Shown here piece by piece: positions 1-64,000 of a stretch of 64,000 bases of DNA. The stretch comes from Cladophialophora immunda (lineage: Eukaryota; Ascomycota; Eurotiomycetes; Chaetothyriales; Herpotrichiellaceae). Within the stretch, counting starts at the first letter, position 1. The number at the start of each line of letters is the position of its first letter. The DNA is taken from the NCBI RefSeq assembly GCF_000835495.1, contig NW_015622547.1, positions 1,612,001-1,676,000 of the forward strand, read 5' to 3'. Made by a program: the position numbers and the translations under genes. Under the pieces are notes generated by a model. That model had not been told where the DNA came from, made no database searches, and worked only from the letters and a program-made list of their open reading frames with translations.

Positions 1-273
1 GTATGGAGTGGCAATTGTGTAAATTGGAATCGTGATGGTCGAGGCAGAAACACGACAAATTATTTTGACACTACGTGGATGTTCTGGTACCGCTTGTACT
101 GGCCCGTCTGGAAGGATTATACCATCTCCGGCGGCAAAGGTACCCATCCAGTCCATCCGCTGTGGAAGCTGGCCGCAAGCGTGCTTGGTGTTGGTTGTCT
201 GGCAGAGGTGGCCTGGCACTTCTCTCCTGCTCTGGCGCAGTCCCTATCGACACTCCACAAACTGGGTTTCTAG
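1..273 (+). CDS. Baeyer-Villiger-type flavin monooxygenase, C-terminal end (5' truncated)
   Basis: The reading frame is open from base 1 to a TAG at 271-273 and gives the last 90 residues. It carries the C-terminal signature of fungal FAD/NADPH monooxygenases of the cyclohexanone-monooxygenase type: W-x-G-N-C, then GRNTTNY, then the aromatic run WMFWYRLYWPVW. A hydrophobic segment (LAASVLGVGCLAEVAWHF) ends the protein. The FAD and NADPH Rossmann motifs would lie to the left of the window, so activity cannot be judged. Such enzymes insert oxygen next to a ketone or hydroxylate it, using NADPH. Family assignment rests only on this tail. Confidence 0.7.
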   Translation, partial: VWSGNCVNWNRDGRGRNTTNYFDTTWMFWYRLYWPVWKDYTISGGKGTHPVHPLWKLAASVLGVGCLAEVAWHFSPALAQSLSTLHKLGF

Positions 274-655
274 GTAGTAGTTGTGACTCGTAGCTGCAAA
301 ATTCACGAACTTCATAGTTGAAACACGTTGCATTGAGCGGCTTGAATCTGAGACTACCTTGGGGCTTTGACTCTGCCTTTGCATCGCTCTGCGGCTTCGG
401 TCATCCTTTGCCTGGAGTGAGATGGCCGGAGCTTCGGGTATAGACTAAAGAGTTGTCCGGCCGGGTACTCTCCAACTCTTGGGTAACCTCATGATGAATG
501 CTGCGGAATGTCCAGCTCGATTGGCAACCCCATCCACTTGTTAGGAGCGGGGCTAGCCTCGGGAACACAAGGATTTAAGAGTGCAGTGTGTCCCACGACC
601 AGTCCTGGACCTCTACTATTAACCCCAACGGCACGATTTCTCAGAAGTGGCCACG
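274..655. other. Intergenic, monooxygenase to dehydrogenase
   Basis: This 382-base stretch lies between two genes on the same strand. It must hold the terminator of the monooxygenase and the promoter of the zinc dehydrogenase. I see no coding signal, repeat or RNA gene in it. Confidence 0.6.
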
Positions 656-1756
656 ATGAGTTCCGGACACAGGCACCAGGCCATGGTGCTTTATGGCGCA
701 CAGGACCTTCGACTGGAGACGGTCGACACTCCCACGCCAGGCGCAAATGAGGTGCAGATTCGACCACGAGCCACAGGAATTTGCGGGTCGGATATTCACT
801 ACTATGAGCATGGCCGGAACGGGAACTACGTCGTCCGAAATCCGTTGGTCCTCGGACATGAGGCTGCTGGCGAGGTGGTTGCCGTGGGCAAAGACGTGAG
901 CTCTATCACAGTCGGGGATCGAGTGGCCATTGAACCACAGCGACCTTGTGGCGGCTGTAAGCAGTGCAAGGAAGGGATATACAATCTGTGTCCCAACCTC
1001 AGGTTTACCGGTTCGGCGACCGCGGATCCGCCTGTCCAAGGATCTCTTCAGCAGGTCTACAATCACCCAGCAAGTTTTGTACATCGGCTACCTGAGAGTC
1101 TCACATTCACAGAAGGAGCTTTGGTCGAACCCCTCTCAGTTGCTATGCACGCAGTACGCCGTTCTGGACTTCGAGCCGGGCAGTCCGTGGTAATCTTAGG
1201 AGCTGGTGCGATCGGGCTCCTTTGCGCCAGTGTAGCACGGCTCTCTGGTGCGTCGAGAATTTGTATGGTGGACATCGACCAATCTCGGCTCGACTATGCA
1301 AAGACTCACGAGCTTGCCGACCACGTCGGGCTGATGCCGCGGGGTCAATGGCAGGACCTCTCCAAGGCAGAGACATTTGCACGCACGGCCCAGGATATAC
1401 TCAGTCAACCCGGGTTTGAATTAGCGGATAGGGTTTTCGAGTGCACCGGGGTCGAAACATGCGTCAATGTGGGCATCCATTGCACAGCACCGGGCGGCAA
1501 GGTGGTCTTGGTCGGAATGGGAAGCCCGTTGCAATCGATTGATGTGGGAGCGGCCGCAAAACGGGAAGTGGACTTGTTGGGGCTCTGGCGATATGCGAAT
1601 ACCTTTGAAACCGCTATCGCTCTCCTGGCTTCTGGTCGCCTGAACGTAAAGTCACTGGCAACACACCGCTTTGAACTTACCAAGGCGGCCGAAGCATTTG
1701 AAGTCGTGCTACAGAAGCCCGAAGGGCTTATCAAGTGCGTCATCACATCAGATTAA
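656..1756 (+). CDS. Zinc-dependent polyol dehydrogenase (sorbitol/xylitol dehydrogenase type, MDR)
   Basis: A single-exon gene of 366 residues, normal for the medium-chain dehydrogenase family. Catalytic-zinc ligands are visible as C43 (ICGSDIHYY), H68-E69 (LGHE) and the Glu in ALVEPLSVA. The structural-zinc cysteines are C98, C101, C104 and C112. The Rossmann motif GAGAIGL is followed by an acidic residue in VDIDQSRL, which favours NAD over NADP. The predicted reaction is NAD-dependent oxidation of a polyol such as xylitol, sorbitol or L-arabinitol to a ketose. The start is the ATG at 656. The frame extends upstream to a GTG, which eukaryotes would not use. Substrate is inferred from family only. 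The next gene is a Zn2Cys6 factor on the same strand. Confidence 0.85.
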   Translation: MSSGHRHQAMVLYGAQDLRLETVDTPTPGANEVQIRPRATGICGSDIHYYEHGRNGNYVVRNPLVLGHEAAGEVVAVGKDVSSITVGDRVAIEPQRPCGGCKQCKEGIYNLCPNLRFTGSATADPPVQGSLQQVYNHPASFVHRLPESLTFTEGALVEPLSVAMHAVRRSGLRAGQSVVILGAGAIGLLCASVARLSGASRICMVDIDQSRLDYAKTHELADHVGLMPRGQWQDLSKAETFARTAQDILSQPGFELADRVFECTGVETCVNVGIHCTAPGGKVVLVGMGSPLQSIDVGAAAKREVDLLGLWRYANTFETAIALLASGRLNVKSLATHRFELTKAAEAFEVVLQKPEGLIKCVITSD

Positions 1757-2482
1757 ACCAGACAGGTCGAAGAACAAACCAAAATTCTACTTGCTCAATG
1801 GACGGCAGGCTGGCCTCAGAATCATACCATCGACTAGTACGACGGACCTTTACTTGGCTTCCGAGGCCAAACTTCTCGTAAATTGAAGTCAATTTTGGAT
1901 CAATTCGCAACCTAGAGCACGGCTGAGTAGTGAGTAGTCGAGAAAGCAGATTCTGAATTGGGGATCCGGCTATATGAACGCGAGGGGTGGATTGGCCCCG
2001 TGCCGGCTATTTGCACCATATATCCGGCCACTTTTGCCACCAAGGGCCCTGCGAATGAAGTTTGTGGCCAGGGTCTCATTTGAGATGATGCCGTGATGGA
2101 TGGCCTGAACACTAGTCAGAATAACAGAGTCTCAGTGGAGTCATGTTGAGCAGGGTAGTTTAACGTGTAGTAGTAGCGAATGTACAGGGCGCGCTCCTAA
2201 GCAAGGGGTTATTGCATTCAGTATGCCTTGCGCCGCACCCACACCGGGCCAGGTCCCTCTCCAGGGGCTGGGGTAGGGTGCAGCACCCCGCAATCTGGCG
2301 GACCAAGGACTTCAGGGAGATAACTCGTATTATGTCGTAGTGCCCAGGGGCTTTCCCGGCCGCTGTCGTCCAATTGACGCCGCGCTCTGGTCGAGTCCAA
2401 GGACAAACTTGGCATCTGAATTTTTCGCTGCCTTTCATCCTTGGATTGATGCTCTTAAGAGCTACCTATCAGTTGCAAAGAT
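1757..2482. other. Intergenic, upstream of the first Zn2Cys6 regulator
   Basis: A 726-base non-coding stretch with no frame of convincing composition. It holds the dehydrogenase 3' UTR and the regulator's promoter. No repeat or RNA gene is recognised. Confidence 0.6.
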
Positions 2483-4672
2483 ATGGCCGCCGGCGAAGGC
2501 GTGCGTTGCCGCGCAGCGCGTGCTTGCAAGAGGTGTCATGTTAAGAGAATCAAGTGCGACGCCATTGAGGGCGGCATGCCCTGCACCGGATGTCAACAGG
2601 CCGAGAATAGTGAATGCAGCTTGATGCCATCGAACAGAGGTACCTACATTCGAGCAGCATCCCGACGGGCGAGGCATCAACAAGCGGAAAGGGTGCGTTC
2701 TTCCATTCTTCGCAGTACGGCTGTGCCTCGCGATACAGATTACCAACGATTTGTCGCGGCCGAAGCAACGACCGAAGAACAGTATGCAGACCACCAACCT
2801 TCACGGAATCCCGACCCAATGGCAGGGACTATGGTATCGAGAGGAATCAATCGTGGTGGCAGAGGTCTCAACTCTGTCGCATCGCCACTGGACCGCCGTG
2901 CCACCTCACCCGCATCTGGTGCCGATGACACCAACTCTCCAGTATTGGACCTCGCGACGACAGGTCCGGAGTCATCTCATCGGGAACCTTCCTGGACTAC
3001 GATGTTTGACGGGCTCTTTGACAATCTTTCGCATAACCAGAAGGCCGCTCTCGACAAATGCTCCATCACCTATCTAGGCGAGTCATTTCCATTGGGCATG
3101 GTTCTTGAAGAGGTGAATGAAGGCGGAAGAACGCGCCTCCATCATCCCGGACCACCTGTTTCCGAGCCCTCGGTGGTAGAAGAGCCATCGGGGCAGCGAC
3201 ATCCCTCGCATATGCAGCCAGAAGATATCGCGTACCTCAAAGCAAAGGGTGCATTCACATTCCCTGATGCTGACAAGCTCGATGCATTGGTAACGACGTA
3301 CTTGGGACGAGTGTATCCTCTGTATCCAATAGTCAATCGACAAGAATTTATTCGACAGTATGAGGCCGATGAGGTCCCGGCCATGCTATTGCATGCTGTC
3401 TGCTCAATAGCTGCGACATTTTGCGACCTCGCCCTCATCCACCGTGCCGGATTTAGTTCGCGGCTTGACGCGAGGTTAGCATCCTACCGCAAAGCCAAAG
3501 CGCTTTTTGAAGTTGGGTACGAGACCGACAAGATTGTGCAGCTGCAGAGTGCTGTCTACATGACATTTTGGGGCGGAGGGCCGACCAACCATTGGAACTA
3601 TTTCAGCTGGATCGGCACGGCCGTGACGATCGCAGAGTCTCTTGGGATTCATCGGTCGATGGCCAATGCTGATATGGATGTTTCTGACAGGAGTCTATTG
3701 AAGAGGCTATGGTGGACTCTCGTCAACAGGGACGCTCACTGTCAAAGCCTGGTTGGGCGCCCGTTTCGAATCAACCAAGAACAGGTGGACATAGAGCCCT
3801 TGGTGCCGGAGGATTTTGAGGAAGATATGCGGAGTCCCGAGTTCAAATCGCATCCATTACGAACCGCGTTCGCTCTCTACCAGATCCACATGTCACGATT
3901 ATCGCTCATCCTCAAAGATATTGTGAACGCTCGATTTAGACCCGGTAGACTGCAGTCGAGAGCTGCCGTTCTGTACGACAAGTTGCTGCGCTGGCGCCAT
4001 GAGTTGCCTGGGGAGCTTCAGTGGGTGGATGGTGATGCAAACCTAGACGTCTTTGTGTTATGCCTCTGCACATCTTACAACCACCATTTGATACTCCTCC
4101 ACCAAGACCAACCGCCCATGGGTGGTTTGGCGTCTACTACCCAGGAAAATTCCTTATTGAAAAGGTCAATTCCTTCGCCCGGGATCGCAGCCAGGAATAT
4201 TACTTGCCTCGTGTACACGATATACGCCAAGTCGAACCCTCTTTGTATCCCACATGAAACATTCCAAGGCGTGTTCCTGGCGGAGGCAGTAATGTTTACA
4301 CAGATGAAGGCTTCTGACCTGATGACCGCGCAGCATGGAAGAGCGGCGTTGTCCGCTTGTCAGATGCTGTGGCATGCAGTCTTGGAAACTTGGGACGCTT
4401 CACCTTGGATCCTGCGTCTGTTCGACCATCTGGTCGGGCGTCTCGGCCTTCCAAGCGACAGGCAGAACGACCCTAGCTGGGTAGCGACGGGTGAGTCTTC
4501 CACAGATGCTCTGCACGCCGACGAGTTTGTGGATGACTTCGGGGATACTCTCCCAACCCTGTCCACTTTTCTTGACATGACGCAAGACGGAGGCGCGTTG
4601 TCGAATTTTGTAGATTTTCCCATCTTTTCAGGTTCTTTAGGCTTGACGGATCCAAGTCTAGGAATGCAATAG
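2483..4672 (+). CDS. Zn2Cys6 fungal transcription factor
   Basis: An uninterrupted frame of 729 residues starting at the ATG at 2483. The binuclear zinc cluster is complete at the N-terminus: C15, C18, C25, C34, C37 and C45, with the basic stretch HVKRIKC between the second and third cysteines. A middle region of about residues 255-500 matches the fungal-specific transcription-factor domain, with PDADKLDALVTTYLGRVYPLYPIVNRQEF and a segment with ESLGIHR and LKRLWWTLVNRD. The flanking parts are polar and low in complexity. It is nuclear and probably binds CGG-containing sites. Its position between the dehydrogenase and the cyclase suggests it regulates neighbouring catabolic genes, but nothing in the sequence proves the targets. 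Confidence 0.9.
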   Translation: MAAGEGVRCRAARACKRCHVKRIKCDAIEGGMPCTGCQQAENSECSLMPSNRGTYIRAASRRARHQQAERVRSSILRSTAVPRDTDYQRFVAAEATTEEQYADHQPSRNPDPMAGTMVSRGINRGGRGLNSVASPLDRRATSPASGADDTNSPVLDLATTGPESSHREPSWTTMFDGLFDNLSHNQKAALDKCSITYLGESFPLGMVLEEVNEGGRTRLHHPGPPVSEPSVVEEPSGQRHPSHMQPEDIAYLKAKGAFTFPDADKLDALVTTYLGRVYPLYPIVNRQEFIRQYEADEVPAMLLHAVCSIAATFCDLALIHRAGFSSRLDARLASYRKAKALFEVGYETDKIVQLQSAVYMTFWGGGPTNHWNYFSWIGTAVTIAESLGIHRSMANADMDVSDRSLLKRLWWTLVNRDAHCQSLVGRPFRINQEQVDIEPLVPEDFEEDMRSPEFKSHPLRTAFALYQIHMSRLSLILKDIVNARFRPGRLQSRAAVLYDKLLRWRHELPGELQWVDGDANLDVFVLCLCTSYNHHLILLHQDQPPMGGLASTTQENSLLKRSIPSPGIAARNITCLVYTIYAKSNPLCIPHETFQGVFLAEAVMFTQMKASDLMTAQHGRAALSACQMLWHAVLETWDASPWILRLFDHLVGRLGLPSDRQNDPSWVATGESSTDALHADEFVDDFGDTLPTLSTFLDMTQDGGALSNFVDFPIFSGSLGLTDPSLGMQ

Positions 4673-5114
4673 CAGAGCATTTCAGGTGGTGGGAGACGCA
4701 CATAGACGACTTCTAGTATGATTGTGGGTAGTAAGCGTACAGTCGACATAAAGCAGTCTACTCATCTCGCTTCTAACAAGATCATCTCGCAACAGAATAG
4801 TTGCCTATAAGTTCAAATACAAAGTTCACCACAATGAACTTTAGAGGAGCCGGCTATACCCCAACGAAATCACAAGCCCAGAGGTTTCCCGACCTTTGCT
4901 ATTCGAAGGAAAATGTGAAACCCCCTTCTGCTGGGCCATCGGGATTACCATAAGCTCCCCCAAGTAGGCTGTCTAAGAGGGGGTCTCTACCGGCTATGTT
5001 CGTCTACATACAAGCGAGCTTTCCGTTCCGTCAGCTCTGCAGGATACAGCATCAAGCGCTACGATGATTTTATAGTGAACAGATTGTGTCTCTCACGTAC
5101 AAACCACACTTGCG
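4673..5114. other. Intergenic, upstream of the cyclase gene
   Basis: A 442-base non-coding stretch between two plus-strand genes. It contains no recognisable gene or repeat and should include the cyclase promoter. Confidence 0.6.
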
Positions 5115-6353
5115 ATGGACTTGGAACATTCATATATTTTCCCAAAATTTGGTGAATTGCCGCTGGTTCCCAACACCCCGCAAGGCTGTCTCTGGGGCTT
5201 TTACGATCGACATGGGAAAAAGGATGAAGTAGGGGGTAAGCCATATTTCACAAACCTAAGTATGACATCAATTGACCATCCCAAAGCCATTAACCTCCTC
5301 ACTGCCTCCGTGGTAAGAGAGGCCAGCAAGGAAATTCAGACAGGACATCATGTCCAACTTGACTGGCCGCTACATAATCAAGAGTTCCCCGGGTACAATC
5401 GCAAACCCTTTGAGCACAAGATCATCGACCACAAGCCCCTGGGCATATGTGGCTTTGATGACGAAATCCACATGAATACACAGAGCGGCTCGCAGTGGGA
5501 CGGACTGAAACATGTAAGTCACAGGTGGCATTTTCCACGACGAGATTGTCGATTCACCGCGACTCACTCCCTTCTCTAGGACGGCTACGGCAATGGCCGC
5601 AATGTGTTCTACAACGGCCTGACTTATCAGGAGGCGAGCCGATCTACCACGAACGGAACACATAGTGAGTTCCATCCGAACACGAGACACGCATGTTTTG
5701 GCAGAATAAAACTAAACCTCGGGTCTAGACTGGTGCGAGAGGGGCGGCATTGTCGGTCGAGGCATCTTGGTGGATATGGTAGCTTCTTTTTTTCACTCTT
5801 CACTCGGTGTTCTGAGGAGATGATTAACCCACTGACAAAAAATCAGGTCAGATTTTACGAGAGGAGAGATGGGCAAGCCCCGGATCCGTGGACGCGGTAT
5901 GAGATCCCACTGGATGACCTCCAGACCGCCCTCAAGGATCAAGGCACGGTGCCTAGGCAGGGGGACATCTTCATGATTCGTTCAGGCTACGTTAAGCGTC
6001 ACAATGAAGCGAGTTCCAAAGAGCGGGAAGCCTGCACGTTCGGTATAGGTAAACCGGCCATCGGGGTAGCCGCGGACGAGGAAACTGTTCGGTGGATGTA
6101 CGACCAGCACTTTGCGGCCCATGTTGGCGATACAGTGGCATTTGAAGCATGGCCGCCTTCTCCGGCCAGGGACTACAGCTTCCACAACTGGTCGCTTGTC
6201 TGGTGGGGGACACCACTGGGAGAGCTCTGGGACTTGGAAAGTTTGGCAGTAGCTTGCGAACGGCATGGCCGGTGGTCGTTCTTCTTCACCAGTGCTCCTC
6301 TGCACGTCAAGGGCGGAGTGGCGAGTCCCCCATGCGCGATTGCTATATTCTGA
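5115..6353 (+). CDS. Cyclase-family (PF04199) metal-dependent hydrolase
   Basis: Four exons, 5115-5513, 5580-5664, 5729-5778 and 5847-6353, join in phase to a 346-residue protein. The introns are 66, 64 and 68 bases with GT..AG ends. The family signature runs across the first two exons: DDEIHMNTQSGSQWDG then a His. It is followed by NWCERGGIVGRGILVD, split over exons 2 and 3, which matches the fungal branch of the kynurenine-formamidase-like cyclase superfamily. These proteins use metal-bound water to open or hydrolyse amides or cyclic substrates, and the substrate here is unknown. The C-terminal half has the usual GDIFMIRSGY and NWSLVWWGTPLGELWDL stretches. The gene is convergent with the SDR gene downstream. 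Confidence 0.85.
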
Positions 6354-6751
6354 CGGTCCATACGGGCCTCGAGAGGCCCTGAGAAGACGCCAAACCCAGA
6401 TGGGATGTTGGAGAAAATGCCATATAGCCGGTACCGACCACCCTTTGGTTGACGCATGGAAGATGAGCCGACTCCTGTAGTACAACCCGGTTTCTCGACC
6501 AAGTGAGTAGCGGATATAAAATCTACAGCAACATATAGTTCAGGTAGTAGCTTTCAAAAGTCGTGTCACGTCCAACATCATTGTACGAATTGCCAGCCGC
6601 AACACAAATACGCATCTGACAGCTACCAAACGTGCTCCGATCGCCATTCGACTCAAAAGAAGTACTCACAGGACTACGAAAGGAACCACAGAGAAGATTC
6701 TTGTATTGGTTGATGAGAGCTACAGGCGATTTACAGTGGCCAATAGGTCTT
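6354..6751. other. Intergenic between convergent genes
   Basis: This 398-base region separates the stops of the cyclase (plus) and SDR (minus) genes. It must hold both 3' UTRs. No gene is seen. Confidence 0.6.
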
Positions 6752-7848
6752 TCAACTTCCATCCCAGTAGCGACCAACATGTAGTGCTCCAGTGACCAGC
6801 ATCTCAGAGCCGCTCATGTAAGAGCTCGCCTCGCTCAAAAGGTATACAGCGGCGCCCTTGAGTTCGCTTCTATCTCCCATGCGATGGGCAGGAGGCTCTG
6901 TCACAGCAACCTCAGCAACCTTCGGATGAAGCTTGCCATAATTGACGAGGGTGTCAGTGTTGATATATCTATATGCGTATGTGTTAACAGGTTAATTGGT
7001 ACGAAGACAGTTTGCCAATAGGCAATGGCGTTTCGAGAGCTGGCAGCAAGATGTCATGTACGCACCCTGGCGAAATACAATTGACGCGGATCCCGTCTTT
7101 GGAGAGCTCAACAGCCAACTGACTCTTCAGAGACACGACCGCTCCCTTGCTAGAACAGTAGTCGCTCGTGAACTGGTGATTGCTGGACTGGTGTGCCGCC
7201 ACAGATGCAATCATCACAATGGAGCCAGCACCCGAAGCATTAGGTTTTCGAGGTTGTCGAACCATTTGTGCGACGGCTAGTTGCGTTGCGAAGAAAGTCC
7301 CAAAAACATTGATGGAGAAAGTTCGCACCACGCTGTCGGGAGTCTTGTCTAGAAAGCGATTGTCGGAGCATACTCCGGCGGCGGTCACTCTGCGATCAAT
7401 CACCCGCATCAGCACATAATGCCGGATGGTGTTATCCGTAGTGTGTTCGACTTACAAGCCATCAATCCGGCCGAAGTCAGCAACGATACTCTCGAATGTC
7501 CCTTTCAACCGGTTGAAGTCGGTGACATCGGACCTGCCACAATGGTCAGTACACACTCGTCTATATTCGTCAAAAAGCGATGGAGATGGAGATAACGAAC
7601 CGATAAAACTTGGACTTGGGCGAGATCTTCAATAGCTGCGTGTAATGCTCGTGCGGCTCTGGCAGGGCATCAACGATGGCGACTAGTCCACCGGCCTCAG
7701 CAACGGCGAATGCCAGAGCAAGACCGATCCCTCTGCCTCCTCCGGTAATCACAACGACATTGTCGTTGAGAAGGAACTGATCCAAGACATTGCGCGTCAG
7801 ATAACGGTCGATGTTAGCCTCCGAATGGCCGTTAGTATCGCCATTCAT
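6752..7848 (-). CDS. Classical short-chain dehydrogenase/reductase
   Basis: Four exons on the minus strand, 7848-7601, 7533-7456, 7389-7066 and 6968-6752, join in phase to 288 residues. The introns are 67, 66 and 97 bases. The cofactor motif TGGGRGIG is at about residues 35-42. The catalytic set is S171 (MIASVAA), Y186 and K190 (SDYCSSK). The segment VNCISPGYINTD crosses the third intron and supports that join. The product is an NAD(P)-dependent oxidoreductase of unknown substrate, probably cytosolic. The start is the first in-frame ATG (MNGDTNG). The frame stays open upstream only to a TTG, so an extra 5' exon is possible. The gene is divergent from the epimerase-like gene. Confidence 0.85.
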
Positions 7849-8752
7849 GATGGAGGCTAGACGACGTTGCAAATCACGAGACAAGTGTTCTGGTGCTTCA
7901 GCTGTTGCACGGGGGGGTACGAGACCCAACAGTGTTTAAGAGCTTGCCATGGGTACAAGAGTGGGAGTTCAGAGGACCCAGCGGATCAGGGGCCTGGCTA
8001 ATGCCTGTGCCCTTCGCGAGCTCGCCGAAGCCAAGTCGTAATTGCACATTGCCGGACGAGTATACAGGCTGGATGGAAATGAGAGGCTGATCCTGACCCC
8101 AACGGAGATATTTCTCTACAGAGCCTTTGTGATGCGAATGCCGACAACTGATAGAGAGCTTGGCTCTCCAATTGCGAATTACTAGTGCAGACCATGTCGC
8201 CTTCCGAAAAGGAAGCTGGCTGATTGGTGACGACGTGAGTACGCTGGCAGTGATGCAACGTGAAACCACTGCGTGGGACTCTTGAGTTCTCCAACAATAG
8301 GGGTTAGAAATTCTCCATCCAGAATTTGGGGTATCCACAAATATTCTCGAGGCATCAATGCTCCATGCAGGAGAAACAAAGAAGTTGGGCTCTTGGAAAT
8401 TTAGAAAGCTCTTGACCACTAAGCTGCGATAGGGTGTTCATTCTTGCCACCGTAGGCTATCTGATGTTTCTTCTCCCCGACCTTTCCCTGTCGGCTCTCT
8501 TTCTCAGCCTAGTAAGCGACCCATGTCTATGGTCAAACAAAGTCAGCATCTCCTTCATTTTAGCATTTGCGGCGTTGAGTGCCAACTGACACCAAACCAA
8601 AAATACGTAACTGATTTGGTTGGAAGTGCTGTGTTACCGTGTTTGTAAGTTTCTACCTGCGTGATCATCTATTTTCGATGACGCCCCCAGTACTTATTCA
8701 CAACTATACCAAAAGGATAACTGTTCGACATTGCGTAGACCCAGCCGACAAG
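7849..8752. promoter_or_regulatory. Divergent promoter region, SDR / epimerase-like
   Basis: This 904-base region lies between the starts of the minus-strand SDR and the plus-strand epimerase-like gene and must hold both promoters. It carries no supported gene. Shared control of the two oxidoreductases is a reasonable inference from the head-to-head layout. I did not identify a specific operator. Confidence 0.5.
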
Positions 8753-9931
8753 ATGGCAGGCACCGGCAAAAGGGCATTGATTGTAGGCCCGGGGTTTATT
8801 GGACTCAACATCCTTGATCTACTGGTGCACGAGAACTTCCAGGTTATGAGAACTCCATGAAATATGTCCCAGCATTTGTGGGAAGCAACTTGCTCTGACC
8901 GGTGAACTAGGTCACTGGAATCGTCCGCAGATCGGAACATGCAGAGCAAGTCGAGCATCTGGGTGCCACATCTGTGATTGGGGATCTGGATGATGTCCCT
9001 CTCATAACTCAACAGGCAATCGAACACGACATCATCTTTCATACCGCCACAGCTGACCATATATCGTCTGTCGAGGCCATTTGTCAGGGAGTCGCCGAGC
9101 GCGCGAATCAAGGAAAATCAACCATATATATTCACACGTCGGGAGCGAGCCTGCTAGATGACCAGTCCCACGGAAATTATGAGACCAGCAAAATATACTA
9201 TGACAACAAGCCCGAGGATATAGCTGCGCTCCCACCGACAGCACCACACCGCAAAATTGACCTGACCGTCGTCAACTGGGGAAAAAGATTGGGCGAGAAG
9301 GCCAAAATCGCGATCATAATACCTCCGATCATTTATGGTTATAACTCCAACCACAAACGCCTAACCATCCAGATCCCCACGCTCACTCGGTTTGCCTTGA
9401 AGCATGGCTACGCTGGATTCGTGGGTAAAGGACTCAGCGTTGAAAGCTCAATCCATGTATTGGATCTCGCGAGGGCTTTCATGGTTTTGTTACACTATAT
9501 GGAGTCGTCTGATTCGCGGATATTCATTGAAAACCCTTATTTTTTCTGCGATAGTGGCCAGGATCACTCTTGGAGGTCGTTCGGCGAGATGATTGGAAAA
9601 GGCCTGCACAAAGCGGGTAAAATTGCTGATCCCACACCGAAGAGCATCCCCAAAGACATGTTTGGGTGGCTGTTTGGGGATCACACATACCCTGTAGCTG
9701 GCTTGAACTCGCGCAGCCGTGGCGTGAGATTAAGAGAGTTAGGCTGGGAGCCGAGTGAGTTAATTCCCAGAGCTCTTTTGCACGACCAAGTGACATCTGG
9801 CCCATAATATTGCTAATAGCTCACCAGGAGAGATTAGCATCTTCGATAGTTACGAGCAGTTCGAGCTGCCAGAAATCCTAAAGGAGGACATCAGCCACTT
9901 TAAAGGGTATCAGAAAGTGGCAGCATCATGA
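8753..9931 (+). CDS. NAD-dependent epimerase/dehydratase-like protein (extended SDR)
   Basis: Three exons, 8753-8842, 8911-9754 and 9828-9931, join in phase to 345 residues. The introns are 68 and 73 bases. The N-terminal Rossmann segment ALIVGPGFIGLNILDLL carries the glycine-rich dinucleotide loop, and exon 2 continues directly with VTGIVRR. A Y120-x3-K124 pair (NYETSK) could be the catalytic Tyr/Lys but sits early, so this is uncertain. IIIPPIIYGYNSNHKRL, then GLSVESSIHVLDLARAF, are typical of fungal NAD-dependent epimerase or NmrA-like proteins. The substrate is unknown. It could equally be a redox-sensing, non-catalytic NmrA-type protein. Confidence 0.8.
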
Positions 9932-10326
9932 TAGTCCTAAGGAACAGATATGAAGGCCATAAATCATGAGAGTACTGTAGAGCAGTGGTAAGCACCGAGT
10001 GATGAGTCAGCGAAAATGCTATGTGCGACGATTGTTTGGGGATATTATGATTGGCCACTCTGGTCCGACAACCTTGCTACTTTGTAAAAGTGTGCCTGTT
10101 GACGATCCTCACTTCTGCTATAGAATGCACAAACGAGGGTGTGGAGAGGAAAACGGTTTTGCAAGTCACTGGCTACGACTGTACTCTTGATGCACAAAAG
10201 GTGACGGGTCCTACCACGCACTATAGTGTATGTTATCGACTCTATTTCAGAAGTTTGGTATTGTTCACTAGTCAACAAAAGACGTCCTGGTCAGTTGTGC
10301 AGCTACATATTTCATTTCCATCGATT
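9932..10326. other. Intergenic between convergent genes
   Basis: A 395-base stretch between the epimerase-like stop (plus) and the membrane-protein stop (minus). It contains no convincing frame and serves as 3' UTR for both. Confidence 0.6.
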
Positions 10327-12213
10327 CTACAAATCCTCGCCTATCTCCTCAATTGCGCCTACGTATCTAGCTACGCATGGCTCTTCGTCGATACCCAAAC
10401 GTAACGATCCTTCTCCGGTCGCAAACCAGCCAAGGGCATACGTCTTGGCGCGAGCCTGCAGCAACTTCAACCTCTTCCTTGGTGTGATGGAACGCGTGGT
10501 CTTCACATCCTCTATCAATCGACTGTTCAATACGTAGAGGAGAACTGAAGCGATACTGCCCGGGCTCCTGGGGAGACGTGCTTTCCGCCTCTTGATCCAA
10601 ATACCGATCGCCGACATTGTCATGATTAATGGTATGCTGGCGGCGAGGCTAAGCGTAACCCAAAAGGTGACAAAGGTTGTTTCTTGTGTCGAGGTTTCGG
10701 TAGAGAACCAATAAATCTGGGTCACAATCGGATCGCTGACAGAGGCCACACAGACGACCAAGACTTCTGCTAGGATGCTATTGAGCCCTAACAAGGCCAG
10801 CTGGTAATGCTTTCGTCGAAGTGCCTCCAACGGGAGCACAACGATCGGCAGCCCGGTATAGTCCACAAATAAGACCGAAGGCGGTGCGTTTCCGCGCCAC
10901 AGCTGGAAGTATGGTTCGGTGCCTCTGTGGAATACTTCAAACTGACCCCACAGAAGCTTATAGACGACAGCGAATGCCGTCCCGATCCATGGAACGGCCT
11001 TGAGAATGTCTCTGGCCCCAGTAAGTGACAGAACTACGGTCAGTACACTTATGACGATCCCTAGAAGGACCAATATGAAGACCAGGCTCTTCCCGGGCAC
11101 ACATCTTCGAGGACGAACGTTTTGGGGCTGTGGGACTCGGCCACTCCTCTCTACATCGCCGAGAGCTGTGATCTGCCACAAGCAGCCATTCCTAAGGGCA
11201 AAGTGTTCATGTGATAGCTTCGCGGCGATGTCCTGTCGAGTCGCGTGGACCCCCAGCTCCTCCAACTTTTCGAGGACATTGCCATCTGCGATCACAGACA
11301 AGACTCCGGCGATACCGTAGGGGCTTTCCGAGAGACCGGATGACTGCCTGAGTAGAAACTGTAATGTCACGCTGCAACAGGCGATGAGCACCAAGCTGAC
11401 GGTGAGCAGCCTAGACCAGAGAGAGTGCACCTTTAAGCGGGTGATCTGGTGCGGGAATGTGAGGTGTTCGGTCGTCGTGAAAAGAGACGCGTTCTGTACG
11501 GGTGGAACCACCACTAAGGCCAGAACAGTGGCCAGAGCCGATGTCCATACTCTGGGCCCGGCCTTTATGGGATGTCGAAGATACCAGAAGTAATTGGCCG
11601 GGTTGCGGAGTAGGGATTCGCGGCCGGAGAGACCGCGCTGCCCAGAGAGGTCATAGAATGGCGCCAGGCGCATGACCTGGTGATCCGCCGTCGCTATCGC
11701 GATGCCGTAGAAGATGACGACCATGGGTGGAAGGTAACGCCAGCAAAACCACTGCGCGGCCGTCAGCTCAGACACGGCTTCGAAGGTGAGTAGGGAGCCG
11801 AATCTGGAGGATAGCCGATATAGCGTCTCTTGCCCGATACCCATAGCTAACGAGAGCAGAGTCATTGCTACAAGGTATGCATTTCGCATCGGCAAAGGCC
11901 TCCAGTTGTGCCTCGGCGAAGTCTCCCCACGGTCGCTATCCCGGTGGATCTGTTCGCTCTCCTTGTCGGGTGCATCTGGTAAAGTTTGAGCGTCTTCCAA
12001 ATCAGCCGCGTGCTCATCGTTAGGTTCCCGTTCACCTGGCTCCGTTGGATGGTGCGAGTCAGCTGTTCCAGTTGCGAACTGTGGCAGAGCCCCAAAAATC
12101 TCGGCGCCGAAAGGTAAAGATGAGATTTCGACATCGATCCGTGGCTCCTGAAGACTGGATGGCCTCCGAGTCGATAGGGAGGCATGGTGAGAAGGCGCCG
12201 GAGGTGTCATCAT
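10327..12213 (-). CDS. DUF3433-like multi-pass membrane protein
   Basis: A single exon of 628 residues starting at the ATG at 12213. Residues 1-95 are polar and rich in Ser, Pro and acidic residues, so probably disordered and cytosolic. The rest holds many hydrophobic segments, for example AYLVAMTLLSLAMGIG, LPPMVVIFYGIAIAT, LATVLALVVVPP, LLTVSLVLIACC, LVFILVLLGIVISVLTVV and VTLSLAASIPLIMTM. The middle block SGLSESPYGIAGVLSVIAD followed by HEHFALRNG resembles the central part of the fungal DUF3433 family, as does LAPFYDLSGQRG. No function is established for that family. It is probably a plasma- or endomembrane protein. Confidence 0.7.
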   Translation of the reverse strand: MMTPPAPSHHASLSTRRPSSLQEPRIDVEISSLPFGAEIFGALPQFATGTADSHHPTEPGEREPNDEHAADLEDAQTLPDAPDKESEQIHRDSDRGETSPRHNWRPLPMRNAYLVAMTLLSLAMGIGQETLYRLSSRFGSLLTFEAVSELTAAQWFCWRYLPPMVVIFYGIAIATADHQVMRLAPFYDLSGQRGLSGRESLLRNPANYFWYLRHPIKAGPRVWTSALATVLALVVVPPVQNASLFTTTEHLTFPHQITRLKVHSLWSRLLTVSLVLIACCSVTLQFLLRQSSGLSESPYGIAGVLSVIADGNVLEKLEELGVHATRQDIAAKLSHEHFALRNGCLWQITALGDVERSGRVPQPQNVRPRRCVPGKSLVFILVLLGIVISVLTVVLSLTGARDILKAVPWIGTAFAVVYKLLWGQFEVFHRGTEPYFQLWRGNAPPSVLFVDYTGLPIVVLPLEALRRKHYQLALLGLNSILAEVLVVCVASVSDPIVTQIYWFSTETSTQETTFVTFWVTLSLAASIPLIMTMSAIGIWIKRRKARLPRSPGSIASVLLYVLNSRLIEDVKTTRSITPRKRLKLLQARAKTYALGWFATGEGSLRLGIDEEPCVARYVGAIEEIGEDL

Positions 12214-13682
12214 CGTTGGGGAGACACTTATGAGCCCTCCACCGCAGTAAGGCTGGATGTTACCCTGTTACGATACCAATCCAGACTTGCTTCGAAGTAT
12301 CCGATTTATTGGACTCTGAGTAGTGCACACCAACGGGGGAGGCGGCTTGTAGTAAGATCGCAATGGCAAACGCGATATCCGTAAGTACACTGAAGGGAAT
12401 AAGGAGTGGAAAGATTCTTTTGAGGCTCGAGGCAGCGCTCGAGTGTTTCCTATCTCGCCGCGCACGCCGTCGCCAAACCATACGTCGTAGGGGCGGGTGG
12501 CGAAGCAAGGTTCAGCTGCGATCCGCGCGGAAGGGTGCGCCCAGCACCGCCTTCGAACCTCCGGTCAAAAGACTACTGGTACTCCATAAGGGCAGGGAAT
12601 CTGCCCGATTCCCCAACTCTTGTCTGAAACAGATGCCTATCCGAGGCAAGTATAGCCAATCGCAAGGGGCCAGATTTGGCCCCCAGTGTATTTGCTCAGG
12701 TTGTGCTCAGCCAAGGCCCAAAGGGGACCCCTAAGCCCGAACTAGCGTCTGCGAATAGGCGATGGGCATTAAGCAGCGCTCCTTATAGCTCGCCCAGTGC
12801 TCGGGCGTGCCTCCCCGGTGCTCGGGCGTGCTCCCATATACTCGGCTACGCCTACGGGAGAGCATCGCGGGAGCTACGGTAGAGTACGGGGGAGCGCACC
12901 CAAGCAGTGAACGAGCCGTAGGGAGCTTGTCTGATGCCCGCTCTCAGAAGCCAGTTCGGGCTGGGTACCCAGTCTTTGGTGTTTCATATATTCGGGAAGG
13001 CGTCTAATCAACTTACGATGTTAATTTGTACGTAGCACTCTGTAGCGACTCGATAACTGTAGCAGCCAACGGCTGCTGGATCAAAGAAACGCGTGCAAGC
13101 CGTGTAAAATTCAAGTCTCTGTAACTGAGTAGCTAAGAGGAAGGGCTCTACGTCGCCGGGTTGCCAGGCGTCCATCTTCAATTGAAGGATGGGCCACTGC
13201 CCCATGATCACCAGTTGATTATTTGCATTGGAGAGAGCAAAAGTACACGCTGAATCTATTTCGAGGACGAACCGCAGAAGAACTCGTTCAAGGACGCATA
13301 TCAGGACTGCGACGTCATGGCCATTGTGGAAGACAGCAACCCGGACCAGACCCCTGAGGCGTGCTACTCTTGTAAAATTGGATATCTGTGACGGTGATAC
13401 TTATGGAATCGTCTACGAGATTCCTCGTCGTGTATATACCGATCGGGGGAGCTTTCAGAGGCAAAATGACACCGTTCGATGGGGAGAATGGCTTGAGAAT
13501 ACCCAAAAGTGGCTCATCAGCTAAGGAAGCCATGCGAGCTTCATTTTTCGGAGGCGAATCTGGCCATTTCGCTATAACCCAAAGCTCAATGCATCTTGAT
13601 TCCACGCCATGCTTCAATGCAATCCTCGATTCAGAGGGTTTGGTGCCGTGCCCATTGCAATTCTCCCTGCTCAATACCTTCC
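12214..13682. other. Intergenic between the DUF3433-like gene and URC1
   Basis: This 1,469-base region lies between the start of the membrane-protein gene and the end of URC1. I see no supported gene. At 12797-12831 a GC-rich 14-base word is repeated at a 21-base step. The left part must hold the promoter of the membrane-protein gene. The frames present are short and compositionally unconvincing. Confidence 0.6.
12797..12831. repeat. Short GC-rich tandem repeat
   Basis: GTGCTCGGGCGTGC occurs at 12797-12810 and again at 12818-12831. Further loosely related GC-rich, inverted-looking words follow to about 12900. It could be slippage or a remnant of a larger element. Confidence 0.5.
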
Positions 13683-15394
13683 TCAGTGCGTGGTATCCTC
13701 CCAGCCTTGCCACCCTCTTCCTTTGATCTCCTTCAACTCCTCCTCGCTATAAGGCTTACCCGTCGTGAAGTAGCCGGCATTGATTTTGGCGTCGATTTCG
13801 ACTCTAGAATCCGCGGGGATAAGGTCTAGAAAAAAAAGGAAATGACATTGTTAAATTAGATTGAAGGCAAATTGGCGAGAGATTGGTTGAGCCGCCATGG
13901 AAGCTGAGGGAGAAAGAGAGAGAGATAGGGAAGAGAAAACTCACGGTCGGGAATGGGAACTCGCTCGTGGATTGGGATGCCTTGTTGTACTATCGCGTTG
14001 TACTTCATGTTGGACATGGACAGCATACGGTCGATCTTTTTGATGCCCAGCCAGTGCAGGATGTCTGGCATGAGAGCTTGGAAGCGCATCTGTGAGATTT
14101 GTTAGTACATGATGATAGAGATAGTGCCCCTGAACAAACGACAACATAGAACATATTAGGGAGGTAGAGAAAATGAAAAGCTTACATCTCTGACACCAGC
14201 AATGGCTTCAGTTCGTTGAAAATACTTATCGGCAGTGTCCCCTCCGCGTTTCCTCGAATTGTACACCAAATACTTGACCACTTCGCCCAAGGCACGGCCT
14301 TCCTTTCGGAAATAGATAACCACACCAGAGCCTCCGGCTTGTGCCTCCTTCAGGGCCTCTTCGATCCCAAAGGCAAGATATGGGCGACATGTGCAAATGT
14401 CTGATTGGAACACGTCGGAACCATTGCACTCGTCGTGGATGCGAAGGGCCAATTTGACGCTCGGGTCCGACACTCGCTCGGGCGGACCGAAGATGTAGAC
14501 AGTCAGCCCACCGATCGGTGGCAGAAACACGCTCAGATCAGTTCTCGTAATGAATTCCGGGTAGCTCCCTCCAGTGTGCTCGAACAGGGCTCGCCGCAAC
14601 GTGGTCTCGTCCACTCCAAAGCGCTCGGCCACCCCGGGGAGATACCACACCGGGTCGACTGCGACTTTGGTCACGCGCACATCGCCCGCGTCGTTGAGGA
14701 CGATTTTGCCGTCCACCTGCAGTCTCTTTTGTCGTAGGGCGTCGGTGATCTCGGCCACGCGCATGGTGGCCCGCGTGATGGCGATGGTGGGGCGCACGTC
14801 CATGCCGGCTGCGAGGTGGTTGCCAAAGTACTTGACAATGTCGTGTCCGTAAGGGTCCATGGAGACGATCTTGGTCGGATCGGACCAGGCAGGTTGCGGG
14901 GCGAAGTCGAAGGTCGGTTGTGTGTTTGTGAGGTCTGGGCGGAAATCGCGCGTCAAGTCGCCAGCAGCCACTGCCAGTGCGTTGTAGAAGCTGTAACTCC
15001 CGCCGTGGGCGCCGATCGCGTTGCGTCGCTTGAAGCTGTCATGGCTTCGGGACACGATGATCGGCCCTCTTGTCTGGGGGTCTGCAGCGCCCCATTGTAG
15101 AGGAATCGGGTCGGCGACGCTCTGCCCCGGGTAGGTGGTCAGCACGACGCGATTGCTGTATTTCTGGGTCAGCGACAGCACACTCGACGAGCTGGCGCTG
15201 CTGGGTGTGCTTGGTCGAGAACGAGAATGCTCTTTCTCGTCGATCGCCGTAACTGTGGTCGTAACGCCGACCGCCATCTTGAGACGTGCAGTTTGTGTAG
15301 TCGTCGACCAGGGTGTCTTCGGTCTCTTGACGCTTCGCTCCTCAGACGATGGGTCGGGCTGGTCGAAGTCTAGGGAATACGCCGTGTTCAGCAT
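13683..15394 (-). CDS. URC1: Urc1-type GTP-cyclohydrolase-II-like uracil catabolism protein
   Basis: Three exons, 15394-14186, 14089-13945 and 13825-13683, join in phase to 498 residues. The introns are 96 and 119 bases. The C-terminal part is GTP-cyclohydrolase-II-like. The zinc cysteines are C323, C334 and C336, the C-x10-C-x-C spacing of bacterial RibA, followed by YFRKEGRALGEVVKY in place of the RibA nucleotide loop. A long N-terminal region (GPIIVSRSHDSFKRRNAIGAHGG and following) is absent from riboflavin enzymes but typical of Urc1. In Lachancea kluyveri URC1 is required to degrade uracil through ribosylated intermediates. The neighbouring URC4 and UPRT genes support this reading over RIB1. 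The first 75 residues are polar and poorly conserved-looking, and M40 is an alternative start. Confidence 0.87.
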
Positions 15395-16127
15395 TTGAGA
15401 CAGTTCTAGCGTTGCGAATCATAAAGTATAAGAGGGCGATGGACTGTTGCGTCACACTTGGATGATATGGACGACAGCTGCTCTCGCCGTCAGATGGATC
15501 ACAGAGAAAAGAGGGTGGATAGGTCATCTGGTGCCTGAAGCAAGACAAATTTGGTGAAGCTGTCGCCGCCATCTCTGATACCCCGATACTGCAGAACAAT
15601 CTTTTTGTTTTCTGTTTTTGATCCCCATCATGGGTTGCAGTGGGCACTTTGCAGTGGGAGGGTTCTGGCGGGGATCTGTGGAGATGGCCGAAGACTGAAG
15701 CGATAAGCAAAGTATCTTCAGTCTTGTCAAAGAAGGTGGGTCCAGATAATACAATTCGGCTGAAGATACGCAAATAGAGCACATAGGGTGGCCTATTGCT
15801 CTCTGGGTCCATGGGTAGCGCAAAGATTCCGCAGTTATTCTGATAAGCCAGACTCCGCACCTTCTCGTGCTCGTCCATGGCTTTCCCGCTAAATTCAAGA
15901 CTTGTGGCAGAGCGACCCTTACTCCTAACACTTAGGTAGTAAGTACTATGCCACCTCTTGGATTCTCTTTAGGTTTTGCGAGAGCGAAGGACTGGTATGG
16001 AAGTCCACGGTTGGTGTAGAAGTCAGCGCTAAATTCTGCATCTTGTGCAAAAACTGTGTATTCTATATCTTTCCATCCCTGGGCACACTCCTTGAATCGC
16101 AGCACCTTGTCCAAATTCCCTCGTCCG
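15395..16127. other. Intergenic, URC4 to URC1
   Basis: This 733-base region lies between two minus-strand genes. It should hold the URC4 3' UTR and the URC1 promoter. A 71-codon frame at 16147-15932 overlaps the URC4 end. I do not recognise it and regard it as UTR. Confidence 0.6.
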
Positions 16128-17641
16128 TCAGAAGAGCGTCCCATCACCAGCGATCAATATAGGGCTTGATCTGCTCTTTGGTCGCTTTGTGGCAGCCAGC
16201 TCGCGACCAGTTTTCCATGAGCCAGCCTCCAGCATTTGGGCCATACTAATAGTAATTCCTTGAGCTGCAAACTCCTTGGAAATGATCTCATGCAGTCGAT
16301 CAAGGAGAGCAACTGTCATCGCCCGCCACTCGACAATCGTATCGCTAGTGGCGTCGTAGACGGGAAGAATTTGTCCAGATGCCCTTTGGCCCACACTTAG
16401 AGTATCTTCTTTCAGAGATAGAACACCCATGTCCACAAACAGACCTCCATTCCGATATTCAGGCAGCCCAGTGCCCAGCTCCATATTCTCCCACCTGGTA
16501 TGCAGAATCTTCACAAACGGGGTCGTTAACGAATATGCAAGCCACTGAGTCAGCTTATGAAACGGCTGAATAGCTTCAGCCAGGGTATCGTTGGCATCGG
16601 ACTGAGACTGTTGCGTAAGAACCTGAAGAGGCCAGGCATCTCCAAGAGGTTGATTTCCAAGGTGGGTTCTGTCTTTCGGCCATGCGGGAAGCAGTAGACG
16701 CTGCAGAGCTGACCAGAGGATAGTGTAGTCAAGAGCATCAGTTCCAGTAACCGAAGCGGTCATGTAGTCTAGGAAAAGGATTGACTTAGATCAGTATTCA
16801 CATTGAACTGACTTTTGAAAGCAGAGGTTTGCACCACATACATACCCACAAGATTCCCTGGTCGCCCCTGAGAGCCGAAGATGTCGGACAAAGAGAGTAG
16901 AGATTTGCCAACGTCCCTCAAAAGCTGGATCCGAGCATGCACACCGACCATGGGATTGCTACTCGAGATCTGAAACCAAGACAGAAACCTTTCCTCGTCG
17001 AGGTCAAGCAATGCCCTTCCTAAATGAAGCGTTCCGTTAGCATTACAACAACACAATGCAAACCATTTCCCACAAAAATTCAAAACACCCACCATCCACA
17101 GTGCAAGGACATGCAGGGTTTGACGAGAACGCTCCCGACTCAAACATGTACAGCGAAGCTACCGCAATGCCTTCGGATCGGTTGTATACATGGTTTTGCG
17201 TGTCTGGCTCTTGAAAGCTCCAAATATCTCCAGCCCCTGCGTCGAGAAGGACCGACACCATGAACAGGTCAATTAAGACCCTCGTCTGTTCCTTGGGATC
17301 GGTCGTTTCTTTCGTCCGGAGCAGCATCCGGGAAATGCGGTCGACATTACCGACGTTGAAGTGCTGCCAACGCCCATGCGGAGGGATTTCATGATATCTA
17401 TCGGGCCCAAAGTCGCGCTGCACATTCATATTGCTTAGTTCCAATTGCGAGAGGGCTGTTGCCTGTGTGGAACTTGAAAACTCACTGATATTGTCTGAGC
17501 CACCAAGCGGGCAGCCTCTGGGAGTTGATCGGCATTGTAATGGAAATGGTTGAGTGTCCCTCTCTGCGCGCACTCAAAAACACAATTGGCACGTTCCCTG
17601 ACTGCTTGTAGTGATACTAAGTATTCAACTTCCGACACCAT
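16128..17641 (-). CDS. URC4: Urc4 uracil catabolism protein (DUF1688)
   Basis: Four exons, 17641-17486, 17417-17093, 17019-16846 and 16768-16128, join in phase to 431 residues, the usual size of the DUF1688 family. The introns are 68, 73 and 77 bases. The family signature IPPHGRWQHFNVGNVDR begins about residue 63. The C-terminus follows the family pattern with GSWKTGRELAA, then the final GDGT-hydrophobic-F. In Lachancea kluyveri URC4 is essential for growth on uracil as nitrogen source, though its chemistry is not settled. It probably acts with Urc1 on a ribosylated uracil or ribosylurea intermediate. The start is the ATG giving MVSEVEYLVS. An acidic in-frame stretch upstream looks like UTR. 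It shares a divergent promoter with a UPRT gene. Confidence 0.9.
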
Positions 17642-18598
17642 GTTTATGGAACCTGATAATCTGTATGCCAAAATCTTGAGGAAATTTGTAACAGAATAAA
17701 AGATTTCTATTGTGTACGCTTCTACTTCGTCCTCCTCTTCCTCCTGCTCTTCTTCTCCACACAACGTCCACACTCTTAGAGTAGCTTATATACGGTATGA
17801 GCTTAAAAGATCCAAAATGTCAACGTCGTCAGATGAAAAGTGCAAACAGCATCCGATTGTTGCGCTCCTGTAATGACAGGCGACCACCACCCAGAGCTCT
17901 CTTTTTCTTGGTTAGTCGCAGCGAACCAGAGTCGATACCGAACCACAGGATAAGGAATGACCAAGTCAAATCGTCCATGGGACTATGGACAGTGGGCCCT
18001 CTCTAAAGGTCTTCTACCCCACACTCCATCTAATTAAAAACGATCGGCCTGGTTCGGATTGTGGGACCTTTTGAACTGGAGAAGCAACATGATCATGGTG
18101 ATTGCTTATCGCGAATCTAGCATCGTACTGATATAAAAGAATGTGGGTCTGGAGGGTGGGTGGGTCAGTCGCGCCACTGCTATCTCTAGTCTCTAGAGCC
18201 TTCCCAACGGAACAATTGAATCCAGAACATGATTGGGGTGGCAATGAGTGGGTACAATTAGGTACATTTCCACGAAATAGAGAAGGAGAAGGTGATCTTG
18301 TCCATTTTGCCCAAAAAATCGAAGGCTACTGCAAACCATTTTTGACCAGGTGTAGAGATTGCTCATGATATCTTCGGATTCAGAACTCTAGATCTTGGTT
18401 GATGAACCCCCATTGTTTGAATCTTTGTTCCACAAATCCAAAGTTACTTGGTTTCCCTCTGCCGGCCTGCATGTAGGTGCAGAGAACAAAAAGGGACTCG
18501 CAACCCAAGCAATATACCCTTCTCAGAAAGCTGGAGTGAATACAGACAGGGCAGCGTTAGCAACACCGCCAAATTGCGATTTAATTTTCAATCCCAAG
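17642..18598. promoter_or_regulatory. Divergent promoter region, URC4 / bacterial-type UPRT
   Basis: A 957-base head-to-head intergenic region. GATA-type sites (HGATAR, bound by AreA-like nitrogen regulators) are seen at 17654-17659 (TGATAA) and 18105-18110 (GATAAG on the minus strand). Pyrimidine-rich tracts lie next to the URC4 start (about 17715-17760). Co-regulation of the two genes by nitrogen supply is an inference. Confidence 0.5.
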
Positions 18599-19337
18599 AT
18601 GACAGTCGACCCATCCAAGTCCCAGTCCAAGATGTCCTACGCAACAAAGCTGTCCCAACTCCGCGATCCCACGCTTCCACCCCGCGAAGTCCGCCGGCTC
18701 ACATCCGAATTGACCACCATGCTCGCCGAGACGGCCATCGAGCCTCCTTCGGTCAACGAGATAGTGGTGGTTGTGGTCATTCTGCGATCGGGAATGGCCA
18801 TGATGGACGCCTTTCTCGCTGCGCTCCCTCCCAAGGCAAACGTAATCGTCCACCATCTGGGCATTTTCAGAGACAGAAAAACACTCCAGCCCGTCGAGTA
18901 CTACAACAAATTGCCGCCCCGATCCGGCAGGATCAGACATGCTTATATCCTCGACCCTGTCGTTGCCACGGGCGGTACGGCCGAGGCGGCTATTCAAATC
19001 CTCAAGTAAGTGACAAGGCTTTTCTACAGCTCGCCGAGTTGCCTCACAAAGTAACAGAGTCTTTTTTTTCTCTTCCTTTTCCTTTTCCTTTTTCTTTGTG
19101 TCTATCCATTTGCTAACATGCCGTGTGTTTTCCTCTTCTAGAGATTGGGGAGTCGAAAAAATCACCTTTGTATCCATTTTGGCCAGTAACCCTGGGCTGG
19201 ACAAAGCCGCTTCCAGCTGGCCTGAAGGCACGAACTTGGTGGTAGGCGCCGTCGACTCGGATCTGGACAATGCAGGATACGTTCAACCTGGCATCGGAGA
19301 CATAGGAGACCGATTGTTTGGAACAAATTTGGATTGA
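18599..19337 (+). CDS. Uracil phosphoribosyltransferase, bacterial Upp-like (short form)
   Basis: Two exons, 18599-19005 and 19142-19337, join in phase (intron 136 bases) to 200 residues. It converts uracil and PRPP to UMP. The N-terminus KLSQLRDPTLPPREVRRLTSEL and the mid-part VEYYNKLP resemble bacterial Upp more than yeast Fur1. The PRPP loop is ILDPVVATGGTA (about 117-128). The uracil-binding tail is YVQPGIGDIGDRLFGT. About 20 residues that normally lie before ILRAG (here ILRSG, 61-65) are missing, so the protein is shorter than the usual 208-216. All key loops remain. It is divergent from URC4, and phosphoribosylation of uracil is a required step of the URC route. Confidence 0.85.
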
Positions 19338-19664
19338 AAATACTAAAGATGGATCATGAAACAGAACAGGCTATAGCAGTACGAATAAGAACCAATTCTT
19401 GATTTTATACTCGAGAACCTCTCTCTACTTGTGAACATGAAACCAATTTGTTCACTCGATTCAGTAATAACCGTTAGTGCCTTTCTCGGCTTTCGATTTC
19501 TCAACCCAGGCGTGAAAAATCAAAAGATACAACTCATAACCATCCCCCTCCCAAAGAATAGTTTCGTTACATCATGCTCGCCGCCTTTGTGGCTTTTTGC
19601 CTTCAGATGGGGAGATATGGAGTATATCTCAACTGCCCAGTGACAATTGGCAACCTTTTTCCAA
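19338..19664. other. Intergenic between convergent genes
   Basis: A 327-base stretch between the UPRT stop (plus) and the aldehyde dehydrogenase stop (minus). It is the 3' UTR of both, with nothing else seen. Confidence 0.6.
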
Positions 19665-21338
19665 TCACCGCCACAGCGCTGTGACAGTTTTGGGCATTGT
19701 GAAGAACTGCCAAGGGCTCCGTCCACATACATTGTCTCCCAGGAATGAGTCTTTGTTTGCTGTTCTTGCAACAGGACCCGAGGCCGCCAGGACCGGAACA
19801 TTAATTCCAATCTGGCCTATGTTTATTTTGCGCTGGAAGGTCTGAGCCTGGACAGGATCGGTCGTAAACAGTGAGCATCCGTTGCCGTACCTGTTCTCGT
19901 TTGCTATCTCGATGGCCTCGTCCAGGGTGTCCACCTCGATGCACACGAGGACAGGCCCAAAGATCTCGTCCTGGTAGCACTGCATAGACGTCTGCACTTT
20001 GGTGATGATGGTTGGCCCGACAAAGTTCCCCTCGGGGTATTCGGGCACGCAATAGTTTCGTCCGTCCAGCACGACATGGGCGCCTTCGGCTTCGGCAAGG
20101 TCGATCATGTCTTCCACTCTCTCTTTTGCAGCGGCCGTGATCAAGGGACCGACTTCGGTGCCAGGATCAGAACCGCAGCCGACTTTGAGCGACCCGGCCA
20201 GCTGGGCAAGATCGTCGATCCATGCCTTGGTCGACCCAACGCAGAGCATGACACTCAGCGCCATACACCTCTGGCCCGCGGCCCCAAATGCGCTTCCGGC
20301 AATGGCATAGAGAGTCTGTGTCTTTGGCGCATCCTCCAGAACGATCCCGTGGTTTTTCCCACTGACTTCGACTTGTATTCTCTTTCTGGTGGCTTTGGCA
20401 TGCTCGTAGACTCGTTCTCCAGCGAGCTCGGAACCCACAAAGGACACCGCGCTGACGACAGGCTGCGAGAGCAACTTGTCCACGGCCCCCGATGATCCGT
20501 GAATGATATTTACCACCCCAGGGGGAAACCCCGCCTGCACGAAGCATCTCCCTAGAAGGTTAGCAGTCGAAGGGGCCTTTTCGGAAGGTTTCAAGACCAC
20601 TGTGTTGCCGGTGATGACCGCGTAGGGGATCGACCACAGAGGGATCATAAAAGGGAAATTAAAGGGAGTGATGACCACGCAGACCCCGACGGGCTGGTGG
20701 ATCGTGTAGGTCTCTGTCGAATTGGTGGTCCAGTGTTTGCCATTCATCTCGGCCGTGGCTGAGCACGCAGTGTGGATAGCATCAATTCCTCTCTCGAATT
20801 CGGACTCGGCATCCTGCAGTGTCTTGCCCACCTCGAGCTGTAGTGACTGTTGAAAGTCGACAGTGTGCTGCTGCAAAACATGCAGCAGGGAAAAAAGCAT
20901 GGCTTTCCGTTTCGCTATAGGCAACGATGCCCACGCTGACTGCGCCGCTTCCGCCACCGTCACGGCTTTTTGGATCTCTGCTGGAGTTGACTCCGGCACC
21001 CGGGCGAGCAGCTTCTGTGATGCAGGATCCAGTACCTTCATCCAGACTCTCGTCTTGGACACGCCGAATTCATTGTTGATCAGGTTTTGGGTTGTGGTAG
21101 GCGGTATAGGCAGGGCCATGGTGCTAGTGCTTTGATTCAAGGGCACGGTCACCCTGCTGGGGTCGCTGGTGCCTAATCGGGTGCTTGTTTCATCGCTGCG
21201 ACGTCTCTTGTTCCGATGGTGATGGTTGGGAGAGTAGTCACCAGCTGTGTCATCCTTGCTGTCGACTACTAGAGACAAAGGCTGCTCTAACAATGTCGCC
21301 ACAGTCGTAACCGTTGTTGCAGAGATTTGGCCTACCAT
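19665..21338 (-). CDS. Malonate/methylmalonate-semialdehyde dehydrogenase-like aldehyde dehydrogenase
   Basis: A single exon of 557 residues. From about residue 80 it follows the MMSDH branch of the ALDH family: TPFNFPFMIPLWSIPYA, LKPSEKAPST, and the catalytic cysteine C358 in AFGAAGQRCMALS. It ends with FTMPKTVTALW. The likely role is oxidation of malonate semialdehyde, the C3 product expected after uracil ring opening. The first 73 residues are polar with a KRRR stretch and do not look like a mitochondrial presequence. M74 (MALPIPP) at 21119 is an alternative start. At the position of the general-base Glu of hydrolytic ALDHs, this protein has Glu (QVEVSGKNHG), whereas CoA-acylating MMSDHs usually have Asn or another residue. 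CoA dependence is therefore uncertain. Confidence 0.85.
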   Translation of the reverse strand: MVGQISATTVTTVATLLEQPLSLVVDSKDDTAGDYSPNHHHRNKRRRSDETSTRLGTSDPSRVTVPLNQSTSTMALPIPPTTTQNLINNEFGVSKTRVWMKVLDPASQKLLARVPESTPAEIQKAVTVAEAAQSAWASLPIAKRKAMLFSLLHVLQQHTVDFQQSLQLEVGKTLQDAESEFERGIDAIHTACSATAEMNGKHWTTNSTETYTIHQPVGVCVVITPFNFPFMIPLWSIPYAVITGNTVVLKPSEKAPSTANLLGRCFVQAGFPPGVVNIIHGSSGAVDKLLSQPVVSAVSFVGSELAGERVYEHAKATRKRIQVEVSGKNHGIVLEDAPKTQTLYAIAGSAFGAAGQRCMALSVMLCVGSTKAWIDDLAQLAGSLKVGCGSDPGTEVGPLITAAAKERVEDMIDLAEAEGAHVVLDGRNYCVPEYPEGNFVGPTIITKVQTSMQCYQDEIFGPVLVCIEVDTLDEAIEIANENRYGNGCSLFTTDPVQAQTFQRKINIGQIGINVPVLAASGPVARTANKDSFLGDNVCGRSPWQFFTMPKTVTALWR

Positions 21339-22014
21339 TGTGTATCATTGGTATCAAGCCTGACACAAAGCCTGCCAAACCTACTTTCAAGCCTTCGATC
21401 TCTTGATAGCAGTTATCACTATCAAAAGATTTAAGCGAGCGACAGACCACAGATTGTACGGTTGGAGTGTAAGATAAGACAAGATGGGGAGAACAACGTG
21501 TCAAGGATATGATATTATGGAGTTCGTCGAATTGGGATCATGGCCAGACCTTTGACTTGTTCTCCATCTCCTTTCCTTCCTAAAAGCGTTGCCAAGAGTA
21601 TTCATACATTCATCCGGGATCCCGGATCCACTTGATGGAGGCGTCAGTGCTATCTATGATATTAACCCGGGGAGGATCGCAAAACTCCGCGAAAGCTGGG
21701 CCAAAGCGGGTCCTTTGTTGTCCGGGATTTACCAATTAGAAATGAGAATAAATGCCCAATGGCATCAAATCGATCAGGAAACTGACAGAGTGGGCATGAA
21801 AGGTTCCTGGAGATGTCCTAAACAAGGTGCACTGGGAGTGTGAATTGTATACTGTATGCTGTATACTGTAGAATTGTAATCGCCAGTGCTGAGACATCCT
21901 CTCACCGATCCTCTCATCGATTTCGGCTCACCCAACGTGTTGATCCTAATCCATTCTTCCGGTCTTGCATTGTCTCTGTACCAGTGATCTACCAGGCATC
22001 TGCTATCTGCCTTT
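21339..22014. other. Intergenic, PRPP synthetase to aldehyde dehydrogenase
   Basis: A 676-base stretch between two minus-strand genes. It holds the PRPP-synthetase 3' UTR and the ALDH promoter. A frame at 21589-21843 has no recognisable product. Confidence 0.6.
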
Positions 22015-23262
22015 CTAATTAAACAAAAAGGAGATGCTGCATTGATTTCACTCAGCTTGGAGAATATTGTTGCCTAGAAAAAGGGGTATACTACTTACGA
22101 TTCACCGTGGTGTGTCCGTCGAATTGCTTCTGCAATGATGCCACTGACGTCGATGGACTCGATTTTTGGACATTTTTGAGCGGTCGGTGATAGGGGAAGG
22201 GTGTTTGTGACCACGAGTCTCTCCAAAGAGCTCTCCTCGATCTTCTGGATTGCAGGACCTGAGAGAAACCCATGGACAACGACGGCGCGGCAACTGATGG
22301 CACCGTGGTCCTTCAATACGTCCGACGCCATGATCAGGGTGCCACTGAGTGCGTAGTTAGTAGAGGTCCGCCGGACCCCCCAGGAAAAATGAAAATGAAA
22401 AGGATTAGTTGCATGAATATCAAGAAAGACTTACCATGTGTCCGCGATGTCGTCAACAAGAACGGCAGTCTTATTGAGAACCGATCCAACCAGAATCATA
22501 CGACTGACTTTATTGGCGACTTTACGCTCCTTGTGGATGAGGGCTAGATCAAGACGTAGCTTGTCCGCAATGATAGCAGCTCAGTGACAACGTAAGCCTC
22601 TTTTGTTTGCATGTTTTTTCCCCATTAACTTCTGGACTGAGACTCACCTCTTTGCACCACCCGCGTCAGGAGACACAATGACGACGTTGTCCAGGGGCAT
22701 GTTACCTCGAATGTAATCGACCATGGCACTCTCGGCGTAGAGATTGTCCACAGGGATATTGAAGAAGCCTTGGATTTGTGAGGCATGCAAGTCCATGGTT
22801 ATCACATGATTGCAGCCGGCTGTCTCAAGCATGTTGGCCACCAGTTTGGCCGTGATGGGAGCTCGGCTGCGGTCTTTCTTGTCTTGCCTCGAATAAGGGA
22901 AACAGGGGAGCACGGCGGTGATCTGTCTGGCGGAGGCAGTCTTGCAGGCGCTGATCGTAATTAATAGTTCCATGAGCATGTCGTTGACTGGTTCTGCCGC
23001 TGTCTGGATGATAAACAGATCGGCGCCGCGGACCGAGTTTTCAATGACAACACTGGTCTCGCCATTCGAAAACCGCGATGATGTGAGTTTTGTGGACGGT
23101 GAATCCTCCCCCAGCCTCTGGCATACAAGGTCGACGAAGTCTGGATGACTTCCTCCTATATTCGTCCCATTCAATCTCGGTTAGCGACATCTTTCAACAC
23201 GTATGGTACGGAGTACCGGTGTCAGAGTAATAATACTGACCACTAAGCACTTGAATGGACAT
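22015..23262 (-). CDS. Ribose-phosphate pyrophosphokinase (PRPP synthetase), one junction uncertain
   Basis: Five exons: 23262-23241, 23155-22648 (or to 22658), 22579-22435, 22344-22099 and 22036-22015. It makes PRPP from ribose 5-phosphate and ATP. Seen are [40 protein letters not shown], the flexible loop HKERK and the PRPP motif VDDIADTCGT. The last exon is only 22 bases and restores the usual GES-ISFLFN ending; the first is also 22 bases. The obvious donor at 22647 (gtgagt) and acceptor at 22580 do not keep the frame: one base too many. A donor at 22657 does keep it, giving 310 residues but removing AKR after DAGG. It is divergent from a Fur1-type UPRT, which uses its product. Confidence 0.8.
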
Positions 23263-23984
23263 TTTGGGATACAGAATTTCATCTAACAACACTTGTTACC
23301 GCGAAAGAAGATTGGTGTCTGCAAGAGGAACACTGAGCAGGTCGGATACCCAGGGAGAATGCGTGCTCCCAGACCTACAACTCAGGCTCCTCAATGTATC
23401 AGTGTTGGATTTATCATTCCCCTTACGCCTAAATTACAGCCACCAAGCTGTTGAGTTATTACTTCTATTTCCATGTCCTATGTCCCAGGGCGCACAGCGT
23501 CAGCCTAGAAACAAACAGTCTGACCCGCTCAAGTAGGTGCTAGGTACAAACTAACCGAACCACGAACACTGTACTTGGAAGATAGTTGAATTCCTCTATA
23601 ATGACCAAGTTACCAATCTCGTCCATACTCCAGCGGAGATCTCGTGCTTACGAAGGTCATCTGGGGTGGACCCATAATAGATAGATACTCGGTAGATAAA
23701 AGATACTTTAAACGATATAGTACGTGGGGAATTTCAGAACTTTCAGAGGGCCTCGCATTGTTTATCTGAGATCTCTCTCTTCAGATCGGAGGTGGGGAAC
23801 CTCCCGATATGTAATCTACAGGTGTCGATAAGAACTGTATGCCTATTCCCCAAGACTGGATCTACCGGTACGATAGGGTTGTTTGTTAAGTCGGCCACTT
23901 GACGCCCCGATGCTCACATGCTAAATCCTGGCGCCTCAGGACCTAGACTCCAGTCTCCTACCATAGGGCTTTCAAGAATAACAC
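23263..23984. promoter_or_regulatory. Divergent promoter region, PRPP synthetase / Fur1-type UPRT
   Basis: A 722-base head-to-head region between the enzyme that makes PRPP and an enzyme that consumes it. A GATAAG site lies at 23827-23832. Further GATA cores occur at about 23690-23700. No gene is seen inside. Confidence 0.5.
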
Positions 23985-25021
23985 ATGTGCGATCCAACGT
24001 TTGATTTTCCCGCTTCGAGAATGCGCAACACCATGGAGAATTGCGTACTCCTGCCACAGAACCATCAACTCCTAAGTTCCATGACCATTCTGCGCAATCA
24101 AAACACGAAGGACAAGGACTTTATCGATGCATTTGCAGGAGTGGCTGCGCAGCTCATGGCCAGAGGTGAGGAAGAGACCGCTTGATGAGATTTACTCTGG
24201 CTGTTGTCCAAGTTCGTGCTCAGCCATCTAACGAGTTTGTTTTTCTCCTGCAGCGTTGGATTTCGTCCCAGTCGAATGTCAACAAGTGACAACCCCGACA
24301 GGAGGCACGTACCAGGGCGTGCGACAAGCAAAGAAAGTCTGTGGCATCAGCATCCTAAGGGCAGGGGCCAGCCTGGAAGATGCTCTGAGAAATGTTTACA
24401 AGTATGTGAATACGAATTTGCCCGCTATTTTTCCAGCTCGACCAGCAAACATCCTCCCTTTTCCTCTTCCCCCCAAAGGGAGGTGAAAGCGAAAGTGCAT
24501 ATCCATACTGACCATATCTTTGCGAATTAAAAAGTGGTCCTTTGAGCTTCGGAAAGCTCTTGATCCAACGAGACGAGAAAACGTGCCTCCCAACACATCT
24601 GTACTCCAAATTTCCTACGTCGATTTCGGACGCTTGTAGGGCTTCAACCACGACCAAAACGTGTGTGCGATCACGTTGCTGACTTAAAGCAGATGTACTG
24701 ATTCTTGAGCCAATGCTTGCGACTGGAGGCTCAGTGAGTAAAGCAATCGAGCTTGTCCTTGAACAGCGTGTGCCGGAGGAACAAATCATTGTTGTCAATG
24801 TAATAGCTTCAGCGAGGGCAGTCAGCCTGGTCTCTGAACGGTTTCCGAAGTTGATGTTGGTGACAGCGGCTATTGACAAGGATTTGAATTCAAAAAGGTT
24901 TGTCGATATCATATATGCGATTTTATCAACTTGTCGACTTCGATCACTGACAAAATACCGACTCTACAGGTACATCGATCCAGGACTTGGCGATTTCGGG
25001 GATCGCTTTTATGGTACCTGA
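23985..25021 (+). CDS. Uracil phosphoribosyltransferase, Fur1-type
   Basis: Five exons, 23985-24165, 24254-24401, 24535-24635, 24693-24897 and 24970-25021, join in phase to 228 residues. From the second Met (24021) it is 216 residues, the length of yeast Fur1. It shows LLPQNHQLLSSMTILRNQNT, then VTTPTGGTYQGV, CGISILRAGASLEDALR, LIQRDEKT, the PRPP loop LILEPMLATGGS and the tail YIDPGLGDFGDRFYGT. The PRPP loop begins with Glu where Asp is usual. The 133-base second intron has an alternative acceptor a few codons later, so a short stretch around NGPLS is uncertain. It forms UMP from uracil and is the second UPRT of the cluster. Confidence 0.85.
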
Positions 25022-25585
25022 AAGGATCCCCCAGAAGGGCATGGAATGTTGGAAGTTGCTACAGCTGAGACGAGCTCCATTTTGTGAGGACGGTGGAATC
25101 GGAAAGCCGACGGTTCGACGCAACCAACTGTACTTTTTTACTTTCGGAAGATGAGACTACCGATCCTCGATATAAATGAAAACTGTCGCCTCGACCAGTG
25201 TCTCAATGTTTTGAAAGTATAGGCTTGATATAGGCATGGTATTCGCAGCTATCTCCTCTGCCATGAATACGCACTTCTCCGCCTATATGCTTCTGACCTT
25301 GTCTCTACCTTCTTCATTTGCAGGCATCCATGGCCATTCAGTTCAATCATCAGACCAGTGGGACTCTGATAGAACTTTCGAGAATTAGGCATTGTTACTG
25401 ATGCTGCAAGAAGGTCCAGTTGTTCTTACAAAATGTCGTTTACAGGCAGGAAAGTATCAAAATCTATCTACTTGCTCTAGCATCCCTCGGCTTCTAATAG
25501 GCGTCACCATAATTGTGCACTGGGTCACAAACAGCACATTCTTCATCGAAGGACTCAACATCCCAATGTGAATCACATCGGGCCT
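25022..25585. other. Intergenic between convergent genes
   Basis: A 564-base stretch between the Fur1-type UPRT (plus) and the permease (minus). It holds no supported gene and serves as 3' UTR for both. Confidence 0.6.
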
Positions 25586-27936
25586 TTAATGCTTGAACAC
25601 CTCCACACTAGACTGCACCTCGCTGTCCTTTGTATCAACAACAACGCTGGCTTCTGAATCTCCCTTGGCCTGTTCATATGGATCAACACCATTGATCATA
25701 ATCGATGGAACGAGGGCCGCGTCTCCTATTTCATTCCAGCTCTTGTTATATGCAACTTTGAAAGGTCCGAATCTGCACATCAGGTAGTATACCCCTCCAC
25801 TTACGAGAACACCCATAAGGAAGTTGAACTGATCTGAACGTTTAGAGAACGATTAGTATTTATCGTCCTTAAAATGGAAGACCAAGAAAATGGAAGCAGA
25901 TCTTGCAAACAGGCGTAGGCTTACACAAATACCAGGCACCAATCGGTATTGATGCACCCATGGCTCCGGCAACACCAACGATATTGAATATCAATCCGCA
26001 TCTGTGAGAATCATTAGGTTCTGCGGCTGAAGAGCAGGAGATGAAGTAACCCACAGGTACCCCACGTAAGCGTTGATGCCAAACCCACCCAAGCCCCAGT
26101 AGAGATCGGACGATTTATTGGAGTACAACTGATCAACTGCAAGATGGCCTCGGCGGACGATAAAATAATCACAGAAATAAGGTCCGACGAAAGCAGAAAG
26201 GAAGACACTGTAGGCACCGACGTATGCTAAGAAGTTGTTGCTGCTGGATAAGAGTTTCCACGGCACGCAGGCAAAAGACAACACTGCTGCAACATAGCCA
26301 CCACGTCCTGGGTTATGTTAGTCTTTTCTGTCCAGATTCGCAATCAAGGGCACAAAGGGATGACTTACGAATATTGAGGTATCGAGGGAATAGAGCGGTA
26401 AAGTCACTTCCCGCAGAGTTTGCACCTGTCAGGTTTGTCATGGCCTGAGCATAGACAAAGATCAGGGCGAGGAAGAAAACCCCGGCCCTGTCGCTGCTGG
26501 ATGGATTTTCGGTAACAAACTAGGGAATGCAGAGGTTAGGTGGGGATCTTCCGGCCTAGAATTTGCAATTCTCTTGCTAAAACTTAGTACTTACTCGCTC
26601 CAAGACGTCCAAAGGATTCCAAAGCGGGGAGCCATATAATGTAGCGCTGCAGCTAGAGACGATCAAACCAACCAGGGAAGTGATTGAGAATGAGACTGGA
26701 ACTGTAATAAGTTGAGACCAGAGGGCATGGGAAGGTTTCTTTGAAAACCGCGTAAAATCGGAGTCTGCGCATTGGAAGATTCAATAAATAAGCCAGAAGA
26801 GAGGGTAACTCTGTGGGTTTTCATCCCACACTCACCATTCAGAATGAATGTGCTGAAATTGTCCAAGGAAGAGATGATGGCTTGGATCACGGTCCATGTC
26901 AAGGCACTACCTTTGAGGGCTGTGGAGTCATAATATCAATGACGGGCTAGGGAAAACATCGAACTTCATGAATACTTACAGCTGCTTTGACTCATGACTG
27001 GACCAGCACCGTGGCCTGCTCTCACAGCCACCCATACAGCGAACGCGATGCCTCCGATGGGAGCTGTCACCGCCTTGACAGTGTATAGATGTCTGACTTT
27101 GTGCAAAGGGAAGTATATGCCTTTTTTGCGGTCTTAGCAGGATATTCTCAACCGCAAAGCGAGGCTTGCAGAGTTTCCTAACCGATCAGTTGACAGAGCC
27201 AGAACAGGAAAAAGCACATCATATGCTTTGTATCTGTCTGAGCAGACGCTGGGAGATGATTTGGGATTCGAGCGGTTCCTGGCCAAACCGCACACAGCAT
27301 GAGATAAAGGCATCTGGTTTTGGGGGGGCAGTATCGTTAGCCTTTTTTTATATCCAAGGACCAAGGTTGCTTTGACAGTTAATTTGGGGACAAACTCACT
27401 GTCCTCCAATCCAGCTCTGGACAGAGTACCAGATAATGGCCAGGACAATACGATTGAGCACCGGCCATATCGAACCATAAATGCCGAAAGAAGAGCGAAT
27501 CGCCACAGGAAACGAAATGTGGTACATTGCTCCCATTCGGCCTCCGAGTGAGACGAAAATACCCGTCAGGATATATCCTGCCCAGATACAAAGCCAGCCT
27601 TGCCACCAGGCGAGACCACCGGCGACGTAGCTCCCGGCAAGCTGCCACGTATTGACATTGAACGAGGCTGTGAAGAAATTCCAGTCAGCGAAACCCAAAA
27701 AAAAATCGCCCTGCATGGAATTGACATTGTAGGACATGGCTCGATATATACCTACCCGAGATCCAGAGATTCATGTAGTTGTACCAGCCCCATGTCCGTC
27801 GTGTAGGCTCAATGGGAGCTAGGTCAGGACTCCAAAGATATCTACTCCGTTCAGCGCCATCAGCGTTGTTGTCATAGTAGTCGTGCTTGATCTTGCACTT
27901 CTCTGCCACCTGGGCTGTACGCTCTCTCAAAGTCAT
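25586..27936 (-). CDS. NCS1-family nucleobase permease (uracil/allantoin type)
   Basis: Ten exons: 27936-27756, 27667-27400, 27313-27183, 27120-26980, 26919-26836, 26764-26595, 26519-26369, 26307-26061, 26001-25925 and 25833-25586. All nine introns (59-91 bases) keep phase, giving 565 residues, the family norm. Signatures are RRTWGWYNYMNLWISASFNVNTWQ, then RMGAMYHISFPVAIRSSFGIYG, IWYSVQSWIGGQ, a mid-part ANSAGSDFTALFPRYLNIRRGGY and DYFIVRRGH. It has many hydrophobic segments and a polar acidic tail. It imports uracil or a related base such as allantoin, uridine or thiamine with H+ or Na+ at the plasma membrane. Its place inside the cluster favours uracil. It is divergent from the MOSC-reductase gene. 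Confidence 0.9.
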
Positions 27937-28647
27937 GATTGTAGACCTTGCTTGGCCTTTTCGATCAAAAATTCTGACTCCAGAAAAAGGCGCAATCCGT
28001 TTTCAATATTTCCGATGTGTAAAACGAATTGATAAAGTTGAACTTGTATTCTAGTACGCACACCTGCCTATGCTACCGTATCAGTGATGAGCATGCCTTT
28101 ACCCAATACTACCGGGGCCTGCATGAAAGATATATAGGTCAGCGCAACGGCGCCCGTTTTGGATTAGATCATTCCTAAATGGTATCTATGATAAGAGATG
28201 TTCTTGATAGGATAGTGGGGATTGAGATTTAGAGCCTACACCCCTTATCAAACTTCGACTTTATCATATTATCATATACTTTGGTACCTTATCTCACTAT
28301 TTGCGTTCCTCTCCGCAACTCAAAATCTTCAACCCAGTTCCGGAGTTTTTCCTCAATCCCCGCCAACAGCTACTGTACTGGTGCTTGCTCACGCTCTAGT
28401 GCAGGAGGTTGTATGGGAGATTTGTCTATACCACAGGGTCTTGATGACCTAAAGATGGACCATGGTAGGCTGATTTAGACCTTGTGAATTTTGGGCACGT
28501 GGATTGACTCAATTTGGCCAATATTCCATCGTTTAAATACAACCACAAACTGGTCGGCGGCTTCAAGTGGCCTTTGCGTCTCTCATACGGTGCGAGTCCA
28601 AGGTCAGCTATATATTCAAAATTCCATCTTCAAGCAGTTTGCCAAAT
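27937..28647. promoter_or_regulatory. Divergent promoter region, permease / MOSC-reductase
   Basis: A 711-base head-to-head region that contains a close group of three GATAAG sites, listed separately. An in-frame reading at 28567-28647 upstream of the MOSC-reductase ATG begins with GTG and is taken as 5' UTR. Confidence 0.55.
28190..28293. promoter_or_regulatory. Group of three GATAAG (AreA/GATA-factor) sites
   Basis: GATAAG is at 28190-28195 on the plus strand. CTTATC (minus-strand GATAAG) is at 28244-28249 and 28288-28293. Paired or grouped HGATAR sites are the usual binding pattern of fungal nitrogen-catabolite GATA activators. Their place in the permease / MOSC-reductase divergent promoter suggests induction of the pathway under nitrogen limitation. 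Binding is inferred. Confidence 0.5.
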
Positions 28648-30324
28648 ATGGTTCCAGACGAACAAAAAGAAGCTGCGGACCTAAAGTTGCCCTTTGAGAC
28701 TGAAAGGTTGCTTCAAGTGCGGACCGGAAAGATCAAACCCCTTTACCACCTCCCAGTAAAGTCGGCAATCTACAAGAATCCTCATACTCAACCTGTCAAA
28801 GTCACCAAACTTGGTTGCGAGGGAGATGAGCACGCATACGAGTTCCACGGAGGGCCAGACAAGGCGCTGCTTCACTATTGCGCGAGACACTATGAGACGT
28901 GGAAAGAGGAGTGTCCAGGGAGTAAGGAGCATTTCACCGTGGGCGGATTTGGGGAGAACCTGGTCAGTACCTCAGCTAATGAACAGAATATCTGCATTGG
29001 AGACATCCTCACGATTGGTCCAGAAGTCCAAGTGCAGGTCAGTCTTCCACGGCAACCCTGCTTCAAGCTCAACCACCGTTTCGAAGTCAAGAATATGGCA
29101 TGGCAGTCTCAGATGAAGAGCAGAACAGGCTGGTACTATCGCGTCTTGAAGGAGGGCTACATTTCACCGGGCGACGAAATTAAACTTGTCGAGAGACTGA
29201 ACCCGAAATGGACAGTGGCAGCAGTCCAACACTACCTGTACCGGGAGATGAAAAACTTTGAAGTCATGGCCGAACTGGTGAATCTTCCAGGCCTCGGCGG
29301 AGAATCGCTCACAATCTTCGAGAACAGGTTGAAAAAGAACTTTGAGAATCAGGACGAACGAATGTTCGGTGACGACTCTGTTGCTCTGGAGACCTGGTCG
29401 GACTACAAACTTGTGCAGAAGCTTCGACAGACTCCTCGAATTTGTTCGTTCGTTTTCGAAGTTGTCGGAGAGCGGTCTCAAACAACAAGTCACAAAGTTG
29501 AACCTGGATCTCATGTGCGCTTGAAGTTGGGAGATAAGGGTGACCTGATCCGAGCATACTCCGTTGTTGGTGGCACCAGGGACCGCTTCGAGCTGGGTGT
29601 GGCTCTTGCAGACGAGTCCCGTGGAGGATCTCTATATCTGCATAAAATTGCCAAAGTGGGAGACGTATTCTCAGTAGGGAAAATTACCACCAGCTTCCCA
29701 CTCGCGTCAGAGGCGGACGAACATATTTTGATCGCCGGTGGAATCGGAATCACAGCCTTCCTTCCCGGTGCGGAAAAATTGAAGGAATTGGGAGAGAATT
29801 TCAGCTTGCATCTGGCCGTCCGCTTTACCCGTGATTTACCCTTCAAGGAGAGACTATCGAGGCTAGGCAAGAGCCTCGTAGTTTATGACAAAGAAAAGGG
29901 GCGGCGCCTGGACCTCGCCCGTATCATGTCCAAAGTGACCACCAATACACACGTGTATTGCTGCGGGTCTCCCAGATTGATGGACGACGTTGCCGCAACC
30001 GCGAAGCAATATGGGCTTTCAGAAAAGCAGGTCCACTTTGAGGCTTTCGAAATCACGACCACAGGCGATCCTTTCACCGCGGAGCTCCTGATGAGCCAAA
30101 AGACAATTCAAGTGCCGGCAACACGGAGCCTTCTGGAGGCATTGAGGGAGGCGGGCATCGATGTACCGTCATCGTGTGAAGCTGGAAGCTGCGGCACTTG
30201 TCGTGTTCAAGTTGCAAAGGGACGCATTGACCATCGTGGAACCGGCTTGTTGGAATCGGATAAGGCCTCAGCAATGCTAGCCTGCTCTTCTAGAGGCATT
30301 GGACATATAGAACTAGAGCTTTAA
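28648..30324 (+). CDS. MOSC-domain / ferredoxin-reductase / 2Fe-2S fusion oxidoreductase
   Basis: A single exon of 558 residues starting at the ATG at 28648. Residues 30-165 form a MOSC domain (HGGPDKALLHYCARHYETW, VGGFGENLV, PRQPCFKLNHRF). A short 3-alpha region follows. Residues 255-460 form a flavin and NAD(P)H reductase of the phthalate-dioxygenase-reductase type (RAYSVVGG, LIAGGIGITAFLP, VYCCGSPRLMDDV). A plant-type 2Fe-2S ferredoxin ends the protein with C510, C515, C518 and C546. It resembles bacterial YiiM fused to a vanillate-demethylase reductase. It passes electrons from NAD(P)H via FMN/FAD and 2Fe-2S to an acceptor, possibly a MOSC-bound molybdenum cofactor or a partner oxygenase. 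Its role in the cluster is not known. Confidence 0.88.
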   Translation: MVPDEQKEAADLKLPFETERLLQVRTGKIKPLYHLPVKSAIYKNPHTQPVKVTKLGCEGDEHAYEFHGGPDKALLHYCARHYETWKEECPGSKEHFTVGGFGENLVSTSANEQNICIGDILTIGPEVQVQVSLPRQPCFKLNHRFEVKNMAWQSQMKSRTGWYYRVLKEGYISPGDEIKLVERLNPKWTVAAVQHYLYREMKNFEVMAELVNLPGLGGESLTIFENRLKKNFENQDERMFGDDSVALETWSDYKLVQKLRQTPRICSFVFEVVGERSQTTSHKVEPGSHVRLKLGDKGDLIRAYSVVGGTRDRFELGVALADESRGGSLYLHKIAKVGDVFSVGKITTSFPLASEADEHILIAGGIGITAFLPGAEKLKELGENFSLHLAVRFTRDLPFKERLSRLGKSLVVYDKEKGRRLDLARIMSKVTTNTHVYCCGSPRLMDDVAATAKQYGLSEKQVHFEAFEITTTGDPFTAELLMSQKTIQVPATRSLLEALREAGIDVPSSCEAGSCGTCRVQVAKGRIDHRGTGLLESDKASAMLACSSRGIGHIELEL

Positions 30325-30819
30325 CAGTAGGTAGGCAATTGACGGACTACTACTGACTACCGACACTCGACAGATTTCCCTAAGACATATTGATTTTAGG
30401 GAGATACCGCTTCCAATACACTTTAGTCTCTCGGGAGGGACAGTATGGAGAAGAGATATCGAGGAAGTGGGGCGATAAAGGGGGCACAGATAGCGGGCTC
30501 CGCCAGGCCAAATACACAACAATATCTCCATAGCGGAAGGCACTTATCTGTCACGCGACTGAATCCTGGCCATCCCATTGATCTTTGTGTTGCTATGTGT
30601 GATACAAATAGTTGTGTTGCCACCTATTAAGAGTCTAGAAAATCGCAGTTCGTTTTGAGTAATTGTTGGTATATCTCTATCCTGGGAATAAATCTTGCCG
30701 TCAATTCCCCGCCAGTACGTCCCCCTCATGCTCAGAGGCCTTGAATCGACACAAACTTGAACTCACCTTGGTCCTTTCTACATCACCAACGTTCAGTTGA
30801 ACGAAAGGGGAAAAAATAA
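30325..30819. other. Intergenic, upstream of the 2OG dioxygenase
   Basis: A 495-base stretch between two plus-strand genes. It contains the MOSC-reductase terminator region and the dioxygenase promoter, with no gene seen. Confidence 0.6.
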
Positions 30820-32245
30820 ATGGGCAGCATCCAGGAGCCGCTCCTCGGGGAAACCCTTCTCCAGACAGCGAAGAGGCTTGAGGCAGCAGATTTCAAAGAA
30901 GTCCCCGTCATTGACCTGGCCGGTCTTGCCAGTGGTGAAATCACCGACCGGATCGCTGTGGCACGAGAAGTCCGTGATGCTTGTATTCGCGTCGGCTTTT
31001 TCTACATCAAGAGCCATGGTGTGCCTCAGGAGGTGATTGATCGCGCGTTTGAGGTGTCGAAGAAATTCTTCGCCCTGCCGGCGGAGGATAAGATGGAGGT
31101 GTATGTGACCAAGAACGAGAGCTTCAAGGGGTATGAAGACATTCATTATGGAGCGGTGGATCCGCAGACAAAAGGAGGTTAGGTTTTTCTCTTTCTTTCT
31201 TCGTTTTTCTTGCCAACACTTGTTGTTCACGGTTTGAGCACTTCCTTCCGTCCTTTTGCCCGAGAATATCCAGCCACCATGTGATACCATGCAATCATTG
31301 ACTAACATTCATGCGTGCAGATATGAAGGAAGCCTTCAACTTCGGCTACGAGCCCGCAGCCGACTTCCAGACTCCTCTCTCCGAGCCATGGCCATTGTAT
31401 GAGGGCCTAAAGGGTCCCAATGTCTGGCCTCGAAGCTTCTCTGAGCAATGGAAACGAGACTTATTTGCCTATTACGGCGAGGTGTTGAATTTGGGTCGAC
31501 GGATGATCCGAGTCTTTGCCCTTGTGCTCGACCTCCCCGAAGATTATTTTGATGATCTCCTGACTCGACCGGGTGCCATCATGCGGCTGCTCAGATATCC
31601 TGCTTCAATACTCGACCCTGACCATCCCGGGATCGGGGCACACAGGGATTATGAATGTAGGTATTGGAGCGACGAAGATACATTTACTACCTGCTACCTG
31701 CTACCTGTTACCAGTTACCAACCAACACTAACCCTTGTTGCCTGTTGCAGGCTTTACGATTCTCTGTCAAGACCAGACCAATGGTCTACAGGTGCAGACC
31801 AAGAAAGGTGAATGGATCGAAGTGACTCCGATCCCTGGCACCTTTGTGGTAAACATTGGCGATTTCCTCTCTCGCTGGACCAACGATGTCTTTCGCTCAA
31901 CCTTGCACCGAGTCTACAATGTCTCCGGCCGCGAGCGTTACTCTTTCCCGCTGTTCATCGGGCCAAACTACACCACCCAGATCCAGGCCATTCATACTTG
32001 TGTCAATGAAGACCGGCCTGCGAAACATGAGCCTTTTGTCGCTGGCGAGGTAAGCTATATCCCTTACTCAACCATACTGCCCCCCATGCGCGAAGAGAAG
32101 CTCTCTGAAAACTCAGACCCTAGAGCAAACAATACTCAGAGTTACTGACATGTTCTTTTTTTAAAATCTCTTCTAGTACATTGCCAACAGGCTCTACGGT
32201 GCGAAACGAAAGCATCTTCCCATTCCCCTCGAGAGTTCCGCGTGA
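30820..32245 (+). CDS. 2-oxoglutarate/Fe(II) dioxygenase (thymine-7-hydroxylase candidate)
   Basis: Four exons, 30820-31177, 31321-31656, 31751-32049 and 32177-32245, join in phase to 353 residues. The introns are 143, 94 and 127 bases. It belongs to the isopenicillin-N-synthase-like family, with the N-terminal PVIDLAGL and ACIRVGFFYIKSHGVP. The iron triad is H227, D229 (AHRDYE) and H284 (STLHRVYN). The 2-oxoglutarate-binding R-x-S is R294-x-S296. Fungal thymine-7-hydroxylase, which turns thymine stepwise into iso-orotate, is in this family and of similar length. The location among uracil genes makes that a good candidate, but other substrates of the family cannot be excluded from sequence. 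Confidence 0.87.
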
Positions 32246-32968
32246 GAGACCAGCTACTGGGTGACACCTTTGTGGAGGATAGGGGGGCCCGTATGGGTTA
32301 ACAAATCAATTGCGTCCTCGCTTACAATGGCAGGTGCTCTGACGCTAAGGTCCATGACAGCGGGCTGGAGCCGTAGAAGAAGGGTTGAACTGTGAGGGCG
32401 ACTCCAGAGCACTGTCGCCCCCATCGGATCTCATGCCGACCACAACTATTCTCTCAGATTGGGGTTTAGACGGAGATATAAGGGTGCGAATGTATTGTGC
32501 AATTGTAGTGCGTCCTGGTAGTAAGTATTAAGAAGAGGTTTGAAACTTTGGAGTTGTAGGTGAAGGTGCCAGCAATGTACAGTGCGCGCAGCAGTCGACA
32601 ACACAAGTCAATAGATACTAAATCACAAGTCGGGTTTTGTCCCGTTGAGAAGTGTGGAAATGGTGGACCGGTCACTCGAAGCAAATACCGACAGAAGGTT
32701 TCACCTAAGGAGCAGAGTCTAGACCCTTTGTTGTGGAGTCGTTTGAGCGCGCCATAAGACCGTGCGGCAAGGTGTCAGCGGCCTCCGTGAAACACGTAAC
32801 CTGGAGAGCGGAGGGCGGGGCGGAGGGCGGAGCGGAGCGGTCAAAGCGGGTGGCTCATCGCCAACGCCGTTTGGTCCACATTCGAGCGACCCGTCAGTGG
32901 GGGATACATATATGCCCTGGTCGAGCTCAAGTCTACTGACCTCGGTAGCAATTGACTAGCACATCAAG
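32246..32968. other. Intergenic, dioxygenase to FAD oxidoreductase
   Basis: A 723-base stretch between two plus-strand genes. A purine-rich repeated motif (gagggcggggcggagggcggagcgg) is at about 32812-32836. No gene is seen. Confidence 0.6.
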
Positions 32969-34428
32969 ATGCCGAACACAGAGAATGGCACAACGAAAGA
33001 CCATATCAATGGCTTCCTGTCCACGGCTGAATTTGGTGACCCCTACGATGTGATTGTGGTTGGTGGTGGTGCCGCGGGCATTGGTGCTGCGATCGGCGCA
33101 AAGCAGACGGCGCCACAGTCACGGGTCTTGATCATTGAGTCCGAGGCATGTCTCGGCGGCGCCGCTACTCACCGTGGAGTTCTCTCATACTGCGGACTTT
33201 ACAGCGTGGGACCCGACCCTCGAAGGGCGGTAGGGCAAATATGGACGGAACTCCATGCAAGGCTGGTCTCAGAGGGAGCGGCGACTCCCCTTCCCGATAG
33301 AGTTGTCGCATATGTTCAGGCAAGACAGAAATTCTACATCCTCGAACTCGAAGCTGATCTTGGTTCCAGCATATCGATCCGGAGGGGCTCAAGCATGTCC
33401 TGGATGACATGGTCGCCTCATATGATATTGAAGTTTTACTACATTGTACCGTGGTGGGTGGTGAGAGAACCGATGGCAAGCTTGTCACGGTCGAGGTTCA
33501 AGAGCGAAGGGGGAGACGAACAATCTCAGGCAAGGCATTCGTGGACTGCTCAGGGGACGGAGATCTCGCCAGCCACGCCGGCGCGTCGACAAGGTACGGC
33601 AATCACGGCCACGTCAACATGGGTTCGTTGGCGACCCGGTTCGGTGGCCTCCAGAACGCCAATCCATCGTCTTCATTGTGGCGAGACGCCATTCAGAAGG
33701 CCAAAGCGGCGGATCCAACACTGAAAAAGACTATCCCACGTAACGTCGGGGTCTTGATTCAACTTCCTGGCTCCGGAGACATCTGCACATATATGGCGTC
33801 AGCGATTTATGATGCCAGAAATAGTGCTAGTATCTCGTCCGCTGAACGGCAGGGGCGAATGCAGGCCAAAACCTACCTCGACATTCTTCGCAAATTGCCC
33901 GGTCATGAGAAAATGTATCTCGTTTCCTCTGGACCGAATTTCGGCACACGCGAGTCTCGCCACATCAACTCGCGCTATCAGCTTACCGAGTCCGACATAT
34001 TTGAAGGTCGCAGCTTTGGAGATACTGTCGCTCTCGGGGCTTGGTATACAGAATATCATGACGGAAGTAAAGAGGATTGGCCAATCATTTTTAGGGAGCC
34101 ACCAGAAGGAGTATTCGACATTCCTTTACGCAGCTTGCAGAGTATTGACACCCCCAACCTATTCTGCGCCGGTCGCTGTGCCGATGGAGATCAGGCTGCA
34201 GCTAGTGCCATCCGGGTCATGGGGACTGCATTGGCGACTGGTCAAGCTGCAGGAACTGCTGCTGCCCTTACAGCGCAAACAGGCTGCGAGCCCAATTCAC
34301 AGGACGTCAGGCTTTCGCTTTTGAAGCAAGGAGCGTTACTGGACCGTCACAATTTGGTCAAGGCGCCCTACGTGGAAGAACCCGAGGGTCTCAACATCAC
34401 TCGTGAGGAGGCGCTAAACAGACATTGA
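32969..34428 (+). CDS. FAD-dependent oxidoreductase (FAD_oxidored, PF12831-like)
   Basis: Two exons, 32969-33319 and 33370-34428, join in phase to 469 residues. The intron is 50 bases with a GC..AG pair (donor AG/GCAAG, branch-like CTGAT). Without removing it the frame breaks before the conserved HIDPEGLKHVLDDM block. The FAD Rossmann motif is VVGGGAAGIGAA (residues 31-41). It is followed by LIIESEACLGGAATHRGV. The C-terminal FAD-binding segment is NLFCAGRCADGDQAAASAIRVMGTALATGQAAGTAAAL. These proteins are poorly characterised flavin oxidases or dehydrogenases. The stop lies 17 bases from the stop of the convergent regulator gene. It may act on a pathway intermediate, which is inference from position. 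Confidence 0.85.
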
Positions 34429-34445
34429 CCTGCTTATTACAAGGA

Positions 34446-36515
34446 TCATAACTGAGCATTGAACATCGTTTCATCGATCTCAATGTCCCAACTCAGAGAT
34501 CCGTGCATGGAGTAAGGCACGTTGTCAAAATTCCATTCGGAAAAGTCAGTTCCCGGGGCTGGGTCGAATGCCTGCCCTAGTGGTTCCGGTGGCAGTTGCG
34601 AGTATTCTTGATGGTCGGTGGTAAAGAAAGGGCGCGGCTCCGCTGGGCTCGATGGTCTCGAAATCCTTGAGTCGATATCACTTTCCATCTGGCCGCTATG
34701 TGTTGCCACGGGCACGGCAGGGTGGCCTAGACTGGAGGAAGATGCCGCACGAGGGCTTTACTTGGAGAGAGCCTTGGCTCTGAGACTCTTCAATCTTGGC
34801 CAGCGCCGGTCGCCTTCGGGAACCCGATCTTCCCATGTGTCGAAGAAGGTGTCGACAGCTCTCCAGGCTCGATCTAGGAGGTCAGGCAGCGGTGAAGTGG
34901 TGAGACTGTGTAGAAGGAAGGCAACAGCATCCCACTCAATGTACTTCTGGAAAAGCCAGATCCATCGTGAGTAATTGTCGTTTGTTCGCAACGTGCGGGC
35001 ATATTCAATGATTTCAACGCTGCTTTGGGTGAGGTCGCGCAGTTGGGCATTAGAGAGCGGGACGGCGTTGTTGCAAGCCGGATGGTTGATGGTAAGCTTA
35101 ACCTTAGCCAGGACAATTCGGATAGATGTAACAGTAAGGAGACAGATTGGGATTCTGTTGTCGCAGTATCTTAGATATCGGTGATCGAAATCCTTTAACA
35201 ATGATTCGATAAAGTCATTCTTTTCCGAAAGTGAAAGGCTCGGATATTGGTTATCAGCCGTGAATTTTGGCGAAAAGACCAATTTTCGTGCAGCATAACT
35301 CCCCTCGAAGCGGATGAGACTGTATAGCATCTCGGTATGTCGTCGGAGGTTCGATGCCGGCTCCGTCATGTTTAAGTGTAGATCGGCGTCGTTCACATTA
35401 GCAGGAAACTTGGTGTCGAACATGTGCTCGCAGATAAAAGGATCCATGTCGTTTTCTTCGGCCGTTCTCACATCGAGAGTTGCAATACACCACCATAGTC
35501 TGCGGCGCATTTCTGCCCAGAACGAAGGTACCCCCAAGAAGACCGGGTCACGATGCAGCCCCAACTTCATGGCAAGTCGGATAAGTAATCCAGTCATGGA
35601 CCATATGTAGGTTTTATCTAACGTCTGTCGAGCACAGGTGAGAAATATTGTTAAGGCCTGCAGTGTAGTTACGTCGGGTGTACTCATGAAGTTTGCTTTT
35701 TTGAGTGAGCGCTGCACTCCGTGCCTATAGCGGTCGAGCAGCGGCTGCCGTTCCTCTTGGAATAAAGCTTGGAGATAGGTTGAAGATTGTGTGCTTGTAA
35801 TGGCAGCGTAGTAGATGGCGAACATAAGACTTTCGAATGCAGGGGGAATTTGAGTTGGATCTTGGCTGGCTTTGAGGATTTGTCGCTGGATCGTGGGAAC
35901 GTGAAGGATTTTGAAGACTGGGTCGACGTTTTCCACAAATACCTGCCACAGGGCGAAAACATTGTTGCCTTCTGGGTGCAATTGGTGCAGGGCCTCTGAT
36001 CTGGTCGTCGACTCAAACACAGGCGCTCGATGTTGCGTCGTGTGGTTGGTCACAGGTGGCGACATCTGGAACTCGTTGGATGGTGTCGCAGATTCATCCT
36101 GGTCGACATTGTCGAGGCCAGCCCAAAAACTGCTTGTAACGTATCTAGTATCTCCCTCCTCGCAGACGAGTCTGCCACTCCTCAGATCCGACCCTGGCGT
36201 CAGACTTGAGAGCGGCTCCGTGTCGTGGTTGACGGTGTCTGGAGGCTGTGCATGTTCAGATGGCCGTGGGCTGGAGTCGCGGTTCACTTTCGATTCCAGT
36301 CGGTGGAGTGAGGTCTCGATGGCTTTAAGTCTCAAGAGTAATATGTTTTCCGGCGCCCTTCTCCCTTCTTGGGGAGGAATCGGGTAAACGCATTGCAGAC
36401 GAAGTTTGGTGCAATAGCTACAGGGCTGCGCTCTGTCGCACCTGATTTTCCGTCTTTTGCAAGCAAGACATGATCGAACTGGCCCGCCTCTCGGGGCTAC
36501 ATTGGGAGCGTCCAT
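34446..36515 (-). CDS. Zn2Cys6 transcription factor, candidate cluster regulator
   Basis: Two exons, 36515-34762 and 34695-34446, join in phase (intron 66 bases) to 667 residues. The zinc cluster is complete: C16, C19, C26, C32, C35 and C42, with the basic part KRRKIRC. A heptad-like stretch, LLLRLKAIETSLHRLESKV, follows and may be a dimerising coiled coil. The fungal transcription-factor middle domain spans about residues 195-500 (WQVFVENVDPVFKILHVPT, LAMKLGLHRDP, MRRRLWWCIATLD). The short acidic last exon could be an activation tail. The frame extends upstream to a GTG only, so the ATG at 36515 is used. By position it could be the Urc2-like regulator, but sequence alone does not prove it. 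Confidence 0.88.
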
Positions 36516-37444
36516 AGGAGGTATCAGGTAGGCTGCCTCGATCTCGCGCTCGTCCTTTTGCCACGAGGATCTGACGTCGCCCACAGAACCATGCAGTCTG
36601 TTGTGCAGATGTGATGTGAAGGGGACCTTGAGCTTGAGCTGAGTAGCCCTGTCTCGCAGGACTTGTCGAAAGCCAGTTTGTACGTTACAAGATGGCCGAT
36701 ACTAGCAGTCATTGAAGTGAGGAGGGGGTATGTGGACTTGAGGGACGTTTGACACAGAAATGACCGTGGCTCCACACCCTCGTCGCCTTCAAGACGCTAG
36801 CCTGCGTAATGCGGTTACCGCTCCATCCCATTGTCTACCTAGAGAAGTACCTTTTTGACCAGGCCACTGTTGGAAAGGGCGAGGGGGGGTAGCTACCGAG
36901 TACGAGGTACTGTGGATTGACCCGGGGGTTCCAGCTCTCTGGGGTCAATGGCACCATCGCACCGTGACAGCGGCACCGCGGAGGTCCCACGTCCGCTCTC
37001 CGCACCACCGCACCACCAACATTATCAAGCCACCTCGGGCTGGATGGGAGGCATCCAGCTAAAATTCGCTCAACGAGATGGACTGTGGTCTGTCTTCTGT
37101 CCAATGCCGCTTCAAGTCGCGAAGGCTCTGCGTCCCGGTGTACAAGGTCCCTCGCCTGAAAGAGCGGAGGGTGTGTGCCGAAGTCCGCGTCCACCAACCG
37201 CGCCTTATGCCTCAACTCAGCGAGCGGATTCCCAGAAAGCCAGGCATTCCCCAGTCAGTCTGGGGTTGGGAGTGAGATAAGAGCCCCGGGGAAAGAAGTG
37301 GCAGGATGTCCTGTGTATAACGTCGGCCGTGCTCGATCTAGAAGATTATAAATGAGAGGTCCCCCCCCCCCCCGACCCGGGCCCAGTGAAAACCTCGCTC
37401 TCACAAGACACGGACAGATTTCAGATCAGAGCGAGGCACACCAA
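36516..37444. promoter_or_regulatory. Divergent promoter region, regulator / DAL5-type transporter
   Basis: A 929-base head-to-head region with no gene. A run of 13 C lies at 37361-37373, about 70 bases from the transporter start. GGTACTC-like and CGG-rich words are present, but no clear operator was identified. Confidence 0.5.
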
Positions 37445-39240
37445 ATGGAAAAGTCACTAGACGTTCGCGCCGATGACGGATGGATCGAGGACAAAGGGGC
37501 TCGCGCCGTCAACGGTGACCACCCCGACGCCAACCTGACCCCCGAGGAGAGAGCGGAAAAGGTATGAAGTAGACACTCGGGTGACAGTTATACATCACGT
37601 TCAAAACCCTTGAGTGACCAGGTTTGACTGACGAGATTGGTGTATCCTTCAGGACCGTCAGCTACTCCGGAAGCTCGACCTTCGCTTGATTCCCTGGCTC
37701 TGTCTGATCTATCTTCTTTCCTTTCTCGACCGCACCAACATCGGCAATGCCAAAATCGCCGGCCTACAAGAGGACTTGCACATGAGCAATGGCCAGTGGA
37801 ATGCTAGCTTGGCCATCTTCTTTGTGTCTTACTCGGTCTTCGAGCCCCTCTCAAACATCTTGCTCAAAAAGTTCCGACCAAGTATCTACATTCCCACCAT
37901 GTAAGCCTGGCAGCTCAGCAGAGTAATCTCAGACTTACATTTCCATAGTATGGTCCTTTGGGGCATTTCTTGCATATGCCAGGGCCTGGTCAGCGACTTC
38001 TCTGGGCTGTCCGCAGTCCGATGGTTCTTGGGTCTCTTCGAGGCAGGCTTGTTCCCTGGTATGCAACCACCCCCCATTCTCACCAAGCTATAATGAGTGA
38101 ACCGCTGCTAGGCTGCAATCTCTACCTCTCTTGCTGGTATCGAAGATCAGAAATCGGGGCTCGCTCGGCCATCTTCTTCAGCGCCGCCGCCATTGCCGGT
38201 TCATTCGGTGGCCTCCTTGCCTACGCCCTGAGCTTGATGCATGGCGTCGGCAACAAGCCTGGATGGGCTTGGATCTTCATCATCGAAGGCCTGCTCACGG
38301 TTTTCGTGGCCGCTGGATCGTACTGGCTCATCTACGACTTTCCGGATACGGCCACTTTTCTGTCGCCGGACGACCGCCTACGGGTCTATTACCGCCTGAA
38401 GGCAGATCAACAGTCCAGCGCCAAGCACGAAAGCTTCAAATGGGCCTACTTCTGGGCGAGCGTCAAGGACTGGAAAACATATACAACCGCCCTCATGGGC
38501 GGAGGGGGTGGCGCGGGCCTGTACGGCTTCAGCGTTTTTCTGCCTACGAGTAGGTGTCTGGTTTGCACCGCCCTCAGACTCCGTTTTTCTGATCATGGGC
38601 TTCAGTTCTGGCAGGACTCGGATACCGGTCCACAACGGCGCAACTACTGTCTATTCCACCGTACGCCGTAGCTGCGGTGTTGACGATCGCGGTAGGTTTC
38701 ATTGGTGATCGAACCAAGCAGCGCGGGTTATGCGCCATTTGTATCGCACCTCTTGCCATCATTGGATACTGTGTACTCATCAGCGATGTGTCCGTTGGTG
38801 CGAAATACACGGCGACCTTTCTGGCGGCCATGGGAATCTACCCGGCCGTGCCTCTTTTGGCATCTTGGGCGGCCAACAACACAGAGGGAGTCTACAAACG
38901 TGGCATCACCATGGGACTGATGATGGGATGGTCAAACCTGCAGGGCGTTGTGACCAGCAACGTGTATAGAGGCAAGGACGCGCCTCGATTCATCCTCGGG
39001 CATTCCGTGGTGATTGGTTACCTGACCTTGGCATACTGGGGGGAGCAATCCTCCACCACCTGCTCCTGAGACACGAGAACCGGCTGCGTATGGCTGGTAA
39101 GAGGGACTACCTGATTGAAGGCAAGACGCCAGCAGAGATACAGATGCTGGGCGACAAGAGGTAAGGCCCCCAAGACTCTGTCTGTCTATGGTTCTCTGAC
39201 GAAGAGTGCAAAAAGGCCTGATTTCCTGTACACTCCGTGA
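37445..39240 (+). CDS. DAL5-type MFS transporter with a one-base frameshift near the 3' end
   Basis: Six exons, 37445-37561, 37653-37900, 37949-38058, 38112-38549, 38606-39160 and 39216-39240. The family start is clear (RLIPWLCLIYLLSFLDRTNIGNAKIAG), with many hydrophobic segments and a large loop after segment 6. It belongs to the anion:cation symporter (allantoate/vitamin) family. Up to GYLTLAY (about 39034) all joins keep frame. Directly after, the reading moves by one base: the old frame stops at 39069, while the shifted frame continues with GGAILHHLLLRHENRLR and ends with GDKRPDFLYTP, the usual family tail. One base is missing near 39034-39035. This is either a real lesion or a sequence error. 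If real, the last membrane-proximal 60-70 residues are lost. Confidence 0.75.
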
Positions 39241-39252
39241 CACCGGACACTC

Positions 39253-39702
39253 CAGACATACTTTGGCGACAAGGAAAGCACAATCAAGGCATTCCGAAAT
39301 CTGTGGTTTGACACGGGAGACCTGGTAAAGGTTGACGATCGTGGGAATGTCTTCTTCGTAGGGCGCATCAAGGATGTGATCCGCCGGCGGGCCATCAACG
39401 CATCGGAGATCGAGGAAGAGTTTCTCAAGCACCCAGAGGTAGGCACGGCAGCTGCATTCGCGATCCCGTCAGGCTTGGGCACGGGAACGGAAGAAGACGT
39501 CGGAGTCACGGTCGAACGGCGCCCAGGGGTTAGTAACTCAAAAACCACGGAGAGGGATCTCTGGGAGTGGGCCAGAGGCAATATGGCGCGATTTCAGATC
39601 CCCAGTGTCATTGAGATCGTGCCGGAGATCAAGAAGGCAACCAACTGGGAAGGTCGAAAAGCGAGCACTAACGGTGGAAGGGGGCCAGAAGTTTGACAGT
39701 AG
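39253..39702 (+). pseudogene. C-terminal remnant of an AMP-dependent acyl-CoA ligase
   Basis: Starting 13 bases after the transporter end, the frame reads QTYFGDKESTIKAF and NLWFDTGDLVKVDDRGN. It continues with VFFVGRIKDVIRRR and ASEIEEEFLKHP. These are the last motifs of adenylate-forming CoA ligases close to crotonobetaine/carnitine-CoA ligase. The first 350-400 residues, including the AMP-binding motif, are absent. Near 39640-39645 the frame moves again: the catalytic-lysine segment TGKVEKRALT continues in another frame. The piece has no start and two lesions, so it is a relict, perhaps left by a deletion that fused it to the transporter's 3' side. Confidence 0.75.
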
Positions 39703-40977
39703 GACAGCCGTGTCGTGGGTTAAAATTCTCCATGTTGTCTCCTCCGATAATCCGTCCTATCCTGATAAGTCAGAGCAATAAACGGCAAGGCGGCGGGCAC
39801 TGTAGGTGTATTCGTGATGTTGTTGCCTGGAGAGACAAAGATTTGGTAATATCATGGTCTCGTTGAAGAGAGATCTACTTTCTTCGTTCCCGCGCGTCGG
39901 AATGCGGAATGTGGTTATGGCCAGCGCCAACCGAGCCGGGTCGTCTATCCATTCCTTTTCTCCTTACTCCGACCAGGCTGCTCACACAACGAAGAGTGTT
40001 GGGCTCTTGTGGAGAGTAGCGTGTCTCGACGGAATAGCAAGCCTCCGAAGGGGTTTCCCGCGTGCCCGTAAATGGACATGTTTGTGACTATGGAGACCTG
40101 CTCCTGCAATGTAGTCGGAAGACTGTGGGTGAGCGAAGCGTAAATCGTGAAATCTCAAGCGTTCGACGTCGATTCGGCCGCCTCCTGCCGCTCGCCTTTC
40201 TGCGAATTCTGCACCGTCGTGTCGGGGGATTGCCGCTGGTATTGCATGGTTGTTCGCTTGGGGTATGTTTGAAGCCCAGCAGGGCGACCGATGATCTTGC
40301 CAGGCTGAGTTTGGCTGCGCAAGTGATGCTCTTCGATTTCATCCTTCATGCCACTGGTCATACCACTGGTGATACAGCAACGGCACATCCAGCTTAAGGG
40401 AAAGCCGTTGTCATTCACATACTGGGAGGCTGTGTAACTGTGTGTCTGCTTCATGGTGAGAGGAAGTTCGAGGGATTAGAAATTCTGCCCAGTGGAGGAG
40501 GATGGGTGGTGAGTTTGGGACACTTGTCTGGGAGTCAGTTATTAATGCACGAGAGGTTGTCTCACAAAAAAACCGAATGAGGGGGGCGCATTGGGGCGGT
40601 AGGAGGCTGAATCCTGGGGCAGTGTTACAGCTCCGAGGACCGAGCCGAGGGGGTGAGACACAGGCGACTTATCGTTCGGGCTCACCCGTGTCGCCTTAGC
40701 TTGCGTGCGTGGTGAGCATAGGGCGGCATCACCCTAGTCTCGAAGGAGGGTGGGCTCGCCGTCGATTGACCTCCTCTTAATAAAGCCCTACGTGTCTACC
40801 AACAGACATGATGGTTGTCTTGATTACCTCGGGCATCAAGCTTCAATGCATTTATGGGAGTGACCAAGTCAGTCAGATCACAACGTAAGTCCAATTCCCC
40901 TAAACCTCGCAACCAACTGCCTGGCCTGGCGCAGTACGTCTTACAAGCTGTTCAGCTATGACTCTGCAGCACGAGAG
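39703..40977. other. Intergenic next to gene debris
   Basis: A 1,275-base stretch with no supported gene. It separates the ligase remnant from a transcription-factor-like fragment and may be decayed coding DNA. No frame here gives a recognisable protein. Confidence 0.5.
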
Positions 40978-41472
40978 ATGTTGCAGAGGCCAGTCCATAT
41001 CAGCTCATTTTCGGAGGATGTCAAGAAGCATCAAGAAGACGCCTCTCCGCAGAACACCAAAGACAGCTTTTTGAATGGCAGAGAAGACGTTGCTGATGCG
41101 ACAGCGGTTCAAGCGAGGCCATCAAAGACACTGAAGACGGAACATCATAGACCGTCTCCGATTAGGTCGCGTGAGTATCAAGATGCCGTCTTCGGAATTT
41201 CCAGCTGCGAAAGCTTACTGGAATGGGCAATCTTCGAGCCCTTCAGAGGATTGGGGACTGTCAAGTCATTCGTGTTACCATCGCAGCAAGCAACAGCGGC
41301 GGGCGACCAAACAAACGACGGAGACAGGAATTGGCAAGTCCATGAGGACCATTTCGTCCCGCCCTGTCAACGATTTATGAAGATTGTTCTTCATCCGACC
41401 CTTCCCGTGCTGAATGGCTCCGAGATCGACATCTTGTTGCAAGCGTATAATGGAACGGCGAGCCATGAATAA
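40978..41472 (+). pseudogene. Fragment resembling the middle of a Zn2Cys6 transcription factor
   Basis: A 164-codon frame. Its part SSCESLLEWAIFEPF resembles the CESxLxWPxF block found in the linker of some Zn2Cys6 factors. The later CQRFMKIVLHPTLPVLNGSEI resembles the start of their fungal middle domain (CxRFLxxVHxKNPxLD). There is no zinc cluster in the 500 bases upstream, and the frame ends before the rest of the domain. It is probably a relict. A short real gene of unknown function is the alternative. Confidence 0.3.
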
Positions 41473-41706
41473 AGAGCAGGTGCCTTTTTCAACTGCACTT
41501 ACTGCGTACTATACCTGCAGATTGCGGGAAGGATGCGTGACTACTTCGCCCTCCTCTGAAGCTTGACAGGCGACGCACTCAGGAAGCATATCCAAAGTCT
41601 GGATTAGCAATGTCTTTTTTAGCTCCTCGAGAGAATTCTGTGCGGCACGTACTACCGTGTTTTTGAAATGTCCTTTGTTAATGTAATGCCTATCTTTGTT
41701 CGAACG

Positions 41707-41737
<31 letters not shown>

Positions 41738-41926
41738 ATGCATGCACTTGTCGATCACAACGTCCGCTGCTCCAAGACCATATACCCGCATATACCTCGA
41801 TATATACGACATTCCCAGAGAATGACCATTCCATCATTAATTAGTCTAATGTATCAAGCCCCAACAGGGGCTATTTTTGGTTCGGGTCAGTAAAAATTGA
41901 GCAGACCAACGCTCCTTTCTTTCTCA
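41473..41926. other. Intergenic with an AT microsatellite
   Basis: A 454-base stretch between the fragment and the convergent MFS gene. It holds an (AT)n run of about 23 bases at 41715-41737. Nothing else is seen. Confidence 0.6.
41715..41737. repeat. (AT)n microsatellite
   Basis: An uninterrupted AT dinucleotide run in the 3' flank of the MFS gene. Confidence 0.85.
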
Positions 41927-43564
41927 CTACCTCCCATCCCTGGCCCAGAAGCTGGGCACCACGCCGAAAAGGCTCACCAATGCCAACCACCACCACGCCC
42001 AGCCGACAACCCCCTTCTCCAGCCCCTGGCCGTACCAGTGGCCCGCGACAATGGGCCCAATGGTCCTGAACGCACTGGACGTCGCAGCGCCCATGCCGTG
42101 GATGGTGCCCAGCATCGCGGGGCTGGGACTGGAGTTGTTGATCAGCAGGACCGAGCCGGGGATCGCAAAGGTTCGCGCGGCGACCTGGAGCACCACGACG
42201 ATGACGATGCCGATCCAGAGCAGGAACGGGTGAGAGATGAGCAGCGACAAGTACGGTGCCAGGGCGTAGGCGACGGGGAACACGAAGAGGGACCAGCGCG
42301 TGGAGCGCAGGAGGCCGAATCGTGCATTGATGCTCGGATACAGGGTCAATTGTAGGATGATCCCGACAAAGCCCAGAATCGACATGGCCAGACCGATCGT
42401 GGGGAGACTAAATTGCAGCCCACCCGTGAAGACGAAAGGCAGGTGGATGGTGGCCTTCTCTTCGTCGGTGGCTCGGGCGGAGGAAAGGAAGATGGTCCAC
42501 AGGGAGGCGAAGCCACCCATCTGGAAATCCATAATGGCGACGGTTGCCAGCACCAGGAGGACGTTGGAAGTGATGGCGTGGTAGAACGGAGGGGCGGATT
42601 TGGGAGGCTCGGACGGCCTGGGAGGTGCCTTTGACGAGGTTGCCGCGGGATTGCTGCTGTCGCCTTCCTTGGGCGGCAGTGTCTCCAGGGGCGTGCTCGA
42701 GGGCATGTTTTCGTCGTCCACCGTATCTGGCCCAGCCGCCGCGTCTGCTTGTCCCAGCTGGCTGTATCCGAAGCGCTGGAAGACCATGGTGCGGATGCGG
42801 TAGGTGATGTTTTCGGCGAGCTCGATGCCTCGGTCTCGGTTGTATTTACGGGAACCCAGCGTTTCTCGCAGACCCATCCAAACGAGCAGTGCGTCGACGA
42901 AGAGCACGAGCGCGCAAAACAGATTGGGCGCCGCGTACGGGAACGTCGTCAGCCATGAGACTCCATGGGCTCCGCCAAAGGTCGAGTTTTCGCCAAAAAG
43001 ACCAGGGTAGTTGTGTACCGGGTCGGAGAGCATGCCGCCAAACAGCGGGCCAAAAATGTTGGCAATGTTCCATGCCAGAGGCAGTAGCAGGAATGTCCTT
43101 GAATGGTATTTTTTCTCGGTACTCTCTGCCAATGCGGTCCTTGCTCCTCCCACTGTTGCGTTGATGGCACCCCCCAGACATCTCCAGACCACGGCCGCCG
43201 CGAAACTTCTTGAGAATGCCACGCCGATACAGCTCAACCCTTGTCCCGTCAGCCCGATCAGAAGCACAGTCTTTCTCCCAAACGACGGAGAATCAGCCAC
43301 CCGCCCCCATAGGATGCCTGTAAACACCTGGGCGGCTGTGAAAACACCCTGCAACACGCCGGCCTCGAAAGATATCTGGCTGTCCGGCGCCGAGGGCGAG
43401 AATGACTTGAGTTGATAAAACATATACGCCTGCAGGGCGGCCTGTTGGAAGAAATCAACCACCCGCACGGAGCATATTATAAAGAGTTGGAATTTGTTCG
43501 GTATCGAGGCCCATGATGGGGGTGGCGGAGGCTTGCCCGGTCGGGTCTCGACGTCGTGCCGCAT
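41927..43564 (-). CDS. MFS transporter (ZIFL / Ycr023c-like)
   Basis: A single exon of 545 residues from the ATG at 43564. It has two sets of hydrophobic segments joined by a long polar loop (about 275-335, with acidic, Ser- and Pro-rich parts). After segment 2 it carries the MFS loop GRVADSPSFGRKTVLLIG. GGAINATVGGARTALAE, then LPLAWNIANIFGPLFGGMLSDP, are typical of the yeast Ycr023c and plant zinc-induced-facilitator-like group. FLLWIGIVIVVVLQVAARTFAIPGSVLLINNSSP and the final WWWLALVSLFG fit the last segments. It is a plasma- or vacuolar-membrane exporter of unknown substrate. A neighbouring role in the uracil cluster is not indicated. Confidence 0.87.
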   Translation of the reverse strand: MRHDVETRPGKPPPPPSWASIPNKFQLFIICSVRVVDFFQQAALQAYMFYQLKSFSPSAPDSQISFEAGVLQGVFTAAQVFTGILWGRVADSPSFGRKTVLLIGLTGQGLSCIGVAFSRSFAAAVVWRCLGGAINATVGGARTALAESTEKKYHSRTFLLLPLAWNIANIFGPLFGGMLSDPVHNYPGLFGENSTFGGAHGVSWLTTFPYAAPNLFCALVLFVDALLVWMGLRETLGSRKYNRDRGIELAENITYRIRTMVFQRFGYSQLGQADAAAGPDTVDDENMPSSTPLETLPPKEGDSSNPAATSSKAPPRPSEPPKSAPPFYHAITSNVLLVLATVAIMDFQMGGFASLWTIFLSSARATDEEKATIHLPFVFTGGLQFSLPTIGLAMSILGFVGIILQLTLYPSINARFGLLRSTRWSLFVFPVAYALAPYLSLLISHPFLLWIGIVIVVVLQVAARTFAIPGSVLLINNSSPSPAMLGTIHGMGAATSSAFRTIGPIVAGHWYGQGLEKGVVGWAWWWLALVSLFGVVPSFWARDGR

Positions 43565-43578
43565 GATTGACGAGGGTC

Positions 43579-43614
43579 TATGGGTATGGGTATGGGTATG
43601 TGTATGTGTATGTG
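43579..43614. repeat. TATGGG/TATGTG short tandem repeat
   Basis: Three copies of a TATGGG-type unit pass into two TATGTG units, directly upstream of the MFS start codon (minus strand), in its 5' UTR or promoter. Confidence 0.8.
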
Positions 43615-44112
43615 GATGCGTATATGCGTCACCGGAGTATGTTCTTGTAAATTTTCATATATGCCAGCATGATACGCTCGATCGAACGGTGTACGTCTCC
43701 AATGCGGAGGGGTGTCGTCGACTTTCGTAGGATGTCTCGCTAAAGGTCGTGACGAGGGCGCAGCCGGCGTTGTTGGCTGTACGAGTCAGCAACAGTGCTT
43801 TTTGGCGGGATACAAGCGACAGTCAAGTGCTCGTATGAAATCTCTGCGGTATGTGCAGAACCCAGCAGGCCCTATGTCGAAAGAGAGGGCTGGATATGGC
43901 AGTATCGGTACCGTGACCAGGCCAGAAGAGAGATCTGATAAAGGATATCCGAAGTCGGGGAAGCAGACACGAGAAAGGGCCTGTTGGCGCTGGGAGCGAA
44001 AGGTTTGCAAGACGTCAACCCACAGTAGCGGGAGGTTTTCTTGGTACTACGCACATTGCCTAGTCGGTACATAGTGCCCGGATGGCGGACGCATCAGCAC
44101 CGTTTGGCTTGC

Positions 44113-44164
44113 GCAGGCCTAGTTCCTCCCTAGAAGGAGATACGAGCAGCGGCACTAGGCCTGC
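44113..44164. repeat. Perfect 11-base inverted repeat with 30-base loop
   Basis: GCAGGCCTAGT at 44113-44123 is matched by ACTAGGCCTGC at 44154-44164. It could form a hairpin. No promoter or gene end is close enough to give it a role. Confidence 0.6.
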
Positions 44165-46053
44165 AAGACGCCCCCCCTTTCGCCCCGTAGCATCGGCATG
44201 GGCTCAACCGAGCCAAGCCTGACAAGCGTTTTGTTCGTCAGTCGGACCCGGGAGTCGGGCCCCCAACCCAGTTGCGGGAAGGAGTGGCATGGGGCCTATT
44301 AGTAGTCGCCTGGGCACTTGGCTGGCACTGGTCACCCACTTACGGCAGCTGCAGCATACCTACCATTGGCGTTTTCCTTTAGGCGAGGTGGCTCTGACTC
44401 GCTCCAACCCTGCAAAGTAGTTTCGCCTGTAAAATGCTGGGGCGCCTCTGCTCGTATGTATGTAACCTGTCAGGGATTCGGATCAGCGTCCAGAGGAATC
44501 ACAAGGAATCACAGCGGCTCATAGTGCGGAGGGGCGACCGGGGGAGATGCCAGGACTCAACTCGTACAGGTTGATTGCAACTCTTCGATCCACGTAAAGT
44601 AGAGAGATCAAGAAGGGGAGAACGAGGGCAAGAGCCAGAGAGCCAGAGAGAGTGTGGGAGCACGAGTAAGGGCGTTTCGGCCATGGGCATATCAGATCCC
44701 ACTTCTAGTGCTTCGCAATCATATTCCAAGATTACCAGCAAGCTGTCATTCCAGCCCAATACTAATGAACCACTACCCAAGGTGACCTACAACCAGGGTC
44801 AAGGCCCTTCCCTTCATTTCTGATGTATTCGCCGGTCGCCTTTTGTCCCCCCTTTCGGTGATTTCCTTTTTCCTCCCTTTCTTAGCCCCCAGGGAAGCGA
44901 GCCTCGTTTGATGGGAAGGCTGAGGACAAGCATTTCACTATACCAGTCCTTGTCCCCTAGAGCTTACACGTGGAAATTTTCTTCGTCTTCCCCCGGCAGC
45001 TGCATGGGAAATATCTCGAGCAGATCCAATGCTGCATCTGGCACGGGTTAATTGCGGTGCCCGGCAGCCCATGGACCTACAGTATTGTACTGCCCCAGCT
45101 TGCCGTATGGGTGGTGGGACACGATGCAAGTCTCCGCGCAAAGCAAGGTGTGTAACCACCCTCCCACCCGCCTTCTGCCCGTCGTCAAACAAGCCGGGTG
45201 TCTCCTCGTGGCCTGCAGGTACTCGTTGCATATGTGTCCTTCCCAACCAGCTCTTCCCTGTCCGGCTGGATCCCTGCGACAGGCGGCATCTCGGTTGTGG
45301 CACCCTAATCTTGATACACGGTTTGGGTTTTCGCTGCTTGCTTGCTTGCTGGCTGGATGGCTGGCTGGCCTGCCTCCTATTATGTAGGCACTCATTGCAT
45401 GGAGGAGGGTCAGCCATGTGGCCACTCTGCAAATCTGTTCCTTTCCATCCAAAGAAGCCCTATCAGCCAGTTCATCCGTGCTAAAACTTGGATGGTGGGC
45501 TTGAACAACCAGGGCCAGCACGGCTAATCGGCATGATCTCGTCCCCACCGTGGCCTCCCCGGGGGCAAATCCAATGTAATATACTCGGTGAAATGGGCTT
45601 GTAAAGACAACAAGCTATTACTAGGACTTGCTTTCTCTCCCGTTCTTTTCTCGGATCGTGATAGCTGCCACAAGCTTCGCTTAAAGGCCTTGTTCGACAG
45701 AAAATGCTGTCCCGCCACCGGAAATGTGAAGTTAACAACACCCCCATAGCCATTGCATTCCCAGGTGGTGTTGGAGACAAGACGCCTCTCGTCAACTCGC
45801 ATCTCTTTTTGACACAAAAGAGCAGACTCTTCAAGGTCAGCCATTGAATACCGGGCCTTGGATTTTCTTCTCTGGAGCCTCACGTTGCTCTCTCTTCCTT
45901 CCCGGATCGCCGGTAAAGATGGTGGCTGCAAGCGGTTGCAGTAGTGCAAAGTCTGTAAGCGGGCTGCCCGGAAGCTGGTGATTGGAAACAGAGGACAAGA
46001 AGAGAGTGTCGACACGCGACAGGAAATTTTCGAGCTTGTCGAGATGATTCTTT

Positions 46054-46071
46054 GGGGGGGGGGGGGGGGGG
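46054..46071. repeat. Run of 18 G
   Basis: A homopolymer of 18 G on the plus strand, 3' of the arylsulfotransferase-like gene. Its length in the assembly may be unreliable. Confidence 0.8.
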
Positions 46072-46278
46072 TTGATAAAAAATACTCGTATTAATCGTTC
46101 GTGACATCATTCATTACCTCTACTCGCAAGAAAAGGAAGATGCTACATAGATATTCCTGTGGCCATGCCCGATGAAGCGACACAAGAACATCCTTTTCGC
46201 AAAAATGCTCATGACATGACATCTAAATCCCGATAATTCAGCAGGTTTAGGGGCTCTAATGCAATGCGCCGGAAAATG

Positions 46279-48319
46279 TCAAGACGGGTCTGTAATCATG
46301 GGCGTCCGGTCGCCGTCCTGCTCTTCCAGCGACAGAGCCTTGTAGCCAGCACCGGCGCCGACCTCCCTCCCTCCTTTTCTCTTCACCGCTCGGTAGACGT
46401 TGTGGGCCAGGACATGGACCGGCCGCGAGACGAAGTTCCTCGTCGCCAGCACGATGATCAGGATGATGAAGACGGCGAGCCCAGCGAACGTGCCCCCGTA
46501 GATTTCGGCGTTCTTGATCCTCTCGGCCCGCTGCCGGTCGGCTTCCAGTTTCTCCTGCTCTTGCTTGAGCTTGTCCCCGTTGTCCTTGTCCTGCTTTGCT
46601 GCCTGCTCTTTCTTCCGCTGTTCGGGCGAGGGCATGAAGCGGCAGGCAACGTCGTCGCAGTACTCCCGCAGTTGCTCGTTGGGGATGAAGGTCGACTGGA
46701 CGGCGGACGCCCCCAACACCTGGCCATCCTTGTCCAGGGCTTCGGCGTACGAGTACGTATACGTCCCGTCGTGCCTGGAGATGGTTTCGAACCCGTTCTT
46801 GGGCACGGTCGAGATTTCCTCCCACGGGCCCTGCTTGGATTCTCCGCCGTAGAACCGCCACGACTTGACTTCCGTGGCGCCATTCCACGAGGCATAGATC
46901 ATCATTTCTCGGCCGTCCTTGGAGTACGTCCACAGGGCAGGCTTCGTCAGCGGCATGCCCACCCAGTTGTCGAATTTGTGGACTCGATAGTTCATGGTGT
47001 TTGTCCACGCAAGCGCCCCGTAGAAGATAATCTCGTACGTGTCCGGGGCGTACTCGGTCCAGAAGGCATCGTTGCCCCAGCCCATGACGATGCCTCCGTT
47101 GGGGAGAATTTGCATGTTGCCCTGGGATTTGGAGATGTGCGCGTGGCCGTCGACGAACGGTGGGTCGAGATTCAAGAGACACGTCGCTACTTTCGTCCGG
47201 TGGTCCACCACAATGATCTGGCCCGTCGAATGCGGCTGGGTCTGGTTGAAGCCGTTAGTGCCATTGTCGAACAGGGAGAGCACGGTGTGCGTTTCGTTGT
47301 CGGAAATGAATCGGGCGTCATGCTGGGAAGAGAACTGGAAGCCCTCGAGTGCGTAATCCGATTTCGCTCCGTTCAGACGCCAGATGACGTGGCCATCGAC
47401 TCCTGAAACCTTATACACCGCAGAGGTGTGGCGCGCCGAGATCAGGTAGTCGCCGTCCTTGTTTTTGTCGATGGAGTTGATGTGGAAGTAGTCCCAGGGA
47501 CTGTCGGGGTGTTCAGCAGTTCCGCTGATCTCGGTGGTACTCGGTCCAACCCAACTCTCGCTGGGGTGGACATGGTCCAGGCTGTGCCATTCGAACAGAA
47601 CTTCCCCCGTGTCGACGTCGACCTCCTGGAACGCTCCTTGCTGGATGTAACCAAGACCATCGCACAGATTCCAGGGACACATGTCGTAAACGCTGCGGAG
47701 GTACTGGGTCATGAGCGCTTGTTTCCCGTCATTGATAATCCTGAATTCGTGCATGTCGGAAGAGGCCTGGTAGCTGCCCGGCTCAATGGATTTGACGATG
47801 CGATAGTGTTTGTCCATGATGAGGCCGTGGCCGTGGCCCCAACCGAGCATTTGCACTCCCTGATAGAAGCATAGATGGATCTCGCCTTTGTACATGCATG
47901 TCTGGGGCGCGTGAGAGACACCGGGTCCAGCGCTGCCAAAGCCCGAATATATCAGGTTCTCGTGGGAGATTAGCAGGCCAGACTACTTCTTCAAAAGATG
48001 GCACTAGACTTACAGCATCGTTGTCGTATATATGGACGCCTTCCTGGGCTGCTTGGTACGGGGCGACAAAGTAGTAGCCCGGCGCGAGTTTCTCTGCCTG
48101 TCTTCGAAAGACGCTGAGAATGGGCGCAAACAAATCAGGCCTCTATTATTATGCGACATTTGGTCAATCCGGTGCGTCCGAGCAAAGCGAAGCAGTATTT
48201 GCAAAAGGGGTGTTGCTTACCGATCGAAAAATGGAGATGGGTTGAGTCTTGTTGTCGGCGGCTATTCTCCAGGCGAACAGGCATATTAGCCAGCACTGCA
48301 AGGATAGCGAGAGCCTCAT
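46279..48319 (-). CDS. Arylsulfotransferase-like (ASST, PF14269) secreted, membrane-anchored protein
   Basis: Three exons, 48319-48221, 48142-48014 and 47958-46279, join in phase to 635 residues. The introns are 78 and 55 bases. The signal peptide is MRLSLSLQCWLICLFAWRIA. The body has the fungal arylsulfotransferase pattern: YIYDN, NLIYSGFGSAGP, GWGHGHGLIMD, DMHEFRIINDGKQALMT, WDYFHINSIDKNKDGDYLISARHTSAVYKV and QHDARFI. A Lys/Glu-rich coiled-coil-like stretch (about 525-560) leads to a single membrane segment, GTFAGLAVFIILIIVLAT (about 564-582), and a cytosolic tail of 53 residues. Bacterial ASST moves sulfate between phenols; activity of the fungal family is not proven. The acceptor of intron 2 is chosen to keep NLIYSG. 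Confidence 0.85.
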
Positions 48320-49661
48320 CGCATCAGCCTTTTGCCGGTCTCGGTTCAGCAAAGAACCAAGAAACCAGCAACGAATGTCTTGTGCGAGGTCAAGAAATCA
48401 ACCTCCCAAAAGCAGAATCCCCGAGAGAATCGAAAAAAAGGCTGACCCCCTCAAAGTAAAAGCCTGGAACACCCGCTTATCCAGATCTGCACGGGGCGCG
48501 AGCACCGGAAGTCGCTGCCAACTTGCCAAGAGGCACGCGATTCTCTTCTGGTCCAGCAAATATCCGACGTGGCGGAGAGGATCCGAGTTTCAGCTTTCAG
48601 GCTTCCCCCGTATCTGACGCTGAGGCGGTTGGACACCCCAAAAGGGTTGGAATATAGCAATTTCGGGCGGTGGGAGGCCCCTTCGTACAGGTTGCTCGGT
48701 ACCAAGTCCAATGCCTGATTCGAAAAAATGACACGAGGACAAGAACAAGGTAGTGATATGGGAAAGTCGTTAGCCACCGGCCCTGTGGGTACGGCCCTTA
48801 TGTGGTTCCTTTGAGCTCCCGGCCCCCAGCCAGAGCAAACGCCTACTCATACCTTGTACACCTGAATTGAAATGACAAGGTGAGCAAGTCCACAGAACTT
48901 TTAGCCACTGTGCCGAGACACTAGTTCAAGCCTTGAACGGGGGGTGATGGTGTGAAGTAATAGTACTTGTAGTTAGTCCGTTGGCCACTAAGCGGAACCC
49001 CCGCCTGACCTCTGTACCAACCAGTTTATGTCAATGATAGGAAGGCAGGTGCTGATCTTTGGGATTATCTAGCGGCACGGTTGCAATGTATCAAGTGGGT
49101 TAAGCTCAATGCTCGAGCTCGAACCCCGGCTAGCTCCCATCTTATCAAAGATCATATCATCATATCTAAAGTGTCTTTTTTTCTCTCTCTAGGTGAAGCA
49201 CGAGAGGTGAGAAGCATTGTCAGACTGCATCTTGTATGGAGTATATCGGTGACACCGTGGTAGATTTGTTCTCTAGATGTACCGATAGACCTAAATGAGG
49301 TAGCTCCTCTGTCTCCCCCGTCTAAAGTACTCGTGTTCAATAGTCCCAATCAAGAGTCGGAGAACGACCGGTAGCTATGATAAAGCTTGATATCTTGTAC
49401 TGCTCGATACTACCTGACGTCGGCAGGAGCCGACGACCTCTATCAGTACATACTACCTCAGAATGTGTCCAAAACTCCCCTACCACTTTTTTGGTCCAAA
49501 CCCATTGCCAAAGCCATTATGTCTAGAAGAGAACAATTGCGCCAGCGCCCATAGCAAAGATTAGAACAAGTAATTACACACAAAACCCGCCAAAACACCC
49601 AGGCTATGTACAAATCTTGCCCTGCATGTGCGTTGGACAGAGTCTCCTCGTAGTGGTTGAA
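48320..49661. promoter_or_regulatory. Upstream region of the ASST-like gene
   Basis: 1,342 bases between two minus-strand genes. The left part is the ASST promoter; the right part is the 3' flank of the sulfotransferase gene. No gene is seen. A GC-rich stretch around 49110 resembles part of a tRNA B box but lacks the rest of a tRNA. Confidence 0.5.
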
Positions 49662-50555
49662 TCAGGAAGCTGCCGTCCAGAGTGGGGTGTTCTGCGCAAA
49701 CTTGGGCAGGTAGTGGGTGTAAGCAAACGTCGCCGACAGAGCAGTGGCGACCACGGGAACTCCCACCACCAGGGCTCGGAAGATAACGTTCATCATCTGC
49801 TTGCGGTTTTGTGTTCTGCATCGTTGCACAAAGTTCTCCGCGTCATTGGATCTTGGGAATGGCTTATCGGGAATGGGCTCGCCGAGATACTCGCACAGAG
49901 GTCGCCAGCCAGAACTGACGCGGTACTCGAGCAGCTTCCCCGGTGGCACCAATTCTCGGATCTCCTTATAATAGTCGTGGAACCTCTGCTTCCCCTGGTT
50001 CTCGAAGTCGTCGTAAAAGAAGTACTTCCAGAATTTGCGCAGCATCGGGTGGTACAGGCCGGCGGCCCAGTCAAAATTGGCAACGGCCTTAAGTTCAGGG
50101 TCATTGGCGCGCCAATTGACCGTCTTCATGACCGAGTTATGCCACGAGTCCACGTCTCTCGTTGTGATAATGACTTTGGCGTCAGGGTACGCCTCGATCA
50201 GTTCTTTGGCAAACGCCACTGCAGGCCAGTCGCAGACTGCCTGGCAGTGGCCGAAGAGTGCATCCCACTCTTCACGGCCAAACTTTCCTTTGCCCTCGAA
50301 CTTTGCAGCAAAGGCGTCCATCCAGCAGAGACAATCAGGCGGATTTTCAACACTAGCGGACATCATGTGGTAGGTGTCTGTGTAACCCAGCTCTTTCAGG
50401 GCGGCTCTTAACGAGGCTGTACCCGTCCTCCCCAGGCCGAGTGCCAGCACTCTCATCGGTACGATTCTTTTGCATTGCCGGCGATCGATGTCGGTTTGGT
50501 ATGGGGTGAATATGTCGGTGGCAGGCTTGGGAGTATATGGAATTCCTGATGCCAT
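49662..50555 (-). CDS. P-loop sulfotransferase-family protein (Sulfotransfer_4) with C-terminal membrane anchor
   Basis: A single exon of 297 residues from the ATG at 50555. The P-loop-like PAPS-binding motif LGLGRTGTASLRAAL starts at about residue 39. The middle has DWPAVAFAKELIEAYPDAKVIITTRDVDSWHNSV, typical of the fungal Sulfotransfer_4 family. EYRVSSGWRPLCEYLGEPIPDKPFPRSND follows. A hydrophobic tail, NVIFRALVVGVPVVATALSATFAY (about 254-277), would anchor it in a membrane. Members are often mislabelled as efflux-pump or epimerase proteins, and no substrate is established. It lies next to the ASST-like gene in the same orientation. Confidence 0.87.
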   Translation of the reverse strand: MASGIPYTPKPATDIFTPYQTDIDRRQCKRIVPMRVLALGLGRTGTASLRAALKELGYTDTYHMMSASVENPPDCLCWMDAFAAKFEGKGKFGREEWDALFGHCQAVCDWPAVAFAKELIEAYPDAKVIITTRDVDSWHNSVMKTVNWRANDPELKAVANFDWAAGLYHPMLRKFWKYFFYDDFENQGKQRFHDYYKEIRELVPPGKLLEYRVSSGWRPLCEYLGEPIPDKPFPRSNDAENFVQRCRTQNRKQMMNVIFRALVVGVPVVATALSATFAYTHYLPKFAQNTPLWTAAS

Positions 50556-53548
50556 TGCGGAAGGTGGTTTAACGAAAGATGAGGGTTGTTCCGAGAGACT
50601 ATGTGCGTGAAGTCAATGGCGCGGAGACACTGGACGGACGAGCACAAGCTTGCGCAATGGAGCTCAGTATTCGGCCAGCACCAAAGATATAATGATAGCA
50701 GACAAGGCTAGGTAGGTGTTCTGATCGTTGGACCGGTGTTGGAAAAAGAACGGAGGGTGGAGGAAAAGATATGATTGCACAGAGGAAACAAATCTTGGGA
50801 GGCTCTTATTCAGAGGGGCCGAAGTTCGCAGCCCTGGTAAGGCCTATCAGTATCCCAACGGAGACGCAACACGGGCCTTCGATCTTAGCCTATTGGGGAG
50901 GTGCGTTCGGAAAGAGACACGAGAGAGAGAGGAAAAGGTTGAAGAGCGACCGGGGAAACATGTAACGGGCACCTCCTTTTTTTGCCCGCAAAACCTGAAG
51001 ATAGGAGGATTCAGCCGGGGAGGGGAGGGGGCAATTTGCCTGCCGGTCATTTCACTGTTTGGCGAACGAAGTATCAATCGAATCTCTCAAACGAGTATCC
51101 CATGCAACCCAGTTTCTGGACAATCTTTGGCCTTCTGGGAATTGGGGCGATCAAAGGTGTGCCAGGTGCCAGGATGGGCGCCGTGCGGTGGGCCGCCCAC
51201 GCCGCCACAAGCCAGGGTGGAGGATGGGTGGATGATGCAGGTATTACCGCACGGCCAATCAAACGGCCCTGTTCAAATGACCAGCGGACTCTGCCAAGAA
51301 CGCCACTTACGACGCCTCCTCGCCAAAAGATATTGGGGCGGACTTGCGTCTCGGGCGGGTGAGCCAGTCAGACCGCGCCATGGCCAAAAGGAGGTGGAGC
51401 TGGTTGGCACCCGAGTCAGACGGAGTGCGTTTGCCAAGACCGGCTGGACCCAGAAACGCGTCCAAGCAGCAGCGAGGAACGTGGGAGGGCGGGAACGGGG
51501 GGGAGGTGGAGAGGAGTATTCGTCACGAAGATGCACTTTTGCAGCAGGGTACACGCAGACACGGGGCAAACACAGCTCAAACACTGTAGAGAGGGGAGGG
51601 AAGATTGCCACGGGTACCTGGCCAGCTGGTCTCGCAGCATGTGCTCTAGTTCCCGCGACGACAGGGACATATCGCTTCACGGGATTGAATGTAGTGGTGT
51701 GGCTCTTTTTTTTTCTCGCATGGCCAAGCGAGTCCTGGTAAGTGTAGCGACAGACTCGGCGTGGCAGCTGTCCTCAATGTCTGGTACATGTACTATGACG
51801 ACTTGGATGGTTACTTAGCTCCGGGTACACGGGCCAAGGAGAGGCGTTGGCCAACTTTGATTTTGGCGGAAAAGAGAGAACGACTTTTGACGCCGATATC
51901 CGGACGCTTGAAGATTGGTTAGTTACCAAATAGCGACGGATTGAGATCAATAGAGAGATTATGAAGGCAGCCAAATCGGGTGTTCCATTTGCCTCGGAAC
52001 ACCTTCTTGATAAGGACGGCTTGGCACATCCAAGCTGCTAAGAAGAATTACAGCGAGGATGCCAGTAGGTAGAAAGAGGAGTGATACATCCACCATTTGA
52101 ACCCCCTCTGTTCTTGTCACAGATACCTATCGACCTTGGGAAGTGGTCAGCTGTCAAAGGAAAATGCAGACAGAGAGACATCGACATCAACGTTCCGTGA
52201 CTGCTCCGGAATCCGGAGTGCCCCTTGAAACACAGTCCGACATTTACCGAAGCCAAACCCCCTCATAGAGAACACCAGACTGGAAATCCAGGTAGCCTGA
52301 CGAGTCCAGAGGAGTCCATCTTGTAGGAGGTTACTGTGAAGCTAGAACCATATGCAGCTACATGGGCTCGCAACGTGTCTCACATCTGTTCTACCGGCAG
52401 GCCATCACCGACAAACCCCCCCCCCCCCCCCGGGGTGCGTGGACAGGACAGTACCGGACACCAATCTCCACCAATCAACCAAACATGCAAATTGCGACAC
52501 CCCTTCGGTTTATGTGAAGTACAGGATCGCCTGGACGAATATGCCTGTAAGAGATCGCTATGCACCTCATACAGAAAGATCGACAGGGGTGCTTGACATC
52601 GAACGGCGGGTCGTGTCTGATATGGGAGACCTTGGCAGTTGACAAGCAGACGCATATACACATTTGGATATCGGACACCTCGTACACTGCACACGCATGG
52701 AGAAGGATGAGTCTGATTTCAGGCACTGCTGCCGAATAAAGACCAATCGGGCGTCGCTGCATGCGATTGCGTTCCTGGATCGACGTTTTCGCCGCTGACT
52801 TCTGACAACAGTACATGTCTGCAGCATTCACAAGGACCGGAAGTCGTCGTGTGAGCAGTGATTAATCTCCGTATTCATCTCACTAGAAACCCTGACCCCC
52901 ATCCTTTACGGGCAAGGAGGCATCTCTCAGCTTGCATATCGCCCAGAGCTGACTCCTATCCTTTGCCATACCCCGCAGTTTGCGAGGTACCAGTATTCAA
53001 CTCTAACTCGTATGGTCAGCCACGTGTCACAAGCACATCTCAAGATAGCCCAAGGCAGCAGCCAGCGGCGTACTAGCTACCTGTGTACCTGGGCCCTGGG
53101 ATGGATCCGGTTTAGCGATAAGCACTATTCGATCTGCTGTGGCATGAACTTTGGCATCAGGAGCCCCTTTGGGGTAGCAGCCTGCCTTGCAGAGTTAAGT
53201 TCGTCTAGAACTAGCCCAGAGCCGCTTCCTTCCCCTGGGCCGGATCGAGACGGAAAGGTAAAAATTTAGAGCCAGGCAAAAGAAGACAACATGTAAGAAG
53301 GGCCACGGGAATAATTGTGGATGAGAGCAGGTATGTTACCTAAGGAGGAATCAGCGAGACTAAGCGCGTGGACCAGGTTGGTCAGATTTGGCAAAACTAC
53401 CCAGGCTCTTCTTGGAAGAGGAGACGATGTCGCGCCATAAACCCGGTAAGCCAACAAAGATGGAGAGAAAGAAAAGAACCACACCAGACTCTGGCTCTTC
53501 GTCGTATGGACTTCCACCGATTGAACACTACGCTACTCTCTGGCCAGC
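50556..53548. other. Long intergenic region
   Basis: 2,993 bases without a supported gene. A 16-C run is at 52416-52431. A frame of more than 1 kb on the plus strand (to 51741) begins without ATG, is rich in Arg/Gly and shows no domain, so I treat it as chance. The left end is the promoter of the sulfotransferase gene. Confidence 0.55.
52416..52431. repeat. Run of 16 C
   Basis: A cytosine homopolymer in intergenic DNA, similar to the C run at 37361-37373 and the G run at 46054-46071. Confidence 0.8.
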
Positions 53549-54937
53549 TTAGCCTACATACCGCGTATACCTCGTCCACGCCTCATCGCTCTCCAAGCCG
53601 TCAATATCCGCTTTGAACAGACACGCCCCGAGAGCCATATCTCCCTCCTTATCCTTTGGCATAACGTAGGACAGATCAGGCAGTTCGTCCAACTTGGCGC
53701 GCCGCACAAAATCGGGCTTCCCACCCAGAAGCGGGCCAAAGTCACAGCTTTCGGCGAGATCCAGCTGCGCCCACGACGAGATGAAGATGTCCTTGGCCAG
53801 CTTTTTCCGCGCCCCATAGAAGATTGTCTTTTTGTCTTCGGTGTTGGAGATCAGGGTTGCCAGGCTGCGGACGTAATGGTCGTCGACTTGCTGCAGAGAC
53901 TGGCGGATATCGTTTGCCACCGTGGAGAGCGGTGACTCGGCAACCGTACGGGCAGCGGGCCATTCCGTGTAGGAGAGCCCAACAAGGTGGCCCAGGTAAC
54001 CCTTGGGTACGGGAGGGTTCAGTCTTGCTCTTCCGTCCGCGGCCCTGAGACAGTGGATTGCTTCGTCTGGCGAGACTCGACCGGCGGCGATGCGCACGAC
54101 GGTAAGGCGTTGGGTGTAGAAAGCAGTGATGGCGTCGTTGGTAGAGACCTGCTTCGTCGAACCCGATGTGGCAAGCCTCTTGAGTTCGACGACCTTGTCT
54201 CGAGGAAAGCGCCAGTAGACCCAGCGAGCGGCCTGGGTCGGTTGCTCCTTTGCAGGCGGTGCGGGAACCGGACTGGCGGCTGGAATCTGGCTGGAAGGCG
54301 CCCGCATCTCATCATGAGTAAGTGCCGTTTCCCCTTCCTTTAACAACGGCACGATGCCGTCGGCATCCTGGTTTCCAGCTGCTACAAGCTGCGGATCAAA
54401 GTCCTCGCCCCTCATTGCTGTCGCGAATTGTCTGATCAGAACACCCTGCCCATTCATGTCGAGCGCGTTGTGCATGGAGGCGAAGCAGAGCAACAATCCG
54501 CCGCGAACGAAATTCGCCTGGACGATGAATACAGGCTGCTCCACCGACTGGTCATACACATAGCCCATCCCCCTCATGGGGCAAATGACACTCCCATCGA
54601 GCATCGAGAACGGCGCGTGGGCTCGAACGATCTCGTCATATGATGGACACAGCCGAGTGCAATCTTTGGGTCGGACCGGTGATTTCCCATCCGAATGTGG
54701 AGCGTATGGCACAATCCTGTATATCCCTGAGCTCGTGGCTGATCGTCCTTCGTTGATCACTTTGCCGGTGAGAAACGGGTAGGCGTCCAGGAGTCTGAGC
54801 GCGGCTTGGTCGAGGGCCTTGGTGACCGTCTCTGGTGTCGAGCCGGCTGCTGTACGAAACCCGAGCACTACTATGGTGTAGGTGTCCCAGCACAATTGTC
54901 CAAATATGCCCGGCTGGCGCATGTTGTTGGCTGTCAT
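53549..54937 (-). CDS. Trichothecene 3-O-acetyltransferase-like acyltransferase (BAHD-related), N-terminus uncertain
   Basis: The frame from the ATG at 54937 gives 462 residues. It shows the acyltransferase motif H-x3-D (ASMHNALDMNGQG) and a later DFGPLLGG in place of the DFGWG block. Family fit is also supported by LRAADGRARLNPPVPKGYLGHLV. The protein would transfer an acyl group from CoA to a hydroxyl of a small molecule, in the cytosol. The same frame stays open upstream to 55078 and reads PTGRRAS-like and SDLNITPCR sequence, which looks like genuine family N-terminus but has no ATG. So a 5' exon or start is missing from this model. There is no other secondary-metabolite gene beside it. 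Confidence 0.8.
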   Translation of the reverse strand: MTANNMRQPGIFGQLCWDTYTIVVLGFRTAAGSTPETVTKALDQAALRLLDAYPFLTGKVINEGRSATSSGIYRIVPYAPHSDGKSPVRPKDCTRLCPSYDEIVRAHAPFSMLDGSVICPMRGMGYVYDQSVEQPVFIVQANFVRGGLLLCFASMHNALDMNGQGVLIRQFATAMRGEDFDPQLVAAGNQDADGIVPLLKEGETALTHDEMRAPSSQIPAASPVPAPPAKEQPTQAARWVYWRFPRDKVVELKRLATSGSTKQVSTNDAITAFYTQRLTVVRIAAGRVSPDEAIHCLRAADGRARLNPPVPKGYLGHLVGLSYTEWPAARTVAESPLSTVANDIRQSLQQVDDHYVRSLATLISNTEDKKTIFYGARKKLAKDIFISSWAQLDLAESCDFGPLLGGKPDFVRRAKLDELPDLSYVMPKDKEGDMALGACLFKADIDGLESDEAWTRYTRYVG

Positions 54938-57725
54938 TTTCGTTGATCCTAGTCGGCAGGGTGTGATGTTTAGGTCAGACCAACAACTTGCACGCCGTCC
55001 TGTTGGATTGGCAAAGGAGCAGGAGGAGTTATCTATATAGAGCACTCTTCCAGGGTCGGCCTCCTGAGGAATATCCAAGGCTCTTTCTTCACTTGCATTT
55101 GATGCTGTTGCAAAAGGGCCAACAGCATCGAGTATGCTAGCTCGTCCAATAAACCTTTTCGTCGTATATTCGCTTTGCCGCCTATGCCCGTCTATCCTCT
55201 AGCACCACCGGCCCGGATGACATATCGGGCGTGTTATTGGCCACGCTCCTCTACTCAGCAGGGGCCTTACGTATGACGCGGCATGCAGCTTGAACATCAC
55301 GGGCAAGGATAAGCTGTGTCAGGCCGGCGATGAGGGCCTGACATGCAAAGCCATAATTAGCGCGCACATCCCTTCTCTCTGTTAGGACTGTTGTGAGGGG
55401 GGGAGGTGTGACAATCGTCCCAAAAAGTGTAAATTTTGTGGGGAGTAAATAATCCGCATGGCTAAACTATACGGACGTGTAACTGAATGATCTTGACCAC
55501 GGGCACTGCCACCGGCTACCGAACTGTTGACGAACCCACTCCGCACCCCAAATCCCATTGCAACACCAATATCCATACCCCGGTTGTAGACTGCTTTTCC
55601 CGTCTCTGGTCAAGCCCGATCAATAAAGGCGAAAATCACTAATGTTGGGGCTTGCCGATTGGCCGGTGGGTTCGCCTGGTACCACTGGCGCTGATTGCGT
55701 GCTGATGGCATGTCCTGGTCGTCCTCAAAGCACTTCTAGGGAGAAACGTTAAAAAGTTGAGTCAGATATCCCCCGAGCAGATCACTTGGATGCTTTTGCC
55801 TTTCGGGCATATTTATCATGGATGGCATCTTTGCTGACCTTTCCCCGTTCCTGTTCTGCCGTGAGATACCTGATGGGGAGCGAGGGTTTGCGGTGTTCTA
55901 GAACATTTGCAACGAGAGATTCGTCTGGGTCTCGCCGTTGTGTCAAAAGGGAACTGCGCCACCGGATTCTCGCCGATCTCGCGTCAGAATCGGGTTTCGA
56001 CAACTTTGATCGACAACAACCTTCATGCGCACATCCGTGAATGCGTCCCCGGCGAGACCCTTTCACCAGAACAGCAACGCCGTTAATAAAGACAGGCGCC
56101 AAACAGCGCAAGGTCATCTTCGCCGTCGCTAAAATTTGCGTGCAGACGACCTCAGAACAACGCTTGAGAGCAGGGCTACAAGGAGGGTTCTTCTGAGGTG
56201 CCGGCCTCCAACGGGCAGCTCAAAGGCCACAACGGACGCGGACTTGGTTGCAAGCTCACGGCTAGGCCTTACAGTATCGATGGAAATGCAGAAATCACAA
56301 GGACAATGTTATTCTACCGTCCATTACCAGGTGGGAAGTCTCTTGGGGAGATCAGAATAGGACAAGTATTGAGATTGTCGGACCAACTTTTCTCCGATGC
56401 AAGGCTACCAACCCCTTTCTGCCCAACAATAGGGTCTCTCCCATACCGTTTCACCAAGCTTCCTCCTCGCACGTCTTTTCATCACTTACACTTACTGAAT
56501 AACGGCCTTTAAATTCCCTTCTCTGCCTTACTTACGAGACTGCGTGACACCCTCGTGTACCACTAGATTCTCAACCCTCGATTGTCCAGGACCTAGATCA
56601 AGTTGCCACCCCGGCCACATTCGACAATCCAGCCAGCATCAAACGATGATCATGTTCCTGCCGCCGCCGTACTCGACGATCAAGCCAGCCTCGACCGACG
56701 TCTCTGTGTCGGGCCGTTTATCTTCCTCGGCGAGGTCACGCTTCCCATAGACTTTGATATTCGCCTCGCACTCCACTATCAATTCACCAGTGAGAGCCCA
56801 AGCTCTGTTCGGGCATTGGCTGTACTGGATGGTTCGTCTGGTCAACACAGTAACAGCAGCATGAATATGGTCTACATGCAAAAGGTTAGACTGCGGCTTT
56901 GGGGGCAACCAATGTGATCCGTAGCGTCTGTGAACGCCTTGGTGCTTGGAGCAAGTGCATCGGGCTGTGGCATCGGGATTGCCAGGGTAAGTGGCCCAGA
57001 GGAGATGAGGAGCAGAATGAGGATGGATAGGAGCTTGATCTTGAAAGCGGCTGATGACAGACAAGTCAGGGCAGGAAGGAGTTGGAAGGGTAGTGCGTTT
57101 TTCGGCTGGAAGTCTTGGCTTGTTGAAGGAGGTGCCTTGGTCGCTTCGAAGGTGGTGAGCAGGGGCACATTACCATGATCCTCCCTGCTCTTCAGAGTGT
57201 CCATTGCCACATCACAGCAAGCTTTGATGCCGATCCTGCAGCTCAAAGCACAAGGAGTCTTGTGTCGCCGAGAGGTTTATGAAGAAGAGTCGACTTCCTC
57301 GAGGTGAGCAGGGCCTAGAATGAGCATATGGGCGAGAGCTGCAAGTCCTACCTGTATACCGTTTGGAGTTGCTTCCAGGGAAAAGCACAAAGGAGGAGTG
57401 TGAGGTATGCAGGGACCACATTTTGACGAACCACAACCAAAGGTGGCGAGGTCGACGTCTGAACAACCAGCAAGCGGGAGAGGCGGCGAACCTCCGTCGC
57501 TCAGACCATGGGCAACGAATGAATTGAGCACGTTTATCATCTGTTTTCGACTGCTTCGTGTGATTACGAGCACTTCACCGAGGTGGGCAGGGCGTCCATT
57601 TGCACGAAACATGGCTTGAGCAGGAGCGTCGGCGTGTGAGTCAAGTCAGTAACTGAAATTCCATTGATGGGACAAACGAGTGAAATGTAATTGCCTTTGC
57701 TCAAAATCGCCACCCCAACACCCTC
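54938..57725. other. Long intergenic region upstream of the acyltransferase
   Basis: 2,788 bases. The first 140 bases probably belong to the acyltransferase N-terminus. At about 57060-56640 (minus) a frame with a hydrophobic leader-like stretch (LLSILILLLISSGPLTLA) and a following short exon-like frame could be a small secreted protein. I could not fix its start or its intron, so no gene is called. Nothing else is recognised. Confidence 0.45.
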
Positions 57726-58677
57726 TCAGTGCTTCGGCTGCATCCAGCCAATGAACTCCTTGTTCAGTTTCGAAAGCACATTGTTATAGTCAACATGATC
57801 CATCTGCTTCCCACCAGGACCTGCCCACGGACCCATTGTCCATGCCGCCTTCACTGCGTGATGCATGATGGAGTTGGGATCCCAAGTAGTTTCAGGGTAT
57901 TTCGTGGCGTCCACTGGCTTGAAATTGTTGAAGTTGAAGCGAGTCTCGCTCTCCGTCCATGGGGGTTTTTGTTTTGAGTCGGTGGACTCTGCAATGACCG
58001 CCTTCTCGTTCCACTTGAACAGGATCCCAGGGCTGAACTGTTCATGGACACATCCAAGCATATGTCTAAACTCGTGCACTGTTGTCCTGCCAAATTCGTC
58101 TTCGGGAGTGGTGTCATCGAACCAGCCAAAATCCATAGTCGCTCGGTTTTAGTCCTTGCGAGTCAGGCAATTCTTGCCCACCATTGACCAGGAACGTCCT
58201 ACAAGGAGTGTGAGTGCCTGCTTCGCTTCTAGAATTCAGTTCACCCTTCCTTGGTCGCTGAACCCAGTACGGACCATAGCGTCTTCCTTGCTTCCTTGTG
58301 GCAACCACTTGTACTTTGGAAGACCGAATGTTCCTGCCACTCGTCACCATATTTCTTGATCATGTTTTCGACCTCGCCTGAACAAGGCTCTAGGAACTTG
58401 ATAGAGATCTGAGTTCCATCTTCCCACTTGAATATGGCCTCAGCAATCTCGATTGGTGTTAGTACGCATTCTGAAACAAAATGGTAGAGGATCTCACTAA
58501 TGGCCTTTCATCGTTGGGAAACTTGTCAGGATTGGGAGTGTTAGTCACTGGGACACCATCCTCAGCGATGGAAGGATCATCGCCAAAGAGTTGCATGCAC
58601 ACAATGTGGTCCCAATGCGGCGCCACGCCGCATGTTGGGCTTTTGGCGAAGCTGCTATGAATAATGATGTTAGGCAA
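57726..58677 (-). pseudogene. Astacin-like zinc metallopeptidase, apparently broken
   Basis: The 3' part (58136-57726) carries the zinc motif H-E-x2-H-x2-G-x2-H-E (VHEFRHMLGCVHEQ) and the Met-turn-like SIMHH, as in fungal secreted zincins of the astacin/M12A type. In the same frame upstream lie GRSWSMVGKNCLTRKD and, at 58149-58151, a TAA stop before NRATMDFGW. Further upstream, exon 58677-58498 and the next part from 58447 (50-base intron with a TACTAAC branch) encode DERPLIAEAIFKWEDG and YGDEWQEHS. The expected strand between these and GRSWS is missing. Either several short introns are unrecognised or the gene is dead. I favour the second. Confidence 0.6.
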
Positions 58678-61000
58678 GAAGCGGTAGGGAGACTATTCCG
58701 TGGTCAAGTGTCTGAAGATTGATGAGCAGGTGTGAAGATGAGCAGACCTTATACTCTTTTCACGGGTTGAAAATAGCGAGAAGTGAAACTCTCTTGCAGC
58801 CAGCCACGACCATGGCTGCCACTCTCAATTTTTCAGCTCGGTGAAATGTGATACACCTCGAGTAGTAACTCAGGTAAGCCACTAACATACTGATGTGAAA
58901 GCACCAGGGACAAGTAGCATCGAATGCGCCATGCAGCTAGGCGCATGTAGTCCATGGAGCATAATAGCAGGGTGTACGATGGCTTGGGTGTGTACTGAGT
59001 TCTGCAGGACGGAGGTCCGGCGTGGACTGCTCTCGGCCATCATGCATCCACGACCTGGGCACCCAGTTTGACCCCTAGGGCGGAATATCCAGCTCATCCA
59101 CGAAGGGTGATTGAATTGCGTCTGCATCCTGACCCTGTCCGATCCTTCATCACGTACACAAACGCCTTCTCGGCTTCATTCAAGACTTTAGGCCAGGCCA
59201 ATCCTAAGTGTGCAGATTTGCTTGCCCGAAGAAGGACCAAATTGACCGTCAGAGTCACTTAGACAAGGGGCATGTTGGGGTCTTTCAGCGATGAAACCAA
59301 ACAGGGATAGTCGATGAAGCGTATTCGAAGTCCTCTTGTTGAAGTGTCGTCGAGTTTTCGGTTCTGTTAGCCCGGGCCTTGGAGGCCGATTTTCATGGAT
59401 AGCACTGATCAATTTCAAGACAGCATAGACTTTGCATAATATCGTCAATCCTAGCAGAAATCTCCAGAAGGTGATTTCGTTCAAATTGAGGGATGAACCG
59501 ATGCAAAGTAGAAATACGCTCGCTGGTAGTGTTGTGCGCGAAAGACACAGCTCATAAAAACGGGGCGTAACTGTTCCATTGTCCTCCTGTTGAGCCACGT
59601 GCCATGGAACAGATACGTAAGTACAGGGCGGCACCGCCTTCACCTCGCTCCAGATGGGGGCGCTAGCTGTTGAAAATATGGTGCGACGCCCTCCGTCGAG
59701 ATGAAGTGGCTGGCTATGGGAACATGTTGGCTAGCTGAATGCTTGCGAAGAATTTGTTCTTTGGTGGACCTGAATCGGAGCAAGTGTTTCTTGCGGCAAC
59801 CTGTTGTAGTGAGCTAACACATGGTGGGGATGCGCAGTTACGGGGCAGAATCTTGATATGCTAGAGAATGATATCCCCTCGGCGGATCGGAGAGGACTCT
59901 TTCAATGGCAGTCTTAATGTGCCCTGGCAGCCCACTCTCAGCTCAGATAAGCTTGCTGGGATTGCCCTGTGGCTAGCTGACGACGGATGATTTTGTCCCT
60001 TTTTCTCAAAGCTTACATGATATTCTTCCTGCTGGCACCTTTGTGGACGAGATGCACGGGCTGTGTCCTGTGATTGCGTGAATCATGTGGCAAAAGGTAC
60101 ACGAGCAGATCTCCCCGGCTTTCATCTAAAACGTATTTGGGCGCTCTGTGGGTTCAGGAGGTACCACATGTATCATTGTGCGTTCATGTGGCGAAAGATT
60201 CAACCGACTTGTTGGCGGGAAGGGCAGTCAATGAGTACCTGGCAGCGCATGCCCATACGGATCACTGCACCACAGTATTGACGAAGAAGGTTGTAGACCC
60301 GGGCGAGGTGTGGTCGCAATCAATTGAGGAATTTCCATGTCAAGCAGTCCAAAACGACGGATCGCTTTAATGTCGTCGACGATGAGGGAGGCGAAGGGGG
60401 AATGTCAGGAAGTTCAACAGTCGAGAAAGCTGAGTTACTTTGTTACTCAATAGTCAGCCGTGGTTGTAGCCCAGAAATGTCTTTTGTCCAATGGTGTTCA
60501 ACTCCATTTGAGGATCACGAAAGAGGCTTCCTCTCAAAGTGTTTAACGTCGGCAGGTCAGCCAACATGCATCGTTCTTTTGACGTCTAGTTTCGACAGAT
60601 AGCAGAGGAGATATCTGGAACGATATGCCGGGGCGGCTGTTACTTGCCCTGGCGTCGATGTTTCGATCAAACGTCGTCACTTGCGATCGCAAGAGGGTGT
60701 GTTTGCCTCTGATATCACGCAATGGTATAGGATCTGTCGACCTGAGGCTCTTGATGGACGAATTGTACGAGGTATGTCTCACATCTTGCCGCAGTCGGCA
60801 GTGGCGCGAGCCAACAGAGAGCGGGAAATGCTACAATGCGTCTATGCTCCGCCGTTCTCTATCGATAAGCCTTTTTCGCCTGCGATCTGGAAATTTTTGT
60901 GTCGCAACAGTGCGAAAGCGGTCAACCTAGGGTTTTGGGCCTTTCCTCTTGTATTCGGGAGTGCGTGGGACGCAATTTCTAATACGTTGTAAGATTCAAA
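58678..61000. other. Long intergenic region between the peptidase relict and RPF2
   Basis: 2,323 bases without a supported gene. A minus-strand frame at 59643-59188 has a hydrophobic middle but begins with GTG and shows no domain. The right part is the RPF2 promoter. Confidence 0.55.
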
Positions 61001-62204
61001 ATGCTGCGGGAAATGTGAGTCTCTGAATTGCCTCGAAACAAAGCGGACTGACATTCGCAGAAAACCTCGAAATGCTCGGACCGCCCGCATCGTCAAAGCG
61101 CGCGAGCCTCAACAGCTGGAATCGAGGAAACGGGTCTTACTCCTGCATGGAACGAAATGCCCACAGCCTGTCAACAGTGTGCTGAAAACGGTACACACTC
61201 TCACCAAACCCGACTCCGTGATGCTCACCAAGAAGAACGACAACATTCACCCATTCGAGAACTCCGAGTCCTTGGAATTTCTGGCAGGGAAGAATGAATG
61301 TGGAGTGGTGGTCTTTGGCACGCATTCCAAGAAGAGACCGAACAATATCACTGTTCTGCGGATATACGATGGCAAGCTTCTTGACATGGTCGAGCTGCTC
61401 CTTCTGGTGCCCTCGGACGAGCCACAGTCAGAGATCAAATTGCAGATCGGAGTAGGAATGAAGCCTTTAATATTGTTCGCAGGATCGCAATGGGATGATA
61501 CTTCCTCGTCAGCGCAGGCTACGCTCTATCAGTCCCTCAGATCTATAATGCTGGATCTTTTCCAAGGGGAAGAGGTATCTTCGATTGACGTGGCAGGTCT
61601 ACAATATCTTCTGATGATCGCCGCGGGTGAAGGCTCCAGTTCTTCGGCAGACCCGAACGACCCAACGAACAAACCTGTCCTTCATCTCAGATGGTATCGG
61701 GTGCGCACTATGAGATCCAATAGCCTCAAGATTCCCCGAGTCGAGCTTGATCCAATCGGACCCAGCTTCGACTTCCGAGTTGGTCGATTCCACGAAGCGG
61801 AAGCGGCCGTAATGAAGGATGCGTTGAAACATGGCCGTCGGCCGAATGAACCACGGACAAAGAAGAACATCGAGACAGACCTGGTGGGTGACAAGATCGG
61901 CCGGGTGCACCTCGGAAAGCAGGATCTTTCGAATCTGCAGACGCGGAAAATGAAAGGGCTGAAAAGAAATCGTGACGACCTCGAAGATGAAGAAGAACTG
62001 GAAGACGTGGACGGCGAGGAAGATATCATCAGTCAGGACGAAGACATGGAGAACGGCGGAATGGACGTTGACGATATGTCAGAGGAAGGAAGCAGTGGTC
62101 TGGGAAGCGGGGATGAGATTAGCATTGGCGAAGATGACGACGAGGAAATGAACGATGCGAATGACAACGACAACGACAAGCCGAAACGACAGCGAACCTC
62201 CTGA
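61001..62204 (+). CDS. RPF2: Ribosome biogenesis protein RPF2 (Brix domain)
   Basis: Two exons, 61001-61014 and 61061-62204, join in phase (intron 46 bases) to 385 residues. The first exon is only 14 bases and gives the family start MLREIKPRNARTAR. The Brix domain spans about residues 25-235 (LLLHGTKCPQPVNSVLKTV, TKKNDNIHPFENSESLEF, VVVFGTHSKKRPNNI, LLVPSDEPQSEIKLQIGVGMKPLILFAG). A long acidic tail of Glu/Asp ends with a basic KPKRQR. In yeast Rpf2 works with Rrs1 in the nucleolus to load the 5S RNP into pre-60S particles. This is a conserved housekeeping gene. Confidence 0.93.
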
Positions 62205-63144
62205 GGTGGACTGGGACTCGAGGATGTCAAGCCCGGCCTAAGATACCCTAGCAAGGCATCGCATTTCCAAACGACTGATCTTGCGGATTGCAGTGAAAGG
62301 CCATGACCTAACATGGAGGGAGCAAAGACGACATTCGCCTTGTCCAGCCACCAAGCATAGTCACGTCGCATCTCCGAGCTTGAAGCACCGTCAAGCCTAG
62401 AAAGGCTTCTGTGCACGCGACCTGCATCTGGAGCAGGATCCCATGGGCGGCAGTTCTCCTTCAACAACCGAGGAGAATGAGGCCCGCACGCCCTCTGACA
62501 CGGAAGACCCAGGCCGTCGACAAAGCTTCTGGCACAGCGGCAGGGTCATACTGCTGAGGGAACATGGCACTTGTATATGGAGAAGGAGCTGGAGGAGTAT
62601 TTCTGCCAAGGCAAAGTAGAATGTCACGGTGGGCGAGGATTTGCCGTACCGAATAGTGGTGTTTGCTTTGTATTCATAGCATCGGGAAATGGCACGGGAA
62701 GCCAACGGTGGGAAAAATAAGACAGCCGAGGCACAGCGCGGCGGTTGAACAAAAAGTCGGACTGTGGGGAAGCGAAGCCATTGCCTTGCCCTTCGCTGAC
62801 CCGCCCGCGGTTCACATGCACCGAGAAACGAAGTCCAAGATGATGTCGTCGTATTCCTCGTTCGCCGAGGACTCTTTCTCAGTCTCTTATTGCTCCCTCT
62901 GATCTCTTGACCTGGCACCCAGGCACCCAATTGCTCTGTTGCTTCGAGGAGCCCCCAAATTGACACATGCCAATTGCTCATTCCAGCCACGCCGCTCGAT
63001 GCCCATGACGTTGGCTGCCATCACCGCGCCCTCTGCCTTGTAACTCTCCGGTGACCTTGCTCCTCCCTTCGTCCTTGCGCTCTTTGGTCATATCGAGAGA
63101 AATCTGCGTATTGCTCCAACAAACAGTGGTCGTCGGATAGGCGA
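62205..63144. other. Intergenic, RPF2 to PMP4
   Basis: A 940-base stretch between two plus-strand genes. It holds the RPF2 3' UTR and the PMP4 promoter, with no gene seen. Confidence 0.6.
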
Positions 63145-63997
63145 AATGGATGTGCTGAAGGTCAGTCTTCTATGCGCGGCCACTGCGCTACTGAGCTCCA
63201 ACTGACACCCAGCAGGACACAGTCGAGTCCATCATCCTCAACCCCGACCTCGCCCCTCTCCTAGCCATCGTCAAAGCCGCCCGCAATGGCGCCGTCTACG
63301 GTGCCAAAGTCCGATTTCCTCATGCTTTGGTTATGGTCTTCCTGTTCCGGTCGGGGACGATTCGAGAAAAGGTCCGCCTTGTGTTACGAGCAACCAGACA
63401 ACATGCACGAAATCTGGCATTCTTCGCGACCGTGTACAAGTCCTCAATGTTAATATTGAGGCTTCTAAACCCCGCCACCCCGGGAAAAGAAGGGCCATAT
63501 GATACCTTTTTTGCTGGTCTACTGGGTGGATATGTTGTCTTTGGACGAGGGAAGCAGGGCAGGTAAGGCTCAACTGCAATGCCCGTACGCAGGTATGCCA
63601 GGCTAAAACTTTGTCTTTTCCACAGTGTCGAACAACAAATCGTCATCTACGTCTTTGCACGAGTGATTCTCGCCCTCGCGAGGCTCAGCATTGAGCCACC
63701 CAGTGCCACGAGCACCACACCAACCCCGACGTTCTGGACCCAGAGATTATCGCCCGAGGTAAAGGCAAAGATCCAGAACAATGCCTGGCCCGTTTTCGCG
63801 AGCTTGAGCTGGGCTTTTGTCATGTACATCTTCCGATGGCAGCCCGAAAGCATTCAGCCGAGCTTGAGGAGTAGCATGAAGTACATGTACGTTGCGGAAT
63901 ATTGCTTTCTTCTGGCCAAGTTGCTAACCTGCCTGTTAGATATGTCAATTCGGACTATTGGGATAGCTTCAAAAACTTCCTGATTCACAATACCTAG
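63145..63997 (+). CDS. Peroxisomal membrane protein 4 (PMP24/PXMP4, Tim17-related)
   Basis: Four exons, 63145-63159, 63216-63562, 63626-63886 and 63940-63997, join in phase to 226 residues, the family length. The introns are 56, 63 and 53 bases. The signature is LAPLLAIVKAARNGAVYGAKVRFPHALVMVFLFR, followed by FFAGLLGGYVVFG, QQIVIYVFARVILALARL and the end IQPSLRSSMKYIYVNSDYWDSF. It is an integral membrane protein of peroxisomes with several short hydrophobic segments, related to Tim17/22/23 proteins. Its precise role is not known. The first exon is 15 bases. The stop is 3 bases from the window end. Confidence 0.92.
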
Positions 63998-64000
63998 AAC

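Follow-up and report, generated by a model that had tools for sequence, protein, structure and literature searches.

Positions 13683 to 36515 of the window, by which we mean the whole 64,000-nucleotide stretch of Cladophialophora immunda DNA that was analysed, probably hold a complete, clustered URC-type locus for uracil catabolism in which the phosphoribosyl group serves as a reusable handle. How would such a locus work? A predicted NCS1 permease would import uracil, and a UPRT, going by the function of its family, would join it to PRPP to give UMP. URC1, to judge from published genetics for its family, would open the ring of UMP or of a derivative. In ribosylurea, which most likely still carries its 5'-phosphate, URC4 would then hydrolyze the N-glycosidic bond and so release urea and ribose-5-phosphate, a step suggested by the QNG1 fold and catalytic positions of the protein. 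The PRPP synthetase of the cluster (PRS), if its family function holds and its place in the pathway is as supposed, would turn ribose-5-phosphate and ATP back into PRPP, while a methylmalonate/malonate-semialdehyde dehydrogenase (MMSDH) would convert the remaining three-carbon piece, presumably malonate semialdehyde, to acetyl-CoA and CO2. Urea would pass to a urease encoded elsewhere in the genome, and GATA factors probably turn the locus on at low nitrogen. A fuller version of this scheme, to which we give about as much credence as doubt, assigns URC4 to the QNG1 superfamily as an N-glycosidase acting on phosphoribosylurea, lets a dedicated fungal PRS clade close the loop by turning ribose-5-phosphate back into PRPP, with consumption limited to ATP, uracil, and water, and has MMSDH added separately in myxobacteria and in fungi to carry the three-carbon piece to acetyl-CoA. 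The URC route is widespread in bacteria and fungi, and phosphoribosyl recycling is the proposal made here for its chemistry.

Gene models were built with a small exon-chaining script, homology, and Pfam, without RNA-seq, and they place all of the genes named in the initial annotation at or near where it had put them. Its claim that a URC1-like gene, URC4, and a UPRT lie side by side is likewise borne out by Pfam matches and gene models. The URC1-like gene (13683-15394, minus strand, three exons) encodes a member of the GTP cyclohydrolase II family that matches PF12471 at 305.7 bits and PF00925 at 41.2 bits in Pfam, scores 503.5 bits against NF005536 in NCBIfam (cut-off, 403), and has 7eev as its top PDB match (E value, 1.1e-119). 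URC4, the DUF1688 protein (PF07958; 16128-17641, minus strand, four exons, 431 amino acids), became full length once a 5' exon at about 17486-17641 was added by reading frames; its closest match, C. immunda PV07_11320, is printed at 100%. Divergent from it lies UPRT-1 (18599-19337, plus strand, two exons, 200 amino acids), which matches PF14681 at 172.5 bits over profile positions 67-206 only. MMSDH (19665-21338, minus strand), CoA-acylating by family, is a single exon. The PRS gene (PF13793; about 22095-23262, minus strand) has, near 22579-22647, an exon junction with no canonical acceptor that preserves the full frame, an irregularity that counts against the proposed scheme; the PRS of three relatives is annotated with a shortened junction. 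UPRT-2 (24021-25021, plus strand) consists of five exons (24021-24165, 24254-24401, 24535-24635, 24693-24897, and 24970-25021); relaxed exon chaining was needed before the model covered the whole PF14681 profile, at 221.6 bits. The predicted nucleobase permease of the NCS1 family (PF02133, 233.7 bits; 25586-27936, minus strand) has many exons, and its model is incomplete in the middle of the gene. Beyond it come a protein joining a MOSC domain to phthalate-dioxygenase-reductase-like and 2Fe-2S domains (MOSC-Fer2; 28648-30324, plus strand), a 2OG-Fe(II) dioxygenase resembling isopenicillin N synthase (30820-32376, plus strand, five exons), and two candidate members, a FAD-dependent oxidoreductase (PF12831; about 32969-34428, plus strand) and a Zn2Cys6 transcription factor (PF00172 and PF04082; 34758-36515, minus strand). 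The URC core is accompanied by a predicted permease and a predicted regulator.

Is this the only such gene set in the organism? The genome of this black yeast of the Herpotrichiellaceae (42.2 Mb in 39 contigs, with the window at C7:1612001-1676000) was searched exon by exon, so counts are lower bounds; the GTP_CH_N domain occurs at at least two sites and DUF1688 at at least three. On contig C6, a PRS (2600202-2601626) and a URC4 (2605084-2606601) lie 3.5 kb apart; by eye only, HAD-like, Gfo/Idh-like, and alpha/beta-hydrolase-like genes are seen between or beside them. Contig C4 carries a second URC1 with a UPRT about 20 kb off, and the DUF1688 copy on contig C3 is distant, at 40% identity. Given the copies on C6 and C4, the window cluster is a second, clustered set of URC genes. 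Because GTP_CH_N and DUF1688 occur at few sites in the genome and the grouping recurs in relatives, it goes beyond chance.

The recurrence is clearest for PRS. The best 120 URC4 and the best 120 PRS homologues were compared species by species, counting the URC-type PRS rows (P0121-P0148) and the 12 species that appear in each list with a contig fit for comparison; C. immunda itself was left out, its URC4 and PRS rows coming from different assemblies. The initial annotation had named a lack of conservation in relatives among the results that would refute it, and this did not materialize: in 10 of the 12 species URC4 and PRS lie on contigs of identical size: Capronia epimyces, C. coronata, Exophiala spinifera, Aspergillus cavernicola, A. 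campestris, Hypoxylon crocopeplum, Xylariales PMI_506, Talaromyces proteolyticus, Clonostachys rosea, and Grosmannia clavigera. The contigs differ in A. californicus and Penicillium odoratum. Each list gives the length of the longest contig, and equal size stands in for a shared one, weakly for multi-Mb contigs and strongly at 87,618, 200,188, and 295,947 bases. The E. spinifera pair has locus tags PV08_05869 and PV08_05872, and the canonical PRS of PMI_506 (P0199), the only one from a shared species, is on a different contig. In a tree of 33 PRS rows, a branch with support of 100/100 parts 10 canonical rows, chosen by hand, from 23 others that include the window and C6 types, setting a URC-linked clade apart from canonical PRS; three further PRS genes of the genome were left out of this tree. 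A linked PRS explains how a pathway spending one PRPP per uracil could be paid for.

What, then, does URC4 do? DUF1688 is still labelled a domain of unknown function in Pfam, and the locus points to a concrete job for it. URC4 and QNG1 share a common fold over 327 residues with the catalytic Lys and acid aligned, the correspondence of these residues being drawn from a sequence profile rather than a structural superposition; the presumed catalytic acid is Glu in URC4 where QNG1 has Asp. These features would place URC4 in the superfamily of enzymes that work like the QNG1 N-glycosidase. The QNG1 profile gives its best DUF1688 protein 17.9 bits, against 3.7 for the top of 1,020 shuffles. In the reverse direction, five QNG1 proteins reach 18.5, 11.8, 8.2, 7.6, and 4.6 bits with the DUF1688 profile, where the top of 1,000 shuffles reaches 5.4; the lowest of the five, the fungal QNG1, is by itself not above this control. 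The window URC4 alone scores 14.9 bits against the Pfam Q_salvage profile (PF10343; cut-off, 25), and its comparison with a single fungal QNG1 is not significant (probability, 0.3%; E value, 0.22). A sequence search of the PDB gave no relative of DUF1688 at an E value of 10 or below. URC4 is therefore not QNG1 proper, though the fold is alike, and the C. immunda genome also encodes a separate, true QNG1. QNG1 had no match in plasmid records, nor in 20 genomes carrying URC loci, where controls were equally without a match, so that this search provides no evidence. We propose that URC4 is a (phospho)ribosylurea N-glycosidase with a QNG1 fold, although similarity of fold by itself does not establish that activity. 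The link, absent from the initial annotation, gives DUF1688 a precise candidate reaction and two residues to probe, K290 and E322, and it would explain the use of a PRPP synthetase at a URC locus. The open literature, queried in no case by joining these terms with DUF1688, yielded nothing that connects DUF1688 with QNG1 and nothing that ties URC to either PRPP synthetase or MMSDH; all three links are likely new.

When 39 URC4 proteins are placed in a tree, the window copy falls in a supported group (100/98) with those of Fonsecaea, Capronia epimyces, two Exophiala, Thozetella, Sarocladium, and Polychaeton, with the C6 copy outside. This group is spread patchily over three classes. A bacterial origin of the cluster by horizontal transfer was considered and is unsupported, the window URC4 being intron bearing and placed among fungal URC4 proteins.

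The initial annotation had listed a semialdehyde dehydrogenase and suggested that the locus could cover oxidation of the three-carbon piece, and the profiles sharpen this. The window enzyme scores 507.8 bits against TIGR01722 (curated cut-off, 448.5), and its top PDB matches are MMSDH; by these matches it is classed as an MMSDH, not a general semialdehyde enzyme. Two more MMSDH-like genes in the genome (46% and 43% identity) make it an extra copy. Does the pairing recur elsewhere? A bacterial set of 84 loci was drawn from plasmid records and from a profile scan of genome contigs, of which 80 were kept from at least 581 relatives, picked by similarity and not a random sample; a first contig scan with a fungal-only alignment had found no relative. 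With tblastn at an E value of 1e-6 or below, URC1 is found in 81 loci, UPRT in 77, and an MMSDH-like gene in 9, some loci ending at contig ends. PRS, NCS1, MOSC-Fer2, 2OG, and FAD genes are found in none of the 84 at this threshold, and the absence of PRS and NCS1 indicates that these two are not needed for the core pathway. MMSDH is close to the URC genes in only 8 loci, the ninth match (L055) being about 9 kb away. In these eight, MMSDH directly precedes URC1, and the genes run MMSDH-URC1-URC4-UPRT, closely spaced and all on the same strand. Seven of them are all of the loci with myxobacteria in the title, and the eighth (L103) is titled Proteobacteria. Three of the seven myxobacterial proteins were scanned with NCBIfam, and all exceed the TIGR01722 cut-off (500.8, 489.7, and 496.2 bits); the other four are 76-93% identical to that of L041, and the L103 fragment, missing its N terminus, scores 438.6 bits. 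The dehydrogenase joined to the URC genes in myxobacteria is thus of the same subfamily. In six of the eight genomes the bacterial enzyme is the sole match at an E value of 1e-60 or below and may therefore act in valine catabolism as well. That MMSDH is paired with URC genes in two distant groups predicts where the carbon goes.

How might the locus be controlled? HGATAR (GATA-factor) sites bind an AreA-type nitrogen regulator. Six cluster promoters, which had been picked for a motif search, contain 28 such sites in 4,335 bases, against 13.6 ± 3.3 in shuffles (0 of 200 as high), while 11 other intergenic stretches contain 32 in 16,104 bases (shuffles, 33.0). The sites were counted after the search for a shared Zn2Cys6 motif had failed: the best of 64 gapped CGG/CCG patterns occurred in two of the six promoters, and shuffles reach 2 to 4. 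Nor did 7- to 9-mers in the six do better than shuffles. Seven sites lie between PRS and UPRT-2 (23263-24020) and seven in the divergent NCS1/MOSC-Fer2 promoter (27937-28647). When 56 genes predicted in the window and in three other regions are ranked by upstream sites, the top four are NCS1 (seven), MOSC-Fer2 (six), PRS (six), and MMSDH (five), the NCS1 and MOSC-Fer2 counts coming from one common stretch. The signal is weaker for the URC genes on C6 and C4, each of which has 2 to 3 sites. This enrichment fits nitrogen control. The stretches upstream of the FAD and Zn2Cys6 genes, outside the six-promoter set, have 0 and 2 sites, and with both included the total is 30 in 5,856 bases. Of the broad cluster first described, a URC-type locus covering PRPP supply, phosphoribosylation, ring opening, and three-carbon oxidation is supported, whereas membership of the FAD and Zn2Cys6 genes does not gain from these counts.

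The second half of the locus recurs more narrowly. In Fonsecaea erecta, the 2OG gene (AYL99_04007, 97%) is on the contig of the PRS gene (AYL99_04003), and this spacing of four locus tags matches the window order PRS, UPRT-2, NCS1, MOSC, 2OG, again in line with the expected conservation. F. pedrosoi likewise has its 2OG gene and its URC4 on contigs of equal size (304,949). Among the best 120 of 1,965 matches, close relatives of the 2OG protein occur only in Fonsecaea (97% and 95%), and the next of similar length is at 54%, in Claussenomyces; as far as these matches show, conservation of the second half is confined to close relatives. General isopenicillin-N-synthase-like enzymes are the nearest matches of the 2OG protein. 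The MOSC-Fer2 protein has a YiiM-like MOSC domain and one paralogue in the genome (53%), and the FAD protein gave no meaningful PDB match.

Could the locus be an ordinary URC core (URC1, URC4, UPRT, permease, and regulator) that PRS, MMSDH, and the redox genes joined as passengers, by chance or by subtelomere-like catabolic clustering? The bacterial loci lacking PRS, NCS1, and the redox genes, the GATA-poor stretches upstream of the FAD and Zn2Cys6 genes, and the restriction of close 2OG relatives to Fonsecaea among the listed matches all speak for this. We consider it unlikely, given that PRS shares a contig with URC4 in most of the species compared and lies near it again at a second site in the same genome, that MMSDH sits within the URC operon of myxobacteria, and that F. 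erecta keeps the PRS-to-2OG gene count. A quite improbable reading is that the locus serves wider pyrimidine salvage or detoxification (of thymine or modified pyrimidines, for example), with 2OG and MOSC-Fer2 processing the methyl group or N-hydroxylated bases before uracil is passed on to URC. The synteny of the 2OG gene in Fonsecaea, the YiiM-like MOSC domain in a reductase protein, and a 2OG match to thymine dioxygenase 5c3p (E value, 1.4e-39) favor it; that structure, however, ranks only fifth, behind a best match of 9ovh (E value, 4.7e-59), and none of the matches ranked above it is a pyrimidine enzyme by name. Thymine-7-hydroxylase was accordingly rejected as the identity of the 2OG gene, not being its closest relative of known structure.

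The remaining alternative concerns the chemistry. URC4 might cleave unphosphorylated ribosylurea and free ribose, with PRS drawing on general ribose-5-phosphate and doing no more than supply both UPRTs with PRPP. The published role of URC4 is to release urea from ribosylurea, an intermediate named without a phosphate in the portion of PMC7530994 available to us, and a PRS next to a UPRT would make sense as PRPP supply alone. On the other hand, the nearest fold is that of QNG1, which acts primarily on queuosine-5'-monophosphate according to PMC11592518 and also to the titles of PDB 7u91 and 7ulc, and no ribokinase was noticed among the cluster genes. We regard the unphosphorylated substrate as doubtful and favor the recycling of the phosphoribosyl group.

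Set beside known systems, URC4 resembles QNG1/DUF2419, the queuosine-5'-monophosphate N-glycosidase, in fold and aligned catalytic residues, and differs from it in the subthreshold Q_salvage score, the Glu-for-Asp exchange, and a proposed substrate of ribosylurea (phosphate). The Lachancea kluyveri pathway (URC1-6 and URC8) shares URC1, URC4, and UPRT and, in the accessible text of PMC7530994, takes uracil to urea by a phosphoribosylated route. In C. immunda, by contrast, these genes form a cluster that also includes PRPP synthetase, a second UPRT, and MMSDH; a urease likely cleaves the urea, and the three-carbon piece likely ends as acetyl-CoA, whereas L. kluyveri makes 3-hydroxypropionate. 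The Schizosaccharomyces pombe urg1-urg2-urg3 locus likewise has neighboring, uracil-induced homologues of URC1, UPRT, and URC4 (PMC2174524, as far as its available text goes), and a conserved cluster of these three with a transporter and a zinc-finger regulator is already described in the accessible part of PMC3869809; those portions of the two papers do not mention PRS, MMSDH, a second UPRT, or redox genes. Bacterial URC1-URC4-upp operons are alike in their core: of the 84 loci, 81 have URC1 and 76 have UPRT no more than 3 kb from URC4. They differ in that neither PRS nor NCS1 was found in the 84, and only the seven myxobacterial loci and L103 share with C. immunda the addition of MMSDH, which in them stands next to URC1.

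The intron of the PRPP synthetase gene (PRS) at 22579-22647 (-) begins at its 5' end with the donor GTGAGT, and no AG acceptor at this intron restores the full conserved PRS frame. A TG acceptor at the junction would yield the sequence as in Exophiala spinifera. How are the orthologues annotated here? Those of Fonsecaea and C. yegresii are short of four residues at the same junction.

Elsewhere in the genome, a second PRS-URC4 pair lies on contig C6 (2600202-2608727; stretches L009-L012). Its neighbours, assigned by eye, are HAD-like, Gfo/Idh-like, and alpha/beta-hydrolase-like genes; by the same inspection, the HAD-like gene could be a pathway phosphatase. A third, divergent DUF1688 gene (about 40% identity) occupies C3:3506300-3507978 (stretches L013-L016), with no URC neighbours within 40 kb, and retains both the FHKLTQW and LPEYRNGG motifs.

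In the window itself, a lone AMP-binding C-terminal domain (PF13193; 39256-39696 (+)) follows an MFS-like frame and resembles the remains of a gene. An arylsulfotransferase-like gene (PF14269; 46282-47982 (-)) and a Sulfotransfer_4 gene (PF17784; 49665-50555 (-)) lie close together, and 53552-54937 (-) encodes a BAHD-like acetyltransferase whose N-terminal domain is TRI101-like (PF22664).

Among the 84 bacterial URC loci collected, the four-gene, operon-like order MMSDH (methylmalonate/malonate-semialdehyde dehydrogenase)-URC1-URC4-UPRT (uracil phosphoribosyltransferase) occurs in L041, L062, L071, L072, L075, L080, L084, and L103, carried by myxobacteria and one unclassified proteobacterial MAG.
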